From NCBI GenBank assembly GCA_031286225.1, contig JAITUQ010000028.1, forward strand, positions 1 to 64,000: 64,000 bases of DNA, read 5' to 3'. Shown piece after piece: positions 1 to 64,000 of this stretch (positions within the stretch are counted from its first letter, which is position 1; each line of letters starts with the position of its first letter). The translations under genes and the position numbers were made by a program. Source of the stretch: Candidatus Methanorudis spinitermitis. Lineage in GTDB: Archaea > Methanobacteriota > Methanobacteria > Methanobacteriales > Methanobacteriaceae. The notes below the pieces were generated by a model, which had not been told where the DNA came from, did no database searches, and saw only the letters and a list, made by a program, of their open reading frames with translations.

Positions 1-140
1 TAATAATTTAAATAAGGAAAAATATTTTATTTAATATAAAAAATAATAAATATCACTAAGTTATATATGAAAATAATGATTATGATAAAAGTTATTATTT
101 TTAAACATTTTGCCCATTACTATAAATAAAATTTTTTTTA

Positions 141-511
141 TTATAAAAATTTGCTACATGTTTTGATGAAAGCTTCAGCATTGTTTAAATCAGCTATTGC
201 ATCTTCGTTTGAAAAAATTATATGGATATCATAATCTGCATTGGTTCTATCATTTTCAAGATCTTTTAAGATTTTAGCTATTTCACTATCAAAATTCCCA
301 TTAACGACATATTCTAAACCAATTTATGTATAGTTCCAGCATGTTTTTTAGTTTTAATTCCTTTTTTAATCAGCAAAGCTTTTGCAGCATAAAAAACTGC
401 ATAATAAGAGCGATTTATAGATAAGTTATATCTCCCATTCTTTAATGATAATTTTGATTCTTCAATAGATTCTAATGCCTTGTTAAAATATAAATGAGCT
501 TCTTCATCCAA
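141..511 (-). pseudogene. HEPN-domain protein, frameshifted (toxin half of a HEPN/MNT pair)
   Basis: The first 65 codons (511 down to 314) encode a HEPN-type helical domain with the typical signature RSYYAVFYAAKALL. The frame then stops right after HKLV. Shifting by one base restores the expected continuation, LEYVVNGNF..., which runs to a stop at 141-143 and ends in ...FIKTCSKFL. HEPN relatives usually read 'H-x-x-G-L-E-Y-V' here, so loss of one G near 320-326 is the simplest explanation. The RX4-6H ribonuclease motif is also incomplete, with FY where active members often have FH. The start overlaps the end of the upstream MNT gene by 8 bp, as is usual for these pairs. An assembly or sequencing error cannot be excluded. 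Confidence 0.68.
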
Positions 512-812
512 TTACAACACCATCTTCATTTACATTGGATAAAAAAGAAAAATTTTTATTTTTTTCATAATATGACTTGGATCTAATTATTAATGAAATA
601 TATTCTCCTGTTGCAAGAAGAAGATCCCATGCTTTATTAGAAATTTCCTCTTTCAGATCTTTAATATTGTCACTATTTGTGATGATTAATAAATCTATGT
701 CTGAATCTTCTTTGTCCTCTCCACGAGCAACAGACCCAAATAAAATGATTTTTTCTATTTTAGGATCTTTCAAACTTCTTGCAAAATTAATAGCTAACTG
801 TTTTTTATCCAT
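504..812 (-). CDS. MNT-type nucleotidyltransferase (antitoxin-like)
   Basis: This 102-residue protein has the minimal nucleotidyltransferase motif GS-x10-DxD, visible as GSVARGEDKEDSDID, followed by LLI. In the MNT family this binds Mg-ATP. In characterised HEPN/MNT pairs the MNT protein (MntA) AMPylates and neutralises the HEPN RNase. It lies directly upstream of the HEPN gene on the same strand with an 8-bp overlap, so the two form a two-gene operon. The MNT frame is intact while the HEPN partner is frameshifted, the order of loss expected if the toxin is dispensable. Assignment to the family is firm; activity as an antitoxin is inferred. Confidence 0.85.
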   Translation of the reverse strand: MDKKQLAINFARSLKDPKIEKIILFGSVARGEDKEDSDIDLLIITNSDNIKDLKEEISNKAWDLLLATGEYISLIIRSKSYYEKNKNFSFLSNVNEDGVVIG

Positions 813-915
813 AAAAACACATATAAACTTTGATTAATTAATAAATATAGATTAATTAATAATATATGTAATAAACTATATATTTTTATCTGGGAAGTAT
901 TGATTTTTTTGGTGC

Positions 916-1668
916 TTAAATTATAATTCTATCTGGATTTGTGTATATATTGAACCTATTTTCTCTTACAAACCCAACCATTGTAATATTTGCTTTATTA
1001 GCTACAGTGTATCCTGAAAAACTTGGAGCTGCATTTGAAGCAAGTATAGGAATTCCTACTCTAGCTACTTTTATTAACATATCTGCAGGCATTCTCCCAC
1101 TGTAAATGATGTATGACTGACTGAAATCAAATTTTTCTAAAGCCCCTGCTCCAATTACTTTATCAACAGCAACATGCCGACTAACATCTTCTTTTACTAT
1201 GAACTTGTTTTTGTTTATGATTGCAGCTACATGTGTTCCCCCAGTTTCTTGCCAAATAAAAGCATTTTTTCTTAATTTTTCCATATTGTTTATTAAGTCA
1301 TCTTTATCAATAGCTAAATCTGATTCTACTTTATTGATAAGATCAATTTTTGATCTCCATCCTCCAGAACTATCTGAAACAAGGACTAATTCTTCATCAT
1401 TTTTTAAGTTTTTTGGATCAATAGTTACTTTAATAGTTAATTCATCAATCTCAATCTTTTTTATATCTTTAGCATTAGCTACTAATCCTTCTCCTAAAAT
1501 GTATCCTGTAGCAAACTCTTCTAAAGAATCTGGAATGGTAGAAAAATTCCGACTAAAGTGGTTATTTATTAATAACTTCACATTATAATCAGAAACAACT
1601 TTTTCAGAAACTTTTTCAGTTTTTCCATCTGTTAAATTAATTGCATTAACTGTTTTTGTTAGTTCCAT
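916..1668 (-). CDS. fdhD: FdhD-family protein lacking all cysteines
   Basis: At 250 aa it has normal FdhD length and family landmarks: FATGYILGEGL near residues 52-62, QETGGTHVAA near 140-150, DVSRHVAVDKVIGA, and SGRMPADMLIKVARVGIP. FdhD passes sulfur from a cysteine desulfurase to the molybdenum/tungsten bis-MGD cofactor of formate dehydrogenase. Bacterial FdhD uses a CxxC loop for this. Here the equivalent stretch (about residues 97-106) reads VSDSSGGWRS, and the whole protein contains no cysteine. It may bind cofactor without transferring sulfur, or use another route. It sits in a neighbourhood of Mo/W genes (mobB, moaA, fwd, mod). The ATG start at 1668 is supported by TATA-like sequence and a GGGGA stretch upstream. 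Confidence 0.85.
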   Translation of the reverse strand: MELTKTVNAINLTDGKTEKVSEKVVSDYNVKLLINNHFSRNFSTIPDSLEEFATGYILGEGLVANAKDIKKIEIDELTIKVTIDPKNLKNDEELVLVSDSSGGWRSKIDLINKVESDLAIDKDDLINNMEKLRKNAFIWQETGGTHVAAIINKNKFIVKEDVSRHVAVDKVIGAGALEKFDFSQSYIIYSGRMPADMLIKVARVGIPILASNAAPSFSGYTVANKANITMVGFVRENRFNIYTNPDRIII

Positions 1669-1846
1669 TACTATTCCCCATTTAATTCATTCAATTTATG
1701 ATGTTTTTTGGATTATTATTTATTTTCTATTTTATACGCTATAATAATCAAGTAGAAAAATAATTATAAAATATTAATGAGTTTATGTATTCATATAGGA
1801 TTGATTAAGAATTGATAAATATAACCATTAGAAAAATTAAAAAAAT

Positions 1847-3238
1847 CTAACTTGTGAAAGGTTTGGTTTTTTTAAAAGCAGCACGACGAACAGACCAATG
1901 AGCATCATTTTTTCCAATATCTAATAAAATGGATTCATCACTAATCTTTTCAACTGCAATATAACGAACATACTCATTATTGTCATTTTTGACAATATTT
2001 ATTAGTGTAGCCTCATCATTGATTTTTTTAACAGCACTGGCACGAACATGCTCATCTATATCTTTTTGTGCTATGTTTATTAGTGTAGTTTCATCATTGA
2101 TTTTTTCAACCGCGGCAAAGCGAACATCTTCATCTATATCTTTTTGTGCTATGTTTATTAGTATTGCTTCATCATTGATTTTTTCAACCGCAGCACGACG
2201 AACACTAAAATAATCAGCATTTTGAGCTATGTCTATTAATATTTCCTCAGCAGTGATTTTTTCAACAGCAACTTCACGAACATACAAATCATCATTGTAT
2301 TTAGCTATACATGCTAATACAAACTCATCATTAATCTCTTTAACGGCAGTTTCACGAACATCATGGTAATTAGTAGTTTTCACATGTTTATAATGATACT
2401 TACCATCAGCAGCAGTTTTCACAGCTTCAAAGCCTAAATTTTTCCCCATGTCTAAAGAGAGAACAGGGGTATTGGGTGAACCTTTTGCAAATGCGTTGGC
2501 TCCTATGGATATGATATGTGGGTTGCCAAAGAAATCTGATAATTTTTCACAATTAAAAAATGCATTCCTTCCAATTTTTCTTACTTTAGGAAAATTTACT
2601 GTTGTTAAGTTATAACAACCTCTAAATGCATTGTCCACTATTTTTTCAACATTAGGAAAATCCACGTCTTTTAAGTGAGAACAATCTGAAAATGCAGAAT
2701 ATCCGATTGTTTTTACTTTAGGGAAATTAACATTTGTTAAATTAGGGCAGTCCCAGAAAGCTATGTTTTCAATTGCTCTTACTTTGGGAAAATTAGCAGT
2801 TTTTAAATTAGAGCAGCCATGAAATACGTCAATTCCCATTGTTTTAACTTTAGGAAAATTTGCAGTTTTTAAATTAGAGCAAACCAGAAATGCACTTTCT
2901 TCAATTGTTTTAACTTTAGGAAAATTAATAGTTTTTAAATTAGAGCAACCAGAAAATGCACTGATTCCAATTTTTTTAGCATTTGGAAAATCTACAGTTG
3001 TCAAAACAGAACAATCTCTAAATGCATAATCCCTAATTTTTTTTACAGTGTTTGATTTGACTTCAAAAATATTAGATTTTTTTTCGAAAGCACCATTTTT
3101 AATTATTGTAATATTTAATTCGTCGGGTATTATGACTTTTTTATCTTTACCTTTATATTTTACAAGTATTTTAGTCCTGTCAGTATCATTTTCTAACTCA
3201 TAATCATCTGTTGTATTATGGTCTAAAACATTCTTCAA
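1847..3238 (-). CDS. BspA-like leucine-rich repeat plus LRV/HEAT-like repeat protein
   Basis: This 463-residue repeat protein has three parts. Residues 1-65 form a short beta-rich lead-in. Residues about 65-270 carry about eight BspA-type (LRR_5) leucine-rich repeats of about 23 residues, each with a pattern like 'F-x-x-C-S-N-L-K-T-x-N-F-P-K-V-K-T-I'. Residues about 290-460 carry six or seven units of about 25 residues with the core 'VR-x-x-AVEKI-x-DE-x-x-L-x-x-IA', resembling LRV or HEAT repeats. No signal peptide or membrane segment is visible, so it is probably cytoplasmic. Such repeats bind proteins or ligands; the partner is unknown. It is flanked by 745 bp of non-coding DNA upstream and has no operon partner. 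Confidence 0.8.
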   Translation of the reverse strand: MKNVLDHNTTDDYELENDTDRTKILVKYKGKDKKVIIPDELNITIIKNGAFEKKSNIFEVKSNTVKKIRDYAFRDCSVLTTVDFPNAKKIGISAFSGCSNLKTINFPKVKTIEESAFLVCSNLKTANFPKVKTMGIDVFHGCSNLKTANFPKVRAIENIAFWDCPNLTNVNFPKVKTIGYSAFSDCSHLKDVDFPNVEKIVDNAFRGCYNLTTVNFPKVRKIGRNAFFNCEKLSDFFGNPHIISIGANAFAKGSPNTPVLSLDMGKNLGFEAVKTAADGKYHYKHVKTTNYHDVRETAVKEINDEFVLACIAKYNDDLYVREVAVEKITAEEILIDIAQNADYFSVRRAAVEKINDEAILINIAQKDIDEDVRFAAVEKINDETTLINIAQKDIDEHVRASAVKKINDEATLINIVKNDNNEYVRYIAVEKISDESILLDIGKNDAHWSVRRAAFKKTKPFTS

Positions 3239-3983
3239 TCAAATCAGTCCTTTTTATGTAGTAGATACTATGCTTGTATTTTGGTGATTTAAGAATAAAA
3301 TAGTATAAAGCACTATTTTTTTAAAACTTCATTATATATTTCCACAAATTTACTTATGGGATGTTAGAACTTAAAAAAAAATGGAACCTGTTAAAGTCTT
3401 GATTCACATATTTTTAAGATGATTCAAGCATTATTCAATAAATACAAGTTCATGGTAATTGATTATAAAATTAAAAGGTTTTTTTAACTGTAAAATTTAG
3501 ATAAAAGTATTTTCATATACTATATTGAAGTTAATATGAAAATACTATTCAAGACATGAAAACCTTAAGTATATATTGACTGACTTAATATTTATAGATA
3601 TTGATATAGTTAAAGAAAATGAAAATTAGCTAAAATTAAAATAAAACAGTCAATAAAAATTTAAAATATAGTAAAATGTAAAAACTTGCATATTTTATTG
3701 CTTAATCACTATGTTAGATTTAATTGAATAATGATGTAAAATTTAGAAATGATTTTCCAATTTGTTAGATTATTATATGTAAATGTACTTTTGCTGGATT
3801 GATAGTACAAACTTAAGTTCAGATGATGAGGCATATGCTTGATTGTTTATAAAAATTTAACACCCTATATTTTTAATAGTTTCATAATCATAATAAAAAA
3901 ATATAATTAAAATGATTTATGATTTGGTATTTAAATTGTTTTTATTTAATTAAACCGTATATTATAGCTAAATTTTATGGGTT
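3239..3983. other. Non-coding gap with one strong inverted repeat
   Basis: There is no supported ORF in these 745 bp between the divergent LRR protein and mobB. The only conspicuous structure is a perfect 13-bp inverted repeat, AGTATTTTCATAT at 3506-3518 and its complement at 3534-3546, with a 15-nt loop. The rest is A/T-rich sequence in which several TATA-like strings cannot be ranked. Confidence 0.5.
3506..3546. repeat. 13-bp perfect inverted repeat
   Basis: AGTATTTTCATAT (3506-3518) is exactly complementary to ATATGAAAATACT (3534-3546). It could be a hairpin in RNA from either strand, or a site bound by a dimeric protein. No T-run follows either arm closely, so I do not call it a terminator. 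Confidence 0.55.
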
Positions 3984-4760
3984 ATGATCAACAAATACCT
4001 AATTCTCATTACAAAACTTATATCAATATTTGGAAGTGTTATCATTAGAATAGTTTCTGTTGTAGGGAAAAAAAACACAGGAAAAACTTTGTTAACTGTA
4101 AAAATCATTCAAGAACTAAAAAAAAGAGATTTTAAAGTAGCTACTATTAAACATTCTCATCATAAAATGGAAATGGATAGGAAAGATACTGATACTTGGA
4201 AACATAAGGAAGCTGGTTCTGATATGGTAGTAGGAGCTGGAGATAGAACATTCTTTAATATAGCTAATGATTTACCTCTTGAGAGAATATTATTTCTCAT
4301 AAAAGTCATTGAAGAACCTGATTTTGTAGTGGTTGAAGGTTTTAAAAATTATAAATATAGTAAAATATCAACTTCTAGAGAATTAGAAGATGAATTTACT
4401 TTAAAAACTGTCGATGCTTTTAATATTGATGGAAATGAAGTTAAATCTTTAGTTGATATTATAGAAAAAAATAGCTATGATATAATTGATACATTATATA
4501 CTAATGAATGTGATTATATTGATGGAGAATCTATTGGAAAAGCTATTGTTAACAATGAAATAAATTATGATTCCGAGGATACAGATGTTTATCTTTCTAT
4601 TAATGAAAAAGTTATAGGTTTAAATTATTTTGTAAATAATTTTATAAAACATAGTATTATTGGAATGCTAAAATCACTAAAAACCAAAGAATATGGAATC
4701 AATAAAAATAATGGTTTTGAAAAAATTGAACTTATTATAAATGACAAAAATAATAAATAA
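3984..4760 (+). CDS. mobB: MobB-like molybdopterin-guanine dinucleotide biosynthesis protein
   Basis: The P-loop GKKNTGKT and the following 'TIKHSHHKMEMDRKDTDTW' region are the standard MobB landmarks. MobB is a GTP-binding protein that assists MobA in attaching GMP to molybdopterin. The ORF begins about 21 residues before the usual start of the family, with MINKYLILITKLISIFGSV in front of IIRIVSVVG. No good Shine-Dalgarno precedes the ATG at 3984, whereas GGAAG lies just before ATC/ATT codons near 4040. A non-AUG start or a natural extension are both possible. The C-terminal 100 residues extend beyond bacterial MobB and have no recognised motif. moaA follows 77 bp downstream on the same strand. 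Confidence 0.85.
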   Translation: MINKYLILITKLISIFGSVIIRIVSVVGKKNTGKTLLTVKIIQELKKRDFKVATIKHSHHKMEMDRKDTDTWKHKEAGSDMVVGAGDRTFFNIANDLPLERILFLIKVIEEPDFVVVEGFKNYKYSKISTSRELEDEFTLKTVDAFNIDGNEVKSLVDIIEKNSYDIIDTLYTNECDYIDGESIGKAIVNNEINYDSEDTDVYLSINEKVIGLNYFVNNFIKHSIIGMLKSLKTKEYGINKNNGFEKIELIINDKNNK

Positions 4761-4837
4761 TAGCTATTATTATTTTTATTTCATTTTTTTATTATTAATT
4801 CTATTATTAAATAGATCCTGAAAGATTGTGATGTTAA

Positions 4838-5779
4838 ATGAAGAAAATTGAAGATAGATTTAATCGCCCAATCATTTCACTTAGATTGTCTATAACCAAC
4901 AGATGCAATATCAATTGTTTATATTGTCATCATGATGGCATGACACCTTCAAACGAAGAAATGACTCCAGATGAAATCTTTAAAGTTCTAAACATAGCTA
5001 AAAATATTGGAGTTGAAAAAATTCGTTTTTCAGGTGGAGAACCTCTTATAAGGGAAGATATTGTGGAAATAATTGAAAAAACTTCATCACTTTCTTTTAA
5101 AGATATTTCAATAACTACAAATGGAATTCTTCTTAAGAAATATGCAGAAAACCTTTTTAATGTTGGATTAAATCGAATCAATGTAAGCTTTGATACTTTA
5201 AACCCTAAAACTTATGAAAATATCACATCAAAAAATTATTTAAATGAAGCTAAAGAAGGGATTTTAAAAGCTGTTGATGTAGGTCTACATCCTGTAAAAA
5301 TAAACATGGTTCTTATGAAGGGGATTAATGAAAATGAAGTCATGGATATGTTTAAATTTTCTAAAAAAAATGGCTTAATACTTCAGCTAATTGAACTCAT
5401 GAAATCCGAAAACTGTGATGATAATTCTTTTTCTGAAGAATATCATTTTGACATGGGAGCACTTGAAAAGGATTTAGAAAAAATAGCTACTGATATTAAA
5501 ATAAGAGAATTCATGCAAAATAGAAAAAAATATTTTATTGATGATGGTGAAATTGAGGTAGTACGTCCAATGGATAATACAAAATTTTGTGAAAATTGTA
5601 CTCGTCTTAGAATAACTCCTGAAGGTAAAATTAAACCTTGCTTATTAAGAAATGATAATTTGATTGATCTAATTGGACCTTTGAGACAAGGATTTTCTAA
5701 AAAAAAACTTGAAAAAATATTTTTAAAAGGAATCAACAATCGTGAACCTTTTTATATTGATAATACAAAAATTTTTTAA
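4838..5779 (+). CDS. moaA: MoaA, GTP 3',8-cyclase (radical SAM)
   Basis: MoaA catalyses the first step of molybdopterin synthesis, turning GTP into 3',8-cyclo-7,8-dihydro-GTP. The N-terminal radical-SAM cluster motif [12 protein letters not shown] lies at about residues 24-35, followed by FSGGEPL. The second [4Fe-4S] cluster is provided by [21 protein letters not shown] near the C-terminus. At 313 aa it is close to archaeal MoaA proteins. It follows mobB and precedes the molybdenum/tungsten enzyme operon fwd, in keeping with cofactor supply. The ATG at 4838 is the only sensible start, preceded by GTGATG. Confidence 0.95.
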
Positions 5780-6148
5780 ATTGATTCTTAATTTTAACAT
5801 TAATCACTTAATAATAATTATAGTAAAAAATTATAGTAAAAATGAAATTATTCTTTTTTTATAATAACAAAATCTTTTTAAATGATTTTTTAAAGTAATA
5901 TTAATTAGATGTAGATTAATATATTAGATATATTTATTAATCTAAATAACTTAATTATAATCAATTAATTCAATGTTTTAAAAATTTTATTTCTTTAGAA
6001 CTTTATTGAATTAATCATACCTAATTTTTATGATATGGTTATGGTGTTTAAACTACACATCTATATATAAACATTTCTATTTTTTTTTATTAGTTATCTT
6101 TATATTAATAGGAATCATATGTGTATATATTACACATGGTGAAAGAAC
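5780..6148 (+). promoter_or_regulatory. fwd operon promoter and leader
   Basis: This 369-bp gap precedes the formylmethanofuran dehydrogenase operon. A TATA box, TATATATAA, lies at 6062-6070, which would place transcription start near 6090. A half-site TACACAT (6054-6060) abuts the TATA box. The same heptamer forms the right arm of a palindrome, ATGTGTA-TATAT-TACACAT, at 6119-6137, just before the GGTGA ribosome site at 6138-6142 and the ATG at 6149. Upstream, an AGATTAATA/TATTAATCT inverted repeat lies near 5911-5942. The arrangement suggests an operator overlapping both promoter and leader; no binding data support this. Confidence 0.6.
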
Positions 6149-6625
6149 ATGCCAACTCATATTGCTTCTGGTCTTAAATACTTAGCTGCAATAGAGCTGA
6201 AAAAAAGAGGTTTTAATCAGCAAATGATTGCAAATGAGCTTGAAATTGATCGTTCAACTGTTTCTCACTATTTAAATGGTAGAAACTTATCTTGGCATTC
6301 AATTGATGTAGCTAAGACCATAACAAATTTGTGTCCAAAAGATTTTTTAATAATGACACATTACTTATTTAAAGATGCGCAAAAAACTCGTAAAATTGTT
6401 TCAATTTGTAAAAATGGAGAATATAATGGTGAAATTGCGGATTCTTGTATTGGCTGTGGATTGTGTGTAGATTTGTGCTTGATGAAGGCAGTTAATTTAG
6501 ACTCCTTGAAAGCTCATATAAACTCCATATGCTGTTGTGGTTGTCTTTTATGTGAAGAAGGATGCCCAACAAATTCTATAAAAATTTTGGAGGTAAATAA
6601 TGATCGTGAATTCGAAAGAAGTTAA
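6149..6625 (+). CDS. fwdH: FwdH-like protein: helix-turn-helix domain fused to a two-cluster ferredoxin
   Basis: The 158-residue protein opens with an XRE-like helix-turn-helix at about residues 12-47 ([23 protein letters not shown]). It ends with a ferredoxin-like part: [11 protein letters not shown] near residue 97, then [13 protein letters not shown] near 131. It is the first gene of the fwd operon and matches in size and position the small Fe-S protein that heads the fwd operon of Methanothermobacter (called fwdE or fwdH); I use the name by analogy. A DNA-binding domain joined to Fe-S clusters suggests a redox- or iron-responsive regulator of its own operon. It overlaps fwdF by 26 bp. Confidence 0.8.
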
Positions 6626-7637
6626 AGATGAAGGCTTTGACATTAAAAGATCAACAGAAAAAATAAGAAACTTATCTTTCAAAGATCATATTTGTATTGG
6701 CTGTGGGATATGCGAAAGAACATGCCCAGTAGAAGCTATCACAGTAGCAGATATTGGTCCTATTGTAAGACATGAAGTAGACATATCTAAAATAGACATT
6801 GATGAAGATGAGTGTGTTCTCTGTGGTATGTGTAGTGGAGTATGTCCTGTGGATGCTTTAGATTTCACTATAGACAATGTGAATATTTCTGAAGTTCCTA
6901 CTTATCCTAGTTATATTTCATCTGCTGAAATTGACGATGATACTTGTATTTATTGTCAAAGGTGTGAAGTTGCTTGTCCTAGAGATGCTGTTACTATAGC
7001 TAGATTTTTACCTGAAAGACCTAAATTAGTTACTGGTGAAATAGAAGTAGATGGGGATGTGTGTGTTCACTGTGGAATATGTGACGAAATGTGCCCAGCT
7101 GATGCTATCGTTGTAAATAAAACTCCTGGAGAGGAAAGCACAGTAATTGATAAAGATAAATGTGTATATTGTTTGATTTGTAAGAAATCTTGTCCTGTAA
7201 CTGCAATCATGGCTGCTTGTAGGAGTTGCTCTTATGGAGATTATGATATTAACTTAGAAGATGCAGTAACTACTGGTAGTTCATTTATTGATGATGAATT
7301 ATGTGTAAAATGTGGTTGGTGTGAAGAAATTTGCCCAGTTGATGCAGCTACAGTTAAAAAACAGTTTGAAGGTACTTTAGACGTTGATCAAGACAAATGT
7401 ACTGTTTGTGGTACTTGTATTGATGTATGTCCGTGTAATGCTTTAGTATTCCCTAAATTCCCTGGACCAGCTACTGTTGTTGATAATATAGAGAAACAAG
7501 AAGAATATTGTATACATTGTGGTGCATGTGAACGAGCATGTCCTGTTGATGCTATAGATGTTCAGATTACTGATGTTGATTATACTCCTACAAAATCCAA
7601 ATCTTGGATAGAGAAATTTGAGGCTTTAAAAAATTAA
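6600..7637 (+). CDS. fwdF: FwdF polyferredoxin of formylmethanofuran dehydrogenase
   Basis: This 345-aa protein contains eight CxxCxxCxxxCP motifs: [84 protein letters not shown] and [12 protein letters not shown]. That predicts eight [4Fe-4S] clusters. FwdF carries electrons to the tungsten/molybdenum site of the Fwd complex in the first step of methanogenesis from CO2. The ATG at 6600 has a strong GGAGGT site at 6588-6593, inside the preceding gene, so the 26-bp overlap is real. An extra CRSC sits between motifs five and six. Confidence 0.95.
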
Positions 7638-7667
7638 TATAGTTATAATTATTGATTTGGTGATTAT

Positions 7668-7898
7668 ATGGAACTTAATGTAATACAAGATAACTGCCTT
7701 GGATGTGGTGTATGTGTAGTTGCATGTCCAGTAAACGTTTCAATTAGTGAAGACGTAGCTGGAGGGCATGGGTCTAGAACAGAAGATGTAATAATGATGG
7801 TTGAAAATGGTGTTATTAAGCTTTTTAGTGAAGATAAGTGTGAAAAGTGTGGAACATGTCAAATGTTTTGCCCAGTTGATGCCATATTTTTAGAATAA
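7668..7898 (+). CDS. fwdG: FwdG, two-cluster ferredoxin subunit
   Basis: The 76-residue protein has two complete cluster motifs, CLGCGVCVVACP near the N-terminus and CEKCGTCQMFCP near the C-terminus. FwdG is the small ferredoxin linking the polyferredoxin to the catalytic FwdB subunit. It lies 30 bp after fwdF and 15 bp before fwdD. TGGTGAT before the ATG serves as ribosome site. Confidence 0.93.
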   Translation: MELNVIQDNCLGCGVCVVACPVNVSISEDVAGGHGSRTEDVIMMVENGVIKLFSEDKCEKCGTCQMFCPVDAIFLE

Positions 7899-7913
7899 GG
7901 AAGGTGTTAGTTT

Positions 7914-8453
7914 ATGACATATATTGACAAACCAGCTGTTCCAAATGTAGTAAAATTTGATGAGCCTTTGGCAACTAAAAGGGATAAACTTGAAGTTATT
8001 TTAAATACTGGATCTGATATTTATCAAGGAGCATGTAAAAAAAGAGGTTCTACTTTAAAAGATGAATATCGGCGTGTATCAGGTACTGCATACATGGATC
8101 CACGAGATATGGCGAGATTGGATGTAAAAAATTGGGATACTGCTATAGTAAAAACTGACTGGGGAGAAGTAGTAGTTTTCACAGCTCATTCAAGAGATGC
8201 TCCTCATGAAGGTCAAATTTTCATTTGTAAAGGACCATGGGCAAATACTGTTGTAAGTCCAGATACTTACTGCTGTTGTGACCCAACTTACAAAGGTGTG
8301 GATGCAACCATCGAAAAAACTGATGAAGAACCATTACTCATGGCAGATCTGATGGCAAAAGTTTATATGAAGTATGACAAAGATGCTGAAAAAACTATTA
8401 ATTGTTTAACTGATAAAAAGGTTAATGTGGGCATAACTAAGCCAGAAGAATAA
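7914..8453 (+). CDS. fwdD: FwdD, molybdopterin dinucleotide-binding subunit
   Basis: The domain order matches FwdD, whose beta-barrel forms the C-terminal cap over the pterin cofactor that in other molybdoenzymes is fused to the catalytic chain. Visible landmarks are [10 protein letters not shown] near residue 29, '[17 protein letters not shown]' near 59, and '[17 protein letters not shown]' near 104. At 179 aa it is longer than the roughly 130 aa usual for FwdD; the additional residues are a short N-terminal lead and a C-terminal tail of about 45 residues after the conserved core. It is preceded by a GGAAGGTG site and followed closely by fwdB. Confidence 0.93.
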
Positions 8454-8468
8454 ATAGGAGATATAAAT

Positions 8469-9818
8469 ATGGCATATGAAGAACCAATTAGAGATTATGA
8501 TAGAATAGTCGAAAATTGTACTTGTGCTTTCTGTGGTTGTAATTGTGATGATTTAACCTATCTAATTAAAGATGAGCATGTTGTTGGTGTAAGACATGCA
8601 TGTCGTTTAGGTGCAAGTAAAATTATGGAAGATATGGACCAAAGACTATTAGTACCTATGATTCGTAATGAAGAAGGGAATCTTGTTGAGACTGACTGGG
8701 ATACTGCATTAGATAAAGCTGCAGAACTCATTGCTGGTGCTGTAAGACCTGTTTTCTATGGGTGGAGTGAGACATCAATTGAAACCATGAAACAAGGTAT
8801 TAAATTAGGAGAAAGTGTAGGTGCAGTTTTAGATAATCAAGCTACTATTTGTCATGGGCCTTCTCTTCAAGCTGTTCAAAATTCAGGATACCCTGTCAAC
8901 ACATTAGGAGAAGTTAAAAACCGGGCAGATATGGTTGTTTACACTGGAAGTAATGCAATGAATTCTCACCCAAGGCACATGGGAAGATATTCTGCTTTCC
9001 CAAGAGGATACTTCAGAAAAAGAGGTAGATTTGACAGAACTATTGTTACTATGGATCCAAGATATACGGATACTGCAAAAATGTCTGATATATGGGTAGG
9101 ATTTGAACCAAATGGTGATTATGAGTTTTACACTGCTTTAAGAGCTGCTATAAAAGGTAAAGAACTTAAACAAGAAGTGATTTCTGGAATTCCTAAAGAA
9201 ACTGTCGTCGAGTTAGCTGAAGCAATGAAAAATACTCAATATGGTTGTCTTTTCTTTGGTTTAGGATTAACTCACTCATTAGCTAAACAAAGAAATATCG
9301 ATGCAGGAATTAGATTGATTCAAGATTTGAACAAATATACTAAATGGAATTTGGTGCCTATGAGGGGACACTTTAATGTTAATGGGTTTAATATTTTCAT
9401 GTCATTTGAAATGGGATACCCATATGGTGTTGACTTTTCAAGAGGTTATCCAAGATACATGAATGGTGAAACAAACACTATTGATTTGTTAACAAGAGAA
9501 GAAGTTGATGTTTTCATGGTAATTGCTGCTGATCCTGGTGCTCACTTCCCTGGAGGAGCTAACAGACATCTAGCTAATATTCCTGTTATTCAAGTTGATA
9601 TTCATTGGGGGCCTTCTACAGAACTTGCTGATATTGTTCTTCCAGGATCATTCGTTGGCGTAGAAGTTGCAGGAACTAGTTATAGGATGGATGGTGTTCC
9701 AATATATATGAAAAAGGCTATTGATAAGCCTGAAACCTGTAGAGATGACGAATGGATTATTAAAGAACTTTATGATAGAGTTCAAAAAATTAAAGGCGAA
9801 AGAATAGCTAGTAAATAA
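8469..9818 (+). CDS. fwdB: FwdB, catalytic subunit of formylmethanofuran dehydrogenase
   Basis: FwdB reduces CO2 to formate at a tungsten- or molybdenum-bis-pterin centre; the formate is then passed to FwdA. The N-terminal cysteine set [12 protein letters not shown] (residues 17-28) plus C45 binds a [4Fe-4S] cluster. The predicted metal-ligand position is Cys128 in ATICHGPS. Selenocysteine occupies this position in some methanogens; here it is an ordinary TGT codon. Length (449 aa) is normal. Whether the enzyme is the W or Mo form cannot be decided from sequence by eye. It lies between fwdD (15-bp gap) and fwdA (11-bp gap), a gene order different from the fwdHFGDACB of Methanothermobacter. 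Confidence 0.95.
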
Positions 9819-9829
9819 TAGGTGAAATA

Positions 9830-11539
9830 ATGGAATACATAATTAAAAATGGTACTGTTTATGATCCTACTAATAATGTTGCTGGGGAAAAGAAAGACAT
9901 TATGTTTAAAGATGGCAAGATTGTCGACAATGTTTCTTCTGATGCAAAGGTAATAGATGCAAATGATAAAATTGTCATGGCTGCTGGTATTGATCCTCAT
10001 TCTCACATTGCAGGACCAAAATTAGTTGTAGGAAGGTTATACAGACCAGAAGATTCAAGAAGGGGAATTAAATCTAAGACTGATGTTACTCGTGCAGAAA
10101 CTGGATTTTCTATACCGAATTGTCCTGCAACTGGTTACAGATATTCTAGAATGGGATATGGAACTGTTATTGAAGCAGCTATGCCTCCTTTAGAAGCAAA
10201 ACACACGCATGAAGAAATTATAGCAACTCCTAATATTGATATTGGAGCATTGTCATTGTTTGGTAACAACTGGTTTGTATTAGAATATGCAAAAGATAAC
10301 AATATTGATGATTTGGCTACTTTTATTTCTAAATGGTTAAAACTTACTAGGGGATATGGAGTTAAAATAGTAAACCCTGGTGGTAGTGAAGCTTGGGGTT
10401 GGGGAATGAATGTACATGGTATAGATGATCCTGTTCCTTATTTTGATGTTTCTTCTCGTGATATTATTCATTCATTAGCTGAAGCTAATGAAAAATTAGG
10501 ACTTCCTCATTCAATACACCTTCACCCAAACGATTTAGGACATCCTGGTAACTATGAAACTACTGTATCAAGTATGGATATTGTAAAAGATGTATCTAAA
10601 AATTCTCCTGTAAGAGATCAAACTGTCCACATGACTCACATCCAGTACCACTCTTATGCTGGTACTAACTGGAGAGATTTCGAATCTGGTGCTGAAGATG
10701 TAGCTAAATTCATTAATAATAATGACTATGTCACTTGTGATGTTGGTCAGATAACTTTAGATGAAACTACTACAATGACTGCTGATGCTCCTATGGAATT
10801 TGATCTTCACCAATTGAATGGTCTTAAGTGGGCTAATAAAGATATTGAACTTGAAACTGCAGCAGGTATTGTTCCATTTATTTATTCTGGAAGAAACAGT
10901 GTACATTCTGTTCAATGGGCTATTGGACTTGAAATGTTCTTAATGGTTGAAAACCCATGGCAAATCATGTTGACCACTGACAGTCCTAATGCAGGACCAT
11001 TCATAAGATATCCTAGAGTTATCTCTTGGTTAATGAGTAATAAACGCAGAGTGGAAATGATTGAAAATGGAGAAGTCCATAAAGCTGTAGGAAGAAAATC
11101 TATAATAGCTACATTAGATCGTGAATATGATTTCAATGAAATAGCTACTATCTCAAGAGCTGCTCCTGCAAGAGCTTACGGATTTGCGGATAAAGGTCAT
11201 TTAGGTGTTGGAGCTAGAGCAGATATAGCTGTTTATGACATTAACCCTAATAATATTGATCCATCTAATGATTATGAAGCTATTGAACATGCATTTGGAA
11301 ATGCAGCTTTAACAGTTAAAGATGGACAAATCCTGGTTAAAGATGGTGAAGTTGTTTCTACTAAAGAAAGCCAAACTATTTGGACAAATGTTCAAGGGTT
11401 AGAAGAACAAGAAAATGTACTTATGAAAAAGATCATGCCAGTATTTGACAAATATTACACTGTTAAATTCGAAAATTACCCTGTCTTTGATAACTATGTA
11501 CCTAACCCAATACAAGTCAATGTTCAAGCAGGTAAGTAA
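9830..11539 (+). CDS. fwdA: FwdA, amidohydrolase-type subunit
   Basis: FwdA is the dinuclear-metal amidohydrolase-fold subunit that condenses formate with methanofuran to give formylmethanofuran. The beta-strand 1 metal motif PHSHIAG lies at about residues 57-63, with further conserved histidines in '[14 protein letters not shown]' near 229 and '[11 protein letters not shown]' near 265. The C-terminal ARADIAVYD segment is typical of the superfamily. Length is 569 aa, as expected. It follows fwdB and precedes fwdC by 18 bp to the chosen TTG start. Confidence 0.95.
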
Positions 11540-11557
11540 GAACTAGAGGTGTTTAAT

Positions 11558-12367
11558 TTGAAAACTATAACTTTTAATCAAAAGAAGATTTCTTCAATAG
11601 CGCTTGAATTCGATGAATTGATTCCTGATGAAGTTTTTAACTGGAAAAAATCAGATTTCGATAAATATATGGTACCTATTGGAAATTCTAGATTTCCACT
11701 TTCTGACTATTTTGATATTGAAGTGGAAGGAGAAGCTGAATCTCCTGCTCAAGTTAAAATGGTTCTTAATGGGGATTTAGGTAGAGTTAAATATATTGGT
11801 TGTAAAATGACTGATGGTCAAATTGTTACAAACAGTAGCGTGGATCTTCACTGTGGTGCTGAAATGTCTGGAGGCAGTATTCTTATCAATGGTGATGCTG
11901 AAAGCTATGCGGGCAGAGAAATGACTGGTGGAGAACTAGAAATCATGGGTAATGTAAAAGAATTCTGTGGTGCTTCTTACATTGGTGATTGGAGAGGTAT
12001 GACTGGAGGAATTATTACTATTCATGGTAATGCTGGAAAACAATTAGGAGAATGTTTATCTGGTGGAGAAATCCATGTTAAAGGAGATTGTGATATTTTA
12101 GCCGGTATTCACATGAATAAAGGACTTATTCGGATTGATGGCGATGTAACTAGGTCACCTGGTGGGCAAATGTTAAATGGAGATATTGTTATCAATGGCT
12201 CTGTTTCAAGATTCCTTGAAAGTTTTAATCAGGATGAGATTGTTTTAGATCCAACTATCGCTGGAAAATCATTCCTAGGAAAATATGTGAAATTCACTGG
12301 AGATATTGTAAGAAACGGTAAAGGAACTATTTGGTTATCTGCAGAGAAAAATAGGCATTTGCTCTGA
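11558..12367 (+). CDS. fwdC: FwdC, beta-helix subunit
   Basis: The chain is built from repeats such as [17 protein letters not shown] and MTGGEIEI-type units around residues 95-225, which form the right-handed parallel beta-helix of FwdC (also found in glutamate synthase GXGXG domains). Methanofuran binds at the FwdA/FwdC interface in the known structure. I choose the TTG at 11558 because AGAGGTG lies seven bases upstream. An alternative GTG at 11549 would overlap that site. It is the last gene of the operon and is followed by a T-rich stretch. Confidence 0.93.
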
Positions 12368-12371
12368 TTTA

Positions 12372-12413
12372 ACCTTTATTTTTTTTATTCTTTTATTCTT
12401 TTTTTTATTTTAC
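12372..12413 (+). terminator. T-rich terminator after the fwd operon
   Basis: Immediately after the fwdC stop codon the plus strand has clustered runs of 5 to 8 Ts broken by single A or C. This is the usual intrinsic termination signal in methanogen archaea and needs no hairpin. Confidence 0.6.
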
Positions 12414-12449
12414 CTGATATTTCAAGATACATTTGATAAATTGTTTTTT

Positions 12450-12747
12450 GTTATAACTAATAATTTATTAGTTTTCAGTTTTTTGTATAATCTTTTAAGT
12501 TATTCTCGTATTTTTGATAAGTTATAAATAATAACTTTTTAGTTTTTAGTTTTTTGTTATAATTGTGTAAGTTATAAATAATAACTTTTTAGTTTTTAGT
12601 TTTAATATATAAGTTATAACTAATAATCTTTATTTTACTTATTAATAAACTTAAGTAAGATAAAAATATAAAAGAATATAAGAAATTTTATTCTTTTATA
12701 AAATTTTTTTATAAAATAAAAAATAATTAATATTATAACTAATAATC
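12450..12747. repeat. Five copies of a TTATAA(C/A)TAATAA motif, two in a 50-bp direct repeat
   Basis: The motif occurs at 12450-12463, 12521-12535, 12571-12585, 12613-12628 and 12732-12747. The first copy continues into a perfect palindrome, AACTAATAA-T-TTATTAGTT. Copies two and three lie in a 35-bp direct repeat spaced 50 bp apart (about 12519-12553 and 12569-12603). Copies four and five share TTATAACTAATAATCTT. The last copy ends 26 bp before the start of the first small paralogous gene. The spacing is irregular and the arms are palindromic, which suits a multi-site operator better than a CRISPR array. Confidence 0.6.
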
Positions 12748-12773
12748 TTCAGTAGCAAAAAATTGTGGTTAAT

Positions 12774-13067
12774 ATGAATGAAGAAATTGTGCTAAATCCC
12801 GATGAAGTTTTAAATTATGTAAAATTGAATGTAAAAGAAGAAGATACTTTAGAAATATCTTATAATAGGATATTTGCACCAGGAGAAGTTTTGGATGTTA
12901 AAGTAGAGGAAGAATTTGGGGATGAACTCATAATCATTTCTCTTCATTTAAATGGAGAACTTGTTAATGATGTTGTTGAAATTAATTTGAATGATATTAA
13001 AGATGATTTGCTGGAAATTTGCCACATAACTGATGAAAAAAAAACTATCATTGTCATTGAAGATTAA
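12774..13067 (+). CDS. Small conserved methanogen protein of unknown function, copy 1
   Basis: This 97-residue acidic protein has no cysteines in a motif and no signal peptide. It is clearly paralogous to the next gene: both share 'SYNRIFAPGEVL/SYNRVFTPGEVL', 'VEINLNDIKDDLLEICHI/VEVDVEEIKDDLIEVTHI' and a terminal 'KTIIVIE/KTVILIE'. It may belong to the DUF2097 family of methanogen proteins, but that is from memory. The ATG at 12774 is preferred over the GTG at 12765 because GTGGT sits just upstream. Its position between the fwd operon and the Mo/W transporter, behind the repeated motif, suggests a role or regulation connected with metal supply; this is inference. Confidence 0.75.
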   Translation: MNEEIVLNPDEVLNYVKLNVKEEDTLEISYNRIFAPGEVLDVKVEEEFGDELIIISLHLNGELVNDVVEINLNDIKDDLLEICHITDEKKTIIVIED

Positions 13068-13218
13068 ATAGCTAATTTCTAATTGTTAATAGAACATCGT
13101 CTAATTTAATTAAAAAAGACTTATAACTTTCTTTTATATATATTAATAATTATCTTTTCAGGATATTATATAAAAAAATAGATACATAAACAATATTGAT
13201 TTTTGGTTGGTGGAAATG

Positions 13219-13530
13219 ATGATTACAAAAGAAGTAGAGATGGATTGTGATTTAGCTATAGACTATATTAAAAAAAATGTGAATGCTCATGATATATTAG
13301 AACTTTCTTATAATCGGGTATTCACTCCTGGTGAAGTTTTAAGTATAGATACATCTGAATATAATGGTAAAGAAGGATTAAAAGTCATAATTCATGTTTC
13401 CGAAGATACATTTACATCTACTGTTGAAGTTGATGTTGAGGAAATAAAAGATGATTTAATAGAAGTTACTCACATTCCGAAAAATAAAGATGAAAAAACA
13501 GTCATTTTAATAGAAAAATGTGAATTATAG
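13219..13530 (+). CDS. Small conserved methanogen protein of unknown function, copy 2
   Basis: This paralogue of the preceding gene is about 103 aa from ATG 13219 (an ATG at 13216 is equally possible), with GGTGG at 13209-13213 as ribosome site. It shares the central SYNRVFTPGEVL box and the KDDLIEVTHI box. The two copies are separated by about 150 bp, enough for a separate promoter: TATATATTAAT lies near 13136-13146. The gene is convergent with modC, whose stop is 13 bp away. Function is unknown. Confidence 0.75.
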   Translation: MITKEVEMDCDLAIDYIKKNVNAHDILELSYNRVFTPGEVLSIDTSEYNGKEGLKVIIHVSEDTFTSTVEVDVEEIKDDLIEVTHIPKNKDEKTVILIEKCEL

Positions 13531-13542
13531 TTATTTTTGAAA

Positions 13543-14697
13543 TTAGTTAATAGTGGCATGATTAAATTTTTCATGATCACTAATTATATTAACATTCAAT
13601 GATTTGAAACTAATATACACTTCTTTATTTTTTTTCACAGATAATATATCTGCTGAACTTTTGGTCAAAAGCCCTTTAAATATATGATCTTCAATAGCTA
13701 CATTTACTAAAACAGTAGGGCCTGATTCAATGATTTCTGTTATTTTTCCTTTCATTTGATTTCTTGCTGAAGATTCAAATTTTTCATTAGAAAAAATAAT
13801 ATTTTCTGGTCGAATAGCTATTAAAACTTTAATTTCCTTATTTATATATTCATTTTTTTCATTAAAAATCTCTTTGTATTTTTTATTTATTTTATTGATA
13901 CAGTTAATATCTGAACTGTTTATGGTTGTTTTATCACCAATTTTTATTTTTGCTACTTCTGGACTTATTTCAGTAATTTTTCCTTCAAAAATATTTTGAA
14001 CTCCCACAAAGTCAGCTACAAAATTACTTTCAGGTCGAGAAAAAACTTCGGAAGTATTGCCCAATTGGTGTATGTTCCCATCTTTCATAATACCTACTCT
14101 ATCTGCTAAATTCCAAACATCATTAAAGTTATGAGTAACATGAAGACATGTAGTTTTATATTCTTTGCAAACGTTTTTAATTAAGGATGTTAATTTAGAC
14201 TGTGTGGCAACATCTAAAGCACTAAATGGCTCATCCATCAAAATCATCTTTGGCTCAACAATAAGTGCTCGAGCAAGGCTTGTTCTTTGAGCTTCACCTC
14301 CACTCAATGTGTCAATATTCCTGTGCAAAATATTGTCAATTTTCATTTTTTTAGCTATTTCGTTTATTTTTTTAGCTACTTCTTTCTTTGAAAATTTTTT
14401 TTGGGCACCATAAGCTATGTTATCATAAACATCCATATTAGGAAATAAAATAGTATCTTGATATACTATACTGATACCACGATCTTCAGGAGGAATATCA
14501 TTTATAATTTTATTTTTTAACTTAATTGTTCCTTTAATTGGTTTATAAAAACCAATAATTGTTTCAAGCAAGACAGATTTTCCTGATCCTGTAGGTCCAA
14601 TCAATACAAGATATTCTCCTTCTTTAAGATTTAAATTTACATTTTTTAAATGAAATTCTCCTAAATCTACAGATAAATTTTTAATTTCTAAATACAT
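13543..14697 (-). CDS. modC: Molybdate/tungstate ABC transporter ATPase (ModC/WtpC type)
   Basis: This 384-aa ABC ATPase has Walker A GPTGSGKS, the ABC signature LSGGEAQRTSLARAL, Walker B ILMDEPFSALD and the switch histidine in LHVTHNF. The C-terminal third (about residues 230-375) looks like a TOBE-type regulatory domain, with strands such as NIFEGKITEI and MKGKITEIIESGP. It is the last gene of a minus-strand set with the permease and binding protein. Whether molybdate or tungstate is preferred cannot be told from sequence. Confidence 0.9.
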   Translation of the reverse strand: MYLEIKNLSVDLGEFHLKNVNLNLKEGEYLVLIGPTGSGKSVLLETIIGFYKPIKGTIKLKNKIINDIPPEDRGISIVYQDTILFPNMDVYDNIAYGAQKKFSKKEVAKKINEIAKKMKIDNILHRNIDTLSGGEAQRTSLARALIVEPKMILMDEPFSALDVATQSKLTSLIKNVCKEYKTTCLHVTHNFNDVWNLADRVGIMKDGNIHQLGNTSEVFSRPESNFVADFVGVQNIFEGKITEISPEVAKIKIGDKTTINSSDINCINKINKKYKEIFNEKNEYINKEIKVLIAIRPENIIFSNEKFESSARNQMKGKITEIIESGPTVLVNVAIEDHIFKGLLTKSSADILSVKKNKEVYISFKSLNVNIISDHEKFNHATIN

Positions 14698-14776
14698 TAC
14701 TAATCAAAACCAATTGTTTTGTATTTCATTATTTTAATCATAATTTTTATTTTTGAAAGATTTATAAATATTTTTT

Positions 14777-15568
14777 TTAAAAACTTGAACTATAGCTTTC
14801 TTTTGCATATTTTTCCATAACAGCTATTGCTATAAAAGAAATTATGACCAAAAGAATCCCTGCTGTTATTGACATGTCAATATCTCCAGTTGAAAGATTT
14901 AAATACATTGAAACAGCCAAAGTTTCAGTTTTCATCAATATTCCTCCACCAACAAAGAGAACAGACGCAAATGTTCCTATGCAACGAGCAATAGCTATTA
15001 TCCCACTAGCAAAAAGTCCTTTTTTGGCTAATGGTAATGTAACATTAAAAAAAGTAGCTATTTCACTGTATCCTAAACTACGTGACACAAATTCATATCT
15101 TGGATCTATATAATTAAATGTTGAATATAAGACTTTCACTGCAAAGGGAAAAGCTACAAAAAATTGGGCAATTATTATTCCAGTAGTATTAAAAACAAGT
15201 TCAATTCCTAGGATTTCAAGATAATTTCCTATTCCATTAGATCCTAAAAACATTAAAAGAGCAATACCAACAACAATTTCTGGAAATGCCATAGGTAAAT
15301 CAATTATAATTTTGAACAATCTTTTCAATGGAAATTCATACCTAGCTAATGTATAGGCCATTGGAATACAACAAATCATAATAAGGGTTGCAGATATTAA
15401 AGAAGTAAATAATGTTAATGAAATAGCAAAAACCATTTCTTCTGAAAATAAAGCATTTATAAATCCGTCAAAAGTAGGTATTAAAAACATGCTTCCTATA
15501 ACTACAAAAAATATTAGTGTAATAGCTATTGTTATTCCAATAAACATTAATTCAAATTTTGAACGCAT
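14777..15568 (-). CDS. modB: Molybdate/tungstate ABC transporter permease
   Basis: This 263-aa membrane protein has six predicted transmembrane segments, starting with an N-terminal hydrophobic helix at about residues 8-32. The coupling-helix region EFVSRSLGYSEIATFFNVTLPLAKKG is the EAA motif that contacts the ATPase. It lies between the binding protein (92 bp upstream) and the ATPase (79 bp downstream) on the minus strand, in the order modA-modB-modC. Confidence 0.9.
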   Translation of the reverse strand: MRSKFELMFIGITIAITLIFFVVIGSMFLIPTFDGFINALFSEEMVFAISLTLFTSLISATLIMICCIPMAYTLARYEFPLKRLFKIIIDLPMAFPEIVVGIALLMFLGSNGIGNYLEILGIELVFNTTGIIIAQFFVAFPFAVKVLYSTFNYIDPRYEFVSRSLGYSEIATFFNVTLPLAKKGLFASGIIAIARCIGTFASVLFVGGGILMKTETLAVSMYLNLSTGDIDMSITAGILLVIISFIAIAVMEKYAKESYSSSF

Positions 15569-15660
15569 ATATTTAACACCTTAATTGATTAGTTGACTCA
15601 TTCTTTTTAAATTGGAGGTATTATTATTTAATCTTTTCTATTTTGTCGAATAGTAACTGA

Positions 15661-16461
15661 TTATACTTCGAATCCCCATTTTTTCCAAATTTCTTTACCT
15701 TCATCTGATGTAATAAATTCTTCAAATTTTTGAGCAGCATCTTTATCTTTAACAAAGTTTGTAATTCCAATAGGAACAGTACTTATTTCGTTTTCATCTG
15801 TAGGTATTTTTATAACTTCTATTTTACCATCACTTTCTTTCCAAGAAGCCATGTCTTCCCAAACTATGGTTGCATCTACTTGCCCAGTTATTAAATAGGT
15901 AAGTAACTGGTTAACAGTTGTGCTGGTAACCACAATATTTTTTTCTACAGCAATGTTCAAGTTATTTTTTTCAAGTATTTTAGCTGTGGCTTTACCAATA
16001 GCTGGACCATTCTTTTCACCAATTCCAACTTTAACTCCATCTTTAGCTAAATCCTTAAGTGAGGTTATATTTTTAGGATTTCCTTTTTCTACAATTATCA
16101 CAGGAACATTTTTTGTAATATTTTTAACAGTATTGTTATCTATGTAGCCATTGTTCATAGCATCTTCCATATATTTATAATCAGCAGGTAAAAACACATC
16201 TCCTTTTTTTTGGCTTTCAAGAGTTGCGAATAATTCACCACTTCCACCATACTTAGAATTAACTTTTATATTTGGGTATTTTTTATTAAATTCACTTATA
16301 AGTTCTGGACCAACTTTACTAAAACCTGCAGCAAATAATACATCGATACTTTCTTTTTCATCTAATTCAGAATTATTAATGATATCACTCAAATATATTC
16401 CAGTTATAGCTATAATAGCTATTGTTACAATACAAATTATTGTTATTTTCTTTTTTTCCAT
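15661..16461 (-). CDS. modA: Molybdate/tungstate-binding protein (ModA family)
   Basis: The N-terminus has lysines followed by a hydrophobic stretch at about residues 8-24 (IICIVTIAIIAITGIYL), acting as signal or membrane anchor; there is no lipobox cysteine. The mature part starts with IDVLFAAGFSKVGPELISEF and contains GGSGELFATLES and 'VFLPADYKYMEDA', typical of ModA oxyanion-binding proteins. At 266 aa it is ModA-sized, shorter than WtpA. It is the first gene of the transporter operon, preceded by GGAGATATAT. Confidence 0.88.
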   Translation of the reverse strand: MEKKKITIICIVTIAIIAITGIYLSDIINNSELDEKESIDVLFAAGFSKVGPELISEFNKKYPNIKVNSKYGGSGELFATLESQKKGDVFLPADYKYMEDAMNNGYIDNNTVKNITKNVPVIIVEKGNPKNITSLKDLAKDGVKVGIGEKNGPAIGKATAKILEKNNLNIAVEKNIVVTSTTVNQLLTYLITGQVDATIVWEDMASWKESDGKIEVIKIPTDENEISTVPIGITNFVKDKDAAQKFEEFITSDEGKEIWKKWGFEV

Positions 16462-16877
16462 ATATATCTCCTTTTAAATAAATTTTTCCATCATGATATA
16501 TTATGCATATCGATGTTGTAATTAAATTCAATTTTATTATATATAAATATTACTCAATGTTCAAAATTTTTCTATTAATGCTTCATTTAAATTTTTTTTA
16601 TTTTAAAAAATTTATTTATTTTTTAAATTTAGAAAATTTTTATTATTTTTAAAAAATTCAGATAAATTTTTATTTAATCTAATAAATAGTTATTATTAAA
16701 TATTCATTATTCTATATATTGATTATTATTAATTAAATTATAAAATAAAAGATTTATATTAATATTTAAAATAATGATCATTACGAAGATTATTTTCATA
16801 ACTATAAATTTATAAAATTATAAAAACAAAATTTATTTTATTTAATAACATTTAAAAGATTAATGGTGAGATTTTTC
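16462..16877. promoter_or_regulatory. Divergent promoter region between modA and the ChlI-like gene
   Basis: These 416 bp separate two divergent operons. Toward modA there is a TATA-like TTATATATAA near 16538-16547 on the minus strand. Toward the ChlI-like gene there are TATAAATTTATAAAATTATAA strings near 16803-16822. A perfect 12-bp palindrome, TAATGATCATTA, lies at 16772-16783. No archaeal molybdate-repressor consensus that I can name is present. Confidence 0.4.
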
Positions 16878-18188
16878 ATGAAAAAAAATGTTTTTCCTTT
16901 TACAGCTATTGTAGCTCAGGAGAAAATTAAGAAAGCTCTTATTTTAAATGCTATTAATCCATCAATTGGTGGAGTTTTAATAAAAGGAGATAGGGGTACA
17001 GGTAAAACCACGGCTGTAAGAGCATTAGCTGATCTTTTACCTAAAATAGAAGTTGTAGAAAACTGTGCATTTAATTGTGATGAAAGTAGCTATAAAGAAT
17101 TTGAGCTTTTCAAAGCCAATGGTAAATTAGCTAGTGATGAGATATCATTGGTTGAAAAACCTATGAAAGTTGTTGAACTGCCTTTAGGTGCAACTGAAGA
17201 TAGGGTGCTTGGTTCTCTTGACATTGAAAAAGCTTTACATGAGGGTATTAAGGCTTTAGAACCTGGTATTTTAGCTCAAGCAAATCGTAACATATTATAT
17301 ATTGATGAGATTAACCTTCTTGATGATAATCTTGTTGATATTTTACTAGATGCGGCAGCATATGGTGTTAATATTATTGAAAGGGAAGGAATATCTATTT
17401 CTCATCCATCTGAATTCATATTAGTTGGTACCATGAATCCAGAAGAAGGTGAACTTAGAGGACAACTATCAGATAGGATTGGTTTAGAAATTCAAGTTAA
17501 AGCTATTTTAGATATAGATGAAAGGATTCTTATAATGAAAAGAAGGGAAGAATTTGAAAAAAATCCTATTTTATTTAACAAGAACTTTGAAAAAGACCAG
17601 AAATCACTTCAAAATAAGATTGTTGAAGCAATCAAAATTTTAGGTAATGTTGAAATTAATGGTACTTTCTTAGAAATAATAGCTAAAATAACATTAGAGT
17701 TAGGTAGTGAAGGTCATAGAAGTGATATTTCTATTTTAAAAACTGCAAAAACAATAGCTGCATTTAATCAACATTTAAAAGTTAGTGATTCTGATTTAGA
17801 AGAAGCTATTTCTCTAGTACTTGGAGAAGATAATCTTCTTTCCCAAAGAATTCAAAAGATTAAAAATGCTATTGAAAAAAGAGAAGAATTAAATGAGGAT
17901 GGAGAAAAAATCAATGAAACATTCCAAGATTTACTTAATGATAAACTTCAAAAAATAAATGAAAAACTCGATCAAAGCATGGTAAAGGATGAAAATCATC
18001 ATAAAAGTAAAGAAAATACTGAGCATGTTGATTTAGGAAACAATAAATCAAAAGAATTAAATTTTCTAGATGATTCTGATTTTGAGGCTAAAGATGATTT
18101 TGAATCTAAAATAAATGAAGGTGAAAGATTAGAAAATTTTAATGAAATAGAATCACTAGAAAGGAAGATTGATATAAAAAAATTCTAA
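16878..18188 (+). CDS. ChlI/BchI-like AAA+ chelatase subunit
   Basis: This AAA+ ATPase has Walker [10 protein letters not shown] (about residues 37-45), the [14 protein letters not shown] insertion typical of Mg-chelatase I subunits, Walker [13 protein letters not shown], sensor motif [20 protein letters not shown], and a long charged C-terminal tail after about residue 320. With a VWA partner it would drive metal insertion by a large chelatase subunit (CobN/ChlH type), but no such gene is in the window. I choose the ATG at 16878 because GGTGAG lies eight bases before it. The stop overlaps the start of the next gene, so the two are translationally coupled. Confidence 0.85.
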
Positions 18189-19231
18189 TGGTTGAAGGAG
18201 ATAAAAATGAGAGACTCTATGGAAAACGGGTTAATTCTCAAAATAAAAAAGGTAAATATATTAAAAGTAAATTTTCCCATTCTTCTTTAGAAGATGTAGC
18301 TATTGATGCAACTATTAGAGCAGCTGCTTTGAGGAAAAGAATAAATAATAAAGAATTTTCGAAATCTAAAAGTAAAATTAAAAACTTCTCGAGATCTAAA
18401 AAATATAGAAAAAAAAGTCAGTTTAGGATTAAAAAGGAAGATATAAGGGAAAAAATTAGAAAACATGGAATCAAAGCATCTATTACAGTTGTAGTTGATA
18501 TGAGTGGTTCTATGATCTCGGAAGAAAAACTTAGCTTGATAAAAATTATTTTACAAAAAATAATAACTAATGTTCATATGAATAAAGACAAATTAGCTGT
18601 TGTTGGATTTAGAGGGAAAGACAGCGAAATAATAATTCCAAGTACAAAAAGACCTAATTTATTTTTAAACAATCTTGGAAACATTAGTGTTGGTGGGACT
18701 ACACCACTGGCTGCAGGATTGGATAAAGCATTAGAAATTTCAAAAAAAGAGGCAAAAAAAGGAGAATATATTCCAGTAATGCTTATTTTGTCAGATGGAG
18801 TTACTAATGTAGGATTAGACAAAGCATCTGGAGGAAAATATAATAAGGATATTAGAAACAAAATAGGGAAAACTAATAATAAAATCAAATATTCGATAAA
18901 AAAGAATAGTAAGCTAATTAGTAATCCTATAGCTGATGCTTTAGCTATTGGGGAGGAAATAGCTAAAAATAAAATTCACACTGTTATTATCAATTTTGAA
19001 AAGGAAAAAAGTAAAGGATTTAGTATTAATAAAGAATTAGCTTTTATAATTAATGGAAGATTTTATGATTTAGAAAGGTTTTATGATTTAGAAAAAATAT
19101 CTGAATCGGTTGAAAATGAGTTAAAAATGAATGGGTCATCAAATAATTCATTAACTTTTGATTCACTTAAAAGTAATGTTTTAAATTTAGCTATTGATGG
19201 AATATTGAATTATGAACGTAATAATATTTAA
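18188..19231 (+). CDS. ChlD/BchD-like von Willebrand A domain protein
   Basis: The basic N-terminus (about 95 residues, rich in Lys/Arg/Ser) precedes a VWA domain whose MIDAS motif is DMSGSM near residue 105. T-containing 'GGTTPLAAGLDKALE' near 177 and 'LILSDGVTNVG' near 204 complete the metal site. These features match the C-terminal half of the Mg-chelatase D subunit. It overlaps the AAA+ gene by one base, so both are probably made as a complex. A short direct duplication, RFYDLERFYDLE, lies near residue 293. Substrate metal is unknown; cobalt is a reasonable guess in a methanogen. Confidence 0.85.
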   Translation: MVEGDKNERLYGKRVNSQNKKGKYIKSKFSHSSLEDVAIDATIRAAALRKRINNKEFSKSKSKIKNFSRSKKYRKKSQFRIKKEDIREKIRKHGIKASITVVVDMSGSMISEEKLSLIKIILQKIITNVHMNKDKLAVVGFRGKDSEIIIPSTKRPNLFLNNLGNISVGGTTPLAAGLDKALEISKKEAKKGEYIPVMLILSDGVTNVGLDKASGGKYNKDIRNKIGKTNNKIKYSIKKNSKLISNPIADALAIGEEIAKNKIHTVIINFEKEKSKGFSINKELAFIINGRFYDLERFYDLEKISESVENELKMNGSSNNSLTFDSLKSNVLNLAIDGILNYERNNI

Positions 19232-19340
19232 GAAGTTTTTTTGTTAATGTCAAAAAGTTAGAAATAATTTAAGTTATATTAATAAATTTCAGATTTGTTA
19301 AAAGTTATAAATTCTGATAAGTAATAAGAATAATTATTTA

Positions 19341-19395
19341 AGAAGAGACCCACTTGAATGGGGTCAGGGTATTGTTTAGGTCTCTTCTGGGGTCA
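19341..19395. ncRNA. Candidate structured RNA: 10-bp GC-rich stem with repeated TGGGGTCA
   Basis: AGAAGAGACC (19341-19350) is perfectly complementary to GGTCTCTTCT (19379-19388). The 28-nt loop contains TGGGGTCA (19359-19366), and the same octamer recurs right after the stem (19388-19395). GACCC at 19347-19351 could pair with GGGTC of either copy, so two alternative folds are possible. G+C is far above the surroundings, which in AT-rich archaea often marks a functional RNA. I do not recognise a known family, and strand is unknown because the stem is symmetrical. Confidence 0.45.
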
Positions 19396-19452
19396 TGATA
19401 AAAATTTTAATGAATTTTAAATCTGTTAAATTATAACAAAAGAATTCTTTAA

Positions 19453-19482
19453 AAAATCATAACCTAAGGTACTTATGATTTT
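19453..19482. repeat. 10-bp hairpin
   Basis: AAAATCATAA (19453-19462) pairs with TTATGATTTT (19473-19482) around a 10-nt loop, CCTAAGGTAC. It lies about 65 bp after the GC-rich stem and may be part of the same transcript or a terminator. Confidence 0.45.
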
Positions 19483-19622
19483 AACTTATTATAAATGTTG
19501 CTATAGTGCAAAAAAAACATATAACATAATGAACACTCGTTCCATAAATGTTTAGAAGATCTAAGTCTAAAAAATTGCATTTGTATTGTTAACTTAAACT
19601 TCCACTAAGGTTATGATACAAA

Positions 19623-19657
19623 AAAATCCTTGTTGGCTTAATCAACATATGGATTTT
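19623..19657. repeat. Nested 7+5 bp hairpin
   Basis: AAAATCC (19623-19629) pairs with GGATTTT (19651-19657), and inside it TGTTG (19631-19635) pairs with CAACA (19643-19647). On the minus strand it lies downstream of the glnA stop and could help end that transcript. Confidence 0.45.
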
Positions 19658-19802
19658 AAAATATATATCTGCTGATATCTTTTATTTGGATTTAAGATAT
19701 TTTATTAACTAGTATAGCTAAAAAACTGTTAATAGGGAAATATTTTCTGTTTTTTAGCTTATTTCATCCAAAAACAAATCTTCTTTTTCAAGATTAAAAG
19801 TA

Positions 19803-21146
19803 TTATAATCTCATATACTTCTTCTGTTCATAACCAAATACTTGTATGCGATATTCATCCCATTCCTTGTATTTTGATTCTAGGAATTTTTCACTAATAT
19901 GTGATCCTAAACTATTTTTTACAATTTCATTTTCTTCAAATGCATGATAAGCTTCCCATAAGCTTGCAGGTAATAAGTTAATACCTTTTTTCTTAAGTTC
20001 TTCATTGGTGAGTTGGTAAATATTGAATTCAGCTGGTTCTCCTGGATTGATTTTACGTTTTATCCCATCTAAACCCGCTTCTAACATAGCTGTAAATGCT
20101 AAATAAGGATTGCATGAAGGATCAGGACTTCTGTATTCGATTCTTGTTCCTTTTCCACGAGCTGCAGGTATCCTAATTAAAGCGGATCTATTTTTAAAAC
20201 CATAAGCTATGTAAACAGGGGCTTCATATCCTGGAACTAATCTTTTATAAGAATTTACAGTTGGAGCCACTATAGCTGATAGTGCAGGGGAATGTTTTAA
20301 TAACCCTCCCATAAAATAAGAAGCTTCTTTAGATAAACCAGTTTCACTATTTTCATCAGCAAATAAATTTTTATTTCCTTTAAACAGACTTTGATGACAG
20401 TGCATTCCACTACCACTTACTCCAAAAAATGGTTTTGGCATGAAAGTTACTATTGACCCCATATTATCAACAATAGCTTTAATAGCTTGTTTAAAAGTAA
20501 TTACTGCATCTGCAGTTTTTAAAGCTCTGTCAAATTTAAATGCAATTTCATTTTGACCAGGAGCTACTTCATGATGACTTGCTTCTACTTCAAAACCTAA
20601 TTCTTCTAAATCTAGAGTTAATTTTCGTCTAAATTCAACTCCAGTATCAGCTGGCTCAACGTCAAAGTACCTTGCCTCATCATGCGGTATCCAATTTCCT
20701 TTTTCATCTTTATCTACAATAAAAAACTCAGGTTCTGGTCCAATATTATATTCATATCCTTTATTTTTGATTTTATCAAGTGATCTTCTTAAAACAGTCC
20801 TTGGGTCTCCATCAAAAGGTTTTCCATCTGGAGTGAATATGTTACATATAAATCTGCATACTCCAAATTCTTCTGGTCTCCATGGTAGTAATGAAAAAGT
20901 CGATGGATCTGGTTTCATTAAAAGATCACTATCTTGAATTTCAACAAACCCATCTATTGAAGATCCATCAAATAATATTCCATCATCAAACAAATTTTCT
21001 ATATCTTCATCACTTTCAAAGGGAATTGACATGCTTTTTGGAATTCCATGTATATCAACAAATTGTAATCTTACAAATTTGATTTTTTTTTTATTCATCT
21101 TTTCAATTACATTTCCTATAAGGTCTGCCATTTTAATCTTCTCCAA
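19803..21146 (-). CDS. glnA: Glutamine synthetase, type I
   Basis: This 447-aa enzyme makes glutamine from glutamate, ammonia and ATP. GS landmarks include FDGSSIDGF, '[10 protein letters not shown]', '[16 protein letters not shown]', '[11 protein letters not shown]', the ATP-binding '[28 protein letters not shown]' region, and '[21 protein letters not shown]'. The tyrosine-adenylylation segment near residue 390 reads [14 protein letters not shown] and lacks the bacterial adenylylation tyrosine context, as is usual for the GSI-alpha type. The ribosome site GGAGAAG precedes ATG 21146. It appears to be a single-gene transcript. Confidence 0.97.
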
Positions 21147-21754
21147 GATAAATAATGAAAATATTTGTAGAATTTTTATTATCAGAATAGCTTTTTTTTT
21201 TTTTGATTATAGTTCAATATTTTTAATTAAATTAATTTTGCTTTTATATGAAATTAATATAAAAATCAAGCTTATATACATATTACACTTATGATCTTTT
21301 ATTTTATATAACTATCTATAGTTCATATTACATGTTCATGAACATTTATCAAATTTTTATAAATATCTCTTGATATTAAGTTATTGTGGATTGGATATTT
21401 ATAAAATATCTATAGGGGAAGTATAATCTTTAAAATTGGAATTTATAGAATTAAATAATAATTGAAGTGAAAATAAAGAATTTTTATTAAAGAATATATT
21501 TTTTTATAACTTTAGACTTAGTTTTTAACAATTTAAAATTTAATTTTTAGGAACTTTTATTAAATTTTTTATAAAAATTTCCTTTTATTTCATTTTTAAT
21601 TAAAAAAATTATTTATTTTTTAATATACATTTTATTATAGATTTATTTTTAAAAATAAAAATAATAAAGGATTTATTTAAAAAATCAATTGAAATTTTAA
21701 AAAATAAGTTCATATATGATAAATAAATATTAATAATTTATAAAAGTGAGAAAA
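21147..21754. promoter_or_regulatory. glnA upstream region with a 14-bp palindrome
   Basis: The 608-bp gap contains, toward glnA (minus strand), a TATA-like TATATAAGC near 21268-21276. About 55 bp further upstream is a perfect palindrome, ATGTTCATGAACAT (21332-21345), with another GTTCAT half-site at 21321-21326. This does not match the GGAA-N6-TTCC form of known NrpR operators. From 21460 to 21740 the sequence is low-complexity A/T with no ORF. Confidence 0.45.
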
Positions 21755-22507
21755 TTATAATTCAAGACATGAAAGTGAACTTAAATCTAATAAATCTAAA
21801 TTAAGGATTTTAGGAGCTAATGTTACTTCACCAATCTTTGTTATTATTTTGAAAGCTTCAAAAGCTTCTAATGATCCTATAATATTAGCTATTGGTCCAA
21901 TAACTGGAGGAGTACTTTGACTTATATTTTGAATCTCTTGCTTGGTTTTACTATTAAGTTCTTTTCCAGCTGAAGGTAGTGAAAATAATTCTTCATAAGT
22001 TATAGTATTTTTGTTAAATACAGTTAATTGCCCCATAGTTCCATGAACAGCTCCATGAACAAAAGAAATTTCTTTTTCTTTTGTATACCTACTGACTAAA
22101 ACTCTTGTAACTATATTATCCAATGCATCAATAGCTATATCACAATTTCCAATTATTTTCTCCAGATTTGTCTCATTTAACTCTTCATTGATTGCATTTA
22201 CTTTAACATAAGGATTTATTAATCTTATTTTTTCTTTTGTAACTTCACTTTTTGGCTTTCCAATGGAGTCAATACTGCTCATTACCTGTCGATTTAAGTT
22301 AGACATATCAAAAGAATCTTTATCAATAATAGTAAGATTCCCAAGACCCATTCGAGTTAACATTTCTATTATTGTCCCACCAAGCCCACCACAACCTATA
22401 ACAGCTATTTCTGATTCTTTAAATCGAGTTTGTTGGCTTTTTGTAACTATACTCATTTGTCGAGTTATAATTTCCCAATATCCCATTCCAGTATACCTTT
22501 CTGGCAT
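21755..22507 (-). CDS. MoeB/ThiF/HesA family E1-like adenylyltransferase
   Basis: The 250-aa protein has the Rossmann ATP-binding motif GCGGLGGTIIEML (about residues 37-49), the 'DMSNLNRQVMSSIDSIGKPKSEV' signature with its conserved Arg, and 'DIAIDALDNIVTR'. These proteins adenylate the C-terminal Gly-Gly of a small sulfur carrier (MoaD, ThiS or SAMP), feeding molybdopterin, thiamine or tRNA thiolation. The paired CxxC zinc site of classical MoeB is absent; the only cysteines are scattered. In a Mo/W neighbourhood, molybdopterin synthase activation is the likeliest role, but SAMP activation is possible. Confidence 0.85.
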   Translation of the reverse strand: MPERYTGMGYWEIITRQMSIVTKSQQTRFKESEIAVIGCGGLGGTIIEMLTRMGLGNLTIIDKDSFDMSNLNRQVMSSIDSIGKPKSEVTKEKIRLINPYVKVNAINEELNETNLEKIIGNCDIAIDALDNIVTRVLVSRYTKEKEISFVHGAVHGTMGQLTVFNKNTITYEELFSLPSAGKELNSKTKQEIQNISQSTPPVIGPIANIIGSLEAFEAFKIITKIGEVTLAPKILNLDLLDLSSLSCLEL

Positions 22508-22568
22508 TTAAATCACATACTTTATAAAACAATCATAACTACTTTTAAAAAATAGCTATTAAAACCTA

Positions 22569-23723
22569 TTATTTTCCAAAAAGTTTTTTTACTTTTTTAA
22601 GCTCTTCAGGAATATTAATCATTTGTGGACACATTCCTATACAGTCACCACATTCTATGCAAGAGGATGCATAATTTTCTTCATTTAAAAGAGTAGAGTA
22701 TTGCATTAAACTTGCTTCAACATTATCTAACATTTTTGCTATATTATACTCTTTAAAACAATTTGGAATATCAACTTTTTGAGGACAAGGCATACAATAG
22801 CTACAGAATGTACAATCAATATCTTTTCTTTTTTTATAGCTTTTACTTACTTCTTTTATTAAATTTTTCTCTTCATCAGTTAAGGAATTCGGATAAGCAT
22901 CATTAGCTATAGCTACATTTTCTTTCACTTGTTCAAACGAACTCATTCCACTTAAAACAGAACTCACACCTTCCATATCCCACAAATATCTTAATGCCCA
23001 TTCAACAGGAGATCTTTTTATTTTTGAACTATTCCATAATCTATTTATTTCTGGCGGAATATTATTTACAAGAGTCCCTCCTCTAAGTGGTTCCATAACT
23101 ATATTTCCCATTCCAATACTACTTAGATATTGTAGTCCATTTATTCCACTTTGATAATCTTCATCTAAATAATTCATTTGAGTAAATACAAAGTCCCATT
23201 CATATGAGTCTAAAATTTCTAAAAACAGATCTAATTCATCATGAAAAGAAAAACCAATGTATTTGACTCTACCATCATTTTGTATTGTATCCATGAATTC
23301 AAAGACATCAAGAGAGCTTAAATTTTCCCAATAATCTTTTTTCAACGAATGAAGTAAATATAAGTCTATTTTGTCAGTTTGTAGTCTTTCAAGCTGTTGA
23401 TTTAGGAAATATTCCATATCCTCTTTTTTTTCAACTATCCAACTTGGTAACTTTGTAGAAAGCAATACCTTTTCTCTAAATCCAGTTTGTAAAAATTCTC
23501 CAAGAAATGGTTCACTCATTCCACCACTATCAAAATCAACTCCATGATATGAATAAGCAGTATCAATAAAGTTTATTCCATTGTTTATACCAAATTCGAG
23601 CATAGTTGTAGCTTCTTTTGCATTGATTTGATCTGGTTTATTGTCAATAGTTGGAAGACGCATACATCCAAATCCTAATATTGATATTTTTTCTCCTGTT
23701 TGCCCTAAATCCCTATATAACAT
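22569..23723 (-). CDS. Aldo/keto reductase with C-terminal [4Fe-4S] ferredoxin domain
   Basis: Residues 1-270 form an aldo/keto reductase barrel: LGFGCMRLPT at the start, the catalytic Asp/Tyr in 'FIDTAYSYHG', and the Lys in LSTKLPSW. The C-terminal 110 residues contain CTFCSYCMPCP near residue 306 and CIECGDCIGMCP near 357, which would bind iron-sulfur clusters. This fusion is common in anaerobes and suggests ferredoxin- or internally-coupled reduction; substrate unknown. It is just upstream of, and co-directional with, the E1-like gene (61-bp gap), so the two may be co-transcribed. Confidence 0.9.
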   Translation of the reverse strand: MLYRDLGQTGEKISILGFGCMRLPTIDNKPDQINAKEATTMLEFGINNGINFIDTAYSYHGVDFDSGGMSEPFLGEFLQTGFREKVLLSTKLPSWIVEKKEDMEYFLNQQLERLQTDKIDLYLLHSLKKDYWENLSSLDVFEFMDTIQNDGRVKYIGFSFHDELDLFLEILDSYEWDFVFTQMNYLDEDYQSGINGLQYLSSIGMGNIVMEPLRGGTLVNNIPPEINRLWNSSKIKRSPVEWALRYLWDMEGVSSVLSGMSSFEQVKENVAIANDAYPNSLTDEEKNLIKEVSKSYKKRKDIDCTFCSYCMPCPQKVDIPNCFKEYNIAKMLDNVEASLMQYSTLLNEENYASSCIECGDCIGMCPQMINIPEELKKVKKLFGK

Positions 23724-23971
23724 TTATTCCACCAACCAATTCAATAGCTATTGATAGTATAATTTTATTTTTTTTCAACTGGACTTTACTTTAATAATTT
23801 TTATAGTTTATATCTTAATTATTTTATTATTTATAAAAATTTTTTATCTTTATAAGTTTAAAATGAAGTTTTATTAGTTTATAAAAATTCAAAATTCTTA
23901 AATAAATCTATATTTTAATAATAAAAATAGGTATTATAAAAGACATAATCAAATTTTTAGATGAGAATGTA

Positions 23972-24541
23972 ATGAGTAAATCATTATCTACTGATGAATC
24001 ATATTATGATCTTGAAAATAAGAAATTACAAGGAATTTATTCAGATTAAATTGTTTTTTCTAATTTAAAATATAATGATTTTTCTTTAAACCTTGACATG
24101 TTTGTGATTGCAAATGAAAAAATGCATGAACTCAATAAAAAGGGAGAAAAAGCAGGATTAAGAAAAGATTTTAGTGGAGTGGGTTTATTTCACTATGAAT
24201 TAGCAAAAAGACTAAGTTCAGATGAAATCACAGGATTAATTAGGTTTATATCTGTAATATTAAAAAATACTCCTGTAAAATCAATTGTTAGTTCAGTTTT
24301 TAATGTTAAATTTTTAACTAATCAACTATCCTGGTTTGAACAACAAATACTATATCGTGATCAATCTGGTGAAGATAATAAATATCAATCTGTTTCACTT
24401 GACTCAGAAAATAAAATTTTTTTAAAAAACAAAAAGTTGATTTTTGAATATGATGGAAAATGTTTTGCTGTTAATCTAAAGACACTAAGCAAAAAAGAGT
24501 CTAAATCGACTTTCCCTAAATTCATATCAAAAGAAAAATAA
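23972..24541 (+). pseudogene. Unknown gene interrupted by an in-frame TAA
   Basis: From ATG 23972 a reading frame runs 25 codons to TAA at 24047-24049 and then stays open in the same frame to a stop at 24541. The part after the stop contains a 147-aa ORF from ATG 24098 (MFVIANEKMHELNKKGEKAG...). Because the frame is shared, with 16 open codons between the stop and that ATG, I read this as one gene broken by a single nonsense change. Restart at 24098 would give a shorter protein. No domain is recognised; the product has many Lys and Ser and no signal peptide. Confidence 0.5.
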
Positions 24542-24675
24542 TTTTTTAAAATTTTGACAATATAAAAAATTTAAATTTTTATAAAAATAAATTTACAATT
24601 CACTATAATAACAATTTAAATATCTGTTCCTCTTTTAACTTTGTCTTTTTGTTGCTTAATTATATTTTAAGAGTC

Positions 24676-25131
24676 TTACAATCGTTGATGATATGGATTG
24701 AACTGAACTTTACCTTTTTGTTGTTTAATTAATTTACCTTTTTTATCATAACATTTTATAATGCAAAATTTATTATTAGGGTTGTTTTTAACTGAAAAGG
24801 ACTTATATAAAGAATCATCAGTAATTCCTGAGAGTTTCCATCCTTTCGTAGGTTTTTTAAAAATTATGGTTTTGTATCCTTTAATCGTAACAGTAATTTT
24901 ATTAACTTTATTAAGTTCTGCTTTCCTTTGAGTAATATATTTAGGTGAATCCCAGTTCTTTGCTGTTGAACCAATATTACTAGCAATACCCAATGTCATT
25001 TTAGTTTTACCATTAATTATTTTATTTGAATGTGACCATGTTTCACAATTTAATTTTGCATTTACAGGTGCTATTATACCAACTATTGCTATTGCAAATA
25101 ATATTAATATTAATGCCTTTTTAATATTCAT
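24676..25131 (-). CDS. Small secreted protein of unknown function
   Basis: I choose the ATG at 25131 because GGAGGG lies about ten bases upstream. The upstream ATG at 25152 would place that site inside the gene. The 151-aa product begins with a clear signal peptide, MNIKKALILILFAIAIVG followed by IIAPVNA-K. The mature part has few cysteines and a region 'KITVTIKGYKTIIFKKPTKGWKLSG' that resembles surface proteins of Methanobrevibacter. I do not recognise the family. It is a lone gene, with 637 bp of non-coding DNA upstream. Confidence 0.75.
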   Translation of the reverse strand: MNIKKALILILFAIAIVGIIAPVNAKLNCETWSHSNKIINGKTKMTLGIASNIGSTAKNWDSPKYITQRKAELNKVNKITVTIKGYKTIIFKKPTKGWKLSGITDDSLYKSFSVKNNPNNKFCIIKCYDKKGKLIKQQKGKVQFNPYHQRL

Positions 25132-25152
25132 TTTCTTTTCCCTCCAGTTCAC

Positions 25153-25789
25153 ACTTATTATAATATAATTATAATATTAAATTATTTATATATTTTTAAT
25201 AGTTTCATTAAATGAAAAAACGGATTTTAAGGTAATAGCTATTGTATTAGATGATTAAATATGGTGAACAATAAGAAAAAAAGAAGTTATGAACAATATA
25301 ACAAAGAGATTAACAAGTATATTCTAGTTAATCAGTTTCAAAACATTAGCATTAAAACAGGAGCCATGAACTAAAATTCATAAGTTTGATAGGAAATAAG
25401 ATAGAAATATAGCTAAAAAACAGTAAAGAATTAAAGAAGATAAGAAAGTTAGGAGTTATCATCTAAAAAGTCAAATAGTCAGAAAAGTGAAATAACTAGA
25501 ACAATATTAAGTACAATATAATTAAAGAGTTAATTAATTAAAACAATACTTGTAATGATTATGAGCTATTTAATTAATCAAGAAGATTTAATATATTAGG
25601 TATAAATACTAACCATGATTTATAGACTTAATATAAATGTGGAAAATTAAGTAAAAAATAGTATTATATGGATTAGTACCTAAAAAAGAATAGATGAAGT
25701 GAATTATTGTAATTTGATATCTTCCAAATTTTTGAAGAATAAATAAAAAGAATTAAAAATAGTTAATTCCTGGGATTATTACATGGTAT
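25153..25789. other. Non-coding gap before tRNA-Met
   Basis: No supported gene. A 37-codon frame starting at ATG 25261 is too short and unsupported to call. The 3' trailer of the tRNA, with the sequence complementary to its intron, lies at 25764-25776. Confidence 0.45.
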
Positions 25790-25897
25790 GCCGGGAGCGG
25801 GATTCGAACCCGCGGCCTCACGGTATCCCAGGAATTAGTCAGAGCACTGCTTAAAACCCTATGAGCCGTGCGCTCTAACCAGCTGAGCCACCCCGGC
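25790..25897 (-). tRNA. tRNA-Met (CAU), elongator type, with an intron
   Basis: Read on the minus strand, the acceptor stem GCCGGGG pairs with TCCCGGC (one G-U), the D arm is GCTC...GAGC, and the T arm is GCGGG-TTCGAAT-CCCGC. The anticodon stem CACGG/CCGTG is interrupted after CTCATA by about 35 nt (25825-25859), so the intron lies at the standard archaeal site 3' of the anticodon. The anticodon CAT is at 25861-25863. A G1-C72 pair and the intron favour elongator Met over initiator; tRNA-Ile2 with a modified CAU is less likely. CCA is not encoded. Confidence 0.9.
25825..25859 (-). other. tRNA-Met intron
   Basis: About 35 nt between the anticodon loop halves; the exact splice points may shift by a base or two. 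Its 3' half (25825-25837) is complementary over 13 nt to the tRNA 3' trailer at 25764-25776. Confidence 0.8.
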
Positions 25898-26472
25898 ATC
25901 TGACTATTGTCTATCAGTATATTATAACATTTAAACTTTTCGATTATTTGACAATATTTAAAAAAATGAGTAATTATTAAAAATATGTATAAATTATTTT
26001 AAAATTTTTAAACATTTAGCTGTTTGATGAGACTATTGTATTTTTTTTAGAGTAGTTATTGTTATTAAGTACAATAATTAAAGATAATTATTATTATAAA
26101 TACTTTTATAAAATTTTTTTAAATTTATTTATAAATTATTAATAATTTTTATAATTTATTTAAATAAGGAAAATTTTAAGATTAAATATATTTTCATTTC
26201 CTTATTATAAGTTAAGATTTAAGATTAAATATATTTTCGCTCTTGTATATTCATTGGGCTGTGAATTTTAATGTTGATATATTAAAAATGCGTTTAATAT
26301 TTTTGAGGAAATCTATTTAACTATCTATTTAAATTCTCCATATAGTAACAATTATAGGTTGTCATTAGTTTCTATGAGTTTTCACCATTACTAGGGAATA
26401 TTGCGAGTCTATATTTTTATATAAAATAAAAATTTTAAGATTAATATTAAAAATAAAATTAAAGTGAATATT
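25898..26472 (+). promoter_or_regulatory. ahcY upstream region with a 21-bp direct repeat
   Basis: The 575-bp region between tRNA-Met and ahcY holds a 21-bp direct repeat beginning TTTAAGATTAAATATATTTT at 26175-26195 and again at 26218-26238. A shorter related string lies near 26430. No ORF is seen. The repeats may be regulator sites or duplicated promoters; TATA-like strings occur inside both. Confidence 0.45.
25916..25927 (-). promoter_or_regulatory. TATA box for tRNA-Met
   Basis: On the minus strand TTATAATATACT lies about 20-30 bp before the tRNA 5' end, the usual position for an archaeal TATA element. Confidence 0.6.
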
Positions 26473-27723
26473 ATGAGTAAAGTTAAAGACATGAAATTAG
26501 CAGATGAAGGTATTAGAAAGATAAAATGGGTTCAAAAACACATGCCTGTTCTTGAACACATTAAAAAAGAATTTGAAAAAACAAAACCTTTTGAAGGAAT
26601 AACAATTGGATCTTGTCTTCATCTTGAACCTAAAACAATTAATTTAGGCCTCACATTACAAGCTGGTGGGGCAGAAGTAGCTATGACTGGTTGCAATCCT
26701 CTTTCAACTCATGATGATGCAACAGCTGGTGGTGCGGCTCTTGGATTAAATATGTATGGTTGGAGAGAAGAAAATGAAAAAGAATACTATGAAACTATAA
26801 GTGATGTTCTTGATTATAAACCAGATATCATAATAGATGATGGGGCGGACATGATACTTGTTCTTCATCAAGAAAGAAAAGAGCTGCTTAAGAATGTTCA
26901 AGGAGCATGTGAAGAGACCACAACTGGAGTTCATAGATTAGAAGCTATGCATAGAGATGGAGCTTTAAAGATCCCACTTGTAGCTGTAAATGATGCATAT
27001 ACAAAGTATTTATTTGATAATAGATATGGAACAGGGCAATCTACAATGGATGCTATTATGGGAACAACCAATATGCTAATAGCTGGAAAAACTGTAGTTG
27101 TATGTGGCTATGGTTGGTGTGGTCGAGGAGTAGCTACTCGAGCAAATGGTTTAGGTGCAAATGTTATTGTAACTGAAGTTGATCCAATTAGAGCACTTGA
27201 AGCAAGGATGGATGGCTATAGGGTGATGAAAGTAGAAGAAGCTGTAAAATATGCAGATTTACTTATTACAGTAACTGGAAATATTGATGTTGTAAGTGGA
27301 GATGACTTTAAAAACATGAAAGATGGATGTATGTTAGCTAATTCTGGCCACTTTAACGTGGAAATTAATCGTGAGGATTTAGAAAATCAATCAAAAGCTA
27401 TTGAAGAAGTAAGGGATAGTATTGAGGAGTTCACCATGAAAGATGGGAAAAGAATTTATCTTTTAGCTGATGGTCGTTTAGTTAACTTAGCTGCTCGTCG
27501 TGCCCAAGGACATCCTGCAGAAATTATGGATTTAAGTTTTGCTGCTCAAGCTTTATCTGCTAAATATATTCTTGAAAATGATTTAGAAGTTGGAGTTATG
27601 AAAGCTCCTGATGAACTTGATTATGAAATAGCTAGAATGAAACTTAAAGCAATGGATATAGAAATTGATAATTTAAGTAATAGACAAAATGATTATTTAA
27701 GTGACTGGCAAGAAGGAACATAA
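26473..27723 (+). CDS. ahcY: Adenosylhomocysteinase (S-inosylhomocysteine hydrolase type)
   Basis: The 416-aa protein has the NAD-binding motif GYGWCGRGVATRANGLGA (about residues 215-232) and the conserved MTGCNPLSTHDD and 'HFNVEI' segments. It removes the by-product of SAM-dependent methylation; in methanogens the preferred substrate is reported to be S-inosylhomocysteine. I choose ATG 26473 because a weak site, AAAGTGA, precedes it; the GTG at 26464 is an alternative. It is a single gene with about 575 bp of leader region. Confidence 0.95.
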   Translation: MSKVKDMKLADEGIRKIKWVQKHMPVLEHIKKEFEKTKPFEGITIGSCLHLEPKTINLGLTLQAGGAEVAMTGCNPLSTHDDATAGGAALGLNMYGWREENEKEYYETISDVLDYKPDIIIDDGADMILVLHQERKELLKNVQGACEETTTGVHRLEAMHRDGALKIPLVAVNDAYTKYLFDNRYGTGQSTMDAIMGTTNMLIAGKTVVVCGYGWCGRGVATRANGLGANVIVTEVDPIRALEARMDGYRVMKVEEAVKYADLLITVTGNIDVVSGDDFKNMKDGCMLANSGHFNVEINREDLENQSKAIEEVRDSIEEFTMKDGKRIYLLADGRLVNLAARRAQGHPAEIMDLSFAAQALSAKYILENDLEVGVMKAPDELDYEIARMKLKAMDIEIDNLSNRQNDYLSDWQEGT

Positions 27724-28083
27724 TTATTGGCATTTTAAAATATGAATACATCTAGAATATATTTCCATACAATTTACATTTATTAGTTAAATGATTGTAT
27801 ATTTCTAGACAATGTTTTTGTACAAAATTTTCATGTATTTATACAATTTGTATAATTTTTATCAATTTTTTCACCTTTATTTTAAATATTTAATATTTCA
27901 TCATAATGAATTATCTTTTCTAAATCAACTATTAACTTTGAAATTTTTAATTTTTTTAAGTAAAACCCTTTAGCTAAAGTAAACTCTTTAGCTAATTTTA
28001 AATTTGTCATAGGTAAATATGATTTATTATTGTTGTTTTATTATTTTTTTTAAATAGAAAATTTGTTTTTATTTGGTGCAATT
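27724..28083. other. Non-coding gap
   Basis: There is no ORF in about 360 bp between ahcY and the next gene. An imperfect short repeat, AAACCCTTTAGCTAAAGTAA followed by ACTCTTTAGCTAA, lies near 27963-27995. Nothing else stands out. Confidence 0.4.
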
Positions 28084-28740
28084 ATGTCTTTTTTTAAATG
28101 TATAAATAAAGGAAAGGGTCCAACAAAATTATTTCTCGGTGGAGTTCATGGAAATGAGGGAAAAACAACCATCAATATATTTAGATCTTTAATAGCTAAT
28201 GACTTTTCCAATGGAAAAAATATAATCTATAGTTTTGATGAAACACCTTATATTTCTACATTAAAAGAGGAATACTATTTTTCAGATATTGGAAAAGAAA
28301 TAATAGCTATTATAAAAAAGTATAAACCTGATTTTTACATGGAACTTCATTGTTACAATATCAAAAATTACAACAAATTGATTTCTCCAAAAAGACAAGA
28401 AATTCAGGGTGTTCCTCCATTGATTGAACTAAAAAATCATGTTTTAATAAGTTCTGTATCTCCATTAATTAGAAAAAAATATTTTAAAAAAGAAACTGTT
28501 TGTAAAACTTTGGAAATACCTTGCTTAAATGAAAATCAATCAAATAGCTATTTTGATAACATTCATGATTATAATAGAAGATTAGCTACTAAAACTTATT
28601 TGAATATTGTTAAATTAATTGCTAAATCAAAGAGTAGAGAAGAATTTGAAAAGGAAATGATAGCTTTTTATCCAAAACAAGTGGAACTAGCAAAAAAATA
28701 TGCAAAAGAAATTTTTGGAGAGAATTATCCTCCTTTTTAG
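28084..28740 (+). CDS. Succinylglutamate desuccinylase/aspartoacylase-like metal hydrolase (possibly DUF2119)
   Basis: The 218-aa protein has LGGVHGNEGKTT near residue 20, which matches the H-x-x-E zinc motif of the M14/AstE-AspA fold, and FYMELHCYN near 88 supplying the second histidine. A methanogen family called DUF2119 fits from memory. It probably hydrolyses an amide bond of a small acylated metabolite; substrate unknown. ATG 28084 is chosen because TTTGGTG lies just before it. A 1.6-kb non-coding stretch follows. Confidence 0.7.
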   Translation: MSFFKCINKGKGPTKLFLGGVHGNEGKTTINIFRSLIANDFSNGKNIIYSFDETPYISTLKEEYYFSDIGKEIIAIIKKYKPDFYMELHCYNIKNYNKLISPKRQEIQGVPPLIELKNHVLISSVSPLIRKKYFKKETVCKTLEIPCLNENQSNSYFDNIHDYNRRLATKTYLNIVKLIAKSKSREEFEKEMIAFYPKQVELAKKYAKEIFGENYPPF

Positions 28741-30329
28741 TTAGATTGTGATAACTGTGAAAAAATCCTTGGGAAAAGTTAGATTTAGAAATTTATGAAA
28801 ATCACATGAAACTAGCTACTATATCTTAGCTACACTTTTTAAATAAAATTATGAAATCTTAAGTTTATACTCATTGAAAAGTGTATCTGAGTTAGTATTA
28901 ACTGTTAGTGATAGTGAATTAATATTTAAATGGATAGACTTGGATTTAAAATAATTTTTAGAGAAAAATTAGCTTATTTAATGAAAAAACCCTTCTTCGA
29001 TTAGATTTAAAAAATAATGTTTAATAATTTTACATATGTTAATCAAAATTTATTAAATGAAATATCTTATATATTATAACATTTTTTAATCATTAATAAA
29101 TTATATTTGATAAAAAATTGTCAAGTAGAATTTTTCACAGAAGGTAATGGCTTATATTTTTAAAATAGCTAATAAAATTTTAATTATTTTTAATCAACAC
29201 AATATCAATCTTTTTCCAGAAATTTTATCAAAAATTATATCTTAAATTTTTAATTTCGCTATTTTAGTTCCAGTTTTTTCTAATTTTTTTTTTGAAAAAA
29301 AATTTAACAAGTTTTAGTCAACTTCTATGTTTTTTCTAAAAACTTATATACATGTTATAACAAATCGTCTAATTGGTGAATTAGATAGTTATATATGAAT
29401 TGTTTTATAGAATTTTAAAGAATAATACACAATTGATATTTAAGAAAAGCTAACTTACCACCGCAAATAGCTTTTCAGCTGATATTTCACTAATTTTTAC
29501 TAGATTTGGATTTTAAAAAATAGATGAAAATTTTTATTTAGAGAGAAAGAAAGGAAAAATATCTGATAACTTTAATTGATAGTTCATGATTTGTTTAAAG
29601 CATCGATTTTGATTACTTATTTCAATAAGGACAAATTAATCAAAATTTATAATCATTAAGATAATTGTGGATACCACAAATAAAAATTCCTGGAAATTTT
29701 ATCTTTTTCGTTTGCTATAAACAAATTTTTAAAAATTCATAAAAAATTACTGTGGATAATAAGCTTAATAAAAATGTTTCATTTAAGAAGTTTTACCATT
29801 TCAATTTGAGATTTAATAAAGATTGATTTTCAGATGGTAAAAATGAAAATCTGAATGTTTAAGTAGTTATTTATTATAATAATTCTTAAAACATTGAATC
29901 AAAAATAATAATTGGAGTTAATTATTTATCTTAATTTCCTCATTTATTCACCAAAATGTTATGGGAATCTAAAGATTTTATAAAAGATCAGTACTGTTAT
30001 CTATGATTGATTCCATTTGTTCATACATTGGGATTTCTTAGAAATAAAGTGATCTTTATTTTGTGAGAGATGAGAATCCTTTACTTTTTTATACTAATTA
30101 ATTCATAAAAGGTTGAATTTTTAACTAGCTACTATTTTTATATCTTAATAGGTCAATTTTATAAAAAAATAAAAAATTAAGCTGGGTTTTATATAAAAAT
30201 ATTGCAGAAATTAGTATGTATTGTAATATATTTGTTGATTTTAAATCAAATTCTACTAATAAAAACTTATATTAATAAATTTTTATAAGATTTTTAATAA
30301 ATATTTTAAAAATAATTTATTTATATCAT
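28741..30329. other. 1.6-kb non-coding stretch
   Basis: No ORF or recognisable gene remnant is seen on either strand. There are small palindromes, for example TTGTGG-ATA-CCACAA at 29665-29679, TCTAATT-GGTG-AATTAGA near 29368-29385 and TTCAGAT/ATCTGAA near 29831-29857. Base composition is as A/T-rich as other gaps. It may be a decayed gene or contain unrecognised small RNAs. Confidence 0.45.
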
Positions 30330-31316
30330 TTAACTAAACCAGTCGGTTAGGCTTTTTTGGGTTGTATCTGTTTTTTCCATTTTTTTAACAGCAGCTAGTA
30401 CTCTTTCTTGTGAAAAATCGTGATTTATACACATGAAATCTATGATTTCCTCTTTATCAACAGATTTCCATTGAATATTATAGTCCTTGTTTATTTCAGG
30501 ATTTAAAAATATATTCCTAAGATCATCAGTAGCTAAACCTAAATCAGTATTCTTTTCTTTTAAATATTTATCTAAACTAGAGGTTTTAGCTATTTTCAAT
30601 CCAGTTTTTGCACCAACTCTTTTTATACCTGGATTGAAATCAGTACCAACCATTAATGCCACATCAATTAATTGATTTCTTGTAAGTTCAAGTTCATTTA
30701 AAACTTTTTTAAGTTCTAAATATTCCAAATCCGCTAAATTTCCACTAAAAGTTAAGTTCCTAATGATTTTTGGGGAACCAAATAACAAACAATCATAATC
30801 CTGAGAAGCTACTGCCCATGCATCTCCATTTGCTACCATGTATGATGCTTGAGCTTCACCTTCTCCAAAAGATTGAACATATGGAATTCCCATAATATCC
30901 AATAGCTTTTTTGAAGAGTCAATGATATATGGAGACATTCTTGAAGATCTTGTTGCATACTTTCGGGCTGTTTCTTCATCACCTTCTTCTAAGGCTTTTT
31001 TCCATCTTTTCTCTGCCTCTTCTCTAATGATTCTTCTTTCCTTAATTGTTCCATCTTTAAGCTTTGAAGGTTTCCCATCAAATACATAAATTGGTTTGAC
31101 TCCTTTTTCAACAATAAATGAAGTTCTGTATAGAATACCACTTAAATGAGAAGTTACATTCCCTTTACTGTCCATAAGTGGAGTCCCATCTTTTTGACGA
31201 ATACTTGATAAAAATTGATAAAGTGTATTAGCTGCGTCAATAGCTATTATTTTTCCATCTAAATCTTTTAAATTGATTTTTTCAGGAGATATAATGTCTT
31301 TAAATTTAACTCCCAT
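30330..31316 (-). CDS. fen: Flap endonuclease 1 (FEN-1)
   Basis: The 328-aa structure-specific nuclease processes Okazaki fragments and repair flaps. The N domain starts MGVKFKDIISP with IAIDAANTLYQF (catalytic Asp) and YVFDGKPS; the I domain has SFGEGEAQASYM and 'ASQDYDCLLFG'. The helix-hairpin-helix region contains VGTDFNPGIKRVGAKTGLK. It ends in a PCNA-interacting PIP box, QKSLTDWF. The start is certain because FEN-1 uses its N-terminus at the active site. It is isolated between two long non-coding stretches. Confidence 0.97.
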   Translation of the reverse strand: MGVKFKDIISPEKINLKDLDGKIIAIDAANTLYQFLSSIRQKDGTPLMDSKGNVTSHLSGILYRTSFIVEKGVKPIYVFDGKPSKLKDGTIKERRIIREEAEKRWKKALEEGDEETARKYATRSSRMSPYIIDSSKKLLDIMGIPYVQSFGEGEAQASYMVANGDAWAVASQDYDCLLFGSPKIIRNLTFSGNLADLEYLELKKVLNELELTRNQLIDVALMVGTDFNPGIKRVGAKTGLKIAKTSSLDKYLKEKNTDLGLATDDLRNIFLNPEINKDYNIQWKSVDKEEIIDFMCINHDFSQERVLAAVKKMEKTDTTQKSLTDWFS

Positions 31317-32118
31317 TGTTTCACCATAAAATTCGATTTTGTTTATTATAATTTTTAATTATTAGTATATTGATGTTTATAATTTATAATAATAATCTTT
31401 TTAAGATAGAAAAAGGAAGCTTTTCTTTATTTAAAACTAAATATTTATTAAGAAGATAAATATTTTTAAAAAAGTTTATTTTAAAAATTTTTATTTTTTC
31501 AAGTAGGAAATCTATGATTTTCTTTATTTAAATCTAAATTTTTATAAAAATAAACTTTAAATTCCCATTGTTTTTAATAATTTAAATATATTAATCATTC
31601 ATGTATAAATCTATTGGTACAAATTCAATAGAAAATATAAACGCTTAAATTTTATTAAAATATCGAAGGATTAAAATGTATATTGATTCGATTACTATAA
31701 TGATAATCATGTTCATCTCCAATATAGTAAGATGGAATTTAAAGAACCATCAATTATACAAGAGCGATATTATTTTTTTTTAAAATCAGATTTTTAACAT
31801 ATAATATCATGATTTTGTAAGGTTTAGAAAAACAGAGCTTTTCCAACATAGTAAAATCAAGATTTTACAAAGTTTAAAAATTGTATTATTAGAACTTTTA
31901 AAGCTATAGTCTATTAGCAAAGGTTTGCTACAGATGGTTTAATTTTGAAAATATTTAATATATAAATATTCTTTAAATTAAAGGATTTTTAGAAGTTTTT
32001 AAAAAATCATGGAAATTATCATTTGTTGCAATTTTTCAGTAAATATACTATACTAAAAAAAACTTTTTGTATTTGGATTTCTAGAGTAAAAATAGAAAAA
32101 AATGGTTGGAATTTTGTT
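31317..32118. other. Non-coding stretch between FEN-1 and a zinc-ribbon gene
   Basis: No ORF is supported in 802 bp. Two related strings, ATCATGATTTTGTAAGGTTT (about 31806-31825) and ATCAAGATTTTACAAAGTTT (about 31856-31875), are spaced 50 bp apart. The second includes a palindrome, GTAAAATC-AA-GATTTTAC at 31851-31868. Confidence 0.4.
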
Positions 32119-32256
32119 TTATCCAACCAAAAATTGTTGATTTCCACATTCAGGGCAAAGAGGCAATATATCGAAACTGTCTTCTAAATATAATGCTTTA
32201 CTACATTTTGTACATAAATACCTTCCTTTTCCTGAGTGGTCGCCTGAAATGTACAT
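32119..32256 (-). CDS. Zinc-ribbon small protein
   Basis: This 45-codon gene reads MYISGDHSGKGRYLCTKC...LCPECGNQQFLVG. The two CxxC/CxxCG pairs, separated by about 18 residues, form a rubredoxin-like zinc ribbon. The GKGRY(L)C lead followed by LCPECG is typical of small stand-alone zinc-ribbon proteins in methanogens and clostridia. A GGAGGT site lies upstream, 11 bases from the ATG, slightly far but the only one. Function is unknown; nucleic-acid or protein binding is usual for such folds. Confidence 0.7.
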   Translation of the reverse strand: MYISGDHSGKGRYLCTKCSKALYLEDSFDILPLCPECGNQQFLVG

Positions 32257-33194
32257 ATTATCTCTATACCTCCATATTTAAATAAGGTATTATATACATA
32301 TACTCATATTTATACTTTACTATAAATTTTAAATAGTAAAAATATATACATGTAAAGAATAAACACTGAAAAAAGAATTAATTGATTTTTAATATACAAA
32401 AAAGAAGTATTTCTTACTATCCTTTAGGCAGGCTTTAGAGATAATATAACACTGTTTTAAAAAAAATGCAAGTTTATCATAGTTTTTATTAAATCATGAT
32501 TGTTCAAAATAACCTTTCTTTTTTTAGTAAATGTTTAGAAATTATTGAGTTCATAACTCATTATTCTATGTTTTGGAGCAATTTTTAAAGTAACAATAGA
32601 AAACTTTAAATAGACAATCATAAACATTATAATATGTAAATATTAACATATCTGTTAATTGAACAATTAAATATATGTGAGTATTGTTGCTTTATTCATA
32701 ATAGATATATCCATTTGTATTAATCACGAATTTTTGTTTTTTTATCATTGATAAAAAAAGTAGGGTGACTATCTTTAAATTTATGGTCTAATATCCTACA
32801 CAAAAATTCTCCAAGAATTATGGATTTTTATTGTTCATTATTGATTAGGACAAAATGATGATTATCTTTAAATTTATGGGTAATGATTTTATATAAAAAT
32901 TCTCAAAACAGTACTCATTATCTAAAAAATATACAATATACAATTGCATAATTTTTTTATATCTCGTGATTATGAGTTTGTAGAATATCAATAACATTTA
33001 GAATTTATTTATAGAGATCAATCATATTTAATTTTTCAAAAATAACTATAAAATAATATTTATTTACAATTTTAAAACTATTTATTATTGAAATGAACAT
33101 TTATAAAAATTTGAATGAATCTTAATTTAAAATAGTTTTAAAAAACATTGAGAGAATGGGGAGAAAGTGATAAATGGATTAGGAATTATCAGTA
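32257..33194. other. Non-coding stretch with a degenerate direct repeat
   Basis: No supported ORF. A direct repeat centred on TATCTTTAAATTTATGG occurs at 32770-32786 and 32863-32879 (93 bp apart), with similarity continuing for about 50 bp in each copy, including CAAAAATTCTC/TAAAAATTCTC. Function unknown. Confidence 0.45.
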
Positions 33195-33791
33195 ATGGAT
33201 ATAAAACAAAATACTTTTAAAAAAATCACGACTCAAATAGCTACTAACATTTGTAAGAGAAGTAATTTAAGTGAAAATAGCTTCATAAATGTTATAATTA
33301 ATAATAATAACAATTTAAACTATGTTAGTAGAAACAGCCCAGAAGCTGATTATTCTTTTTATATAATAGCTATTGCTTTAGCTAAATTTAATAAAAATAA
33401 TTTTAATAATAACTACCTTAGTTTCAATACTTTAGCTAAATTTAATTTTAATACTTATTCTAAATATAATAATAACTATCATTATAATTTCTACAATTTT
33501 TCTATTGTAGAAAAAATTTCTAATTTTAATTATTTTATTTTTGAAAAAAATATTCATTTTAACAATTATCTTAATTATACTACTCTTTTTAATAGACTTT
33601 TGGTTAATGCTAATATAAGTTATAAAGGCATTAGCTATTGCTCATTTAATAAAAATACTTCTATCTATAGTAAGGATATTTTTACCTATTTTAATAACTA
33701 TTGGCTTTTGGAAGCCGATATTCATAGTTATCTATTCATTAATCAGGAATATTATAACCGGGGTTATCTTAAAAACTTTAAAAAGATCTAA
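33195..33791 (+). CDS. Asparagine/tyrosine/phenylalanine-rich ORF of uncertain status
   Basis: The frame is open for 198 codons and very rich in Asn, with runs such as NNNNN near residue 36 and many NYN/NNY strings. It has no domain, signal peptide or strong ribosome site. Low complexity like this can arise by chance in AT-rich DNA, but nearly 600 bp without a stop is unusual at this base composition. It lies in the same direction as and just upstream of the truncated adhesin copy. Treat as hypothetical. Confidence 0.35.
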   Translation: MDIKQNTFKKITTQIATNICKRSNLSENSFINVIINNNNNLNYVSRNSPEADYSFYIIAIALAKFNKNNFNNNYLSFNTLAKFNFNTYSKYNNNYHYNFYNFSIVEKISNFNYFIFEKNIHFNNYLNYTTLFNRLLVNANISYKGISYCSFNKNTSIYSKDIFTYFNNYWLLEADIHSYLFINQEYYNRGYLKNFKKI

Positions 33792-33827
33792 GAAACTGAT
33801 AAAATAAAAATATATGGAGGTGAAACT

Positions 33828-34022
33828 TTGAAAAAAGGGATTTTGCTAATATTAGCTATTTTGATATTGTTTATATCCATAAATATTGAGGAATTACTTG
33901 TTAATGCTGATACTATAGATTCAAAATTTAATGATTATTATATTAAAAGCATTTGTAATAACCCTTCAATTTTTCTAAAAGAAGGTGGCTGTCCTGCAAT
34001 TAATTTTGTAGGGCAGCCATAA
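33828..34022 (+). pseudogene. Truncated copy of the adhesin 5' end
   Basis: The TTG start, the GGAGGTGA ribosome site and the first 17 codons (MKKGILLILAILILFIS...) are almost identical to those of the large adhesin-like gene 307 bp downstream. After the signal peptide the frame diverges and stops after 64 codons, ending within a GC-rich hairpin. It looks like a partial duplication left by recombination between adhesin genes; it could still yield a short secreted peptide. Confidence 0.6.
33987..34018 (+). other. GC-rich 11-bp hairpin at the end of the truncated copy
   Basis: GGCTGTCCTGC (33987-33997) pairs with GTAGGGCAGCC (34008-34018) through nine Watson-Crick and two G-U pairs, loop 10 nt. 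It covers the last codons and touches the TAA at 34020-34022. G-U pairs in this orientation mean the plus-strand RNA is the better folder. A smaller CCTTC/GAAGG hairpin precedes it (33963-33985). It could be a terminator, an RNA-stability element, or the trace of a recombination site. Confidence 0.5.
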
Positions 34023-34134
34023 TAAAATTTTATATATTTAATCAAAAAATGCAAAAAGAATTGAAAATAATGAGAGAGAATTTTAATACTATTGGACTTT
34101 TCATGGTTCAAAATTTTATTTGGAGGTGAATATT

Positions 34135-37100
34135 TTGAAAAAAGGGATTTTGCTAATATTAGCTATTTTGATATTGTTTATATCAATATCAACTGCTAAT
34201 GCAGAACTTGTTACTAGTGTTGGAGACTCAAATTCCAATGCTTATTATTTAAAAAGTAATAATCCTTTATCTGATTCACACGAATTTAAAAATGATTTTG
34301 TGATTTCAAAATCTAAAAGTATTAATAAACATGAAGTAATCATATCAGGTAAAATAGTTAACTGTAATGATTCTGAACCTTTTGAAGGAGCAAAGATTTT
34401 TGTTAAATCTTTAAAAGGCAAGACACTTGCCACAACAATCTCCAATTCTAATGGTAAATATAAAGTAAGTTTTAAAAGTGATGATATTTCTTTCATAGTA
34501 CAAGCTACATATCCTGGTCATGTGAATCCAAGTAAAAAAATTACTGTATCTGGCTCTAAAAAGGTTAAATACGGAAGAGCTAATTTTGAACTTGGTGAAT
34601 TAGATGTAAGAATATGTTCTGGTGACATTGCTGTTTATGATAGTAAAATCACTGATAACTTTCCTGACACTCATTTAATTCACTTGAATATTACAAATAA
34701 TGGTTCTGAAACTGCTTACAATGTTTCAGTAAATTTCGCTGGTTTTTCTAATAATTATAGTGGTACTTATCATTTAGTTTCTGGTGAGAATTCATCCAAA
34801 TTCATTGGAAATATGTCTCCAGGGGAATCAATTTGTGTTTTTTTCCTAATAAATACTCCGCATCCTCCTAATAATGGGGAACATTTCCTTACAAATTATA
34901 ATATAACAGTCAATGGTTCAAATATAGCTCAAATAAATAAAACAGGGCCTATTGGAACATTTAGAACTCAAGGGCAAGATAATAGTGAAAAAATCATTAA
35001 TTTTTCTGCCAGTACCAAAGTTACTTTTGTTGGAGATATAATAACTTTTAATATAACAGATCATGGTCCACATGGTGAAGAATGGTTTACTCCATTTGTT
35101 TCATTTGATCCCACTGTTTTCAGATTAATTAGTGTTGTTACTACAAATGGAACTAACTATACTACTGATTCAGTAATATATACAGGGATGTTAACTGAGG
35201 GTCATAATACTAATTATACTACTACTTGGACTTTTGAAGTAATTGGTTTAAGTAGTGATAGTGAGGTTTTTGCTGCAGTTGATGGTGGTAATTCTCATGG
35301 TGTTCAACATTTTAAGATTGGTGTTGGTAGCCCAATTCATATGCAAGTTTTACCAAAAGTTAACTTGACTATTAATAAAACAGTTAGTGACCCATACCCT
35401 AATTTTGGAGATACAATTACATACACTATTAATGTAACCAATAATGCTCAAGATGATGCTACTGGAATATCTGTGATAGATCCTCTCCCAGATGGATTAA
35501 TATTTGTAAGTGCGCCATATGCTTCATATAATTCCACAACTAGGATGATAACTTGGACAATAGGAAATTTACCAGCTGGTCAAACAGTTTCATTAAATAT
35601 AACAGTTATTGTAAATATAGCAGGTTTCATTAATAATACTGCTAATGTAACAGGAGGGTACAATGAAAATAATAACAGTTCAACTGTGACAATATATGTT
35701 CCTTCTGTAGATTTAGCTATTACAAAAACTGTTGATAATCCATACCCTGATTTTGGAGACAATGTTATATTCAATATTACTGTAACCAATAGGGGTCCAG
35801 ATAATGCGAATGGAGTATTTGTTGTAGATAAGCTCCCTGATGGATTAGTTTTTGTAAGTTCAAGTGACCTTCCTTCATACAATCCAGGCACTGGAAACTG
35901 GTATATTGGAAACCTCAATGCTGGTGATACAATAACGTTGACTATATTGGCTACTGTGAATAGAACAGGTACCATTACAAACTTTGCTAATGTAACAGGA
36001 GAGATATATGATACAAATCTTACTAATAACTATGCAAATGCAACTATATCTACTCTCACAGCAGATTTAGCTATTAATAAGACAGTTAGTAATTCAACTC
36101 CTAACTTTAGAGATAATATCAATTATACTATTATTGTAACCAATAAAGGTCCAAATGATGCTTCAGGAGTATTTGTAGTGGATATTCTCCCTGATGGATT
36201 AATATTTGTAAGTGCAAGCCCAAATATAGGGTCATACAATCATACTACTGGAATCTGGAATATTGGAAACCTCATGGTTAATCAAGAAGTTACATTAACC
36301 ATAACAGTTACTGTAAATAAAACAGGTACCATTACAAACTTTGCTAATGTTACAGGAAATGAAAAGGATGAAAACCTTACTAATAACGAAGCAAACATGC
36401 CAATTAATGTTCCATCTGCAACAGATTTAGCTATTAATAAGGTTGTTAGTAATTCAACTCCTACCTTAGGAGATAATATCACTTATACTCTAATTGTGAC
36501 TAATAATGGTCCAGATAATGCCACCAAAGTAAATGTAACAGATATTCTTCCTGATGGATTGTTATTTGTAAGTGCAAGCAGTGCTACATATGACCCTGTA
36601 ACTAGAGTGATAACCTGGAATATAGGAGACCTTGATGCTGGTGAATCAGTAACATTAACCATAGTAGTTACAGTAACTAAAACAGGTAATATTACAAACT
36701 TTGTTAATGTAATTGGAGCTGAATATGACATAGATCTTTCTAATAACGATGCAAATGTAACTATAAGGGCTGTTGAACCACGAATAGTTGGTGTTACAGA
36801 TGCAGACTTAGCTATTACAAAAACTGTTAACAATTCAAGTCCTTACTTAGGAGATACTATTACTTACACTATTACTGTAACCAATAATGGTCCAGATAAT
36901 GCTACTGGAGTAAAAGTAGTAGATATTCTACCAGATGGATTATTATTTGTAAGTGCAAGCCAAGGCACATATGACCCTACTACTGGAATCTGGAATATTG
37001 GAATCCTAAATAATGGTGCTTCCATAATACTAAACATAATAGTTATCGTAAACAAAATCGGAAAAATTACAAACAAAGCTACAGTAACAGGCAACGAAAA

Positions 37101-37383
37101 CGATACAAATAATCAAAATGACAATTCAAGCGTAACAATTGAAATAAAAGATCCTGTAATAACAAAAATTTTCACCGACACTAAAGATCCTGTTGATAAA
37201 CCTGTTAATGATACAAATAAGACAATCGATGATAAACCTGCTAATGATACAAAAATTGATATTAATGCAACTAAAACTGATATTAAGCATATTTTAATGC
37301 AAAAAACTGCATTACCACCAGTTATGCTAATATTAGTGATTTTAAGCATATTTGGATTAATACTACCTAGATTTAAAAGATAA
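34135..37383 (+). CDS. Large adhesin-like surface protein with five DUF11 repeats
   Basis: The 1082-aa protein starts at TTG 34135 behind GGAGGTG. It has a signal peptide (about residues 1-25, MKKGILLILAIL... ISTANA). A carboxypeptidase-regulatory-like beta domain follows at about 55-125 ('GKIVNCNDSEPFEGAKI'). About 280 residues of beta-rich sequence with many N-x-S/T sites come next, then five DUF11 repeats. After a Thr/Asp/Lys-rich spacer, a C-terminal membrane helix (ALPPVMLILVILSIFGLIL) ends in PRFKR. Proteins of this type are abundant in Methanobrevibacter and are thought to mediate contact with host or other microbes. AglB, encoded downstream, could glycosylate it. Confidence 0.9.
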   Translation: MKKGILLILAILILFISISTANAELVTSVGDSNSNAYYLKSNNPLSDSHEFKNDFVISKSKSINKHEVIISGKIVNCNDSEPFEGAKIFVKSLKGKTLATTISNSNGKYKVSFKSDDISFIVQATYPGHVNPSKKITVSGSKKVKYGRANFELGELDVRICSGDIAVYDSKITDNFPDTHLIHLNITNNGSETAYNVSVNFAGFSNNYSGTYHLVSGENSSKFIGNMSPGESICVFFLINTPHPPNNGEHFLTNYNITVNGSNIAQINKTGPIGTFRTQGQDNSEKIINFSASTKVTFVGDIITFNITDHGPHGEEWFTPFVSFDPTVFRLISVVTTNGTNYTTDSVIYTGMLTEGHNTNYTTTWTFEVIGLSSDSEVFAAVDGGNSHGVQHFKIGVGSPIHMQVLPKVNLTINKTVSDPYPNFGDTITYTINVTNNAQDDATGISVIDPLPDGLIFVSAPYASYNSTTRMITWTIGNLPAGQTVSLNITVIVNIAGFINNTANVTGGYNENNNSSTVTIYVPSVDLAITKTVDNPYPDFGDNVIFNITVTNRGPDNANGVFVVDKLPDGLVFVSSSDLPSYNPGTGNWYIGNLNAGDTITLTILATVNRTGTITNFANVTGEIYDTNLTNNYANATISTLTADLAINKTVSNSTPNFRDNINYTIIVTNKGPNDASGVFVVDILPDGLIFVSASPNIGSYNHTTGIWNIGNLMVNQEVTLTITVTVNKTGTITNFANVTGNEKDENLTNNEANMPINVPSATDLAINKVVSNSTPTLGDNITYTLIVTNNGPDNATKVNVTDILPDGLLFVSASSATYDPVTRVITWNIGDLDAGESVTLTIVVTVTKTGNITNFVNVIGAEYDIDLSNNDANVTIRAVEPRIVGVTDADLAITKTVNNSSPYLGDTITYTITVTNNGPDNATGVKVVDILPDGLLFVSASQGTYDPTTGIWNIGILNNGASIILNIIVIVNKIGKITNKATVTGNENDTNNQNDNSSVTIEIKDPVITKIFTDTKDPVDKPVNDTNKTIDDKPANDTKIDINATKTDIKHILMQKTALPPVMLILVILSIFGLILPRFKR
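35362..37150 (+). repeat. Five tandem DUF11 repeats within the adhesin gene
   Basis: Repeats begin near 35362, 35710, 36064, 36424 and 36805, with periods of about 348-381 bp. Each opens with a form of 'DLAI-x-KTV-x-N-x-x-P-x-x-GD' and has 'PDGLLFVSAS' in the middle. The third and fourth copies are particularly close at the DNA level, suggesting recent duplication or gene conversion. Confidence 0.85.
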
Positions 37384-37401
37384 AAAAAGTAAAAATAGAC
37401 T

Positions 37402-37433
37402 TGGGATTTTCCCATTTCTTATTTTTATTATTT
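37402..37433 (+). terminator. Hairpin plus T-rich tail after the adhesin gene
   Basis: TGGGA-TTT-TCCCA (37402-37414) is followed by TTTCTTATTTTTATTATTT, 18 bp after the adhesin stop codon. Confidence 0.6.
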
Positions 37434-38000
37434 GACTATTAAGTCCAAATCAAAAAAGATGAATATAATTGATTTTTACTTGTTTTCAACATATTATTAA
37501 AAATAAAATTTATAGTTCAATGTAAATTTGTTTTTTATTCTTATTTTGATATTATTTAAAAGCTTTAAATTAAACTTAAAGAAATATATGCTTGATTTTA
37601 AAATAATTTTTAATTATAAATATTAATATTATTTAAAATAATTCATTTTAGGACTTACTTTTTTTATATTCTACAAATTATTATTTTGAAATACTTTGTC
37701 GAATATATAATTTTTCATATTTTAAATTTATATTAATAACTTTTCTGAAATTACTAAAAATACTTTAAAAGCTAAAAAAATATTAGGGTCATGGAGATTA
37801 AGTGATAGCATAAATTCATAGAAAACTATTGACTAGATATAATATTAGATAACTGGGAGTTTAAAAAGCATGATTAAAAAATCTTTTTAAAATATTTAAT
37901 CCTTTTTTTAATATAAAAACATGGAAAATTTATGGACCATTAGGTACACAAAAGCCAAATTTTATGGAAGTGTAAATTATTATAAAGTTTGTGGAAATAG
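37434..38000. other. Non-coding convergent gap
   Basis: Between the adhesin terminator and the end of the DUF98-like gene I see only A/T-rich sequence without ORFs. One copy of the AATAGCTATT palindrome lies at 37996-38005, running into the end of the DUF98-like gene. Confidence 0.4.
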
Positions 38001-38555
38001 CTATTGTTTTGAAAAATAGTCTAATGGAAAACTTTCCTTAATCCATATTAAAACTTTACCATTTCTAATTATATTATAATCTCTAGTTAAAAGATCAGCA
38101 TCAGAATTAAAAAGTTTTTTTAAATCGTTGTTAGTTTTTTCAATAGCTACATTTTTAACTTCTCGTCTAGATTCAATGTTATATTTTCTAAGTATTCTTC
38201 CAATAGGCATATCTGCCATTATCAAATCCTTTTTAAAATCATCACCTAATCTTTCAAGAGGAATATAAGATATAGCGTGAATTAAAGGTTTATCATCTTT
38301 GTGCATTAATACAACACGGTAGTTTACATCATCATTTACTTTAATGTTTAATAACTTAGCTATTTTTTCATCAGCTTTTTCAAATTGCTGAGTTAAAGTT
38401 TTAATTGAAATTTTACCATTTAAAACGTCTAAAATTGTTGTTACAGATCCATCAGTAGCTAAAAGTATTTTTTGAGTATTAGAAAGATTCCCGTGGTTTT
38501 TTTCCAATTTAGCTATTTCATTGAGTATATTAGTATCATTTTTTTTTCCATTCAT
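38001..38555 (-). CDS. DUF98/chorismate lyase-like protein
   Basis: The 184-aa protein resembles the DUF98 family of chorismate-pyruvate lyases: 'LSNTQKILLATDGSVTTILDVLNG' near the N-terminus, 'RVVLMHKDDKPLIHAISYIP', and a Glu/Arg-containing 'IGRILRKYNIESRREV'. Chorismate lyase yields 4-hydroxybenzoate; in methanogens a role in methanopterin arene supply has been suggested. I choose ATG 38555, ten bp after the preceding gene ends, rather than a longer frame that would overlap it by 50 bp. It is probably the third gene of the aks cluster. Confidence 0.7.
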   Translation of the reverse strand: MNGKKNDTNILNEIAKLEKNHGNLSNTQKILLATDGSVTTILDVLNGKISIKTLTQQFEKADEKIAKLLNIKVNDDVNYRVVLMHKDDKPLIHAISYIPLERLGDDFKKDLIMADMPIGRILRKYNIESRREVKNVAIEKTNNDLKKLFNSDADLLTRDYNIIRNGKVLIWIKESFPLDYFSKQ

Positions 38556-38565
38556 ATAAACACTT

Positions 38566-39819
38566 TTAAATATTTTCAGGATTTTCAATAAATCCTTTAA
38601 TAACTGAACTTGCAACTACTCCAGCGTTAGACAGGTAGACTTCAGAATCTGGATCTCCCATTCTTCCTTTAAAATTACGATTTGTAGTGGAAATACTTAC
38701 CTCACCAGATGATAAAACTCCCATATGCCCACCTAAACATGGCCCACAACCAGGGTTACAAACAATAGCACCTGATTCAATAAAAATTTCTATAATTCCT
38801 TTTTCAATAGCTTTTTTATAGATTTCTGAAGATGCAGGAGATACTATTAACCTAACATCTTCATGAACTTTTTTATTTTTTAAAATTTTGGCAGCTTGCT
38901 CAAGATCTTCTAATCTCCCATTAGTACATGAACCAATAAACCCTTGATCAATATGAGTTCCTTCTACTTTTGATATATTTTTTACATTATCAACATCATT
39001 TGGACAAGCTATTTGTGGTTCCATATTAGTGATATCAAAGGAAAATTCTTTTTCATATATACTATCTTCATCTGATTTAAATATATTAAAATCTTTATAT
39101 TTTTTCCCAGTTCTAGAACTTAAATATTCAAGAGTGGCTTTATTAGGATACATTATTCCATTTTTAGCTCCCATTTCAATAGCCATGTTACAGATGGTCA
39201 TTCTACTGCTTACATCAAGATTATTAATTGTAGATCCTGTAAATTCACAAGCTTTATAAGTTGCACCATCAGCACCAATATCTCCTATTATTTTAAGGAT
39301 GATATCTTTTGAACTAGTATTGGGACTCATTTGTCCATTCACTTCAATTTTAAATGATTCTGGGACCATGAACCATGTTTTACCTGTTGCATAAACCATA
39401 GCTACATCAGTAGAACCCATTCCTGTAGAAAATGCTCCAAATGCTCCATAAGTACATGTATGGGAATCGGCTCCTACTATTATCATCCCAGGCTCAACAA
39501 GACCTTTTTCAGGTAATATTTGGTGACATATTCCTTCTCCATGAGTGAAAAGCTTTTTTATTTTTTGTTTTTTTCCAAAATCTCTAGCTACTTTTTGAAA
39601 TTCTGCAGAACCAATTGTGTTTGCTGGAATGTTATGATCAAAAGCTATAACTATTTTATCAGGATTCCAAACATCTTCAGCTATTTTTTCGAAAGTTTTA
39701 ATAGCTGGTGGAGATGTTCCATCATGGGACATAGCTAAGTTTATTTCTGTTTCTATGATTTCTCCGGGAGTAACTTCTCTTTTTAAATGTTTTGACAATA
39801 TTTTTTCTGTAATATTCAT
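38566..39819 (-). CDS. aksD: Homoaconitase large subunit / 3-isopropylmalate dehydratase family
   Basis: A 417-aa aconitase-superfamily large subunit. It has 'GADSHTCTYGAFGAFSTGMGSTD', IGSCTNGRLEDL and CNPGCGPCLGGHMG, which provide the three [4Fe-4S] cysteines. Starting at ATG 39819 (MNITEKILSKHLK) matches the family; the upstream ATG at 39861 has no support. LeuC is equally possible by sequence, but adjacency to the homocitrate synthase-like gene favours the homoaconitase of coenzyme B biosynthesis, which converts homocitrate homologues via homoaconitate. The small subunit is not in the window. Confidence 0.82.
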   Translation of the reverse strand: MNITEKILSKHLKREVTPGEIIETEINLAMSHDGTSPPAIKTFEKIAEDVWNPDKIVIAFDHNIPANTIGSAEFQKVARDFGKKQKIKKLFTHGEGICHQILPEKGLVEPGMIIVGADSHTCTYGAFGAFSTGMGSTDVAMVYATGKTWFMVPESFKIEVNGQMSPNTSSKDIILKIIGDIGADGATYKACEFTGSTINNLDVSSRMTICNMAIEMGAKNGIMYPNKATLEYLSSRTGKKYKDFNIFKSDEDSIYEKEFSFDITNMEPQIACPNDVDNVKNISKVEGTHIDQGFIGSCTNGRLEDLEQAAKILKNKKVHEDVRLIVSPASSEIYKKAIEKGIIEIFIESGAIVCNPGCGPCLGGHMGVLSSGEVSISTTNRNFKGRMGDPDSEVYLSNAGVVASSVIKGFIENPENI

Positions 39820-39933
39820 TTTAACACTTAAATAATTATAAGCTATTATTAAAAATAGCAAAAATATATTTTATATATCATTTTTTAATTTTTTTTATAT
39901 CAATGTATTATTTAAACTCTAAAAAAAACAATT

Positions 39934-41109
39934 TTAAAGATCAAAAGGTCCTTTAACGGTTTTTACAATATGTGAAAATACTTCATCATTAATATAAGTT
40001 CCCTTTTCTCTACTTTTTTTAACTTCTTCAACAATTCTGCAAAGCTCATCTTTAGTTACTTCAAATCCACATTCATCAAGCTTAGCTTTCACAGCCCTGC
40101 AACCTGAATGTTTACCTAAAACTAATTGTCTTTGCTGACCAGTCATTCCAGGTAAAAATGGCTCATATGTTAAAGGTTCTTCTATAACTGCATCCACATG
40201 AATTCCTGATTCATGTCTAAATATGTTTTTGCCAACGATTGGTTTGTTGCTAGGAACTTTAATATTTGTATATTTTTCCACTAAATTAGAAAGTTCTTGA
40301 ATATACTTTATTTTAAATCCTAAATCTATACCATAAATGATTTTCAATGTCATAATCAGTTCTTCTAATGAAGTATTTCCAGCACGTTCTCCAATACCAT
40401 TTACTGTAGTTGAAACAACACTTCCTCCAGCTAAAAGTCCAGATATTGAGTTTGAAAGAGCCATTCCAAAGTCATTGTGACAATGCATAGCTATTTCCAT
40501 GTTTATATTTTTTTTAAGTTCTTTCACAAGAAAATCCATTCCTTGAGGACTTATAGCTCCTACAGTATCTGCAATATGCACTCTATCAACGCCAAACTCC
40601 TCGGCTTTTTTATATACTCTTTTAAGAAAATCTAAATCAGTTCGAGTTGCATCTTCAGCTGAAAAAGCTACAAATAAACCATGATCTTTAGCATACTCAA
40701 TTGAATTCATACAGACATTTAATGCTTGCTGTCTACTTAACTTTAGTTTATGTTCAAGATGAAGGTCTGATGTAGCCATAAATGTAATTACTCCATCAAC
40801 ATCACAGTCTAGTGATGCATCAATATCTTCTTTTTTAGTTCTAGCCAATGATATTATCTCAGCATTTAATCCTTCATTAGCTATTGTTTTAACGGATTTT
40901 CGTTCATGATTTGATACAATAGGAAATCCAGCTTCTATTTGATGAATTTTTAATTCATCAAGCTTTTGAGCTATTTCCAATTTTTCTTCAGGGTTTAGGC
41001 AAACATCTGGAGTTTGTTCACCATCACGAAGTGTAGTATCATAAATTGTGATTTTTTTTGGAAACTTTAATTTAGTTTCTTTATTAAAAGGACTTACATA
41101 ATATTGCAA
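39934..41109 (-). CDS. aksA: (R)-homocitrate synthase AksA
   Basis: The 391-aa enzyme of the LeuA/NifV/AksA family condenses 2-oxoglutarate and longer homologues with acetyl-CoA, the first step toward the heptanoyl chain of coenzyme B. Motifs include IYDTTLRDGEQTPDV near residue 22, 'HCHNDFGMALSNSISGLLAGG', and GIGERAGNTSLEE. It lacks the C-terminal allosteric leucine domain of LeuA, as expected for AksA. The neighbour downstream is the homoaconitase-like gene. CimA or LeuA functions are less likely by context. Confidence 0.85.
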   Translation of the reverse strand: MQYYVSPFNKETKLKFPKKITIYDTTLRDGEQTPDVCLNPEEKLEIAQKLDELKIHQIEAGFPIVSNHERKSVKTIANEGLNAEIISLARTKKEDIDASLDCDVDGVITFMATSDLHLEHKLKLSRQQALNVCMNSIEYAKDHGLFVAFSAEDATRTDLDFLKRVYKKAEEFGVDRVHIADTVGAISPQGMDFLVKELKKNINMEIAMHCHNDFGMALSNSISGLLAGGSVVSTTVNGIGERAGNTSLEELIMTLKIIYGIDLGFKIKYIQELSNLVEKYTNIKVPSNKPIVGKNIFRHESGIHVDAVIEEPLTYEPFLPGMTGQQRQLVLGKHSGCRAVKAKLDECGFEVTKDELCRIVEEVKKSREKGTYINDEVFSHIVKTVKGPFDL

Positions 41110-41407
41110 TTTAAATCATACCTATTAATGATTATTTATAAAAAAAATTTAAGATTGTTAATTTGATTTTTTGAGTTTTTATAAAATTTAAACTTGAATA
41201 AATTTTAATTATAATAAAATCTATTGTAGAATTTCCCATTTTATTATAAATTTATTAAGATTTTTAATGTATTTTTTATCTATATACTTTTGTCATGAAA
41301 TTTCTAGTATAATATAATAGGATATTTATTAATTATACTTCAATGTGGGACACTAGAATATATTATAACTGTCATATGATAAATATTGTGTTGTTTAAGC
41401 TTTAGTA

Positions 41408-42001
41408 TTATTTTGCTTGCTCATTTAAATTTTTTTCTAAAAGTTCTAGATAAGACCTTCTTTCAAAACCATTAACTATTCCTAATTTTTTAAACGTTTC
41501 AAAGATCCCATCTAGTGCAGGTTTAAAATCATTTCCATTTTTTAAATCTACTTCAATTTCCATATAAGGGCTTAAACCTTCAACATCATCTAAACATATA
41601 ATATATTGATTTAATTTGTAAATTTCTCTATTTTTAACAACAATATTTGCTTTTTTAAAACCTAAATTTTCAAGTAGTTTACAAATTTTATATCTATCAC
41701 CAATAGCTATTTCAATCTCTTCCCTAGTCTTACTATTGTGGTCTATTTTAGGACCTTTATAGGTTATAAAAGTGTTAATATCATTTTTGATTGAGATTTT
41801 TCGTATTCTAAGCGCTTCATCTGTTTTTGCAAAGTTTTTAAAAGGGCTATCAAAATAAATATCTTTTTGATGTTCTTTTCTTATTTGTAAGGCATTTATT
41901 CTTTTTAACTCTCTTTTAATACTTTTAAAGTCAATTATTTTTGCTTTTACTTCTACTTCAATCAAATTATCCTCTTCTAATATTTTATTCATATAATTCA
42001 A
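41408..42001 (-). CDS. CYTH-domain protein (CyaB/class IV adenylate cyclase-like)
   Basis: The ExExK motif is present as EVEVKAK at about residue 16, followed by 'ALRIRKISIKNDINTFITYKGPK' and 'EEIEIAIGD', with the late 'YMEIEVDL' strand. These form the eight-stranded tunnel of CYTH enzymes that bind triphosphates. The archaeal CyaB-like branch is often annotated as adenylate cyclase, but triphosphatase activity on thiamine triphosphate or inorganic triphosphate is equally possible. A second ATG at residue 4 is an alternative start. Confidence 0.8.
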   Translation of the reverse strand: MNYMNKILEEDNLIEVEVKAKIIDFKSIKRELKRINALQIRKEHQKDIYFDSPFKNFAKTDEALRIRKISIKNDINTFITYKGPKIDHNSKTREEIEIAIGDRYKICKLLENLGFKKANIVVKNREIYKLNQYIICLDDVEGLSPYMEIEVDLKNGNDFKPALDGIFETFKKLGIVNGFERRSYLELLEKNLNEQAK

Positions 42002-42419
42002 TTTAGATATTCAATTTTAGATTTTTAACTTTTAGATATATAGTAATATATTTATATTCGATGAACATATATTGTATAATATAGAAAAAGTTGAGAATCA
42101 ATCATATTCATAGTAGAGTTATTATTATAAAATTATAATAAATGATAATTACTAAAATTATTTATTGTTTTAAATAATTATTTAAAACATTAATACTCGC
42201 ATTGATTATTTTTTTTTAAAAATTTCATATTAATTTCATATCTACTTAAGCATAAAAATAATTCGATGACAAATTAACATATTTTTTACAATTTTTTAAA
42301 TAATTCTCTTTTTAAGTATAGTTTAAATAGGTTTATATATTATATAACTAAGAAATTATATAAAGTAAATTTTTGTTTACTTTTTTTTTTTTTTTAATTT
42401 GATTTGGAGGTATATTAAC
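42002..42419. promoter_or_regulatory. Divergent gap upstream of the TBP gene with a 15-T run
   Basis: This 418-bp A/T-rich region contains a TTTATATATTATATAA stretch near 42330-42346 that would serve the TBP gene. A run of 15 Ts (42381-42395) sits between it and the GGAGGT ribosome site at 42406-42411. A T-run in the leader is normally a terminator in archaea. Confidence 0.5.
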
Positions 42420-42965
42420 TTGACCGATGTTGATATTAAAATAGAAAATATTGTAGCTTCTGCAAGTATTGGAAAAGACATTGAGTTAACTGAAGTTTCT
42501 AAAGCTTTGGAAGGGGTTGATTTTAACCGAGAACAATTTCCTGGATTAGTTTTCAAATTAAAAGAACCCAAAACTGCGGCTCTGATATTTAGTTCTGGTA
42601 AATTAGTATGTACTGGTGCTAAATCCATTGAAGATTCTAAATTAGCTATAAAAAAAACTGTTGACATGATGAGGACCATAGATAAAGATATTCCTCACGA
42701 ATTTGAAATTAAAATACAAAATATTGTAGCTTCTGCTAATTTAGAGGCGACATTAAATTTAGAAGCAGTAGCTTTAGAATTAGAAAATACAGAATATGAA
42801 CCAGAACAATTTCCTGGTTTAGTTTATCGTTTAAAAGATCCTAAAGTTGTTTTGCTTTTATTTGGTTCAGGCAAAGTTGTTTGTACTGGTGCCAAAACCC
42901 GTGACGACGCCAAGCTGGGTGTGGAAAGGGCTTATGACCGGCTCAGCGAGTTGGATTTAATTTAA
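42420..42965 (+). CDS. tbp: TATA-binding protein
   Basis: The 181-aa protein contains the two direct repeats of TBP: 'IKIENIVASASIGKDIEL ... EQFPGLVFKLKEPKTAALIFSSGKLVCTGAKS' and 'IKIQNIVASANLEATLNL ... EQFPGLVYRLKDPKVVLLLFGSGKVVCTGAKT'. It binds the TATA box and, with TFB, recruits RNA polymerase. The start is TTG at 42420, with GGAGGT nine bases before it; the longer frame from 42399 would overlap the ribosome site. The serB-like gene follows without a gap. Confidence 0.97.
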   Translation: MTDVDIKIENIVASASIGKDIELTEVSKALEGVDFNREQFPGLVFKLKEPKTAALIFSSGKLVCTGAKSIEDSKLAIKKTVDMMRTIDKDIPHEFEIKIQNIVASANLEATLNLEAVALELENTEYEPEQFPGLVYRLKDPKVVLLLFGSGKVVCTGAKTRDDAKLGVERAYDRLSELDLI

Positions 42966-42977
42966 TTGGTGGTATGT

Positions 42978-44735
42978 TTGATTGAACTTGTAGTATTTGA
43001 CTTAGATAATGTTATTATTGATGGTGAAGCCATAGATGAGATTGGAAAATTAGTAAATGTTGAAGAGAAAGTGGCAGAAATCACTGAACAAGCTATGAGC
43101 GGTGATTTGGAATTTGAAACCTCTTTAAAAGAGAGGGTTAAACTTTTAAAAGGAGCTTCTGTTGAAGAAATTAAAAAAATAGCATCTGAAATGGAACTTA
43201 TGAAAGGTGCGAAAGAAACTATCAATACATTAAAAGATAAAGGATACGATGTAGCTATTATAAGTGGTAGTTTTGATTTAATTACAGACTCTTTAAAGGA
43301 TAAAATTGATTTTGATCATATTTTTACAAATACGCTAGTTGAAAATGATGGGACATTAACTGGTGAGGTCACAGGACCTTTAGTTAAAGGTTCTAAATTT
43401 GATATTCTTTCTGAACTCATTAAAGATAAAAATATATCATTAAAAAATTGTGTTGCTGTTGGCGACGGTGCTAATGATATTTCTATGATTGAAGCTGCTG
43501 AATATGGAATAGCCTTTAACGCAAAACCAGCTGTTAAAGAAGCAGCCGATATAATTGTGGAAAAGAATGATTTAACAGAGATATTAACTATTATTACTAA
43601 TTTAAATCCTGATGAAAATGTTGAAGATATAAAATCTGAAAATGTTGATGAAGAAATGAATGAAACTGTAGAAATAGCTACTAACGATGATTTTGTTGAT
43701 GAAACAAGTGTTAAGGAAGATGTAGCTCTTGATGAGGATAATGAAACTGTTGAGGCAGAATTAGAAACAGTTGCAACTGAAAAAAAAGAGGAAACTGAAA
43801 TTTCAGAAGATGAAAGTGATGTTTCTGATAGTAGTGCATTAACTACTGAAAGCTCCAAAGATTCACAGGATAATGAGGTAAAAAAATTTCCTGAAAGTTC
43901 ATTTAAAGTCGCTGACACTCCAGAAGGTGTAAGGAGACAAAAAGATGAAAAAGAAGCTTTAATAGCTAAAATAGCTGAAAAAAGAGAAGAGTTTAATAAC
44001 CAAGCTAAAGAACAACGGAAAATTCGGGATGAATTGAATGATTCTTTAAAGGAAAACTTGAAATTAGCTATTGAATTTAGAGATAAACGTAATGAAATCA
44101 ACAAAGAAGTTGAAGAAAATAAAAAATTGCGTGATAAAGTTAATGAAGAGCTTAAAAATCTTGAATGGTCTTCTGGAAGAAGAGATAAACTAAAACTTGA
44201 GAATGAAATTAAAAAAATTGATAAAGTTATTGAAACTCGCGTTTTAGATATTAAAAAAGAAAATCAATTGGTTAAAAATGCTAATGATCTTAGAAAAGAG
44301 TTAAGCGAAATTAAGGAAGATGATCATACAAAAGAGGAAGCTCAAAAACTTAAGAAAACCTCTGAAGAATATCACCTTGTTGTAGTTGATCTTTCAGAAA
44401 AAGCTCAAGAATCCCATGAAAACATGCTTAATTATTTTAGAAAAACGGATGAGATTAGAACTAATGCTGATGAAGCTCATAAATTATTTATAGAAGCTAG
44501 AAAATCTGCTTCTCTTAAACATGAAGAGTTTAAAACAGTTTTAAGTGAAATTCATCAAATCAATAAAAAACTTGGTTCTGGAAAATCCAAAAGAAGAAGA
44601 GCTGAAAAACAATCTAGTAATAAGAAAAATCGTGAAGAAAAAGAAAGAGCTGAAGATATCTTTGATAAATTTAAGAAAGGTAAAAAACTTACTACTGAAG
44701 AGCTTTTACTTTTACAAAAACACGATATAAGTTAG
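42978..44735 (+). CDS. SerB-like HAD phosphatase fused to a long coiled-coil domain
   Basis: Residues about 1-205 are a phosphoserine phosphatase-type HAD domain: motif I VVFDLDNVIID, motif II IISGSF, a Lys before 'FDILSELI', and motif III GDGANDISMIEAA. Residues about 210-290 are acidic and low-complexity. From about 300 to the end there is a charged, heptad-rich helix, likely a long coiled coil. SerB would make serine from phosphoserine. Start TTG 42978 is favoured by GGTGGT just before it; TTG 42966 is the longer option. Probably co-transcribed with TBP. Confidence 0.85.
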   Translation: MIELVVFDLDNVIIDGEAIDEIGKLVNVEEKVAEITEQAMSGDLEFETSLKERVKLLKGASVEEIKKIASEMELMKGAKETINTLKDKGYDVAIISGSFDLITDSLKDKIDFDHIFTNTLVENDGTLTGEVTGPLVKGSKFDILSELIKDKNISLKNCVAVGDGANDISMIEAAEYGIAFNAKPAVKEAADIIVEKNDLTEILTIITNLNPDENVEDIKSENVDEEMNETVEIATNDDFVDETSVKEDVALDEDNETVEAELETVATEKKEETEISEDESDVSDSSALTTESSKDSQDNEVKKFPESSFKVADTPEGVRRQKDEKEALIAKIAEKREEFNNQAKEQRKIRDELNDSLKENLKLAIEFRDKRNEINKEVEENKKLRDKVNEELKNLEWSSGRRDKLKLENEIKKIDKVIETRVLDIKKENQLVKNANDLRKELSEIKEDDHTKEEAQKLKKTSEEYHLVVVDLSEKAQESHENMLNYFRKTDEIRTNADEAHKLFIEARKSASLKHEEFKTVLSEIHQINKKLGSGKSKRRRAEKQSSNKKNREEKERAEDIFDKFKKGKKLTTEELLLLQKHDIS

Positions 44736-44908
44736 TTAAAATAATAAATATTTTATTATTTATAACTACTTAAATTTTAATTAAGCTATTTCCAATTAAA
44801 TTAAGAATTTTGCATTCATGATATACCCAATTGTGTTTCATAAATCTTTAAACTATTTAAAATTAATCAATTAATCTATAACTCATTTTCTTTTTTTATG
44901 GTGTGATA

Positions 44909-45097
44909 ATGAAAGATGAAATCAAAGATAAGTTTCCTTATCAAAATAGCATAAAAAATGAAAAGATTGAAATATGTTATGTCTGTGGTGTAAAATTCAA
45001 TATTAATGAAGATAATGATGGTCATTACCATTATGGTAAATATCCAATGTGTGGGTATTGTAGTGAATTTTATGGCTTTTATAGAAAAGACTTATGA
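44909..45097 (+). CDS. Small protein with two CxxC motifs
   Basis: The 62-residue product has CYVCGVKF and MCGYCSEF about 25 residues apart, with a His-rich stretch (DGHYHYGKY) between them, suggesting a zinc-binding fold. ATG 44909 is preceded by GGTGTGATA. I do not recognise a family. The following 100 bp end in an 18-T run that should terminate it. Confidence 0.6.
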   Translation: MKDEIKDKFPYQNSIKNEKIEICYVCGVKFNINEDNDGHYHYGKYPMCGYCSEFYGFYRKDL

Positions 45098-45183
45098 TTC
45101 ATTATTTATTTCTTTTTTTCATTAATGATGTTTTGTTTAAATATAGTTAGTTATTTTTATGTTTTTTATTTTTTATTTCTTAA

Positions 45184-45201
45184 TTTTTTTTTTTTTTTTT
45201 T
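45184..45201 (+). terminator. 18-T run
   Basis: Uninterrupted Ts at 45184-45201, preceded by other T clusters from 45105, about 90-100 bp after the stop codon of the small CxxC protein. Confidence 0.6.
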
Positions 45202-45488
45202 ACTTTGTAGTATTATTATTTTTTTAATAAATATTTTTTTATCAAATAATTTTTTTTATTAACTTATATTTTATAAAATTAGGGAAAATTTAAATAATAC
45301 TTTAAATAGTATTTTTAGTAAAATCAAGTTAAATATTAAAGATAAAAAAATTATCTTATTATTATTAATTATTATAAATTATTAATTATTATAATTATAA
45401 AATATATTATAATTATTATTCAATGATTTAGATGTATATCAAAACTTTTTAATTTCATTTTTTTTACATTAATCTAGCACGTGATATC
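45202..45488. other. A/T-only low-complexity leader of topA
   Basis: Between the T-run and topA the sequence is nearly pure A/T, with ATTATTAATTATTATAA-type simple repeats near 45358-45420. No ORF. The topA promoter must be here, but many TATA-like strings compete. Confidence 0.4.
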
Positions 45489-47645
45489 ATGCATGAAGTA
45501 ATTGTTTGTGAGAAGCCAAAATCATCTGAAAAAATAGCTATGGCTTTATCTTCTAGTGCCAAAAAGAAAAAATATAATAAAAAAGTAGCTTACTGGGAAA
45601 TTGAAGAAAAAGATAAAAAAATCACTGTTTTATCTGCTGTAGGTCATTTGTATTCTTTAACTCCAAAAAATCCGAAAGAAAAAGTATTTTTTGATTTAAA
45701 TTGGGTGCCTATTTATGAATTGGATAAAAACAAAAAATATGTTAAAGATTATGTTTATGCATTAAAAAAATTTTCTAAAAATGCAGATAAATTTATTCAT
45801 GCGTGTGATTTTGATATTGAAGGAACGTTAATTGGTTATAATGCTTTAAAATATGCTTGTGATAATAATTCAACTGATAATGCAGCTAGAATGAAATTTT
45901 CAACACTTACAAAAAAAGATATATTAAAAGCATATGACAATATGATTGATGTTGATATTCATCAAGTAGATAGTGGAATAGCTAGACACATACTTGATTA
46001 CTTTTTTGGAGTTAATATTTCAAGAGCTTTAATGAAAAGTGTTAAAAAAGCTAAATCTAGGTTTTTAAAACTGTCTGCTGGTCGTGTTCAAACTCCAAGC
46101 TTAGCTATTTTGGTTGACAGAGAAAAACTAATTAAAAAATTTGTTCCAGAACCATATTGGATGATAAAAGCACTGCTTGAAGGAGAAATAATCGCAGACC
46201 ATAAAAAAGCTAAAATTTTTGATAAGAAAGTAGCTGAAGAAATATTTGAAAAATGTAAAGGTGAAGATGCTCTTATTTCTAATGTAAAAGTTACAGAAAC
46301 AACAAGAAAACCTCCCATTCCTTTTAATTTAGGAGGACTTCAGTCTGAAGCATATGGAATTTTTGGATTCAGTCCGAAAAAGACACAGATTATAGCTCAA
46401 AACCTTTACACTGAAGGATATGCTTCTTATCCTCGTACATCATCTCAAAAACTTCCTGAAAGTTTAGAATTTAAAAAGATCTTTAAGGAATTATCTAATA
46501 GCTCTACATTTAAGGAACATATAGATAAACTTCCAAAATCCTTAAAACCAAATGAAGGTAAAAAAAAAGATGCTGCTCACCCTGCTATTCATCCAACAGG
46601 AACAATTCCTAAAAAATTAGGTAAAGATGAACTTAAAGTTTATGAATTAATTGTTTATAGATTTATCAGTGTTTTTTCTGAAAATGCAAAAATGGAGACC
46701 ATGAAAACTGAACTTAAAATAGCTAATGAAGATTTCACTTTTAGAAGAAAAAGAGTTTCATACATGGGATGGTTGGAACATTATCCATTTCGTAAAATTG
46801 AAGATGATGAGTTTCCAAATATTAAAAAAGGAGACATTCTTAAGGTTAATGAAATATTATCTGAAGAAAAAGAAACTAAACCTCCTGCAAGATATAATGA
46901 AGCATCTCTTATAAAAGAATTAGAAAAAAGAGAGCTTGGAACAAAAGCTACAAGAGCAGATATAATTGCTAAGTTATATGATAGAAAATACATTTCTGGT
47001 AAAAAAATTGAAGTTAATCAATTAGGAGAAAATATTATAGATAATCTTAGGCAGCACTGTAAAAATTTAACTAGTGAAGAATTAACTCGTCAATTTGAAA
47101 AAGACCTAGAAGGCATAATGACTGACAAAACAACTAAGGAAAAAATTATTGGTGAAGCAAAAAAAGAAGTATTAACGATTCTTGATGATATTGAAAAAAA
47201 TGAATCAAAAATTGGTGAAAAACTTTATGATGCTTATCAAGAAAGTAGAATAATTGGAAAATGTGCTTGTGGTGGCGATCTACTTACAAGATATTCTCCA
47301 AGAAATAAAAGTCATTTTGTAGGATGTTCTAATTTCCCTGATTGTAATGTTTCGTACTCTTTACCAAAAGGAGCTACCATTTTAAAGAAAACCTGTGAAA
47401 AATGTGGATTAGCTATGATTTCATTTGGTAAACCTCGCCAACATGCATGTCTTGATCCAAAATGCGGAAAACAAAATACTAAATCGTCTACTCCTGAAAT
47501 TGTAGGGTCTTGCCCAGAATGTGATAATGACTTATTAAAAAGATCTGGTAGATATGGGGATTTTGTTGGTTGTAGTGGTTTTCCTAAATGTAAATTCACT
47601 TGTTCTTTAGACGAACTTGAAAATATATCTAAAAAGAAGAAATAG
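45489..47645 (+). CDS. topA: DNA topoisomerase I, type IA
   Basis: The 718-aa enzyme relaxes negative supercoils. The N-terminal Toprim domain starts [16 protein letters not shown] and contains [13 protein letters not shown]. The catalytic tyrosine is Tyr314 in [11 protein letters not shown]. The C-terminal part has three zinc-binding modules: CACGGDL...[16 protein letters not shown]...CLDPKC and CPECDNDL...GCSGFPKC. The gene ends with a TAG that lies inside an AATAGCTATT palindrome. Confidence 0.96.
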
Positions 47646-48180
47646 CTATTTTTTTGAAATTATTGTTAATCTTTATTTGACTCAATTTATAGGATTTTTT
47701 GAAATAATTTATGATAATTTTTATTATAATAATTTTATATAATAATAAAAGCAAAAATTATTTAAAAATTATTCTTATTGTAAAAAAATATAATTTTGTT
47801 AAATATTTGATAATAAGAAAAATCATAAACTTTATATTGTACAAAACTCATATAGCATAAGTTAAGAAGATTTTAGATAAGTTTACTAAAAATTAAAAAA
47901 TACTATTTTAAATTTTCAATTAAATTTTTGTCAAGCATTGAAAATTATTTTTAATTATATAAATAAAATAATGATAAATTAATAAGAAAATGTTGTCAAT
48001 TTAAAAAAATAATTATTAAACAATTATTAGCTTTTTAATTTTCATTAATATTTAAATTATAAAGCATTAGTTTAATTTTATACTTTATAATTTCTATTCT
48101 ATCATGGATTTGATAATTCATTGACATACTAATATTTATACTTATGATAATTATTGAAATAATAGTTAAAGAGGCTTTTT
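47646..48180. other. Non-coding gap before aglB
   Basis: 535 bp without an ORF. A palindromic AATAGCTATT overlaps the topA stop. The rest is low-complexity A/T sequence; no ribosome site stronger than AAGAGGC before the aglB ATG. Confidence 0.4.
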
Positions 48181-50877
48181 ATGAATAAAAAGAAAACATT
48201 AACCATACTTAAGTCAGTAGCTATAGTATTAATAATAGTCTTTTTTGCATTTTTATTAAGGGCAAATGCTTATAATTTGTCAATAATTCCAGAAAACCAA
48301 AAAGATATTTTCATTGATTCTAATGGACTACCTTACTTCAGTGAAATGGATTCATACTATAACTTACGATTAACACAAAACTATGTAAATAATGGACATT
48401 TTGGAGATACAATTAAGGATGGAGTTCCTTGGGATATGCACCGTTATTCTCCTGATGGATTGCCAGTTGAATATGAACCAATGATTGTATATGTAACGTC
48501 TTTCTTATATTATTTAGCTAATATGTTTTCGGAGATGTCTTTGAAGGAAGTTGCATTTTGGACAGGAGCTATAATTGCCCCACTTGCAGCCATACCTGCT
48601 TATATATTTGTTAGGAGAATCACAAATGATTATGGTGGAATCACTGCAGCATTACTTGCATCACTTGCACCAAGTTACTTTGGACACACTTTTGCAGGTT
48701 TTTTTGATACAGATATGTTCCAAGTAACTCTTCCTATTTTCATTGTTCTTTTCTTTATAGAGAGTATAAGAAGTGATAAATTATTATATAGAATAATTTT
48801 TGCTTTGCTTTCATTAGTTTGTATTTTCCTATTTTCATTGTCATGGGTAGGTTATATTTTTACTGTTGCTGTATTAATCATATTTGTGATAGTATATTTA
48901 ATAGCGGGTTTTCTATTGAAAATGAACTTAATAGAACCAATTAAAGACTATTCTAATAAATTGTCATGGGTTATTAATCAAAAAGAGATATTTTCAATTT
49001 TATTAATAGCTATTGTAGGCTTTGTTGTTGTAACTATCACTGGAAACCTTGGAAATACTGTTGATTCAATTATAGGGTTAGCTGGGGCAACACAAATTCA
49101 AGCTGCAGCTCATGCAATAACAGAATATCCTAATGTAGGGATTTCTATTGGAGAACTTCAACTTATGAATCTTCTTTATGGAGGACTAGACGGAGCATTT
49201 TTGTCTGGTCCAGGAGGAGTCATAAATGGTATTGGGGGGATAGTATCATTTTTTGGAATTTTAACAATACTATTTATATTTGCTCAAAGACTTTGGAATC
49301 TTCAATCAATTAGAACTGACAATAGAAAAGGGAAAGCTCATAAAAGTGAGAGAAAAGCACTATCTAAATTAAGTGATGAAAAAAATGGAAAATCATTTAT
49401 GGACTCTACCTTAGGCAGTCTTAATACACTTGATCAAATAAATAAAAGTAAACGTGAAACTTTACTTTACTTAACTTTATTTATTGTATGGATGGGATTA
49501 TCAGCATTAGCTATTACTCAAGGTTCAAGGTTCGTATTACAACTTGTAATTCCTGCAAGTTTAGCTACTGGAATATTTGTTGGATATGCAGTAATGTATA
49601 TTAAAAATAAAGTTGACAAAGATACAACATTAATGGTTATATCTCTTATTGGGGCTTTTTTAATAGCTTATCCGATCCGAGCTACTGTATATAGTGATTA
49701 TTGGATATTATCCTTTTTGATTTTTGTAATTTTTGCAGCTATAGCTATATATGGAACTAAAAATATTTCTTCAAACTTTAACATTAAAAAAACAGCTGTC
49801 ATGATGATTATTACCTTAGCTATTGTTGCTCCAACTGTTGCTGGAGCTTATCAATCATCTGTTCAAACTGTTCCAGGTACTAGTGATCCAATGTGGAATT
49901 CAATGACATGGATTCAAGAGAATACAAGTAAAGATACAGTTGTTACTTCTTGGTGGGATTTTGGCTATCTTTTTACAATAGCTGCTAATAGGCAAGTTAC
50001 CTTTGATGGTGGTACTCAGACTAGTTATAGGATATTTTGGGTTGGAAAAGCAATGACAACGACAGATACAGAATTATCAGCGAAAATATTCACTATGTTA
50101 GCTACTTCTGGTGATATTACTTTTTTAGCTCTGGATAATTACACAAATAATAGTGGTAAATCTGTTGAAATTCTTGAAAAAACTTTAACACTTCCAAAAG
50201 AAGAAGCTAAGACAATAATGACTAATGAATATAAGTTAACCTCGCCGCAAGCAGATGAAATATTAAATTATTCACATCCAGCTAATCCAAGACCTGTAAT
50301 ATTTGTAGCAAGTTCTGACATGGTACAAAAAGCTTATTGGTGGACTTATTTTGGAAATTGGGATTTTGAATCAAAAACAAGTAAAGCTTATACTTACTTA
50401 ATGTCTAATACTCCTGCTGAAATGAAAAATATTAGTGGAGGACGTCAACAAGCTATTATTACAAATCATGAAACTAATATTGGAAATGTACCTGTTTTAT
50501 ATCAAACAATTTTGACTAAAGGCTCTGGAGATAATGGAACTATTAATGCATCCTTTGTAGCAAGATTTGTTAATGGTAGTGAAATTAAATTGCCTAATGG
50601 TACAGTTTTTAAACCTATGTTTAATGATGAAGAAGTGAAAATTAGCAAATTGTTCATTGTAGAAGATGGTATGTTAACGAAAAATGAAACAGTAGATAAA
50701 GATGGAAATTATGCTTTATTCATCTTTGGTGATGGTGGAGTATATACTTCAATACTTATGAGCAAAGAATTGGAATATTCTATGTTTACTAAGTTGTACA
50801 TACTTGGTGGTTTTGGACAAGATTCATATGAATTTGTTCACAGTGAACCTGGTGTTTCATTATGGAGAGTAAAATGA
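48181..50877 (+). CDS. aglB: Dolichyl/archaeal oligosaccharyltransferase AglB (STT3 family)
   Basis: The 898-aa membrane enzyme transfers the lipid-linked glycan to Asn of N-x-S/T sequons on surface proteins. About 11-13 transmembrane helices occupy the first 550 residues. The catalytic acidic sites are EMDSYYN near residue 57 and FFDTDMF near residue 178. The signature WWDYG appears as WWDFG at residues 591-595, a conservative Tyr-to-Phe change. The C-terminal soluble domain completes the active site. The heavily sequon-rich DUF11 adhesin upstream is a plausible substrate. Confidence 0.94.
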   Translation: MNKKKTLTILKSVAIVLIIVFFAFLLRANAYNLSIIPENQKDIFIDSNGLPYFSEMDSYYNLRLTQNYVNNGHFGDTIKDGVPWDMHRYSPDGLPVEYEPMIVYVTSFLYYLANMFSEMSLKEVAFWTGAIIAPLAAIPAYIFVRRITNDYGGITAALLASLAPSYFGHTFAGFFDTDMFQVTLPIFIVLFFIESIRSDKLLYRIIFALLSLVCIFLFSLSWVGYIFTVAVLIIFVIVYLIAGFLLKMNLIEPIKDYSNKLSWVINQKEIFSILLIAIVGFVVVTITGNLGNTVDSIIGLAGATQIQAAAHAITEYPNVGISIGELQLMNLLYGGLDGAFLSGPGGVINGIGGIVSFFGILTILFIFAQRLWNLQSIRTDNRKGKAHKSERKALSKLSDEKNGKSFMDSTLGSLNTLDQINKSKRETLLYLTLFIVWMGLSALAITQGSRFVLQLVIPASLATGIFVGYAVMYIKNKVDKDTTLMVISLIGAFLIAYPIRATVYSDYWILSFLIFVIFAAIAIYGTKNISSNFNIKKTAVMMIITLAIVAPTVAGAYQSSVQTVPGTSDPMWNSMTWIQENTSKDTVVTSWWDFGYLFTIAANRQVTFDGGTQTSYRIFWVGKAMTTTDTELSAKIFTMLATSGDITFLALDNYTNNSGKSVEILEKTLTLPKEEAKTIMTNEYKLTSPQADEILNYSHPANPRPVIFVASSDMVQKAYWWTYFGNWDFESKTSKAYTYLMSNTPAEMKNISGGRQQAIITNHETNIGNVPVLYQTILTKGSGDNGTINASFVARFVNGSEIKLPNGTVFKPMFNDEEVKISKLFIVEDGMLTKNETVDKDGNYALFIFGDGGVYTSILMSKELEYSMFTKLYILGGFGQDSYEFVHSEPGVSLWRVK

Positions 50878-51232
50878 AGTAAATGATTTATTGATAATCT
50901 TAAGCTTCATTTTTTACATTTTTTTTCAACCTTCTTTTTTTATATTTTTTTATAAATAAAATTAATATTTTAGAATAATTTCATTTTAAACACTTTAATG
51001 GATTTTTTTTATTTTAATATTTATTGATTATTAAAAAAAATAATCAAACTATAATAATATTTATTAATAGCTTGAAATAGATTAAAAATAGAATATCATA
51101 TCATAGTTAGATTATAATTAAATAAATTTAAGCACAATTATTATCTATTTTAAATTATTCTATACTTTATAATAATTTACTATTTTTGATTTCATGGTTT
51201 TTATTATTTTGGATAATAATTAAGTGAGTCCT
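50878..51232. other. Non-coding gap
   Basis: 355 bp of T-rich then A/T-rich sequence between aglB and the GTPase gene. The first part (50907-50960) has clustered T-runs that probably end the aglB transcript. No ORF. Confidence 0.45.
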
Positions 51233-52327
51233 ATGGATATTGATGATAAAATAAAGAAAATTGAGGATGAAATTCAAAAAACTCCTTATAATAAAGCTAC
51301 ATCTCACCACATAGGTAAATTAAAAGCTAAAATATCAAAATTAAAAGAAGAATCTATAAAACGAAAGAGTTCTGGAGTAAAAGGCAGGGGTTTCCACGTT
51401 AAAAAAACTGGGGATTCAACAGCTGTTTTGGTAGGATTTCCCTCTGTTGGAAAATCAACACTTTTAAATGAGCTTACTAATGCAGAATCTAAAGTTGGTG
51501 ACTATCAATTCACAACTTTAGACATTGTTCCTGGAATCATGGAATACAAAGGAGCAAAAATTCAAATATTTGACATTCCAGGTATTATTACAGGAGCTTC
51601 TGGAGGTAAAGGAAGAGGCAAAGAAATTCTTTCAGTAGCTAGAACTGCAGATATAATATTAATAGTTTTAGATGTCTTTAATCCCCAACATTTAGATATT
51701 ATCTTAAATGAACTTAGAGATATTGGTATTCGCCCTAATGAAAAGGAACCAGATGTAACGGTAAGAAAAAAAAAGATTGGGGGGGTGCATGTTTCTTCAA
51801 CTGTTGAATTAACTCACTTAAATGATAAAATAATAAGGTCAATTATAAATGAATATGGTATGCACAATGCAGATATTTTATTTAGAGATGATATTACAAT
51901 TGATCAATTCATAGATGTTTTAGAAGCTAATCGTTCATATATTCCAATGTTAGTACTTTTAAATAAAGTTGATCTAGTTGATAATAGCTATTTAGAAGAA
52001 ATTAGAAAAAAAATGCCTCAATTCATCCCAATTTCTGCTGATAAGAAACATAACATTGATTATCTTAAAAATCAAATTTTTGAAGATTTGAACTTAATAA
52101 GGATTTATTTAAAACCACAAGGGAAAAAAACAGACTATGAAGATCCATTAATTATAAAAAATGGAACTACTGTTCTTGATGTTTGTGGGAAACTTCATAG
52201 AGACTTTGTTAAAAACTTTCGCCATGGAAAAGTTTGGGGAAAATCAGTTAAATTTCCAGGACAAAAAATAGGCTCAGATCATGCTTTAGAGGATAAAGAT
52301 GTTTTAAGAGTTATTCTTAAAAAATAG
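51233..52327 (+). CDS. DRG-family GTPase (Obg-related) with TGS domain
   Basis: The G1 motif is [10 protein letters not shown]3 is DIPGIITGA and G4 is NKVDLVD; the C-terminal TGS domain (about residues 290-362) starts '[21 protein letters not shown]'. The N-terminal helical lead-in ([28 protein letters not shown]) is diagnostic for DRG proteins, thought to act with ribosomes. ATG 51233 is preferred to GTG 51224. It ends in AAA-TAG-CTA within an AATAGCTATT palindrome. Confidence 0.92.
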
Positions 52328-52438
52328 CTATTAGATTATCATTTAACTTTCAATGGATTTGATTAGTTATTAATGCTTTGATTATTTATTTATATTTAGC
52401 TTTAATTGAATATTAATATATTATTTAATGTGAAATAG

Positions 52439-53035
52439 ATGAATAAAAACAAAAAAGTTATTTTTATAACTGGAACTCCTGGAGTTGGAAAAACTACTGT
52501 AGCTACTTGTTTAAATAAGGAATTAAGTAAAAAATATAATTCAAAACTTTATAAAATTAATGAAATATCTATTGAAAATGATTTAATTTTAGGAAAAGAT
52601 AGTGAAAGAGGATATGAAATTGTTGATATTGATAAATTAAATGAAAAACTTTTTGAAATAATTAAGAAGGATAATATTGAAAATACTCTATCTAATAATT
52701 TAGAAATATTAGAAATAGTAATTGTAGAAGGTCATTTAAGTCATCTGTGTGATAATTGTGATAAAGTTATTGTTCTTAGATTGGATCCAAAATCTCTTGA
52801 AAAACGATTGAAAAAAAGAGATTACTTGGAATCTAAAATTCAAGAAAATTTAGAAGCTGAATCATTAGCTGTATGCACAGTAGAGGCTTTCCAAAAACAT
52901 GGTGATATAGTTAATGAGATTGATACCACATCTATGTCTATTGATGAAGTTATTGGAAATATTAAAAAAATAATTTTTGATGAAAAAGATTTTCCAGTTG
53001 GAAAAATAGACTTTATGGATTGGTTGATGATATAA
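52439..53035 (+). CDS. AK6/Fap7-like adenylate kinase
   Basis: The 198-aa protein has P-loop GTPGVGKTT at residues 11-19 and the strand 'VIVEGHLSHLCDNCDKVIVLRL' typical of archaeal AK6. AK6-type enzymes phosphorylate AMP and, in eukaryotes and archaea, help small-subunit maturation through Rps14/uS11. It lies 111 bp after the DRG GTPase and before RNase P and ribosomal genes, consistent with ribosome biogenesis. Confidence 0.88.
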   Translation: MNKNKKVIFITGTPGVGKTTVATCLNKELSKKYNSKLYKINEISIENDLILGKDSERGYEIVDIDKLNEKLFEIIKKDNIENTLSNNLEILEIVIVEGHLSHLCDNCDKVIVLRLDPKSLEKRLKKRDYLESKIQENLEAESLAVCTVEAFQKHGDIVNEIDTTSMSIDEVIGNIKKIIFDEKDFPVGKIDFMDWLMI

Positions 53036-53354
53036 CACCTTTCATTATATTTTTACATTATTAAATGTTTCTTACCATTAATTTATTCTTTATTTCTTAA
53101 ACTTGCCTATAATTATATCTTCAACTTCCTATGTATCTGTAAATTTAGCTATAACTGATTTTATGAAAAGTATTAATTATAATAGAAAAGGTTTTTAAAT
53201 AGAAAAAACAAATCATTATTATTGTTCTTCTTGTACCTAAAATTTTTAGGTTAACTTTTAAAATATTATATTAAATAGCTAAATCTTATTTATCAGACTT
53301 ATTACATATTATATTTTATTTTAAAATGATTGCACTAAAAACATATGAGGTTTG
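53036..53354. other. Non-coding gap
   Basis: 319 bp between the AK6-like gene and the RNase P gene. A small hairpin, CCTAAA-ATT-TTTAGG, lies near 53236-53250. No ORF is seen; a promoter for the RNase P/ribosomal cluster probably lies in the second half. Confidence 0.4.
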
Positions 53355-53729
53355 ATGTTGCGAAGAGGAAGAAGACCAAAATGGATGATAGATATAGCTA
53401 AAGAGCGTATGGACATTCTTTTTTCACTTGCAGAGAAAGAATTTACGCAATATCCTCATAGAGCACATCGTTATGTGAACTTAGCTAGAAAAATTTCAAA
53501 AAGATATAATACAAAAACTCCTCTTAAATGGAATCGTAGATTTTGCAAAAGATGTTATAAATTCTTAAAACCTGGTAAAAATTCTCACATACGTCTTTTG
53601 AATGAAGAAGTTCATATTAAATGTAGAGAATGTGGTAATATTATGAGAATTCCTTACAAGAAGGAAAAAAAAATTAAAAGGAGAGCTATAATTGAGTCTC
53701 ACATTGTCAAAAAAGGAACTAATGAATAG
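53355..53729 (+). CDS. rnp4: Ribonuclease P protein component 4 (Rpp21 homologue)
   Basis: The 124-aa protein combines basic N-terminal helices (RRGRRPKWMIDIAKERMDIL) with a zinc-binding core, FCKRCYKFL...CRECG. Both CxxC pairs are intact. It binds RNase P RNA and supports tRNA 5' processing. I choose ATG 53355 with GAGG four bases upstream. The end overlaps the start of the YhbY-like gene by 38 bp. Confidence 0.95.
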   Translation: MLRRGRRPKWMIDIAKERMDILFSLAEKEFTQYPHRAHRYVNLARKISKRYNTKTPLKWNRRFCKRCYKFLKPGKNSHIRLLNEEVHIKCRECGNIMRIPYKKEKKIKRRAIIESHIVKKGTNE

Positions 53730-53955
53730 GGCTCTCTCAGCCATGACTTTAAACATTGGAAAAGATGGAATTAATGAAAATGTAATTGAAGAGATAAAAC
53801 GCCAGTTAAAATCTAAAGAAATCCTTAAGTTACGATTTGCTAAAGGCATAGCTAATGAAAAAGAATCTTATATTGATAATATCATTGCTGAAACAAAATC
53901 TAAACTTATTGATTTAAGAGGAAATGTTGCTATTATTTACAAAAACAAACCTTGA
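53692..53955 (+). CDS. YhbY/CRM-domain RNA-binding protein
   Basis: The 87-aa protein reads SLTLSKKELMNRALSAMTLNIGKDGINENVIEEI and includes the 'LKLRFAKGIA' strand; this resembles the CRM fold, which binds structured RNA and pre-ribosomes. The GxxG motif is modified to IGKDGI. The TTG start at 53692 is supported by GGAGAG a few bases upstream. It overlaps the RNase P gene, so the two are co-expressed. Confidence 0.85.
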   Translation: MSLTLSKKELMNRALSAMTLNIGKDGINENVIEEIKRQLKSKEILKLRFAKGIANEKESYIDNIIAETKSKLIDLRGNVAIIYKNKP

Positions 53956-54070
53956 TAAAATGATATAGGATATTTTAAAGAAAATACAATTTTAATAACC
54001 TTGATTAATATAGAATATATTGATAAGAAAATACTGATAATTTTAATAAAATTAACATTGGAGAATTTAA

Positions 54071-54511
54071 ATGACTACTGTATATGATGTACCTGCAGAT
54101 TTATTAATAAATCAAGTTGCAAAAGAATTTAATGATTTTAATGACAAAATAAATCCTCCTGAATGGGTTGACTTAGTAAAAACTGGTGTACATAAAGAAA
54201 GAAAACCTGAAAATGTAGATTGGTGGTATGTAAGATGCGCATCTATTTTAAGAAGAGTTTATGTTGATGGACCAGTTGGTGTAAACAGCCTAAAAACATT
54301 TTATGGTGGAAAAAAAGATGGAGGAGTTAGTCCTGAAAAGTTTAAAAAAGGTGGAGGGGCTATTGTTCGAGGAGCTTTACATCAACTTGAAGATGCGGGT
54401 TATATAGAAAAAATTGAAGGTGGAAGAGTTGTTACAGCTCAAGGAAAATCTTTTTTAGATAAAACTTCTGGTCTATTAATAAAAGATATTCCAGATCTTG
54501 AAAAATATTAA
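54071..54511 (+). CDS. rps19e: Ribosomal protein S19e (eS19)
   Basis: The 146-aa small-subunit protein contains 'WVDLVKTGVHKERKPENVDWWYVRCASILRRVY' and 'GVNSLKTFYGGKKDGGVSPEKF', characteristic of eS19, present only in archaea and eukaryotes. ATG 54071 follows TTGGAGAA. It begins the ribosomal part of the cluster. Confidence 0.97.
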   Translation: MTTVYDVPADLLINQVAKEFNDFNDKINPPEWVDLVKTGVHKERKPENVDWWYVRCASILRRVYVDGPVGVNSLKTFYGGKKDGGVSPEKFKKGGGAIVRGALHQLEDAGYIEKIEGGRVVTAQGKSFLDKTSGLLIKDIPDLEKY

Positions 54512-54671
54512 TTACTATTTCAATTTAATTAGCTTAAATTTAGTTAACTAATAATTATCTTAATATTAAACTCTTAATTTTTATAAAATTACATTGAATA
54601 AGTTTTAATATTTCTTTAATTATAAATCATAACATTGCTATTTAGTATTATTAAATTTTGGAGGCTTATAA

Positions 54672-55007
54672 ATGAGTGATCTTGAGGAGTTGCGCCGTAA
54701 AAGGATGGAAGAATTGCAAAAACAAGCTATTGCATCAGAAAATCAGCAAATCCAGCAACAACAAATGCAACAAGAGATGGAAATGCAAAAAAAACAGATT
54801 ATGATGCAAATTTTGACTCCTGAAGCTCGTAGTAGATTAGCTAATATTAGACTAACTAAACCAGAATTTGTAGATCACATTGAACTTCAATTGATTCAAC
54901 TTGCTCAAAGTGGTGGAGTTCAAAATAAAATAACTGATGAACAGTTGAAAGATTTACTCAAACGTTTATCTGGTCAAAAGAGAGATATTAATATCACTCG
55001 AAAATAG
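54672..55007 (+). CDS. PDCD5-family DNA-binding protein
   Basis: The 111-aa protein starts with a helix rich in Arg, Glu and Gln (LRRKRMEELQKQA...QQQMQQEMEMQKK). The compact three-helix core follows: 'ILTPEARSRLANIRLTKPEFVDHIELQLIQLAQSG', typical of the TFAR19/PDCD5 family. The archaeal member binds DNA in vitro; cellular role uncertain. It follows S19e in the order found in related methanogens. The stop is part of a TAGCTA sequence. Confidence 0.95.
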   Translation: MSDLEELRRKRMEELQKQAIASENQQIQQQQMQQEMEMQKKQIMMQILTPEARSRLANIRLTKPEFVDHIELQLIQLAQSGGVQNKITDEQLKDLLKRLSGQKRDINITRK

Positions 55008-55245
55008 CTAATATTTTAAATACAACATTAATTCTTTAATATAAATTTTTCAATGATAATAATCATATAATAATTTAATACTTAATTTAATTACTAATTC
55101 ATTAATTTAATATAATAATTAATTGCAAATTATTTTCATAGTTTTATATTAGAACTATATAATTTATCTTTAGAAAATTAACAGTTATTTCAATTAATAA
55201 TAAATTATAGATACTATCATGTTTGAAAATTATTGATTTGATTTT

Positions 55246-55827
55246 ATGAAGGTTGGTGTTCTCTATAGTGGGGGAAAAGACAGCTCTGTGATGGCAATCA
55301 TTCTTAAAAGAATGGGATTTGTTGTTGAACTTGTAACAGCTAATTTTGGTCTTTATGACTCTTATATTCCTGCTTCTAAATCAGCCGAAGCTTTAAGTTT
55401 AAATCACAAGATTTTGAATTTAGATAAAAATATTTTGAAAAAAACAGTAGAAATAATTGTTGAAGATGGTTTCCCAAATAATGGTATTAGCTATGTTCAT
55501 AATAAAGCTATTGAAGAAATAGCTAATATTTACTCGATTATTGCTGATGGAACTAGGCGTGATGATAGAACTCCTAAACTAGATAAAAATCAAATTAGAA
55601 GCTTAGAAGATAGAAAAAATGTTCAATATATTAATCTTAATGGTTTTGGGTTTCGAACTATAGAAACTATTGTTAATGATTTGTTTGAAATTAGCTATGA
55701 AAAAAGCAATAAAAAAAATAGCTCAGATTATGAGGTTGAAATAAGATTCTTGATTGAGGAAGAGGGTTATTTATCAAAAGATTTTTTCCCTGAGCATTAT
55801 CAAACAAGAGTCATTGGATTTAAATGA
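55246..55827 (+). CDS. PP-loop (N-type ATP pyrophosphatase) protein
   Basis: The 193-aa protein begins MKVGVLYSGGKDSSVMA, the SGGxDS PP-loop of the adenine nucleotide alpha hydrolase superfamily. A second conserved patch is 'SIIADGTRRDDRTP'. Proteins of this type adenylate a carbonyl, for example in tRNA thiolation or diphthamide synthesis. No RNA-binding zinc motif is seen and the exact role is unknown. Context with ribosomal and translation genes suggests an RNA- or translation-linked modification. Confidence 0.82.
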   Translation: MKVGVLYSGGKDSSVMAIILKRMGFVVELVTANFGLYDSYIPASKSAEALSLNHKILNLDKNILKKTVEIIVEDGFPNNGISYVHNKAIEEIANIYSIIADGTRRDDRTPKLDKNQIRSLEDRKNVQYINLNGFGFRTIETIVNDLFEISYEKSNKKNSSDYEVEIRFLIEEEGYLSKDFFPEHYQTRVIGFK

Positions 55828-55940
55828 AATGATATAATATTAGAGAAAATATTCATTAAGATAAAAATCAGTTGAATTATTCAATTATATTATAAAAATA
55901 TTAAACAAATTTTACTAAAAACTTTTAAAATGGTGAAAAG

Positions 55941-56096
55941 ATGAGTAGAAATAAACCATTAGCTAAAAAATTAAGACTTGCAAAGGCAAATAAACAAAAT
56001 AGAAGAGTTCCAATCTGGGCAATGGCAAGAACAAATCGTCAATTAAAATATAGGCCTAAACCAAGACATTGGAGAAGGAATAACTTAAAAGTATAA
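55941..56096 (+). CDS. rpl39e: Ribosomal protein L39e (eL39)
   Basis: A 51-aa basic protein: [18 protein letters not shown]...[12 protein letters not shown] and a C-terminal '[10 protein letters not shown]'. The length and the RVPxW and RHWRR motifs are diagnostic for eL39, which lines the exit tunnel. GGTGAAAAG precedes the ATG. It is too short for typical ORF cut-offs, but synteny with L31e 12 bp downstream confirms it. Confidence 0.97.
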
Positions 56097-56108
56097 AGGC
56101 GGATTTCA

Positions 56109-56363
56109 ATGACAACTGAAAGAGTTTACACAATACCACTTAGAGATGTTAAGAATGTACCAAGGAGCATAAGAGCTCCTAAAGCTGTTAAATTTGTTAA
56201 AGAGTTTTTACAAAAACACATGAAATCAGAAGAAATTATAATTGATTCTTCAATAAATGAAAAAATATGGGAAAGAGGTATTCAAAAAATTCCTTCTAAA
56301 ATTAAAGTTAAAGCTACTAAGGATGAGGAAGGTGTAGTTGAAGCTAGTTTAGAAACTAATTAA
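56109..56363 (+). CDS. rpl31e: Ribosomal protein L31e (eL31)
   Basis: The 84-aa large-subunit protein has '[30 protein letters not shown]' and '[17 protein letters not shown]', the standard L31e core. It follows L39e by 12 bp in the same operon. The start codon at 56109 has AAAGGCGGA nearby. Confidence 0.97.
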
Positions 56364-56494
56364 TATTACTTAAATCTAAACAAAACGATTAAAAAAATCA
56401 TCAAAGATAATAATTTTCTACTTTAATAATTTTTCAAATAATCATTATTAAAAACAAGGATTATTGTTAAATATCATATCAAGGAAGAATAACA

Positions 56495-57163
56495 ATGCTA
56501 AAAAGAATTAATCTCACTGGTAATCCTAATTTAGGAGTTTATATATCTGTAACAGATGAAATAGCCATTGTTCCTTTGAATCTTCCTGTGATAATGGAAA
56601 ATTCTATTAAAGAAGCTTTAGAAGTTGAAGTTATTAGAAGCTCAATATCTGGGAGTAATTTAGCTGGAGCATTATCTGCTGGAAATTCAAAAGGAGTTAT
56701 AGTGTCTCCATATACATTTGACAAAGAAATCGAAAATCTAAAATCAAATGGAATAAATGTAGCTAAAATTCCAGACAAATATACTGCAATAGGAAACATC
56801 ATGGCTTTAAATGATAATGGCGCAATAGTTACTCCTCTTTTATCTGATGCTTCTGTTGAAACCATTGAAGAGGTATTAGAACTTAAAGTTAAAAGATTTT
56901 CAATTGCTAACTCTAATATAATTGGATCACTAGCTACTGTTACAAATAAAGGTGCTTTATTACATCCAAAAACTACAAATGAAGAGATTGAATTTGTTGA
57001 AAAAGTTTTTAAAGTCCCTGCTGATATAGGAACTGTTGGACGAGGTATTCCTCTTGTTGGAGCATGCTCAATAGCTAATTCTTCTGGAGTAATTGTTGCT
57101 GAAGATACTACTGGACCTGAAATGGCTAGAATTGAAGAATCATTAGGTTTTCTTGAAAATTAA
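56495..57163 (+). CDS. eif6: Translation initiation factor 6 (aIF6)
   Basis: The 222-aa protein has the five-fold repeated alpha/beta units of the pentein fold; repeated forms of 'NSKGVIVSPYT', 'NDNGAIVTPLL', 'NKGALLHPKT' and 'NSSGVIVAEDT' are visible. aIF6 binds the large subunit and blocks premature 30S joining. GGAAGAA precedes ATG 56495. It lies between L31e and LX, the usual order in methanogens. Confidence 0.97.
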   Translation: MLKRINLTGNPNLGVYISVTDEIAIVPLNLPVIMENSIKEALEVEVIRSSISGSNLAGALSAGNSKGVIVSPYTFDKEIENLKSNGINVAKIPDKYTAIGNIMALNDNGAIVTPLLSDASVETIEEVLELKVKRFSIANSNIIGSLATVTNKGALLHPKTTNEEIEFVEKVFKVPADIGTVGRGIPLVGACSIANSSGVIVAEDTTGPEMARIEESLGFLEN

Positions 57164-57296
57164 ATTGCTTTTTAAATATTTGCGTTTAATTAATTTCAAA
57201 TTATTTAAACTTTAAAATTGCAATTATATGATAATTTTTCACTTTTAAAACTTTTACTATGTTATAATTTATATAAACCTTATTTTGAGGGATGTT

Positions 57297-57521
57297 ATGA
57301 AAACAAAGATATACAGAATTCATGGTAAATTTGTAATGGGGGATACCTCCCAAGTATTTACCAAAGAACTTAAGGCAATGAATGAAAAAGATATTCATGA
57401 AAAAATTTATTCAGAATTTGGAAGTAAACATAGAATCAATAGAAACCAAATTAAATTAGATAAAATTGAAGAAATCAGTTTAGATGAAGTAACTGATCCT
57501 TTAATAAAGTCAATATCATAA
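57297..57521 (+). CDS. rplX: Ribosomal protein LX (eL20/L18a type)
   Basis: The 74-aa protein starts MKTKIYRIHGKFVMGDTSQVFTKELKAMNEKD, matching archaeal LX (L18Ae). ATG 57297 is chosen because GAGG lies nine bases before it; the longer frame from TTG 57285 contains this ribosome site. Confidence 0.92.
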   Translation: MKTKIYRIHGKFVMGDTSQVFTKELKAMNEKDIHEKIYSEFGSKHRINRNQIKLDKIEEISLDEVTDPLIKSIS

Positions 57522-57536
57522 TTAATAGGTGTAATA

Positions 57537-57974
57537 ATGGAAGACCAGCAAAAATTAGAAGAACTAATAAATCAACTTAATATATATAAAAATCAATCTG
57601 ATATATTACAACAACAAGTTGAAGCTATTCAAGGATCAATAGCTGAAATCGAAATTTTAGAATCAACATTAGAAGATGTTAAAAGTAAAGACTTTTTGGA
57701 AACTTTAGTACCTGTTGGTGCTGGTTCTTTCATGAATGCTGAAATAAAAAAAACTGATGAAATTATTATGAGTGTTGGTGCTGGAGTAGCTATATCTAAA
57801 AATGTAGATGAGGCAAAAAAAACTATTGCTTCTCAAAAAGAAGAATTAAAGGAAAGTTTAACTAAGATGCTGGATAATTTACAAAAGATTAGTCAAATTG
57901 TTTCTCAGCTATCTCCTCAAGCTGAAGCTTTAATGGCTAAAGTTCAAGGTGCAGGGCAGATACCCGTCCAATGA
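57537..57974 (+). CDS. pfdA: Prefoldin subunit alpha
   Basis: The 145-aa protein has N- and C-terminal coiled coils (about residues 3-50 and 95-140) around a central beta hairpin ('ETLVPVGAGSFMNAEIKKTDEIIMSVGAGVAI'), as in prefoldin alpha. Two alpha and four beta subunits form the jellyfish chaperone that passes unfolded proteins to the thermosome. It begins 15 bp after LX. Confidence 0.95.
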   Translation: MEDQQKLEELINQLNIYKNQSDILQQQVEAIQGSIAEIEILESTLEDVKSKDFLETLVPVGAGSFMNAEIKKTDEIIMSVGAGVAISKNVDEAKKTIASQKEELKESLTKMLDNLQKISQIVSQLSPQAEALMAKVQGAGQIPVQ

Positions 57975-58271
57975 TTGATATCTCCTAATAATAATGGATT
58001 TTTATAAGCCATTGTTCACTTTCTGATTATACCTACTATCTTTTTACTTTTTCTGATTTTTATAAATTGTATTTTTTGATTTTTATTTTCATTTTCTTAT
58101 TTTTTTTGATAAATTTATTAATCGTTTTTTTTTTAAATATAAATTTAATAAGTTTTAAGATAATATAAAATAATGTTTTAATATAAATGTTTATTTGAAA
58201 ATTTTATTTAGATACAAAATTTTAGTTTAATAATAGTCACGAATAAATGAGCAATAAAGGAAGGTAATAGT

Positions 58272-59636
58272 TTGTTTGATTCTTTAAAGAAGAAATTTTC
58301 AGCTACTGCTGGAAAATTAACTAATAAAGTTTCTAAAGAAGCTGAAAACGAAAATAATATTAAAGTTATTGAAGATGATATTGAAATTCAAAAAAAATCT
58401 ACTGAACATGCTATTGATGAGAAAAAAGATAAAAAAATCAAAGAAACTAAAGATACAATAGAAGATAAACAGATTAAAGAAACTAAAAATGAAAAATTTT
58501 TAGATTCTAACGAAGATAAAATAACTAATGGGTCTGAAATCAATGAAAAAACTGAGATTAAAAAGGGGGGTGATGAAAAAGACGAAAAATATAAAGAGGG
58601 TAAGCTAAGGGATAAAATAAGATTATCTTCATTTAAAAGTTCTAAAGATGATTCTGATAAAAATTTATTATCTAAAGAAGATTTAAAAATAGTTGCTGAT
58701 GAAATAATGGAAGATATAGAAGAAACTGACATAGAAGAAAAAGATCTAAAGAAGAAAAAATCAGGAGTTTTTTCTTTTATTCGTGAAAAAACTATTTCTG
58801 AAAATGATGTTGAGGATATTCTTTGGGAATTAGAACTTTCTCTTTTAGAAAGTGATGTAGCTATTGATGTAGCTAATGTTGTAGTGGAATCTGTTAAGAA
58901 GGATCTTGTAGGGAAAAAAATTAAAAGAAGTCAGGACATTGAAAATTATACTTATGAGGCTTTACAAAATGCTGTTTCCAAGATAATTGATATTGAAGGA
59001 GAAAGCATGACTAAAATGATTGAGAAAAAGAAATTAAAAGGGGAACCACTTGTTGTAATGTTTATTGGTATTAATGGAACTGGAAAAACAACAACAATAG
59101 CTAAGTTAGCTAATTTTTACATGAAAAAAGGTTATACTCCTGTAGTGGCTGCTTCTGACACATTTAGGGCAGGAGCTATTGAACAAATAACTCATCACAC
59201 AGACAATCTTGATATTAAGATTATTAAACATCATAAAGGGTCAGATCCTGCTGCAGTTGCATTTGATGCTGTAGAACATGCAAAAGCTAAAAATAAGGAG
59301 CTTGTTTTGATAGATACTGCAGGAAGAATGCAGACAAACACTAATCTAATGGATGAAATGAAAAAAATTAAAAGAGTAGCTAAACCAGATCTTGTTGTTT
59401 TTGTAGGTGATGCTTTAACAGGTAATGATGCAGTTGAACAAGCTACTAAATTCAATGATACAATTGATGTTGATGGTGTTATATTAACTAAAGCTGATGC
59501 TGACTCAAAAGGTGGAGCTTCACTTTCAATTGGTCATGTTATAGGTAAACCAATCATGTTTTTAGGAATAGGTCAAGAATACGATGATATAAAAGAATAT
59601 GATTCTGAATGGATGCTAAACCAGATTTTCAGCTAA
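58272..59636 (+). CDS. ftsY: Signal recognition particle receptor FtsY
   Basis: The first 160 residues are highly charged and low-complexity (Lys/Glu/Asp), the A domain typical of FtsY. The N domain follows (about 170-240, 'FSFIREKTISENDVEDILWELELSLLESDVAIDVA'). The GTPase G domain has GINGTGKTTTIAKLA, 'AASDTFRAGAIEQ', DTAGRMQTN, and ends 'GIGQEYDDIKEYD'. It receives SRP-ribosome complexes at the membrane. The TTG start at 58272 has GGAAGG seven bases upstream. Confidence 0.95.
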   Translation: MFDSLKKKFSATAGKLTNKVSKEAENENNIKVIEDDIEIQKKSTEHAIDEKKDKKIKETKDTIEDKQIKETKNEKFLDSNEDKITNGSEINEKTEIKKGGDEKDEKYKEGKLRDKIRLSSFKSSKDDSDKNLLSKEDLKIVADEIMEDIEETDIEEKDLKKKKSGVFSFIREKTISENDVEDILWELELSLLESDVAIDVANVVVESVKKDLVGKKIKRSQDIENYTYEALQNAVSKIIDIEGESMTKMIEKKKLKGEPLVVMFIGINGTGKTTTIAKLANFYMKKGYTPVVAASDTFRAGAIEQITHHTDNLDIKIIKHHKGSDPAAVAFDAVEHAKAKNKELVLIDTAGRMQTNTNLMDEMKKIKRVAKPDLVVFVGDALTGNDAVEQATKFNDTIDVDGVILTKADADSKGGASLSIGHVIGKPIMFLGIGQEYDDIKEYDSEWMLNQIFS

Positions 59637-59742
59637 TTTAATGTTTAAATATATTAAAAAATCAATATTATCTATTAAAATAATTATAATTCATTATATT
59701 ATATTTCACTAAAAATAAATGTTAATAGGTTATTTACAAAGG

Positions 59743-59934
59743 TTATTCATCATTAATTTCACTTAATAATTTCCCACTCACACCAACATTTTCCCTTTCA
59801 AGTTCTTTTATTAACACAGTAACGGTATTTTTTGGTAATTCATATATTTTGGATGTAATTTCAGTTATAGATTTCACAAGTTCTCTTTTTTTCTCAATAT
59901 TTATTTTATTTGATTCAATAATGACTACAGGCAT
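59743..59934 (-). CDS. 4-oxalocrotonate tautomerase-family small protein
   Basis: The 63-residue protein begins Met-Pro (MPVVIIES), leaving the catalytic N-terminal proline, and has 'KINIEKKRELVKSITEITSKIYELPKNTVTVLIKEL', the usual helix-strand layout of tautomerase monomers. Conserved arginine Arg11 of classical 4-OT is replaced by Lys near here, so activity on dicarboxylic enols is unsure. GGAGAAATAGCT precedes the start. It stands alone between ftsY and dut, on the opposite strand. Confidence 0.85.
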   Translation of the reverse strand: MPVVIIESNKINIEKKRELVKSITEITSKIYELPKNTVTVLIKELERENVGVSGKLLSEINDE

Positions 59935-60170
59935 AGCTATTTCTCCTTTAAATTTTTAAATTTTATTAAGAAATAATATTTTTTTTAATAAAATCATGAA
60001 GAACTATTTATCTTAAAATATATATTTATTATAGGTAAAATTCATCCTAACATAAATACATATTTATGAATCAAACCAGGTTTTGGAAACATATACATAT
60101 AGATTAAGCTATTAATATTTTTTTTAGTTAGGATATATATATGATAATATTATAATATGGTGTTATTAAA

Positions 60171-60623
60171 ATGCTTGGAGAGAAAGAACTTATTAAATTA
60201 TTCCCTGATTTTGCAGAATTAATACAACCTTCTGGAATAGACTTGGCTCTTGAGGAAGTATTTATTCAAAAGTCTTCTGGATCATTAATTGATAATGAAA
60301 AAAATCTTCCTAATATTGAATCTTTAGATGGGCCAATTTACACACTTAAATCAAAGACTGCTTACTTAGCTACTATTGATAGGAAAATTAAGATTCCTAA
60401 AGGATATGCAATGTTATATAAACCAAGATCAACTCTTCTTAGATCTTTTGTTTCTGTACAAACAGCTGTTGGAGATCCAGGTTTTATTGGAACCTTAATG
60501 TTTTTGATTTATAATCATGGAGATTATGACTATAAAATCAAGAAAGGGGATCGAATAGCTCAAGGAGTTGTATTTGAAGTTAAAGGTTCTGGAGAATATA
60601 GTGGTAGCTATCAAGAAAAATAG
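60171..60623 (+). CDS. dut: dUTPase / dCTP deaminase-family nucleotidohydrolase
   Basis: The 150-aa protein contains 'QPSGIDLALEEVF', 'MLYKPRSTLLRSFVSVQTAVGDPGFIGTLMFLIYNHG', and 'IKKGDRIAQGVVFEV-x-GSGEYSGSYQ', motifs of the archaeal trimeric dUTPase/dCTP deaminase family. Its length fits the shorter archaeal dUTPase (about 150 aa) better than bifunctional deaminases (about 190-200 aa). It removes dUTP and supplies dUMP. The stop TAG is part of TAGCTA. Confidence 0.9.
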   Translation: MLGEKELIKLFPDFAELIQPSGIDLALEEVFIQKSSGSLIDNEKNLPNIESLDGPIYTLKSKTAYLATIDRKIKIPKGYAMLYKPRSTLLRSFVSVQTAVGDPGFIGTLMFLIYNHGDYDYKIKKGDRIAQGVVFEVKGSGEYSGSYQEK

Positions 60624-60937
60624 CTAATTTTTTAATTTATTTTAATTTTTTAATTCTTTTTTTATCCTATTTCAATAAATTTAACTAATTAATTTTTATT
60701 TTTTAATTATATTAAATAATTTTTACTAAAATCAATTGATTTTAAATAATTTTTTATAGCAAATCTTTAATATTGTTTTATTTTACAAGTTATTTAATAT
60801 CAATGTTAACAATGAATATAATTATAAGTTATAACTTATACTAAATCTATTAAATTATTTATTTTAGATTAACCATATTTATTAAATAATTGATTTTTTA
60901 AATTGTAGATTTTTAAATTGTATATCTAATTGATAAT
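60624..60937. other. Non-coding gap
   Basis: 314 bp of A/T-rich sequence between dut and the TPP enzyme. GTTATAACTTATAC lies near 60828-60842, reminiscent of the palindromic motif near 12450 but not identical. No ORF. Confidence 0.4.
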
Positions 60938-62581
60938 ATGAACACTTCTAAAGCTATAATAAAATTACTTGAAGATGAAGGAGTCAAACATATTTTTGGT
61001 CATCCTGGAGAACAAATTCTTCCATTATATCAATCTTTGAATAATTCTAAGATTAAACACATTTTAACCCGTCATGAACAAGGAGCAGTTCATGCTTCAG
61101 ATGCTTATGCAAGAGTATCTGGGAGATTTGGAGTATGTATAGCTACTGCAGGGCCAGGGGCATTAAATCTTGTCATGGGAGTAGCTACTGCCTATAAAGA
61201 TTCAATCCCTATGCTTGTGATTACAGGAGATAATCCGAAAAATTTAAAAGAAAAAAATAGTTTTCAGAGTATTGATATAGTATCTATTTTCAAACCAATT
61301 GTAATAAAAAGTTTCAACCCATATAATGGAAAATTAGCTATTGCAAATATTAAAGAAGCTTTGGATATTTTAGAAAAAAAACCTCATGGACCAGTTCATA
61401 TAAATCTTTCAAAAGATGTTTTATTAGATGAAAACCTTGGAAAGGTCATAAGTAGAGAATTTACATTTTCTCATAATTATAGTTATGATAATTTAGATGA
61501 AGCTATTGGACTCTTAAAAAAATCTGAAAGACCTCTTATAGTAGTTGGTGCTGGAATTAGGTGGGGTAGAGCTACTCAGGAATTTGAAAACTTTATAAAT
61601 GTAAATAAAATACCAATAACCACTACTTATCACAGTAACGGAATTATTAGTGAAAAAAATCAATTAAATTTAGGAATGATTGGTATTCGTGGCACAACAT
61701 TAGCTAATTATGCTTTAAATCACAGTGATTTAATTTTAATTTTAGGCTCAAAACTTTCAGATCGAACAATAGATTTTAAAAAATCTCATTATAATGATTC
61801 TTTTTTAAAAAATTATAAAAGTAGTAAAACTAAAATAATTCATATAAATATTGATAAATCATCTTTTAAAGGAGATATAAGGATTGAAGGCGATGTAAAA
61901 TTTGTTTTAAGTAAATTAAATCATTTAAATAAAATAACAAGCTCTAATAGTAAAGATTGGTTAGATGAAATATATAAAAATGATAAAAAAATAGATATTG
62001 ATGGGATGAATTCTAATCAAATAGCTTTGAAGCCTCAAATAGCTATTGATGAAATTTTAAAATCTTCAAAGGGTTTACATGTTGTTAATGATGCTGGAAG
62101 TCACACAACTTGGGTCAACTTACTTATAAAATCAGATATTCCAGGAAAACTCGTTTTTTCTGGAGGAATGGCTCCAATGGGTTATGGACTACCTGCTTCT
62201 TGTGGTGTATCTATAGCTAAAAATGGTGAAAATGTGATTCTTATTAATGGAGATGGTGGATTTCAGATGAATATTCAGGAATTAGCTACTGTAAAGGTAA
62301 ATAATTTACCAATTTTGATTTTTGTTTTAAATAACTATCAGTTAGGAGTTATTCGTCAATGGGAAAAGTTACTTTCAGATGATTTAAGATATGAGGTCGA
62401 TTTAGAAAATCCTGATTTTGTAACTATAGCTAATGCCTATGGAATTGACGGAGAAAAAGTTAAAACAAAAAATGATTTGAAATTAGCTATTGATAAAGGA
62501 TTAAAATTGAAAAAACCATATTTGGTTGAGGTTATTGTTGATGAAGAAGACATTCCACTTCCAGAATCACTAAATAAATAA
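60938..62581 (+). CDS. ilvB: Acetolactate synthase large subunit-like TPP enzyme
   Basis: The 547-aa protein has the three TPP-enzyme domains. The catalytic Glu is in RHEQGAVHASDAYAR near residue 47, a central nucleotide-like domain runs from about 190, and the TPP-Mg site is NGDGGFQMNIQELATV ending in FVLNN. It condenses pyruvate in branched-chain amino-acid synthesis if it is IlvB, but no ilvN or ilvC lies next to it, and archaea often have paralogues of other use. Assignment to the ALS family is firm; substrate is inferred. Confidence 0.85.
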   Translation: MNTSKAIIKLLEDEGVKHIFGHPGEQILPLYQSLNNSKIKHILTRHEQGAVHASDAYARVSGRFGVCIATAGPGALNLVMGVATAYKDSIPMLVITGDNPKNLKEKNSFQSIDIVSIFKPIVIKSFNPYNGKLAIANIKEALDILEKKPHGPVHINLSKDVLLDENLGKVISREFTFSHNYSYDNLDEAIGLLKKSERPLIVVGAGIRWGRATQEFENFINVNKIPITTTYHSNGIISEKNQLNLGMIGIRGTTLANYALNHSDLILILGSKLSDRTIDFKKSHYNDSFLKNYKSSKTKIIHINIDKSSFKGDIRIEGDVKFVLSKLNHLNKITSSNSKDWLDEIYKNDKKIDIDGMNSNQIALKPQIAIDEILKSSKGLHVVNDAGSHTTWVNLLIKSDIPGKLVFSGGMAPMGYGLPASCGVSIAKNGENVILINGDGGFQMNIQELATVKVNNLPILIFVLNNYQLGVIRQWEKLLSDDLRYEVDLENPDFVTIANAYGIDGEKVKTKNDLKLAIDKGLKLKKPYLVEVIVDEEDIPLPESLNK

Positions 62582-62649
62582 TATTTGATTATGTGGAGTA
62601 TAAATTTTAAATTTAAATAAGATTTATTAAAACTTAAAAATAGTTCAAA

Positions 62650-63276
62650 TTATATTGGATTGTTTATTGAGTTCATGATTTTTTCAAATGATATGGGATC
62701 TACAATGTATACTTTTTCAAATGGATGTTTAGCTAATCTTTTAACACTAATAAGATCTCTATTTAAATCTTTGTGTAAATTTGATTTGGTGTTATTAGAA
62801 ATATCTTTATAAACAACAAAATAGTGTTTTTCAGCTTTTAATAATAATGAGTTTATCAGATTTTTATCTTTCTTGGAATAATTATCTATTAAATGTGGAA
62901 AAACACAGCTTAATGTTTCTAAAGGTTTAAGTTTTAGTTTCACTTTTAGCTCTTCAATTGCTTTGGCATATGTTTTTTCATTGCTTAAATTTACATGTTT
63001 GAATTCTATGAAAATTAGTTTTAATTGTTCACCTGATTTTATATAATGCAATCCATCTACACTACTGTGTTTTGCTACATTATTGTATTTTTTCTTCAAT
63101 TGTTCATAAACATCTTCAGATAAACTGTCCATAGATAAAATTTTATCTTTTTCATTTTCACTAACATATTTATAAGGTTTATCTCTGGATCTTGAAACTT
63201 CTTTAATAGTCTTTAAGAATTTTTCATCACTTGAAAGTAAATCTAACATTTCTTCAAGAGGATTAATTCTGACCAT
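62650..63276 (-). CDS. Unknown protein with a possible PD-(D/E)xK nuclease-like motif
   Basis: No family is recognised in this 208-aa protein. Around residues 72-95 the sequence SSVDGLHYI ... LIFIEFKHV gives an Asp (74) and an E-x-K (91-93) on a predicted strand, as in PD-(D/E)xK nuclease folds. The C-terminal part has 'KHYFVVYKDIS' and ends 'VYIVDPISFEKIM', also compatible with that fold. It has no obvious partner. GGTGGTCTC precedes the ATG, within a weak site. Confidence 0.6.
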   Translation of the reverse strand: MVRINPLEEMLDLLSSDEKFLKTIKEVSRSRDKPYKYVSENEKDKILSMDSLSEDVYEQLKKKYNNVAKHSSVDGLHYIKSGEQLKLIFIEFKHVNLSNEKTYAKAIEELKVKLKLKPLETLSCVFPHLIDNYSKKDKNLINSLLLKAEKHYFVVYKDISNNTKSNLHKDLNRDLISVKRLAKHPFEKVYIVDPISFEKIMNSINNPI

Positions 63277-63836
63277 GAGACCACCATTACTTTAAAAACT
63301 ATTTTATAATATTTTCTTTGAACTTCAGCAAATCTAGTGTATTAAAGATTCATATATTAATTTGAGATTCATATATAATAAGATATTAATTCCTATTAAT
63401 TACTAATTAATTATAGTGGGATGCAAAAATTCATATTAAAAATTAAATGAATTTCTAAAAAATAATATATAATCTAAAACTATCTTAAAATTACTTTTTT
63501 AAGTAATTAAGAATAAATTTTTATTATTTTCATTTTTTTAATAATTACAAGTTGAATTTTAAATGGAACATTATTGTAAACACATATTATATAATTTAAA
63601 TTATTTAAATAAAATTAACTTTTATAGAAAATATGAAAGTATTATTGCAAATATTTATAATTATTCCAATAAAAAATTCTAAAAATTATTTATAAATAAA
63701 CGAAATTTTTCAAAATAGCTCCACAAAAATTTACTTCTCCATTAAATAGAAAAATTTAAATCAGTATTGAAATAACAAATCAATATACATAGTAAATTAA
63801 TTGCATTTTAAATCTAGATATATAGGATGTATAAAA
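63277..63836. other. Non-coding divergent gap
   Basis: 560 bp between the divergent unknown gene and the last partial gene. A/T-rich; ATTCATATA(T/A)TAA-like strings repeat near 63350-63382. TATA-like strings are too many to choose a promoter. No ORF. Confidence 0.4.
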
Positions 63837-64000
63837 ATGGATAAAAAAATATTAGCAATAATCATAGTTGTTGTAGCTATCTTAGCTATAGTCACAAGTG
63901 TGCTTGTTTTAGATGTTTTCACACCTAAAGCAGACTTTGAAAATAAGTTTATGACAGGAACTCTATATGGTTTATATTATATAGAAGAGAATGCTACTAA
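63837..64000 (+). CDS. Partial gene: N-terminus of a membrane-anchored or secreted protein
   Basis: From ATG 63837 the frame is open to the window edge. It begins MDKKILAIIIVVVAILAIVT, a signal or anchor helix, and continues 'VLDVFTPKADFENKFMTGTLYGLYY'. GGATGTA precedes the start. Similar short N-terminally anchored proteins are common in Methanobrevibacter; family unknown. Confidence 0.6.
   Translation, partial: MDKKILAIIIVVVAILAIVTSVLVLDVFTPKADFENKFMTGTLYGLYYIEENAT

Follow-up and report, generated by a model that had tools for sequence, protein, structure and literature searches.

The hexamer TAGCTA, with consensus AATAGCTATT and core AGCT, appears to be a HIP-like palindrome kept in this archaeal genome by a fixation bias that most resembles molecular drive mediated by a putative dimeric DNA-binding protein, a reading to which we assign a probability of about one half. 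According to this proposal, variants nearer the consensus would become fixed more often, codon usage, composition and mutation alone being probably insufficient, and TAGCTA would be recognised by a putative dimeric, sequence-specific DNA-binding protein, not by a methyltransferase. Alleles carrying better sites would be transmitted, or would serve as recombination or repair donors, more often (molecular drive); a close alternative to drive would be that a chromosomal protein binds the sites and that selection favours this binding.

Abundance of the palindrome in the window and the genome

In the window, the whole 64-kb stretch of DNA analysed, AATAGCTATT occurs 19 times, against a mean of 0.28 and a maximum of 2 in 100 dinucleotide shuffles, in keeping with the first-pass annotation, which had placed its expectation below one per 64 kb and whose 19 start positions were all exact in a pattern count. 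TAGCTA itself is found 151 times, at 2.36 per kb and scattered across the entire window (shuffles, mean 18.5, maximum 30), and a recount agrees with the 12 copies previously noticed at 13201–16500. Since the hexamer is palindromic, each copy is present on both strands. Exact matches to the decamer lie at 4759–4768, 13813–13822, 14990–14999, 15521–15530, 16414–16423, 28302–28311, 28543–28552, 31239–31248, 33365–33374 and 41702–41711, and, with their TAGCTA outside ORFs of at least 60 amino acids on the ORF map, at 22551–22560, 23743–23752 and 25234–25243. Others are located within an STT3/AglB-like gene (49005–49014), a DRG-type GTPase gene (51983–51992) and a TPP-enzyme gene at 60938–62581 (62038–62047). 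Several copies contribute stop codons: the decamers at 47641–47650, 52323–52332 and 37996–38005 hold the TAG stops of topA (45489–47645), of the DRG-type GTPase (51224–52327) and of a minus-strand ORF (38001–38615), respectively, and the hexamers at 55005–55010 and 60621–60626 give those of the genes for a PDCD5-like dsDNA-binding protein (dsDNA_bind) and a dUTPase/DCD-like protein. The stops of topA, the GTPase, the PDCD5-like gene and the dUTPase/DCD-like gene had been correctly recognised before; beyond these four, two further ORFs of the window also stop on the TAG of TAGCTA.

The window genes that we scanned are mostly ordinary archaeal genes. The named relatives of the STT3/AglB-like gene belong to Methanobrevibacter MAGs, with 76% and 69% identity for WRMT01000106 and WRNS01000055, isolates that, judging by their names, come from termite guts, and 46–47% for ruminant ones; the host, a methane-producing archaeon of the gut, resembles Methanobrevibacter. 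The window also encodes a large surface protein with repeated DUF11 domains (34120–37383) and, on the minus strand at 25789–25897, a CAU-anticodon tRNA with ~37 extra bases 3' of the anticodon, most likely an archaeal intron. An Rfam search of the window returned one tRNA only, and ARAGORN misses the CAU tRNA.

The whole genome (1,913,400 bases) contains 430 copies of AATAGCTATT versus 2 of the reversed control, which contains CG and therefore undercounts, and 8 of the composition-matched palindrome AATTGCAATT, added as a control for that reason. An 800-kb genome sample holds 1871 TAGCTA, extrapolated to ~4,500 genome-wide. The G+C content is 20% for the decamer and 33% for the hexamer.

That codon, codon-pair or composition bias alone could produce the motif is hardly credible. 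Such a bias would agree with the concentration of most coding copies in one frame (xTA-GCT-Axx), but frame 2 is enriched too, and in the 155 kb of the genome covered by the codon test coding TAGCTA number 312, versus 115 when synonymous codons are shuffled so that no gene's codon usage changes (at most 136 in 100 rounds), a 2.7-fold excess; a stricter synonymous shuffle gave 310 versus 121. Outside ORFs of at least 100 amino acids in these 155 kb, the excess is ~8-fold for TAGCTA (84 versus 10.8 expected) and ~50-fold for AATAGCTATT (14 versus 0.28), and CTA follows 33 of 112 TAG stops in the 800-kb sample. The codon-usage and dinucleotide nulls are rejected, since the excess survives the shuffles and persists outside ORFs. 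The first-pass annotation had proposed a DNA-level palindrome resembling HIP1 and not codon bias, a view that would have suffered from counts within the range of codon and dinucleotide usage or from an excess lost in intergenic DNA or other frames; neither was found, and the observation itself is correct, and was understated.

Shape, strength and conservation of the motif

Preference rises with the extent of the match, from the core AGCT to TAGCTA and then to ATAGCTAT. Words that differ from TAGCTA at one base are in excess when they keep AGCT (CAGCTA 4.3-fold, GAGCTA 1.9, AAGCTA 1.5) and at or below expectation when they alter it (TATCTA, 0.97 of expectation); TAACTA/TAGTTA show no depletion. 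Coding log-odds by outer base are 2.95 for TAGCTA, 1.75 for TAGCTG, 1.19 for TAGCTT and 0.74 for TAGCTC, and by flank 3.6 for ATAGCTAT and -0.4 for CTAGCTAG. The flank preference is symmetric, the motif being a perfect palindrome. Outside ORFs, A is favoured at -1 and -2, a weak tendency in the host genus and a strong one in genus g7 (86% and 85% A), whose genome G013 favours A/T flanks more strongly than G000; with a constant AGCT core and a flank preference that differs by genus, the flanks thus form dialects. A preference that is both graded and palindromic would point to a putative dimeric binding protein.

The strength of the bias can be quantified in proteins, as TAGCTA is synonymously reachable wherever Leu/Ile/Val-Ala precedes a codon starting with A; neutral usage was taken from the same codons in other contexts and the log odds ratio as 2Ns. 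In this genome TAGCTA occupies 1335 of 1673 LIV-Ala-(Axx) places (80%, versus 16% under neutrality), corresponding to a 2Ns of 3.0; the sister genome G002 has it at 553 of 713 places (strength 2.8), and the low genome G010 at 26 of 148 versus 22 expected (0.2). The strength is 2.7 in G013, 2.3 in G012, 2.0 in G062, 1.6–1.7 in G004, G106, G128 and G104, 1.5 in G014 and G007, and 1.3 in ruminant Methanobrevibacter loci; 2Ns is thus ~3 in the host genus, 1.3–2.7 in related genera and ~0 outside. LIV-Ala-IMTNK tripeptides are 25% in excess in this genome, an excess that tracks motif strength across 14 samples (Spearman 0.87, with an optimistic p value since the samples are related lineages), and the bias seems to tilt protein sequence.

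Decamers were counted in 139 genomes of the family. They are very frequent in genera g1, g3, g5, g7, g11 and g13 (184–965 per genome), reach 96–153 in g8 and 13–218 in g9 and g10, and are near the control level in g2, g4, g6, g12 and g14–g17; counts are 0–4 in the order's two other families and in one further member of the class. The densest of all is G013, in genus g7, with 819 decamers in ~1.1 Mb. The motif runs through the Methanobrevibacter-type genera and is absent from others. A different word, CTGCAG (and, more weakly, CAGCTG), is ~2.5- to 5-fold enriched in many genomes of the family, G000 and its relatives among them, and CTGCAG is also enriched in the low genome G010, without a TAGCTA excess. 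Paired decamers occur in 28 viral contigs, none of them clearly dense; in the IMG/VR contigs L131, L133, L134, L140 and L141, AATAGCTATT pairs repeat every 72 bases, apparently forming a tandem array with no relation to the archaeal motif.

Conservation was assessed in 144 reciprocal-best ORF pairs (138 from G002 and 6 from locus L002), across which 82% of the codons that encode the same amino acid in both members are identical. An unbiased screen of 1137 hexamers places TAGCTA first, kept at 0.95 versus 0.73 expected (z 6.9). This extra conservation ends at the motif edges, and a locally low mutation rate is ruled out, since codons beyond the motif evolve at the normal rate. A comparison of G000 with its congener puts synonymous loss of the motif at 17/359 (0.047), versus 0.274 under neutrality, a ratio of 0.17 (95% interval ~0.10–0.27), close to the 0.15–0.19 predicted from frequencies alone with a 2Ns of 2.8–3.0. 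Positions are in part shared even with genus g7, where 25 of 26 G013 sites coincide with sites in G000 (Fisher p 5e-5). Outside ORFs, conservation beyond the neutral level is only suggestive in a small sample: 11 of 26 sites are kept, whereas anagrams keep 0.29 (p 0.18) and one-off words 18% (p 0.03).

Alternatively, the motif might stem from mutation or repair that depends on sequence context, making TAGCTA and seldom destroying it while giving it no edge in fixation. Such a process would operate outside genes too and would suit a motif spread genome-wide and fairly homogeneous across genes, and a mutation model with fewer exits and more entries could mimic fixation bias. We nevertheless consider it unlikely. 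It would need two independently tuned rates to yield both 80% usage and 6-fold lower loss, which a single fixation parameter predicts together; codons farther out change at a normal rate; and one-off forms show no consistent depletion against two-off forms (1.6 versus 1.3 neutral in G000, 1.1 versus 1.5 in G002). Mainly because frequency and loss, which are separate measurements, agree under one strength, we favour fixation bias, by drive or by selection, over a purely mutational process.

Methylation, repair and protein binding as possible causes

C5 methyltransferases such as M.AluI are known to target AGCT, which counts in favour of a HIP-type process in which an AGCT/TAGCTA methyltransferase and a repair system would ratchet sequences into the motif and retain them there. 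The retention of the AGCT core with varying outer bases (CAGCTA, 4.3-fold) does so as well, as it recalls the core inside HIP1 (PMC4390886). The gene content makes this process improbable. A search for five Pfam families of DNA methyltransferases (C5, N4/N6, D12, HsdM and Eco57I) in the genome, which is 94% complete, yielded no candidate with a palindromic AGCT or TAGCTA target, and none of the five families follows the motif across the genomes compared. The co-occurring orphan methyltransferase suggested by the first-pass annotation did not emerge: the only strong C5 match in the genome resembles M.HaeIII over nearly its full length (E 1e-109), and the remaining DNA methyltransferase-like genes comprise a single Type I-like HsdM and long fusions of Eco57I type, whose target specificity we deduced from their class only, both classes reading asymmetric sites as a rule. 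Among genomes with the motif, G014 (99% complete, strength 1.5) has an HsdM-like gene only, and G062 (77% complete, strength 2.0) nothing above the curated cut-off in any of the five families. At L064:5921-7755, the gene of the HaeIII-like enzyme overlaps a 286-aa ORF, which may encode its restriction enzyme, and is near HerA-like and Mre11-like genes; these nuclease, HerA-like and Mre11-like assignments were made by eye from the translations.

Matches to the MutS family are weak everywhere, mostly ~650 residues long, and occur, as does EndoMS/NucS, in high and low genomes alike. Neither repair system therefore tracks the motif, mismatch repair is rejected as its driver, and the weak MutS-family matches also speak against the methylation-based process. 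So do the undepleted TAACTA/TAGTTA, which argue against a Vsr-like correction at AGCT.

The arrangement of the sites bears on what kind of binding would maintain them. Gaps between sites are near-random with a codon period, beyond which we found no periodic spacing or density requirement; exclusion is absent, with sites as close as 4–6 bases. Usage stays at 0.79–0.86 when another site lies within 120 bases, without diminishing return, so that each site seems to count by itself. Usage does drop from 85% to 57% as C-ending codons rise, which indicates that the strength is not perfectly uniform; this decrease in genes with C-rich third positions is expected if there is a competing pressure, and genes that arose recently could contribute to it.

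A somewhat unlikely but serious alternative is that TAGCTA is bound along the chromosome by a protein of the nucleoid, of segregation or of global regulation, and that dense binding is beneficial and weakly selected. The binding-like grading, the conserved positions and the thousands of sites genome-wide would suit such a protein. A small one would suffice, since RptR, a dimeric bacterial repressor of 79 residues, reads exactly the 6-bp palindrome TAGCTA (PMC12255303). However, a density requirement predicts regular spacing, exclusion and loss of preference beside an existing site, none of which is seen, and some sites are only 4–6 bases apart. Our slight lean to drive over selection comes from sites that are additive, unspaced and graded, with clade dialects, like uptake sequences. 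For drive, uptake proper is disfavoured by the palindromic form and by the lack of known competence: these archaea are not, to our knowledge, known to be naturally competent, and we found nothing useful in the literature on competence in methanogens. A recombination or repair-donor bias fits the data as well as uptake. In its most specific form, which we put forward tentatively, TAGCTA might be a methylation-independent, palindromic archaeal self-sequence that spreads by transmission or recombination drive via a putative binding protein, an uptake- or Chi-like word strong enough to tilt proteins.

Comparison with known repeated words and significance

We found no published description of AATAGCTATT or TAGCTA in archaea in the open literature, only the unrelated RptR operator. 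RptR sites occupy a few promoters in Gammaproteobacteria, whereas the archaeal TAGCTA is genome-wide, and the likeness lies in the recognised word; the RptR operator tolerates T/A at the central GC, which the archaeal motif does not (TATCTA, 0.97 of expectation). The cyanobacterial HIP1 (GCGATCGC) and alternate HIPs are closer: like TAGCTA, they are short palindromes with hundreds to thousands of copies per Mb and an uneven distribution between relatives. TAGCTA also shares with them a strong over-representation in and outside genes, deviations mostly at the outer bases with the core kept, and sites conserved beyond neutral expectation, selection having been reported to maintain HIP1 (Xu 2018, cited in PMC6604393). 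By contrast, TAGCTA is archaeal and AT-rich whereas HIPs are GC-rich (75–100%, a derivative 50%), and it is unpaired with any methyltransferase found, its MutS-family matches being weak. Since every cyanobacterial genome with a HIP is reported to have a methyltransferase for it (Elhai 2015, PMC4390886), we looked for this hallmark for TAGCTA and did not find it among the five Pfam families searched.

The uptake sequences of Neisseriaceae (DUS) and Haemophilus (USS) resemble TAGCTA in their thousands of copies and additive per-site behaviour. The graded over-representation of their near matches has been explained by molecular drive (PMC1939737), and they combine a constant core with clade dialects (PMC3630211); TAGCTA likewise shows a graded drive to consensus and clade dialects. 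Nevertheless, DUS and USS are oriented whereas TAGCTA is palindromic and archaeal, and any role of TAGCTA in uptake would be hypothetical.

HIP1 has lacked an explanation since 1995, and methyltransferases are central to the leading model. An independent archaeal case, apparently without methyltransferase and with a strength ranging from none to a 2Ns of ~3 across related genera, offers a second system for comparing relatives, and a fixation bias expressed as a number allows rival models to be tested. Methanobrevibacter-type archaea rank among the major methane producers in animal guts, and a word for self-recognition or recombination, if true, would matter for their genetics and for genetic tools.
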